A stretch of 16,261 nt of DNA. It comes from an uncultured Ruminococcus sp. GTDB taxonomy: Bacteria; Bacillota; Clostridia; Oscillospirales; Ruminococcaceae. The notes beneath the pieces were generated by a model. That model saw nothing but the letters and a program-made list of their open reading frames with translations, did no database searches and was not told the origin of the DNA. Both the position numbers and the translations under genes were made by a program. Where the stretch lies: NCBI GenBank assembly GCA_946612185.1, contig CAMOEP010000016.1:1-16261 (forward strand), given 5' to 3'. Of the stretch, positions 1 to 16,261 are shown in pieces. Position 1 is the first letter of the stretch. The number at the start of each line of letters is the position of its first letter.

Positions 1-575
1 CCTGCCGTCCGTTCACTATGGAGACAGTGACCGAGAATAACCAGCCCTACCAGTTCGCATCTGCGAAAATAGGCGGTATACCGGTTCATTTCACAGTCCA
101 GAATCAGGTGAACCCCGATGACCCGGACAACTTCATGCACTACCTTTTCAAGCTGGAACTCATAACCGCCCACGGCAGACTGCGGCTTGATGATGTTATG
201 GGCGGAGTTTACTGGTACAACAAGATGTTCGTACCGGTTCACGGAACAGATGCATCATTGCTTGAAAGCGGCGGTGTACTTTCTGCCAATAGCTGCACTG
301 AACTTTGCAAGCCGGAGGAAAAGGGGTTCAACAGGATATTCACCGAAGAATGGATACCGGCTATCGGAAAGGATATCCGCAGCTTCATAGAGACTATTAA
401 CAGCGCAGATACCGCCGGTACGAACCGTTATTACACAAAGACCCTTACATCTGCAAGAATGTGGCACAGTTTCACATCTGAGACAGGCTTCCCGGCACTG
501 ATATCCGGGGACAGCGCCGGACAGATAGACGCTGACATCATTATGGCGCAGGTAAAGGAAAAATACTCTGAATAA
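1..575 (+). CDS. Thiazolinyl imide reductase, C-terminal part (5' end outside window)
   Basis: The frame is open from base 3 to the TAA at 573-575, so this is the 3' part of a longer gene. The ATG at 18 has no ribosome site and is preceded in frame by codons for C-R-P-F-T, so it is probably internal. The visible part is about 190 residues; the family (YbtU/Irp3, PchG; Gfo/Idh/MocA fold) is about 350, so the N-terminal NADPH-binding half is missing. Recognition rests on the stretch VQNQVNPDDPDNFMHYLFKL followed by a G-x-L-x-L...GGVYWY segment, which I recall as typical of the C-terminal domain. Known members reduce the C=N of a carrier-bound thiazoline to a thiazolidine during pyochelin or yersiniabactin assembly. 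Its place 12 bases before an NRPS with a Cy domain supports this job. Another Gfo/Idh/MocA oxidoreductase is the main alternative. Confidence 0.78.
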   Translation, partial: CRPFTMETVTENNQPYQFASAKIGGIPVHFTVQNQVNPDDPDNFMHYLFKLELITAHGRLRLDDVMGGVYWYNKMFVPVHGTDASLLESGGVLSANSCTELCKPEEKGFNRIFTEEWIPAIGKDIRSFIETINSADTAGTNRYYTKTLTSARMWHSFTSETGFPALISGDSAGQIDADIIMAQVKEKYSE

Positions 576-576
576 T

Positions 577-581
577 AGGAG
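577..581 (+). promoter_or_regulatory. Ribosome binding site of the NRPS at 588
   Basis: AGGAG lies six bases before the ATG at 588 and only two bases after the reductase stop. It fixes the start of the NRPS and shows that the two genes are read from one transcript, with no room for a promoter between them. Confidence 0.8.
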
Positions 582-587
582 CAGAAT

Positions 588-3500
588 ATGGAAAACAGAT
601 CAAATAACGCCGCTGAACTGGTAAGCAGACTGGCGGCAAAAGGCGTAAAACTCTGGACAGAGAACGACAAGATAAAGTACAAAGCCGGAGCAGGCGCTCT
701 GGGCAAGGAGGATATCGCTCAGCTTAAAGAGTACAAGCAGGAGGTCATCGACCTTCTCAATGCCATGAAGGGCAGGATAAGACTGGTGGAGGACAGGGAC
801 GGACGGTATGAACCATTCGTGCTTACAGACGTTCAGCAGTCCTACCTTATGGGACGCAAGAAGCTGTTCGACTATGGCGGAGTTGCCTGCCATATCTACC
901 TTCAGCTTGACTACGACCATATCGACGTTGCCCGTGCGGAGGAGATATGGAACAAGCTTATCGCTCATCATGAGATGCTCAGGGCGGTAGTCCATGAGGA
1001 GGGATACCAGCAGATCATGGAGAAAGCCCCCCACTTCACCGTAACTGACCTGGGTGACATGGACGGTGCGGAGGTCATGGCGAAAATGGGTCATAGCTGC
1101 TACCAGGTAGGAAGCTGGCCTTACTTCTCAGTAGCCGTAACTAACTACGAAAACAGCGCTATCATGCACTTCTCCATTGAATTCCTCATTGCCGACTGGA
1201 CAAGTATATGGCTTCTTCTCCTGCAATTTGAGGGAATGTATTTCGGCAGGATAACTGAACTTCCTGAGATAGGCGCAAGTTTCAGGGACTACGTTATCGC
1301 TGAGAGAGAACTGAAAGCCGGTGCAGCTTACGAAAGTGACAAGAAATACTGGCTGGACAAACTGGAGGAATTTCCACCCTGTCCACATCTGGACGTTAAC
1401 AAGTACGACCCCGGAGAGACTGCGGCATTTGACAGAAAGTTCCTGCAATTCACACCTGAACAGTGGGCGGTAATAAAGAGGTGCGCAGTTGAAAATTCCG
1501 TAACACCTACCGCACTGGTACTTATGATATACAGCGCCGTTCTGGAAAGATACAGCGAGAACAAGCGCTTCGCTATAAACCTTACCGTACTCGGACGACA
1601 GGACTGCCACAAGGATATAAACAAGGTAGTGGGCGACTTCACAAGCCTTGTGCTTCTGGACGTTGACCTTGAAAACGCCGGAAGCTTCTCAGAGGCGGCA
1701 CGCAGGACAAATGCGCTGCTTTTCGAGGATATGGATCACGGACTGTTCAGCGGTGTATCGTTCATGCGTGAACTTTCCCGCAAAAAAGGCAATGATGCGG
1801 CATTTATGCCATATGTATTCACCAGCGCCATAGGACTTCTCAACTCAATGGACGCAGAGTCCCTGAAAGGAATGGTCAGCGGTATCGGCATCAGCCAGAC
1901 TCCACAGGTATTCATTGACTGTCAGGTAATGGACGGCCCGTTCGGTATGCAGGTGAACTGGGATATCCGCAGGAACGTGTTCAAGGAGGGTATGACCGAG
2001 GATATGTTCGGACTTTTCGGAGATATCCTCAATGCTATCGCAGACGGCGCAGACCTTGAAGCGGCAGCGTCAAGGAGTTTCCCGGCGTATCAGGGGGATA
2101 TATTCGCAAAGGCGAACGATACGGCTTTTGCACTCCCGGAGCATCTTCTCCATGAGAAGATCCTGAGCATTGCGGAGAAAATGCCTGAAAAGACCGCAGT
2201 CGTGGCAGACGGACAGAAGTACACCTATCGTGAACTTATTGGCATTTCCGGCGGCATCGCTGAGAAACTCAAAGCGGCAGGATTTTCAAAAGGCGAGCCG
2301 GTGGGACTTCTCTCCGGCAAGTCGGTATACCAGCCGGCAGGTGCTATAGCAGTACTGGCAGGCGGTGGAGTGTACGTTCCTATTTCAGCCGAGCAGGGAG
2401 CGAACCGTATCAGCAGTATCATAAACCGTGCGGGGATAAAGCTTTTCCTGACAGTATCCACGGATACCACCGTTTACCCGGAGAGCGTGGTGCGCATAAA
2501 TATGGACGAAGCCGGAAGCGGAGTTCTGGAGACAGTTCCGGGCATCTCGCTTACTGACCAGGCGTATATCATATTCACTTCCGGTTCGACCGGCGAGCCT
2601 AAGGGCGTAGTCATCAGCCACGGCGCAGCAGTAAACACTATCGAGGACATAAACCGCCGCTACAGCGTAGGCAGCGAGGATAGCGTACTTGGCGTATCAC
2701 AGCTTAATTTCGACCTTTCTGTATACGACATTTTCGGCTTGCTCTCCGTAGGCGGAACACTTGTCTACCCGGAGGACAGCCGCAAGAAAGAGCCTTCGTA
2801 TCTGGCACAGCTTATCGCTGAGAACGGCGTGACCGTATGGAACAGTGTACCTTCACTCCTGAAAATGGTGATGCTCTACATGGACGCAGACAGCTCTCAC
2901 CCGGATATCTCCACGCTGAGACTGGTAATGCTTTCCGGCGACTGGATACCCCTTGACCTGCCCGACCAGCTTCTTGGCTACTCAGAAAATGCGCTGGTAG
3001 TAAGTCTGGGCGGAGCGACTGAGGCATCTATCTGGTCTAACTACCACGAATACCACGGACTTCCCGACGGTTTTGCAAGCATACCCTACGGTCTGCCACT
3101 GGCAAATCAGCAGTTCAGGGTACTTGACAGCCACAGGAGAAATTGTCCTGTAGGCGTAAAGGGTGAACTTTATATCCTGGGCAAGGGTCTGGCTGACGGC
3201 TACTGCAATGACCCGGAGAGAACTGCGGAACAGTTCATAAAGTCGGCTGACGGCGTGATGATGTACCGCACAGGCGACCTGGGCAAGTATCACAGAAACG
3301 GCGAGATAGAGTTCCTGGGAAGAATGGATTCACAGATAAAGCTGAATGGTCACAGAATCGAACTTCAGGAGATAGCCCATGCAGTTGACGGCGTGGACAA
3401 GGTAAACAGGAGCGTGGTGGTATTCAATGATACCGGCAGCGAGAAGTCGCTGGTGTGCTTCTATGTGACCGAATCTGCTGACGAGAGCGACCTTGTGCGC

Positions 3501-5234
3501 TATGACAGGGAGTTTGCGGAACTGGCTGAGAATATCGGTGACGGCGTGGAGAATATCATCGGCGCATACGCTTCATCTCACCAGCTTTGCAGAACTATCG
3601 TTTGCGGTGCGGCACTTTCAGAGGACGCTCAGGACTGCACATTTACCGATAATATCCTTGCAGAGGGACTTGAGGGGAACTCCTTTGACATTGCCGTTAT
3701 CGGTCGTATCAAGACAGATGCGGATACGGCAGCCCAGCGTATTCTGGAGATTATCCGACCTGCTGGAGCAGTGGTACTCACAGCCGATGCGGACAAGACC
3801 CTTGCGGACAAGCTTTCACCCAGAAACCGTGCGGAGCAGGACGGAACAGTTATATGCCAGGTCAAGACCGACCGTGCATATGTTAGCCGTCAGGACATTG
3901 CGGAGGTCATCAGGAACGACCTGACCGACTATATGATACCTAAGACCTTCTTAATGCTGGATAGTTTCCCTGTAACTGCCAACGGCAAGGTGGATATGAA
4001 GAAACTCCGCAGCATGGCGGCAAACCATAATTCCGAGGTGTCAAGCGCTTCCGACAGCGTTTCAGCCGGCACTACCGAGACACAGAACAAGATAATCGCA
4101 ATGTGGGCAGAACTTGGCATAACCGGTCTTGGAATTACGGACAACTTCTTCGACCACGGTGCAGATTCGCTGATAATGGCGCAGATAACCGGAAAACTCC
4201 GCAAGGAACTCGCTCCGGACATTGCCTTTGATGAGATGCTCAGATTCCTGCTGAATCACCCGAATGTAGGCGAACTTGCAGAATTCATCGACGGATTCTC
4301 AGGTGCTTCCGGAAACGGCTCTGACGAAAACGGCGGACATATCGGTACTTCCCAGCTTATCGAAGCGGGAGAGGGAGCGCTGAGAGTGGTATTCCACCCG
4401 GCAATGGGAAATATGTCAGTACTCCGTGAACTTATCAGCAATATGACCCGCCAGAACAAGGGCAATATCCTGACCATTTCCGTAGGCGACTACAGCCGCT
4501 ACTGCGAACTTGATGACAAGACAGCGGTAAGTATTCTGGCAGACGATTATACACAGCTTATCCTGGAGACAGGCTGCACACAGGTACAGCTTATCGGCTA
4601 CAGCTTCGGCGGCTGGCTTGCTACACAGTGCGCAGTAAGACTGGTGGAAGCAGGCGTTGAGATAGCAGACCTGGTACTCCTTGACCCTCAGACTATCCCG
4701 TGGGATATCGAGAACGAGCTTATCACTGAGATGATGTTCCTGCCCAATGCAGGAGTTGCGCTTCCCGACGACGGCACCGGAACTGATGCAGAAGCGGCGT
4801 TTGCGTATATGCTCGACAAGTGCGGAAAGATACCGGAGAACGCAGCGGAGATACTGCTTCAGAGCGAGAGATTCGCACCCTTTGGCAGACTTATGGAAAA
4901 GCTTGGGGGCATGACAAAGGAGGAGCGTTTCTGCTACTACACATCTGAGGCAGAAAAAAGCGGCAGCGCTCCCGCAGCAGATATGCTCATGAGCCTTTAC
5001 GGACTTTTCAGCTCCACTACTCGCTATACAAAGGGCGAAATGGAGCCGTATTTCGGTGATGTAAGGTATATAAACGCCGCTGATTCCGAGGGACTTTTCT
5101 TCGGAAGCGATAAGAACATTGCCTACTGGAGCGATATCTGCATAGGAGATATGGAGGTATTACAGGCGAAAGGCGGTCACTTCACAGCCGTTGCTGACCC
5201 CGAAAACGCCGCAGCAATAGCCGAACTGTTATAA
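588..5234 (+). CDS. NRPS terminating module: TubC-like docking, Cy, A(Cys) with MT remnant, T, TE
   Basis: 1548 residues. Residues 8-58 resemble a TubC N-terminal docking domain (GVKLWTENDKIKYKA). A Cy domain follows (about 75-500) with E198xxxxD203xxS206 in place of the usual DxxxxDxxS, and SQTPQVFID near its end. The A domain (about 520-1145) has FTSGSTGEPKG near 663, FDLSVYD with its Asp at 709, GGATEAS near 808, GRMDSQIKLNGHRIE from 911 and the NGK lysine at 1134. Aligned by eye to GrsA, its pocket reads D-L-Y-N-M-S-L-I-W-K, one change from the Cys code of yersiniabactin and pyochelin synthetases. About 115 residues between motifs A8 and A10 look like a shrunken methyltransferase. The carrier Ser is 1194 (DHGADSL). 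The thioesterase has S1339 (GYSFGG), D1366 (LLDP) and H1531 (GGHF); the Ser-Asp spacing of 27 equals that I recall for the surfactin TE. Expected role: load and cyclise the last cysteine, then release the chain, as PchF does. Confidence 0.93.
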   Translation: MENRSNNAAELVSRLAAKGVKLWTENDKIKYKAGAGALGKEDIAQLKEYKQEVIDLLNAMKGRIRLVEDRDGRYEPFVLTDVQQSYLMGRKKLFDYGGVACHIYLQLDYDHIDVARAEEIWNKLIAHHEMLRAVVHEEGYQQIMEKAPHFTVTDLGDMDGAEVMAKMGHSCYQVGSWPYFSVAVTNYENSAIMHFSIEFLIADWTSIWLLLLQFEGMYFGRITELPEIGASFRDYVIAERELKAGAAYESDKKYWLDKLEEFPPCPHLDVNKYDPGETAAFDRKFLQFTPEQWAVIKRCAVENSVTPTALVLMIYSAVLERYSENKRFAINLTVLGRQDCHKDINKVVGDFTSLVLLDVDLENAGSFSEAARRTNALLFEDMDHGLFSGVSFMRELSRKKGNDAAFMPYVFTSAIGLLNSMDAESLKGMVSGIGISQTPQVFIDCQVMDGPFGMQVNWDIRRNVFKEGMTEDMFGLFGDILNAIADGADLEAAASRSFPAYQGDIFAKANDTAFALPEHLLHEKILSIAEKMPEKTAVVADGQKYTYRELIGISGGIAEKLKAAGFSKGEPVGLLSGKSVYQPAGAIAVLAGGGVYVPISAEQGANRISSIINRAGIKLFLTVSTDTTVYPESVVRINMDEAGSGVLETVPGISLTDQAYIIFTSGSTGEPKGVVISHGAAVNTIEDINRRYSVGSEDSVLGVSQLNFDLSVYDIFGLLSVGGTLVYPEDSRKKEPSYLAQLIAENGVTVWNSVPSLLKMVMLYMDADSSHPDISTLRLVMLSGDWIPLDLPDQLLGYSENALVVSLGGATEASIWSNYHEYHGLPDGFASIPYGLPLANQQFRVLDSHRRNCPVGVKGELYILGKGLADGYCNDPERTAEQFIKSADGVMMYRTGDLGKYHRNGEIEFLGRMDSQIKLNGHRIELQEIAHAVDGVDKVNRSVVVFNDTGSEKSLVCFYVTESADESDLVRYDREFAELAENIGDGVENIIGAYASSHQLCRTIVCGAALSEDAQDCTFTDNILAEGLEGNSFDIAVIGRIKTDADTAAQRILEIIRPAGAVVLTADADKTLADKLSPRNRAEQDGTVICQVKTDRAYVSRQDIAEVIRNDLTDYMIPKTFLMLDSFPVTANGKVDMKKLRSMAANHNSEVSSASDSVSAGTTETQNKIIAMWAELGITGLGITDNFFDHGADSLIMAQITGKLRKELAPDIAFDEMLRFLLNHPNVGELAEFIDGFSGASGNGSDENGGHIGTSQLIEAGEGALRVVFHPAMGNMSVLRELISNMTRQNKGNILTISVGDYSRYCELDDKTAVSILADDYTQLILETGCTQVQLIGYSFGGWLATQCAVRLVEAGVEIADLVLLDPQTIPWDIENELITEMMFLPNAGVALPDDGTGTDAEAAFAYMLDKCGKIPENAAEILLQSERFAPFGRLMEKLGGMTKEERFCYYTSEAEKSGSAPAADMLMSLYGLFSSTTRYTKGEMEPYFGDVRYINAADSEGLFFGSDKNIAYWSDICIGDMEVLQAKGGHFTAVADPENAAAIAELL
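3495..3842 (+). other. Shrunken methyltransferase-like insert inside the A domain
   Basis: Residues about 970-1085 of the NRPS sit between A-domain motifs A8 and A10, where PchE/PchF-type proteins carry an embedded methyltransferase or epimerase of several hundred residues. The second half, FDIAVIGRIKTD then RILEIIRPAGAVVL (about 1033-1064), looks like the post-motif part of a Rossmann methyltransferase (FDVV..., then LLRPGGLLVL). I see no glycine-rich SAM-binding loop of the E-x-G-x-G-x-G type, and the insert is far too short for a whole enzyme. I infer a non-catalytic remnant; a structural role remains possible. Confidence 0.6.
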
Positions 5235-5239
5235 GAGCT

Positions 5240-5417
5240 TAAGGCAACACCGCACAAAGACCGCCTGACGGCTTTGCGGCACATCTGCTTGCATATTTTC
5301 CGGCATCTTGCACACAAATTTCTTGACATACGTCAGTATGCCTGCGAAATTTCTGCACAATCTGCCGAAAAATCTGACTGCGCATCTGCACCACAATCTC
5401 TGTGCAGTGTTGCCTTA
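5240..5417. repeat. MITE-like imperfect palindrome with terminal inverted repeats (178 bp)
   Basis: The ends 5240-5260 and 5397-5417 are inverted repeats matching at 19 of 21 positions; both begin TAAGGCAACAC. The inside is also an imperfect inverted repeat around CATAC-GTCA-GTATG (5327-5340): for example, the left half has ATATTTTCCGGCAT and the reverse complement of the right half has AGATTTTTCGGCAG. A small stem also forms near the left end (5255-5263 with 5269-5276). There is no transposase and no open frame of note, so it would be a non-autonomous element. Read as AGGC...GCCT it is flanked by TA on both sides, which would suit an IS630/mariner-type target, but this is inference. It begins five bases after the NRPS stop. 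A deleted copy lies at 13135-13173. Confidence 0.72.
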
Positions 5418-5432
5418 TCTTCGCCATATTTT

Positions 5433-5453
5433 GAACCTTGTGAAGACAAGTTC
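5433..5453 (+). other. Small hairpin in the leader of the PKS/NRPS gene
   Basis: GAAC-c-TTGT pairs with ACAA-GTTC around a GAAG loop: eight base pairs with one bulged C. It lies just downstream of the repeat and 12 bases before the ribosome site. No T-run follows, so it is not a classical terminator. Whether it affects mRNA stability or translation cannot be told from sequence. Confidence 0.35.
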
Positions 5454-5465
5454 TGAACCCATGAC

Positions 5466-5472
5466 TAAGGAG
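5466..5472 (+). promoter_or_regulatory. Ribosome binding site of the PKS/NRPS
   Basis: TAAGGAG lies seven bases before the ATG at 5480. It is the strongest Shine-Dalgarno match in the window and sets the start of the 2552-residue protein just before its coiled-coil helix. Confidence 0.82.
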
Positions 5473-5479
5473 CATTACA

Positions 5480-8400
5480 ATGCAGAACAATAAAGACATA
5501 TTAAAAAAGGCACTTCTTGAGATACGAAGCCTCAAGGAGCGTGTGAAAGTGGCAGCAAGCCACAGTGAACCTGCGGCTATAGTGGGTATGGCTTGCCGTC
5601 TGCCCGGAGGTATCAATAACCCGGAGAGCTACTGGAACGCTCTCTGGGAGGGTAAAGACCTTATCTCGGAAGTTCCGGACGACCGCTGGAACGAGTACGA
5701 CAAGGACGAGTATCTCCGTGACGAGCGCCTGAAAAAGGCAGGATTCCTCAGCGAGAATATCGAGAACTTCGACACCCGGCTTTTCCGCATGATGCCAATG
5801 GAAGCCGCTTCTATCGACCCTCAGCAGCGCCTTGCACTGGAAGTATGCTGGGAACTTCTGGAAAACGCCGGCTATGCACCTGATTCCCTGAAAGGCAAGA
5901 AGGTCGGCGTATTCGTGGGAGTAGTCCAGAACGACTTCGGTCATGAGAACTATATGCACGACAATACCGAGGATATCAACCTTACCGGTATTGACTTCTC
6001 CTTCCTCTCCGGAAGAATATCCTATTTCTTCGGATTCAGCGGCCCGTCAGTATCTATCGACACCGCCTGCTCATCGTCAGCAGTAGCAGTAGATACAGCG
6101 CTGAAATATCTGAGGGATCACGACTGCGATATGGCACTTGTTTGCGGAGTTAACATAATGTTCTCCCCTGAAAGTACACGAAAAATAGCCGCTCTGGGTA
6201 TACTTTCACCCAATGGCGAGGTAAGGGCATTCGACAAGAACGCCTCCGGAACAGTTCGTGGCGAGGGCGTGGCAGCGGTACTCCTGAAGCGTCTTGGCGA
6301 TGCCGAAAAGGACGGCGACAGGATAAGCAGCCTTATTATCGGCTCAGCAGTAAATCAGGACGGCGCAAGTTCCGGACTTACTGCCCCCAATGGCGCTGCC
6401 CAGACCGAGCTTCTGAAAACTGCCTGGGAAAAAAGCGGCATCGGTGCAGAGGAAATGACCTATATCGAAACCCACGGAACTGGTACAGCCCTGGGTGATC
6501 CTATCGAGATAAAGGCGATAACCGACGCTCTCGGCAGCGACAGAAAGACACCTATGTATATCGGTTCTGTAAAGACAAATATCGGTCATCTGGAAGGTGC
6601 AGCCGGTATAGTCAGCCTTATCAAGACCTCGCTTATGCTGGAAAAGGGCAAGATGCCAAAGAGTCTGCACTTCGACACTCCCTCAGAATACGTTGACTGG
6701 AGCAGTATCCCGGTAAAGGTCGCAGACTCCCGCCGTGACTGGAAGCGCAAGGGCGTTGCCAACGTAGCCGGAGTAAGTTCCTTCGGACTTTCCGGTACTA
6801 ACGTGCATATCGTCATGAAGGAGTACAAGCGCAGCACTTACCATAAAGCCGGGGAGATGCCGTCGTATCCCTTTATGTTCACCGCACCCTCTGCCCAGGC
6901 GCTCAAACAGAATATGAGCGGACTTCTCGACTACCTCAGAAGTCATAACTGCACCGACCTTACTTCACTTTCACGGTCGTACAATGTAACAAGAGCATCA
7001 CTTGCCCACCGTGCCTGCATAAACGCAGCAAATGCCGAGGAACTGGAAAAGTCCCTGACAGAGGCAGTTGAGAACGGCTTCACAAGCAATATGGTAACCT
7101 CGGAAGTGGATACTGCGCCAAAGACGGTGTTCCTGTTTACCGGACAAGGCTCACAGTACAACAATATGTGCAAGACCTTTTACGACAGCGTACCCTCGTT
7201 CAGAAGTGCCTTTGACGAGTGTGCAGGTCACTACTTCCGCATCACCTGCAAGAGCCTTAACGAGGTGGTATTCTCCGATAAGTACGACCTGAAAAAGACG
7301 GTGTATACTCAGCCTGCACTGTTTGCCTGCGAGTATGCGCTTGCTAAAATGTGGATGAGTTTCGGGGTAAAGCCGGACATGGTTTTCGGTCACAGCATCG
7401 GTGAATATGCCGCTGCCTGCATTGCAGGAGTTATGTCACCGGCTGACGCAATGAAGCTTGTTATCGCAAGAGGAAATATCCTCCACAAGTTCTCGCCCAA
7501 GGGCAAAATGGCAGCGGTATACGCTGACCGTGACAAGACCGCCAAGCTTATCCGTGGACATGAGGACGTGTACATCTCCCTTTCCAACAGCCCTGCTCAG
7601 ACAGTAGTTGCAGGTACGGAGGAAGCTGTAGACAAGTTCCTTGCTGAACTTGACAGCAAGGGCGAGAAGTACAAGCTGCTTATGACAACCCGTCCGTTCC
7701 ATACACCGCTTATGAAAGAAGCAGCGGAGGAATTCGGAAAAGTTGCCCGTGAGATAAAGTACAAGATGCCTGCCGTGAAGATAATCTCCAACATCTCCGG
7801 AAAAGCGGAGCGTGAGTGGCTCACATCGCCGGATTACTGGGTAGAGCATATCCTTTCCGAGGTTCGCTTCTGCGACAGCGTAAAGGGACTTGGCGACCTG
7901 TCCGACAAGGTATTCCTGGAAATTGGCGTAAGACCGGTACTCACCGGCATCATCGGCAGGATATCCGACGGCAAGGCAGTTTGCATACCATCAGCAGACA
8001 AGGAGCGTACAGCAGGGGAGATACTGCCCACAGTCCTGACGACTCTGTTCCTCAGCGGTGCATCAGCCGACCTTAAAGGCGCATACACCGGCACAGGTGC
8101 GCTTGTGTGCCAGATACCGAACTATGCCTTCGAGCAGAAGCGTATCCCCTATATCCATACCATAACCGGCAGGGAATCCGTAAAGGCTGAGATAGTCCAG
8201 GAGAGCGCCGACAGCGCAGTATCTACCGCAGACAAGGGCAAGGTGCTGAAAGCCGTCATCGCAGACTTTGCAGGCGTTTGCGCAGATGAGATAAACGAAA
8301 AGACCAATCTCATCAAGCTGGGAATAGACTCCGTAAACGCAGTCAGACTTATCGCCCGGATACGTTCGGTACTGGGAGTAAGCCTGTCGCTGGGAAGTCT

Positions 8401-11400
8401 GTTCGACCACCCTACATACGGCGAGGTGGAGAAGCTTCTCCGTGAGGAGGATACTGCTCAGGAAACTGCCTCCGCACAGATAGTCTCAATAGACGAGGAG
8501 CAGCGCTGCAAGCCCTTTGCGCTCAATGATGTTCAGTACGCATACTGGGCAGGACGTGACAACCCGAATATGCTGCTTTCACAGAATGCCTGCTGTTCGT
8601 ACTTCGAGGCAGACCTGAGCAATGTAGACCCTGACCGTTTCGTTGAGGCTCTGAAAAAGCTGGAGGAGCGCCATGATATGCTCCGATGCAGGATAACTGA
8701 GGACGCAGTTCAGTACATCGCAAAGGAAGCAGCACCGGAAGTGAGGATATACCGTGACATTCCGGCTGAAAAGCTCCCGGAGCATCTTGAAGCAGTTAAG
8801 CGTGAGATGTCAGCGATGATACTTCCCCTTGATGCACCCCTTTACCAGGTGAGACTGACCCAGCTTTCCGGCAGCAGCTACCGTGTACACTTCTACATCG
8901 ACTTCATGATAGCCGACGCAGCAAGCCTGTACATCATTATCCGTGACCTGGAAAGCATCTACAACGGCGCAGACCTTGCACCGCTGAGGATAACTTTCCG
9001 TGACTACCTGACATACACCTCGAATTCCGGGGAGATATGCAAGGCACGGAAGGCTGACGAGGAATTCTGGGCAGCTAAGATAGAGGACTTCCCGAAAGCA
9101 CCTGAACTTCCTTACGACTATTCCGCCTTTGTAAGCGGAGTTGAGAGAACATTCGTCCGCCGTGAGAAGCATATCTCGCAGAAAATGTGGAAGAAGTTCT
9201 CTGACAATGCAGCAGAGTACGGACTTACTCCCTCCGGCGCACTGTTCGGACTTTACTCCGAGGTACTCTCCGGCTTCGGCGGAGGAAGCAGCTTTGCAGT
9301 AATGCTGACAGTGTTCCGCCGCCACGACATTTCCCCGGACGTTGGAAGTATCGTTGGTGACTTCACCAGACTTGCGCCGGTGGAGGTCAACCGGAAGAAC
9401 GTTTCCATTGCGGAGAACGCAAGGGAGATACAGGGGCATATGCTGGAGAACATCTCACACGCTGAGTACTCCGCAGTCGAATTCACCGACAAGCTGAGAA
9501 AGTATCACCACGATGACAGAATGTACAACGTCATCTTCACCAGCGCAGTAGGCGTAGACCACGGCAGTGAGGCAGATGAAGCCGGCGGTCTGGGACTTGC
9601 CCGGAATATGCGCAGCATCGTGTCCAGTACACCACAGGTTTGCCTTGACCACCAGGTATTCTACGAGGCAGGAGATATAGTCGTGTCCTGGGATACTGCC
9701 GACAATGTTTTCGCACCGGGAACGGTGGACGCAATGTTCGCAGTATACTCTGAACTTATCGACAAAGCCGCTGAGGATAAGTCATTCTTCGGCAAGACAC
9801 TTACCGACCTGCGCCCTGAGAACAACAAGCTTTTGCAGGACAGCGCAAATGATACCGCCTACAGTTTAGGCGAAACCGTGATGACTGCCGGATTTGAGCG
9901 CAATGCCGCAGAATATCCCGACAGGACAGCACTTATATCCGCAGGCAGAGAGTACACCTACGGCGAACTTGACCGCTGGTCTGACAAGGCAGCGTCAGTA
10001 CTCATCGAAAGCGGCGCAGTCAAGGGCGACAGAGTACTTGTAGACCTGCCCAAGTCCTTCGAGCAGATAGGAAGTGTACTGGGAATCCTGAAAGCGGGCT
10101 GCATATACGTTCCCCTGACTCACGACCAGCCTGCTGCAAGAACTATCAGCATCATCGAAAAGGCAAAGCCGGCGGCAATAATTGCAAATGAGCCGAAAAC
10201 TGACCTTCCTCTGCGGACTATAACTACCGCTGAGATATCCGCCGGAAGCGGACAGTACAATAAGCCGGAGATAACTCCTGCTGACGGCGCATACATCATC
10301 TATACTTCCGGTTCAACAGGCGTACCGAAGGGTGTATTCATCGCCCACGGCTCGGCAATGAACACCATACTCGACGTAAACCGCAGGTACGGTATTAACG
10401 AAAGCGACAGAGCGATAGGCGTTTCTGCCCTCAGTTTCGATTTGTCGGTATACGATATATTTGGTATGCTCACAGCCGGCGGCGCACTGGTTCTCCCCAC
10501 AGAGGAACAGCGCATAGACCCTATGGAGCAGAATAGACTTGTGGCTGACTGCGGCGTTACAGTATGGAACAGCGTACCGGCGCTTATGGACTTGTACACC
10601 GACTTCCTTGACAGAAAGGGACTTTCCGCCCCGAAGATACGCAAAGCGATACTCTCCGGCGACTGGATACCCATGACACTTCCGGAGAAGCTTAAAAGAG
10701 TACTTCCCGGCTGCGCACTGACAAGCATGGGCGGCGCAACGGAAGCTTCCATATGGTCGAACTACTACGATGTAGAGAAAATGGACGCAAGCTGGAAGTC
10801 AGTACCCTACGGCTATCCTCTGGCAAATCAGCGGTTCTATATATTCGACGAATTCGGCAGACGTTGTCCGGAGAGAGTAAGCGGAAAGCTTCATATTGCC
10901 GGACGTGGCCTGGCAGAGGGTTACTACAATGAACCTGAACTGACCGAAAAGGCGTTCTACACCTCACAGGCAGCAGGGGAGAGAGTTTACGACACCGGCG
11001 ACTACGGAAGATATCTGGGCGGCGGAGTTATCGAATTCCTGGGCAGAAAGGACGGTCAGGTCAAGATAAACGGCTACCGTATCGAAACTGCGGAGATAGC
11101 AGCGGCGTTCAGGAAAGCCGGAGTTGCCGACAGGACTTACGTTCTGCCGGTTGGCGACAGAGTGAAGAAGATAGCGGTATTCATCGAGACTGAAAATGAC
11201 GTAGATGCACAGGCGCTCAAGATAAAGCTTGCGGATCATCTGCCGGACTACTTCATTCCGGAGCATATATTCTCCATTGCTGAACTGCCCGTGACCGGCA
11301 ACGGCAAGGTCGATGCAAAGAAGCTTACACAGCTTTGCGCAGAACTTTCCGCACGTCCGGCAGAGGTACAGGCTGCTGACGACGGTGACGTTGACCCTGT

Positions 11401-13138
11401 TCTGGCGGTGATACGGAATATCCTCGGCATCAGCAACCTTTCCGCATCTGACAGCTTCGGAAAGTATGGCGTATCATCGGTTGAGATGATACACCTTGCA
11501 GACGAACTGGAAAGCGTATACGGCATAAGACCGTCCATAAGCAAGATGCTGGGAAGCCGCTCCGTAAGCGAGATAATCGACTTCTTCGCAGGCGCTGAGG
11601 CATCAGGCGGTGAAAGCAGCGGATCTGCCGCAGAAGTACGCAGGGCAAAGAGAGTTGAAGCATCTGAGGAGGCTGAAAATGACCCCACAGAGTACTACCG
11701 CAGTCTTGGCGTTACGCTTTACACCGAGGAGGGCAAGCTGAAATTCCGTGCGGCAAAGGGCGTAGTTACAGGAGAAGTTCTGGAGCGTCTGAAAGCCGAA
11801 AAGTCGCAGCTTTTAGCATGGCTTGAAGCGGAAAAGGAGCGCTCTGAGAAGCAGGAGAAGTACTTCAATGAGAACAAGTACCCCCTGACACCTATTCAGA
11901 AAGCCTACCTTATGGGACGCTCTGCGGACTATGAACTTGGCGGCACAAGCGCTCATTACTACACCGAACTTAGCTGGCAGGGACTTGATCCTAAAAAGCT
12001 GGAAGATGCAGTAAACCGCATGATCGACATTCACGACATACTCCAGACAGTCATTCTTCCGGACGGAAACCAGGTCGCACTGGAGGAAGTGCCTTACTAC
12101 CGGGTAGTATTCAGAAAGGTAAGCGACGAGCAGTTCCTTGAACTCCGTGAGAGCATGAAAGCCCATATCTACGAAGCAGGAAAGTGGCCGATGTTCGACG
12201 TATTCGTAAGCGAGAAGGCTGACGGAACAACTATCGCACATTTCAGCTTTGACTGTATGCTGCTTGACGGCTGGAGCGCAAACATGATGATAAAGGAGAT
12301 ATTCAGCCTGTACAGCGGCAAGGATATCGACGAACCGGCGTACACGTTCAGGCAGTACGTTCTGGAAAAGGACAAGTGGCTTGAAAATAAGGACTACTAC
12401 CTTGCGGCGCAGGAGTACTGGGCAGAGAATTCGCCAAAGCTTCCGCCTGCTCCGGCAATGCCATACAGCAAGCCGCTTAGTGAAGTGAGCGCACCTCATT
12501 TCGCAAGGAAGAAGGCAGTACTCAGCAGAGAGCTTACCATGAAGCTGAACGAGAAGATAAAGAACTACTCCACAACAGCCTCAGCGGTAATATGCACCGC
12601 ATACATGAGGACACTTTCCGACTTCGGCGGCAGCAGCGACTTCTCCCTTGACCTTACCCTTTATAACCGTCTGCCGATAAATAAGGAAGTATCAAAGCTT
12701 CTTGGCGACTTCACAAACGTCACACTTATACCCTATCACCGACAGGGCGGATTCATAGCCGAAGCGGAGGAGGTTCGCAATGCGCTGGTAAAGGCGGTAG
12801 AACACAGGACTTTCAACGGTCTGGAACTTCTGAAGCCCTTTGCAGGCGATGACATATTCAAGGCAGTAATGCCGGTAGTATTCACCAGCGAACTTTTCGG
12901 AAACCTTGATGAGGAGGATGACAGCGAAGTATTCAAGGCTGCACAGGAGGTATACTCCATCAGCCAGACTCCGCAGGTTGCACTGGATCACCAGGCACTC
13001 GTCAGAAACGGCGAACTGGTACTCATCTGGGATCACGTCGAGGAACTGTTCGATAAGGACGTTATGGACAAGATGTTCGCAAGCTATGTATCATTCGTTG
13101 AAAAGCTTGCACAGGCAGATAGCTGGGAAAATCTTTAA
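5480..13138 (+). CDS. Hybrid PKS/NRPS: KS-AT-ACP, Cy-A(Cys)-T, internal TubC-like domain, Cy
   Basis: 2552 residues. A charged helix (about 4-26, ILKKALLEIRSLKERV) looks like a coiled-coil docking segment. KS (about 31-450): C197 (DTACSSS), H332 (THGTGT), H370 (NIGHLEG). AT (about 550-850): GQGSQ, S639 (GHSIGE) and RPFH ending at H741, which fits malonyl rather than methylmalonyl. ACP: S951 (LGIDSV). No ketoreductase, dehydratase or C-methyltransferase lies between AT and ACP. Cy: D1141xxxxD1146xxS1149. A (about 1470-1950): Y1605 opens YIIYTSGSTGVPKG, D1654 is in FDLSVYD, lysine 1943; pocket D-L-Y-N-I-S-M-I-W-K, cysteine-like, no insert. T: S2000 in YGVSSVEM. A second TubC-like stretch spans 2068-2119, then a last Cy with D2258xxxxD2263xxS2266 ends the protein with no A or T of its own. 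Likely role: extend an acyl starter by malonate, add and cyclise one Cys, and provide the Cy for the next. Confidence 0.94.
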   Translation: MQNNKDILKKALLEIRSLKERVKVAASHSEPAAIVGMACRLPGGINNPESYWNALWEGKDLISEVPDDRWNEYDKDEYLRDERLKKAGFLSENIENFDTRLFRMMPMEAASIDPQQRLALEVCWELLENAGYAPDSLKGKKVGVFVGVVQNDFGHENYMHDNTEDINLTGIDFSFLSGRISYFFGFSGPSVSIDTACSSSAVAVDTALKYLRDHDCDMALVCGVNIMFSPESTRKIAALGILSPNGEVRAFDKNASGTVRGEGVAAVLLKRLGDAEKDGDRISSLIIGSAVNQDGASSGLTAPNGAAQTELLKTAWEKSGIGAEEMTYIETHGTGTALGDPIEIKAITDALGSDRKTPMYIGSVKTNIGHLEGAAGIVSLIKTSLMLEKGKMPKSLHFDTPSEYVDWSSIPVKVADSRRDWKRKGVANVAGVSSFGLSGTNVHIVMKEYKRSTYHKAGEMPSYPFMFTAPSAQALKQNMSGLLDYLRSHNCTDLTSLSRSYNVTRASLAHRACINAANAEELEKSLTEAVENGFTSNMVTSEVDTAPKTVFLFTGQGSQYNNMCKTFYDSVPSFRSAFDECAGHYFRITCKSLNEVVFSDKYDLKKTVYTQPALFACEYALAKMWMSFGVKPDMVFGHSIGEYAAACIAGVMSPADAMKLVIARGNILHKFSPKGKMAAVYADRDKTAKLIRGHEDVYISLSNSPAQTVVAGTEEAVDKFLAELDSKGEKYKLLMTTRPFHTPLMKEAAEEFGKVAREIKYKMPAVKIISNISGKAEREWLTSPDYWVEHILSEVRFCDSVKGLGDLSDKVFLEIGVRPVLTGIIGRISDGKAVCIPSADKERTAGEILPTVLTTLFLSGASADLKGAYTGTGALVCQIPNYAFEQKRIPYIHTITGRESVKAEIVQESADSAVSTADKGKVLKAVIADFAGVCADEINEKTNLIKLGIDSVNAVRLIARIRSVLGVSLSLGSLFDHPTYGEVEKLLREEDTAQETASAQIVSIDEEQRCKPFALNDVQYAYWAGRDNPNMLLSQNACCSYFEADLSNVDPDRFVEALKKLEERHDMLRCRITEDAVQYIAKEAAPEVRIYRDIPAEKLPEHLEAVKREMSAMILPLDAPLYQVRLTQLSGSSYRVHFYIDFMIADAASLYIIIRDLESIYNGADLAPLRITFRDYLTYTSNSGEICKARKADEEFWAAKIEDFPKAPELPYDYSAFVSGVERTFVRREKHISQKMWKKFSDNAAEYGLTPSGALFGLYSEVLSGFGGGSSFAVMLTVFRRHDISPDVGSIVGDFTRLAPVEVNRKNVSIAENAREIQGHMLENISHAEYSAVEFTDKLRKYHHDDRMYNVIFTSAVGVDHGSEADEAGGLGLARNMRSIVSSTPQVCLDHQVFYEAGDIVVSWDTADNVFAPGTVDAMFAVYSELIDKAAEDKSFFGKTLTDLRPENNKLLQDSANDTAYSLGETVMTAGFERNAAEYPDRTALISAGREYTYGELDRWSDKAASVLIESGAVKGDRVLVDLPKSFEQIGSVLGILKAGCIYVPLTHDQPAARTISIIEKAKPAAIIANEPKTDLPLRTITTAEISAGSGQYNKPEITPADGAYIIYTSGSTGVPKGVFIAHGSAMNTILDVNRRYGINESDRAIGVSALSFDLSVYDIFGMLTAGGALVLPTEEQRIDPMEQNRLVADCGVTVWNSVPALMDLYTDFLDRKGLSAPKIRKAILSGDWIPMTLPEKLKRVLPGCALTSMGGATEASIWSNYYDVEKMDASWKSVPYGYPLANQRFYIFDEFGRRCPERVSGKLHIAGRGLAEGYYNEPELTEKAFYTSQAAGERVYDTGDYGRYLGGGVIEFLGRKDGQVKINGYRIETAEIAAAFRKAGVADRTYVLPVGDRVKKIAVFIETENDVDAQALKIKLADHLPDYFIPEHIFSIAELPVTGNGKVDAKKLTQLCAELSARPAEVQAADDGDVDPVLAVIRNILGISNLSASDSFGKYGVSSVEMIHLADELESVYGIRPSISKMLGSRSVSEIIDFFAGAEASGGESSGSAAEVRRAKRVEASEEAENDPTEYYRSLGVTLYTEEGKLKFRAAKGVVTGEVLERLKAEKSQLLAWLEAEKERSEKQEKYFNENKYPLTPIQKAYLMGRSADYELGGTSAHYYTELSWQGLDPKKLEDAVNRMIDIHDILQTVILPDGNQVALEEVPYYRVVFRKVSDEQFLELRESMKAHIYEAGKWPMFDVFVSEKADGTTIAHFSFDCMLLDGWSANMMIKEIFSLYSGKDIDEPAYTFRQYVLEKDKWLENKDYYLAAQEYWAENSPKLPPAPAMPYSKPLSEVSAPHFARKKAVLSRELTMKLNEKIKNYSTTASAVICTAYMRTLSDFGGSSDFSLDLTLYNRLPINKEVSKLLGDFTNVTLIPYHRQGGFIAEAEEVRNALVKAVEHRTFNGLELLKPFAGDDIFKAVMPVVFTSELFGNLDEEDDSEVFKAAQEVYSISQTPQVALDHQALVRNGELVLIWDHVEELFDKDVMDKMFASYVSFVEKLAQADSWENL
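11681..11836 (+). other. Internal TubC-like docking domain between T and the final Cy
   Basis: Residues 2068-2119 (core GVTLYTEEGKLKFRA, then ERLKAEKSQLLAWL) align well with the N-terminal docking stretch of the NRPS at 588 (GVKLWTENDKIKYKA, then AQLKEYKQEVIDLL). TubC-type domains normally sit at protein N-termini and bind the C-terminal tail of the previous protein. Inside a chain this one probably marks a former protein boundary that has been fused. Confidence 0.65.
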
Positions 13139-13173
13139 GGCAACACCACAATCTCTGTGCGGTGTTGCCTTAA
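13135..13173. repeat. Short palindrome: deleted copy of the 178-bp element, overlapping the PKS/NRPS stop
   Basis: The arms TTAAGGCAACACC (13135-13147) and GGTGTTGCCTTAA (13161-13173) are perfect inverted repeats around a 13-base loop. Bases 13144-13172 match 5389-5417 of the longer element at 28 of 29 positions, and the left arm equals 5239-5251. The copy is therefore the two element ends joined at CACC. The TAA stop of the PKS/NRPS gene (13136-13138) lies inside the left arm. The RNA would form a stable hairpin between this gene and the thioesterase gene. No T-run follows, so any termination would be unorthodox. Confidence 0.78.
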
Positions 13174-13192
13174 GAAAGGATTGATATAGATA

Positions 13193-13969
13193 ATGAAAAC
13201 TTATGAAAACTGGTTTCCCTTCAATAAAGCCGGTGAAGCAGGCAGAGACACAGTTCTTGTGTTCTGCTTCCACCACGCCGGCGGTTCAGCAGCAGTATAC
13301 AGGAAATGGCAGGAACTCAGCGACGATTCCCTGCAATTTGTTCCGGTGGAACTTCCCGGCAAGGGCTGCCGTATGGGTGAGGAGTATATCGCTGATATGC
13401 AGACCCTTACAGAGATAGCAGCCGATGCAGTGGAATGGTTCGCAGAGGGCAGGAGATTTGTATTCTACGGTCACAGCATGGGTTCAGCAATAGCATTCAA
13501 GACAGCCTATGAACTGGAGAAATACCATAGCTGCAAGCCGGAACTGCTTGTAGTGTCCGGCAGACATTCACCCTGTATACACCTTTCAGACCGTTACACA
13601 ACAGATATGGAGGACTCAGCGCTCATTACGGAACTTACCGTAATGGGCGGAACTCCCAAGGAGATACTGGAGAATAAGGAGCTTATGGAGTACCTTATCC
13701 CCCATATCAAGAATGACTACCGGCTCAATGAGTCCTTTGCCTACAGCGGCGAAATGGTAAATATCCCCATATACGCCTACGCTGGCACAATGGACGCAGA
13801 TGCCACATATGATATGCTTGACGACTGGGAGAAAGTCACCACCTGCGGACTTAAAAAGCGAGAGTTCGAGGGAAAGCATTTCTTCCTGTTTGACCTGGGC
13901 AGACCCTATGCAGTAATGCTGAAAAAGCGCATATGTACAGCAGTCAGCACAGTTAACCAGCGGATATGA
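13193..13969 (+). CDS. Type II thioesterase
   Basis: 258 residues, the usual size for the stand-alone alpha/beta-hydrolase thioesterases of NRPS/PKS clusters (GrsT/SrfAD-type, cytoplasmic). Early FCFHHAGGSA (about 24-33) is the typical oxyanion-strand motif. The catalytic triad reads S95 (GHSMG), D201 (AGTMDADAT) and H229 (GKHFFL), and SGRHSP (about 122-127) is the usual SGR segment. Such enzymes hydrolyse wrongly primed or stalled acyl groups from carrier domains. The start ATG at 13193 has AAAGGA at 13175-13180, 12 bases upstream, which is rather far, so translation may be modest. The gene follows the short palindrome by 19 bases and overlaps the next gene by four bases (ATGA), which implies coupled translation. 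It is too short and lacks the carrier needed to be a releasing TE. Confidence 0.92.
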   Translation: MKTYENWFPFNKAGEAGRDTVLVFCFHHAGGSAAVYRKWQELSDDSLQFVPVELPGKGCRMGEEYIADMQTLTEIAADAVEWFAEGRRFVFYGHSMGSAIAFKTAYELEKYHSCKPELLVVSGRHSPCIHLSDRYTTDMEDSALITELTVMGGTPKEILENKELMEYLIPHIKNDYRLNESFAYSGEMVNIPIYAYAGTMDADATYDMLDDWEKVTTCGLKKREFEGKHFFLFDLGRPYAVMLKKRICTAVSTVNQRI

Positions 13970-14667
13970 ATTATGCGAATGTGATCTGCGCCACCGGTAT
14001 AGGGCAGCTTACGGCGGAAAACTTAGCCTACATGGAGAGCCTTATGCCCAGGCAGCGCATTAAAAGGTCACGAAGCTATATAAAGCTTTCGGACAGATAC
14101 AACTGTATTGCTGCATATTTCCTGCTGCTGTGCAGTATCAGAGAAATGTACGACAGGCAGGCTCTTCCCACAATTGCCATACACTCCGGCGGAAAGCCAT
14201 ACATACCGGAGAGGGGAGCGCCATGTTTTAATCTCTCCCATTGCAGCGGAGCAGTGTGCTGCGGGATATCGCCCCATGAGATAGGCGTGGATATTCAGGA
14301 CCCGGTAAGGGAAACTGAGAGTATCATAAGCTTTGCCATGAGCGAAAGGGAGAGACAGGTCATACTGTCCTCTGATGACCATGGAACGGAATGTGCAGGG
14401 ATATGGAGCATGAAAGAAGCGTATCTGAAATACCTTGGCACTGGTCTGTGCGAGTCCATGAAGGATATAGACCTTAGCGGACTTCTATGGAAAAGTGCCG
14501 GGTACGGAAAGCTTTACACCAATTCATTCACCGTGGAACAATACAGCGTAGGAGTTTTTTCACAGGATAAACTCACCGCTTGCGTAAGCGGTCACATAAA
14601 TGATATTATAGATACTTTCAGAAACGGCGGACGCTTCTGGAAGTTTACCGGAGGAAAGATATGTTAA
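13966..14667 (+). CDS. Sfp-type 4'-phosphopantetheinyl transferase
   Basis: 233 residues. Motifs in order: NLSHCSG (89-95), GVDIQ (107-111) and WSMKEAYLKYLGTGL (147-161), which together define the Sfp/EntD-like group. The enzyme moves the phosphopantetheine arm of CoA to the serine of ACP and T domains; here S951, S2000 and S1194 of the two synthases are obvious targets. D109 and E151 fit the magnesium ligands D107 and E151 of Sfp. The second acidic position of the GIDIE motif is Gln here (Q111). The ATG overlaps the thioesterase stop (ATGA) and has no clear ribosome site, so it is probably translated by coupling. Its stop at 14665-14667 lies seven bases inside the next gene. Confidence 0.92.
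   Translation: MNYANVICATGIGQLTAENLAYMESLMPRQRIKRSRSYIKLSDRYNCIAAYFLLLCSIREMYDRQALPTIAIHSGGKPYIPERGAPCFNLSHCSGAVCCGISPHEIGVDIQDPVRETESIISFAMSERERQVILSSDDHGTECAGIWSMKEAYLKYLGTGLCESMKDIDLSGLLWKSAGYGKLYTNSFTVEQYSVGVFSQDKLTACVSGHINDIIDTFRNGGRFWKFTGGKIC
14650..14654 (+). promoter_or_regulatory. Ribosome binding site of the A-domain gene at 14661
   Basis: GGAGG lies six bases before ATG 14661, within the end of the transferase gene. It supports a start that overlaps the previous stop (ATGTTAA) and places the new protein's first residues directly at the beginning of an A domain. Confidence 0.8.
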
Positions 14668-16261
14668 GTGAAATAAGGATAAAGGTGAACCAGACTGAAA
14701 AGGATATACCGGAAAAGCTTATTCATGAGGACTTTTTCCGTATAGCTAAAGAGTCACCTGACAGATGTGCAGTAGTACAGCGCAACGATAAGGGCGGATA
14801 CGATTCGTTCACATACGGACAGATCGCAGACAAGGCTCTCAGATACAGCGCATGGCTCACAGAAAACGGAGTGGGCGAGGGCAGCATTGTTGCAGCCGCC
14901 CTTGAAAAGAGTGCGGAGTACATCAGCGCTATCATGGGCATACTTGCCGCAGGATGCGCATACCTGCCCATGAGTTCCACCGTACCTGACGAGAGAAGAA
15001 AGTACATCTGCGAGAAAGCGCAGGTGAAATATACCATTACCACCGACGAAAGAGCCGACTTTTTCAAGGGACTTGGCATCAGCGTAATAACTCCCGAAGA
15101 TGCAGCGAAAGTCACAGCCGCTCAGGGGATAAAGGAAATATCCCCAAAAAGTACAGCCTATACTATATTCACCTCAGGCACAACAGGTCAGCCAAAAGGC
15201 GTTGAGATACAGCATTTTGCGGCACATAACACCATTGCAGACATAAACGACCGTTTTGGAGTGACTGAAAACGACAGCGTATTTGCAGTCTCCGAGATAG
15301 ATTTCGACCTGTCAGTGTACGACGTTTTCGGACTTCTCTCCGCAGGCGGAAAGGTAGTCATCTCCGACAGGGGAATGAAGAAAGAAGCCGGACTCTGGAC
15401 GGAAGTTATCGCACATGAGGGAGTGACAGTCTGGAACTCAGTACCCATGCTTCTGGAAATGCTTCTTTGCGCCGACACGGATAACCGTGCAGTAAAGGGA
15501 ATGAAGCTTATCATGGTGTCCGGTGACTGGGTATACCCCTCACTGGTCAGCAAAGTTCGCAGCATGAACGCCGATACTCAGATGATTGCCCTGGGCGGTG
15601 CGACTGAGGCATCTATCTGGTCGAACTACTTCAACGCTGGCAGAGATACCGATGAAAGCTGGAAGTCAGTACCCTACGGTGTTCCGCTGAGCAATCAGAA
15701 GTACAGGATAGTTGACGAGAATATGCACGACTGCGAGGACAATACCCCCGGCGAGATACTCATAGGCGGAAAGGGCGTAGCAAAGGGATATGTTAATATG
15801 CCTGAGCTGACTGCTGAGAGGTTCATCACTGACGGCGGCGAGCGATGGTACAGAACAGGCGACAAGGGTATGTACTGGTCTGACGGAAATATCGAGTTTC
15901 TGGGCAGACTTGACGACCAGGTGAAGTTCGGCGGATACCGTGTGGAACTTGGCGAGATAACAAGAAAACTTATCGCCCATGAGAGTATCAGAAATGCGTA
16001 TACTATCATGGTACAGAAGAATACAAAGCAGTTCCTTGCGTCAGTTATCGTGGAAGCCGATGACGGAAGCAGATGCACACCTGTAATGACCGGCGAGCCT
16101 GACGGACACAGGAACGAGATAGTTGCCCAGCAGAACAATGTGGTAAAGACGTTCCTTGCAGACCTTCTGAAACTGGAGGAGAACCTTCCCTGCACAGCCG
16201 GTGAACTTTTTGAAAAGCTTGGCTATGATGATGAGTACCGCCGTATCTTCGGCTACTGGCT
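14661..16261 (+). CDS. NRPS starting with a cysteine-type A domain, probably interrupted by a methyltransferase (3' end outside window)
   Basis: 533 full codons are visible and the frame runs off the right edge. There is no condensation or Cy domain in front: NQTEKDIPEKLIHEDFF (10-26) already corresponds to the Cy-A linker of the other two synthases. A-domain motifs: FTSGTTGQPKG (170-180), FDLSVYD with D216, VTVWNSVP, VSGDW, GGATEASIWSNY, YRTGD, and GRLDDQVKFGGYRVE from 415. The pocket reads D-L-Y-N-M-S-L-I-W, the same as in the NRPS at 588, so cysteine is expected; the tenth residue (the A10 lysine) is not reached. After A8 the chain does not move to A10 but to a helical stretch ending YDDEYRRIFGYWL. 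This resembles the entry to the embedded methyltransferases of PchE/PchF-type proteins. It probably supplies Cys to the orphan Cy at the end of the PKS/NRPS. Confidence 0.9.
   Translation, partial: MLSEIRIKVNQTEKDIPEKLIHEDFFRIAKESPDRCAVVQRNDKGGYDSFTYGQIADKALRYSAWLTENGVGEGSIVAAALEKSAEYISAIMGILAAGCAYLPMSSTVPDERRKYICEKAQVKYTITTDERADFFKGLGISVITPEDAAKVTAAQGIKEISPKSTAYTIFTSGTTGQPKGVEIQHFAAHNTIADINDRFGVTENDSVFAVSEIDFDLSVYDVFGLLSAGGKVVISDRGMKKEAGLWTEVIAHEGVTVWNSVPMLLEMLLCADTDNRAVKGMKLIMVSGDWVYPSLVSKVRSMNADTQMIALGGATEASIWSNYFNAGRDTDESWKSVPYGVPLSNQKYRIVDENMHDCEDNTPGEILIGGKGVAKGYVNMPELTAERFITDGGERWYRTGDKGMYWSDGNIEFLGRLDDQVKFGGYRVELGEITRKLIAHESIRNAYTIMVQKNTKQFLASVIVEADDGSRCTPVMTGEPDGHRNEIVAQQNNVVKTFLADLLKLEENLPCTAGELFEKLGYDDEYRRIFGYW

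Follow-up and report, generated by a model that had tools for sequence, protein, structure and literature searches.

A predicted thiazoline metallophore cluster with a fatty-acid start in a Ruminococcus-related bacterium

The stretch of DNA analysed here (the window, 16,261 nucleotides) probably belongs to a locus for making and transporting a metallophore of the equibactin/yersiniabactin class, a lipid-capped tris-thiazol(id)ine in which a beta-keto/enol head would replace salicylate. From the gene order and domains, which are observed directly, we infer the biosynthetic steps, the product, its metal and its role. The gene kinds are those of a class already reported from Bacillota; what differs is the front end, predicted to be a FAAL-ACP and a PKS module lacking a ketoreductase (KR), instead of a salicylate ligase and an aryl carrier. 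If this is true, clostridia of gut and rumen have a salicylate-free molecule with which they compete for metals.

The window is the complete contig C16 of the source genome G000, a Ruminococcus-related Bacillota MAG with a completeness of 73.7%. Both contig ends cut genes (a reductase, of which the last 190 residues are kept, and an A-(MT) protein), and the cluster is therefore only partly present. Four relative loci (G060-G063), found with P0001 and titled Pseudobutyrivibrio sp., Bacillota bacterium, Ruminococcus sp. and Butyrivibrio hungatei, come in three cases from MAGs and in one (G062) from the isolate Butyrivibrio hungatei XBD2006, and carry the core genes in the same order on single contigs.

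Domain organisation of the window

Domains were called with Pfam profiles over their gathering scores (in two domain scans, matches covering less than half of the query domain were discarded), and gene homologs at the relative loci and in the same-genus genome G010 were sought by tblastn. The features are:

3..575, + strand: C-terminal 190 residues of a thiazolinyl imine reductase of the Irp3/YbtU type, truncated where the contig begins (Irp3-like_C, PF21390, 29.5 bits, cut-off 27)
588..5234, + strand: terminal NRPS module TubC-Cy-A-(MT remnant)-T-TE, 1548 residues (Pfam TubC_N, Condensation, AMP-binding, PP-binding, Thioesterase)
1179..1205, + strand: Cy core motif EFLIADWTS, with Glu at the position of the first Asp
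3510..3887, borders approximate, + strand: methyltransferase remnant stuffed into the terminal A domain (comparison with relatives)
5480..13138, + strand: hybrid protein KS-AT-ACP-Cy-A-T-TubC-Cy, 2552 residues (Pfam ketoacyl-synt N and C, Acyl_transf_1, two Condensation, AMP-binding, two PP-binding, TubC_N)
5564..8449, + strand: PKS module, with KS 5564-6829, AT 7124-8074 and ACP 8240-8449 (Pfam and motifs)
8570..11569, + strand: first cysteine module, with Cy 8570-9844, A 9890-11119 (DLYNISMI) and T 11345-11569 (Pfam, pocket reading)
11690..13114, + strand: internal TubC 11690-11833 and second Cy 11855-13114 (Pfam)
13193..13969, + strand: type II thioesterase (PF00975, 134.5 bits)
13966..14667, + strand: 4'-phosphopantetheinyl transferase (PF01648, ACPS, 46.6 bits)
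14661..16259, + strand: A domain (Cys, DLYNMSLI; AMP-binding) followed by the first part of a stuffed MT/epimerase-like domain, cut by the contig end

The three Cy domains, three cysteine-type A domains, type II thioesterase (TEII), phosphopantetheinyl transferase (PPTase) and thiazolinyl imine reductase named in a preliminary description of this DNA are all borne out by Pfam and pocket reading. The reductase fragment reaches 47.6 bits on TIGR01761 against a cut-off of 188.8, whereas the full-length G060 ortholog, 73% identical to it, reaches 241.2 and matches YbtU/Irp3 structures. The terminal NRPS protein is 81.8% identical to its G060 counterpart and 55.2-55.6% to those of G061, G062 and G063; its PDB matches include the bacillamide NRPS BmdB (607 bits) and PchE (433.8 bits), and its AMP-binding_C scores under the cut-off. 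The corresponding identities of the hybrid protein are 79.3% (G060) and 55.5-56.4% (G061-G063). The PPTase is 64% identical to that of G060 and 36% to that of G061, and tblastn found no match at G062, G063 or G010. The motifs DTACSSS (KS), GHSIG and RPFH (AT, malonyl type) and GYSFG (TE) are all present. No KR match to Pfam was found in the hybrid protein, in which only about 60 residues separate AT and ACP. The A-MT-T partner of its second Cy would be the protein starting at 14661.

By their pockets, all three A domains are cysteine-specific: located by motif anchors and read at the eight positions of Table 1 in PMC3672683, they give DLYNMSLI, DLYNISMI and DLYNMSLI, and DL(Y/F)N.S.I recurs in 15 of 15 A domains of the window and its four relatives. 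Two of the Cy domains have DxxxxD in 5/5 loci, but the terminal Cy reads ExxxxD in all five, and the last ring may therefore not close normally. At the terminal MT site the proteins of G061 and G062 are about 270 residues longer and contain EIGAGTC; the stretch is gutted in the window and in G060, and different deletions have gutted that of G063. A plain methyltransferase is disfavoured for the stuffed domain of the second module, given GxRTG in 5/5 loci. Its best PDB match is nevertheless a putative methyltransferase (E 6e-5), followed by PchE (E 0.01, with VAV...R.G in common), and an epimerase-like assignment is therefore only a leaning.

Starter, transport and host

A second contig of the same genome, C4, opens in frame inside an MT followed by a PCP, fitting the protein cut at the end of C16, and the A-(MT) protein appears to continue there (L022, from base 2). 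The unseen stretch is about 54 bases as estimated against the G060 ortholog, the contigs being unjoined and no read spanning them. After the PCP follow a FAAL-ACP fusion, an ECF transporter (Trep_Strep S protein, CbiQ-type T, double ECF ATPase), an AraC regulator and two fused permease-ATPase ABC proteins. Of the parts that were to be looked for on either side of the window, the starter-loading unit appears to be the FAAL-ACP of C4, which also carries transporters; no metal-dependent regulator is among the genes scanned. The ligase is a FAAL by sequence (PF23024): its 11 best PDB hits include four fatty-acyl-AMP/adenylate ligases (FadD32 twice, FadD23, 3pbk) and three acyl-CoA synthases, and 7r7e/f/g and 3kxw are FAAL structures listed under other names. 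All five loci carry a FAAL instead of an aryl ligase, and homologs of the FAAL-ACP and of the KR-less PKS agree exactly in the length of the longest contig in four cases, 101412 and 101141 (loci read here) and 45657 and 127934 (Paenibacillus). Two further contigs of G000 were considered as missing parts and rejected: C174 encodes A-T-Cy-A outside the conserved order, its pocket differing on inspection by eye, and C47 has a C-domain protein as well as a ligase.

No full-length match to the AraC gene was found by tblastn at G061, G062 or G063, and neither the saccharopine-dehydrogenase-like (SacDH-like) gene nor the PP-loop gene of the relatives has a match in G000 at its 73.7% completeness. A salicylate synthase over cut-off is present in 0/7 genomes examined and in 1/14 control genomes; this absence does not discriminate, because the aryl-type G010 and the equibactin host (PMC3672683) also have none.

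Among named homologs, the one closest to the hybrid protein is labelled 'Ruminococcus sp.', and the nearest relatives are clostridial; an origin of the DNA from a pseudomonad or actinomycete, which would have spoken against the earlier reading, was therefore rejected. Of the proposed 'anaerobic Bacillota' host, the phylum stands; the host is of gut type and, judging by its kin, presumably an anaerobe. An order-level survey with the FAAL-ACP as query returned only G000 itself (1/394 genomes), and a phylum survey with the hybrid protein (E 1e-150) G000 and two partial matches (3/398).

Relation to known clusters

The known relatives of such assembly lines had been placed mostly in Pseudomonadota and Actinomycetota, but there are precedents in Bacillota: equibactin of Streptococcus equi, NRPS cluster 1 of Clostridium kluyveri and the 023_CTn1 cluster of C. 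difficile (PMC3672683, PMC6814731). Equibactin (eqbA-N) resembles the present cluster in its host phylum, three Cy steps on cysteine, thiazoline reductase, TEII, PPTase, a multi-gene importer and two fused permease-ATPase ABC proteins, compared by gene kind. A SacDH-like gene occurs in 4/4 relatives and an alpha/beta hydrolase was matched only in G060 (the upstream DNA of G061 lying outside the comparison), so that G060 holds SacDH-like gene, hydrolase, reductase, TEII, PPTase, importer and ABC pair. Equibactin differs by its salicylate-AMP ligase and ArCP, the absence of a PKS part, a single A domain, a DtxR-like regulator and its position on an ICE (PMC3672683), whereas the present cluster has FAAL-ACP, KS-AT-ACP, three A domains and an AraC regulator.

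With yersiniabactin and pyochelin the cluster shares Cy chemistry on cysteine (cysteine A domains with Cy, one ExxxxD), the Irp3-type reductase and, as a gene kind, a YbtP/Q-like ABC pair; a salicylate-AMP ligase or salicylate supply is not found in the five loci, which have a FAAL instead. Both known systems have a TEII and an AraC regulator, and the yersiniabactin PKS acts after the first rings, here before the first. They further differ by a salicylate head, and yersiniabactin by a single shared A domain (PMC3672683).

Supplying Cy modules from a FAAL and a PKS follows the logic of micacocidin-type lines, and PMC6604713 and PMC10291242 describe for micacocidin (Ralstonia) and massiliachelin (Massilia) the same FAAL-ACP-KS-AT start and cysteine modules with stuffed MT-like domains, massiliachelin also with a thiazolinyl imide reductase (PMC10291242). 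In these systems, however, FAAL and PKS share a protein with the first cysteine module, there is a single A domain, and a KR-containing PKS is the proposed source of 6-pentylsalicyl, whereas here the FAAL-ACP is separate, the A domains are three and the KR is missing.

The G010 cluster (C9) is alike in its TubC-Cy-A-T-TE (42% over residues 10-967), SacDH-like gene (25%), reductase (35%), TEII (40%), ECF, AraC (42%) and ABC pair (52 and 58%), but it has an aryl-AMP-ligase-type gene, an N-terminal carrier before the first Cy and a reductase fused to MT, and no KS in its 40 kb. With the same accessory kinds behind another start, the front end looks exchangeable; the G010 starter is not certain, because the genome has a second acyl-CoA-ligase-like gene. 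The RpoB piece of G010 is 93.8% identical to that of G060.

The earlier statement that the architecture matches no known relative stands in so far as no characterised cluster gave a close full-length match among what was searched, nor a published description of such a cluster in the open-access PMC literature; in part, however, the mismatch stemmed from the missing contig with its FAAL-ACP. A hit on a Klebsiella plasmid, which matches a single protein at 38.9% and has a TonB receptor next to it, was not accepted as the same system, nor were the aryl-started lusichelins, fatuamide A and bilothiazoles as precedents.

Proposed product and alternative readings

The FAAL would activate a fatty acid as acyl-AMP and load the fused ACP, and KS-AT-ACP would add one malonyl unit, leaving a beta-keto thioester because the PKS module has no KR. 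Three Cy-A-T steps would add and cyclise three cysteines (on the hybrid Cy-A-T, the split Cy // A-MT-T and TubC-Cy-A-T-TE), the Irp3-type reductase would turn one thiazoline into a thiazolidine, and the TE would free the acid, TEII editing. ECF and ABC proteins may move the product or its metal complex, with the AraC regulator in control. Next to the first thiazoline, the beta-keto group in its enol form would offer an O,N six-membered chelate like that of 2-hydroxyphenyl-thiazoline, and the lipid/PKS start would therefore stand in for salicylate; the bound metal might be Fe, Zn or Cu. The 'thiazoline-rich metallophore' suggested at the outset fits the ECF and ABC genes of C4.

The FAAL-ACP-KS-AT logic is shared with an iterative PKS, as proposed for micacocidin and massiliachelin, that would extend the FAAL-loaded acid several times and fold it into an alkyl aromatic head and so yield a micacocidin-like aryl thiazoline siderophore, the head being an alkylresorcylate rather than an alkylsalicylate if there is no KR; massiliachelin is proposed to arise from hexanoate and three malonyl extensions (PMC10291242). 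We consider this unlikely: the module has no KR match, no cyclase or aromatase is among the genes scanned, and the window KS falls in a clade of 42 (SH-aLRT 99), none listing PF08659; the KS of the Ralstonia synthetase P0103 lies in a separate clade of six (99), 5/6 listing PF08659. One member of that micacocidin-type clade, Haematospirillum P0117, also lists no KR, and the tree covers 75 of 114 rows (39 left out by choice; one KS per protein, quick search, SH-aLRT only). Alternatively, the product may be a lipopeptide of another role (antibiotic, signal or enzyme inhibitor), with transporters for its export or for another substrate. The C4 ABC proteins do match general MsbA-type families, under those families' cut-offs, and bilothiazoles, from a Bilophila cluster, were weakly antibacterial without clear metal binding in preliminary tests (PMC11934131). 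The combination of ECF, ABC pair and imine reductase, however, is that of equibactin, in which mutants tie iron import to eqbHIJ, needed for most iron accumulation, while deletion of the ABC pair eqbKL did not stop the iron phenotype (PMC3672683); the neighbourhood of the G061 locus also holds a FeoB and that of the G062 locus a ZIP transporter, and we find such another role quite unlikely.

Very improbable is a decaying copy that makes no product in the source organism, despite the MT remnant, the absent PP-loop gene and the Glu in the terminal Cy, and although the G060 locus has a TAG in frame within its FAAL and both its PP-loop and its ECF-ATPase frame are broken into two pieces. The long frames of the window are open, with KS, AT, carrier, A-domain, two Cy and TE motifs present, and the three cluster proteins compared are 79-84% identical to G060 against 78% for RpoB, which is compatible with upkeep or recent exchange.

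A speculative and, on balance, unlikely extension of the lipid-capped metallophore reading is a new class with a fatty-acid beta-keto/enolate head, not an aryl, on a thiazoline. In sister loci, small PP-loop enzymes with thiolase-like cysteines (34 of 66 homologs were left out of their alignment) would swap the O of the head, or of another carbonyl, for S, so that soft rather than hard metals would be preferred; aryl, O-enolate and S-enolate heads would then be interchangeable on a common chassis of thiazolines and transporters.

The antiSMASH metallophore rules rest on known chelator genes and include neither thiazolines made by NRPS nor alkylsalicylate made by PKS (PMC12971057); they would therefore probably miss a thiazoline metallophore with a lipid start. 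The isolate Butyrivibrio hungatei XBD2006 carries the locus, which makes the reading directly testable.

Gene order and the probable starter contig

The preliminary description's domain list is borne out, in that the named domains sit in the long forward frames of the window, which carries KS, AT, carrier and TE motifs. The host genome, G000, is a MAG (2.61 Mb, 433 contigs, 73.7% complete), and the window is its complete contig C16 (16,261 bases). A second contig, C4 (20,650 bases; the first 20,000, L022, were read), starts in frame within an MT-PCP stretch that fits as the tail of the truncated A-(MT) protein; measured against the ortholog in the relative G060, the unseen stretch would be about 18 residues (about 54 bases). 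We take both contigs as neighbours because of the arrangement in relatives, and C16 probably adjoins C4, which carries:

After the MT-PCP stretch: FAAL with C-terminal ACP, 697 aa
After the FAAL-ACP: Trep_Strep ECF S protein, CbiQ-type T protein, double ECF ATPase
After the ECF genes: AraC regulator and two fused permease-ATPase proteins

A PDB comparison groups the C4 ligase with FAALs. A contig search with the query protein P0001 gave four relatives:

L007, G060: 'Bacillota bacterium' (hybrid protein named Ruminococcus sp.)
L008, G061: Ruminococcus sp. RUI259
L009, G062: Butyrivibrio hungatei XBD2006
L006, G063: Pseudobutyrivibrio sp. RUI093

All four share the order SacDH-like, reductase, TubC-Cy-A-T-TE, KS-AT-ACP-Cy-A-T-TubC-Cy, TEII, A-MT-T, FAAL-ACP. 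For the window, G060 and G061, a PPTase gene follows TEII and precedes A-MT-T; no match turned up at the G062 or G063 loci. C4, G060, G061 (at the edge), G062 (two sets) and G063 all have ECF genes; the full ABC pair occurs in C4, G060 and G061, and the edges of G062 and G063 carry one ABC gene, or part of one. A full-length AraC match is confined to C4, G060 and G010, a same-genus genome whose start looks aryl-type. Glyoxalase-like and Cys/Met PLP-enzyme genes are extra in G061, G062 and G063; FeoB is found near the G061 locus and a ZIP transporter near that of G062. Identity to the window is 79-84% for three G060 proteins (73% for its FAAL), and 47-65% for the proteins compared in G061, G062 and G063. 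The gap between the two big genes (window 5235-5479) spans 245 bases, its G060 equivalent 26. In L038 (G060:C164) a TAG codon interrupts the FAAL in frame, and both the PP-loop and the ECF-ATPase frame are broken in two, through either decay or assembly error.

Cysteine modules, PKS and FAAL families

The A-domain pocket codes of the window are DLYNMSLI, DLYNISMI and DLYNMSLI, and all 15 A domains of the five loci match the cysteine pattern (reference: Table 1 of PMC3672683). In every locus the first Asp of the terminal Cy is changed to Glu, and the module-2 stuffed domain has GxRTG. The latter has a weak resemblance (E 0.01) to PchE, whose stuffed domain is an epimerase according to PMC6604713, and a better match to a putative methyltransferase. 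G061 and G062 have an intact stuffed MT in their terminal module; that of the window and of G060 is gutted, as is, through different deletions, that of G063. G000 has a second NRPS, A-T-Cy-A (L023, G000:C174:1-5545), in which the pocket following a DxxxxD Cy does not look cysteine-like when read by eye. Two A-domain matches in one frame at G060:C77:19673-24127 (43% and 38% to the query protein P0005) are possibly a further NRPS.

In the hybrid-protein homolog search 7999 best candidates were scored, 4594 of them at E 1e-100, and the best 120 listed. A quick KS tree (75 of 114 rows, SH-aLRT only, without bootstrap) places the window KS in a clade of 42 (SH-aLRT 99), which beside Ruminococcus includes Sporomusa sphaeroides, Pelosinus fermentans, Clostridium estertheticum, Paenibacillus arenosi, Cohnella cellulosilytica and Aquimarina; none of the 42 proteins has a listed KR. 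The KS of P0103 from Ralstonia solanacearum, a protein consistent with the micacocidin type, falls in a separate clade of six (99), five with a listed KR. The window's own PKS module lacks a KR. The line would add one malonyl unit, and its lipid-capped product probably has an enol head and binds metal, with putative transport roles for the neighbouring ECF and ABC genes. Among the open-access PMC papers searched we found no published cluster of this kind; with an isolate among its carriers, the cluster merits experimental testing.

In the FAAL-ACP search (7998 candidates scored, best 120 listed), 17 of the listed matches reach at least 417 bits, and the next full-length one 322. FAAL-ACP and PKS homologs pair by equal longest contig in four cases (101412, 101141, 45657, 127934), two being loci read and two paired by equal size alone. 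P0117, P0081 and P0069 (Haematospirillum, Photorhabdus temperata, Arhodomonas) are FAAL-KS-Cy-A-MT proteins with no KR listed, nor an AT in P0081 and P0069; judged by their domains, they are predicted further lipid-started thiazoline lines. P0016, a 52% homolog of the hybrid protein, represents 151 member sequences.

An associated PP-loop gene

A small PP-loop ATPase with thiolase-like cysteines lies beside thiazoline NRPS-PKS genes:

L040:143-1195 (-), G061: between PPTase and A-MT-T
L038:4790-5840, G060: frame split in two
G063 ortholog: between TEII and A-MT-T

The window, the G000 assembly (73.7% complete) and the G062 region gave no match. At E 1e-10 the family comprises 66 members, the named ones from Ruminococcus, Anaerobacterium, Desulfotomaculum, Pseudodesulfovibrio, Halodesulfovibrio, Desulfobulbaceae and Bilophila, which are anaerobes. 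SGGKDSA, C30, C33, C153, C156 and C281 are invariant in the 32 proteins aligned. The top PDB match of the profile is an N-acetyl sugar amidotransferase (N-terminal part), and the CxYCG segment lines up with a [4Fe-4S]-dependent tRNA thiolase, so that the enzyme may insert sulfur, or nitrogen, into a carbonyl. Equal contig size pairs it with PKS or FAAL proteins in four cases outside the loci read (45657, 34357, 13012, 17710).

Host, distribution and possible exchange of the start

Compared by its RpoB fragment (565 aa), G000 shares 84-85% identity with G001, G002 and G008 of its own genus, 77-78% with G035, G010 and G060, 73% with G061 (over 186 residues) and 53% with G062; two of ten genomes (G024, G063) gave no RpoB match. 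The host is probably anaerobic. None of 35 same-genus genomes has an ortholog-level P0001 match, the next best after self (3527 bits) being 843 (G024) and 827 (G010). FAAL-ACP is found in one of 394 genomes of the order at E 1e-90, G000 itself, and in one of nine chosen genomes at E 1e-40, G060.

The G010 locus includes SacDH-like, reductase-MT, TubC-Cy-A-T-TE, ECF, AraC and ABC-pair genes, an aryl-AMP-ligase-type gene (TIGR02275, 515.7 bits, short of the 723.55 cut-off), a second acyl-CoA-ligase-like gene and, as read by eye, a carrier ahead of the first Cy; KS is absent within 40 kb. Given the RpoB identity of G010 and G060 (93.8% over 560 aa) and their differing starts, close relatives look to share one chassis with either an aryl-type or a lipid/PKS start (one locus per genome compared).

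Both big proteins encoded by G061 are closer to their G062 counterparts (68.5-74.0%) than to those of the window (55-56%), whereas over at most 185 columns its RpoB piece shares more with G000 (73.0%) than with G062 (66.7%). This hints at transfer between families, although G061 is a MAG and the RpoB piece short. On a Klebsiella plasmid (L045, CP032834.1) a 39% relative of P0001 is accompanied by an ABC pair and by a TonB receptor.
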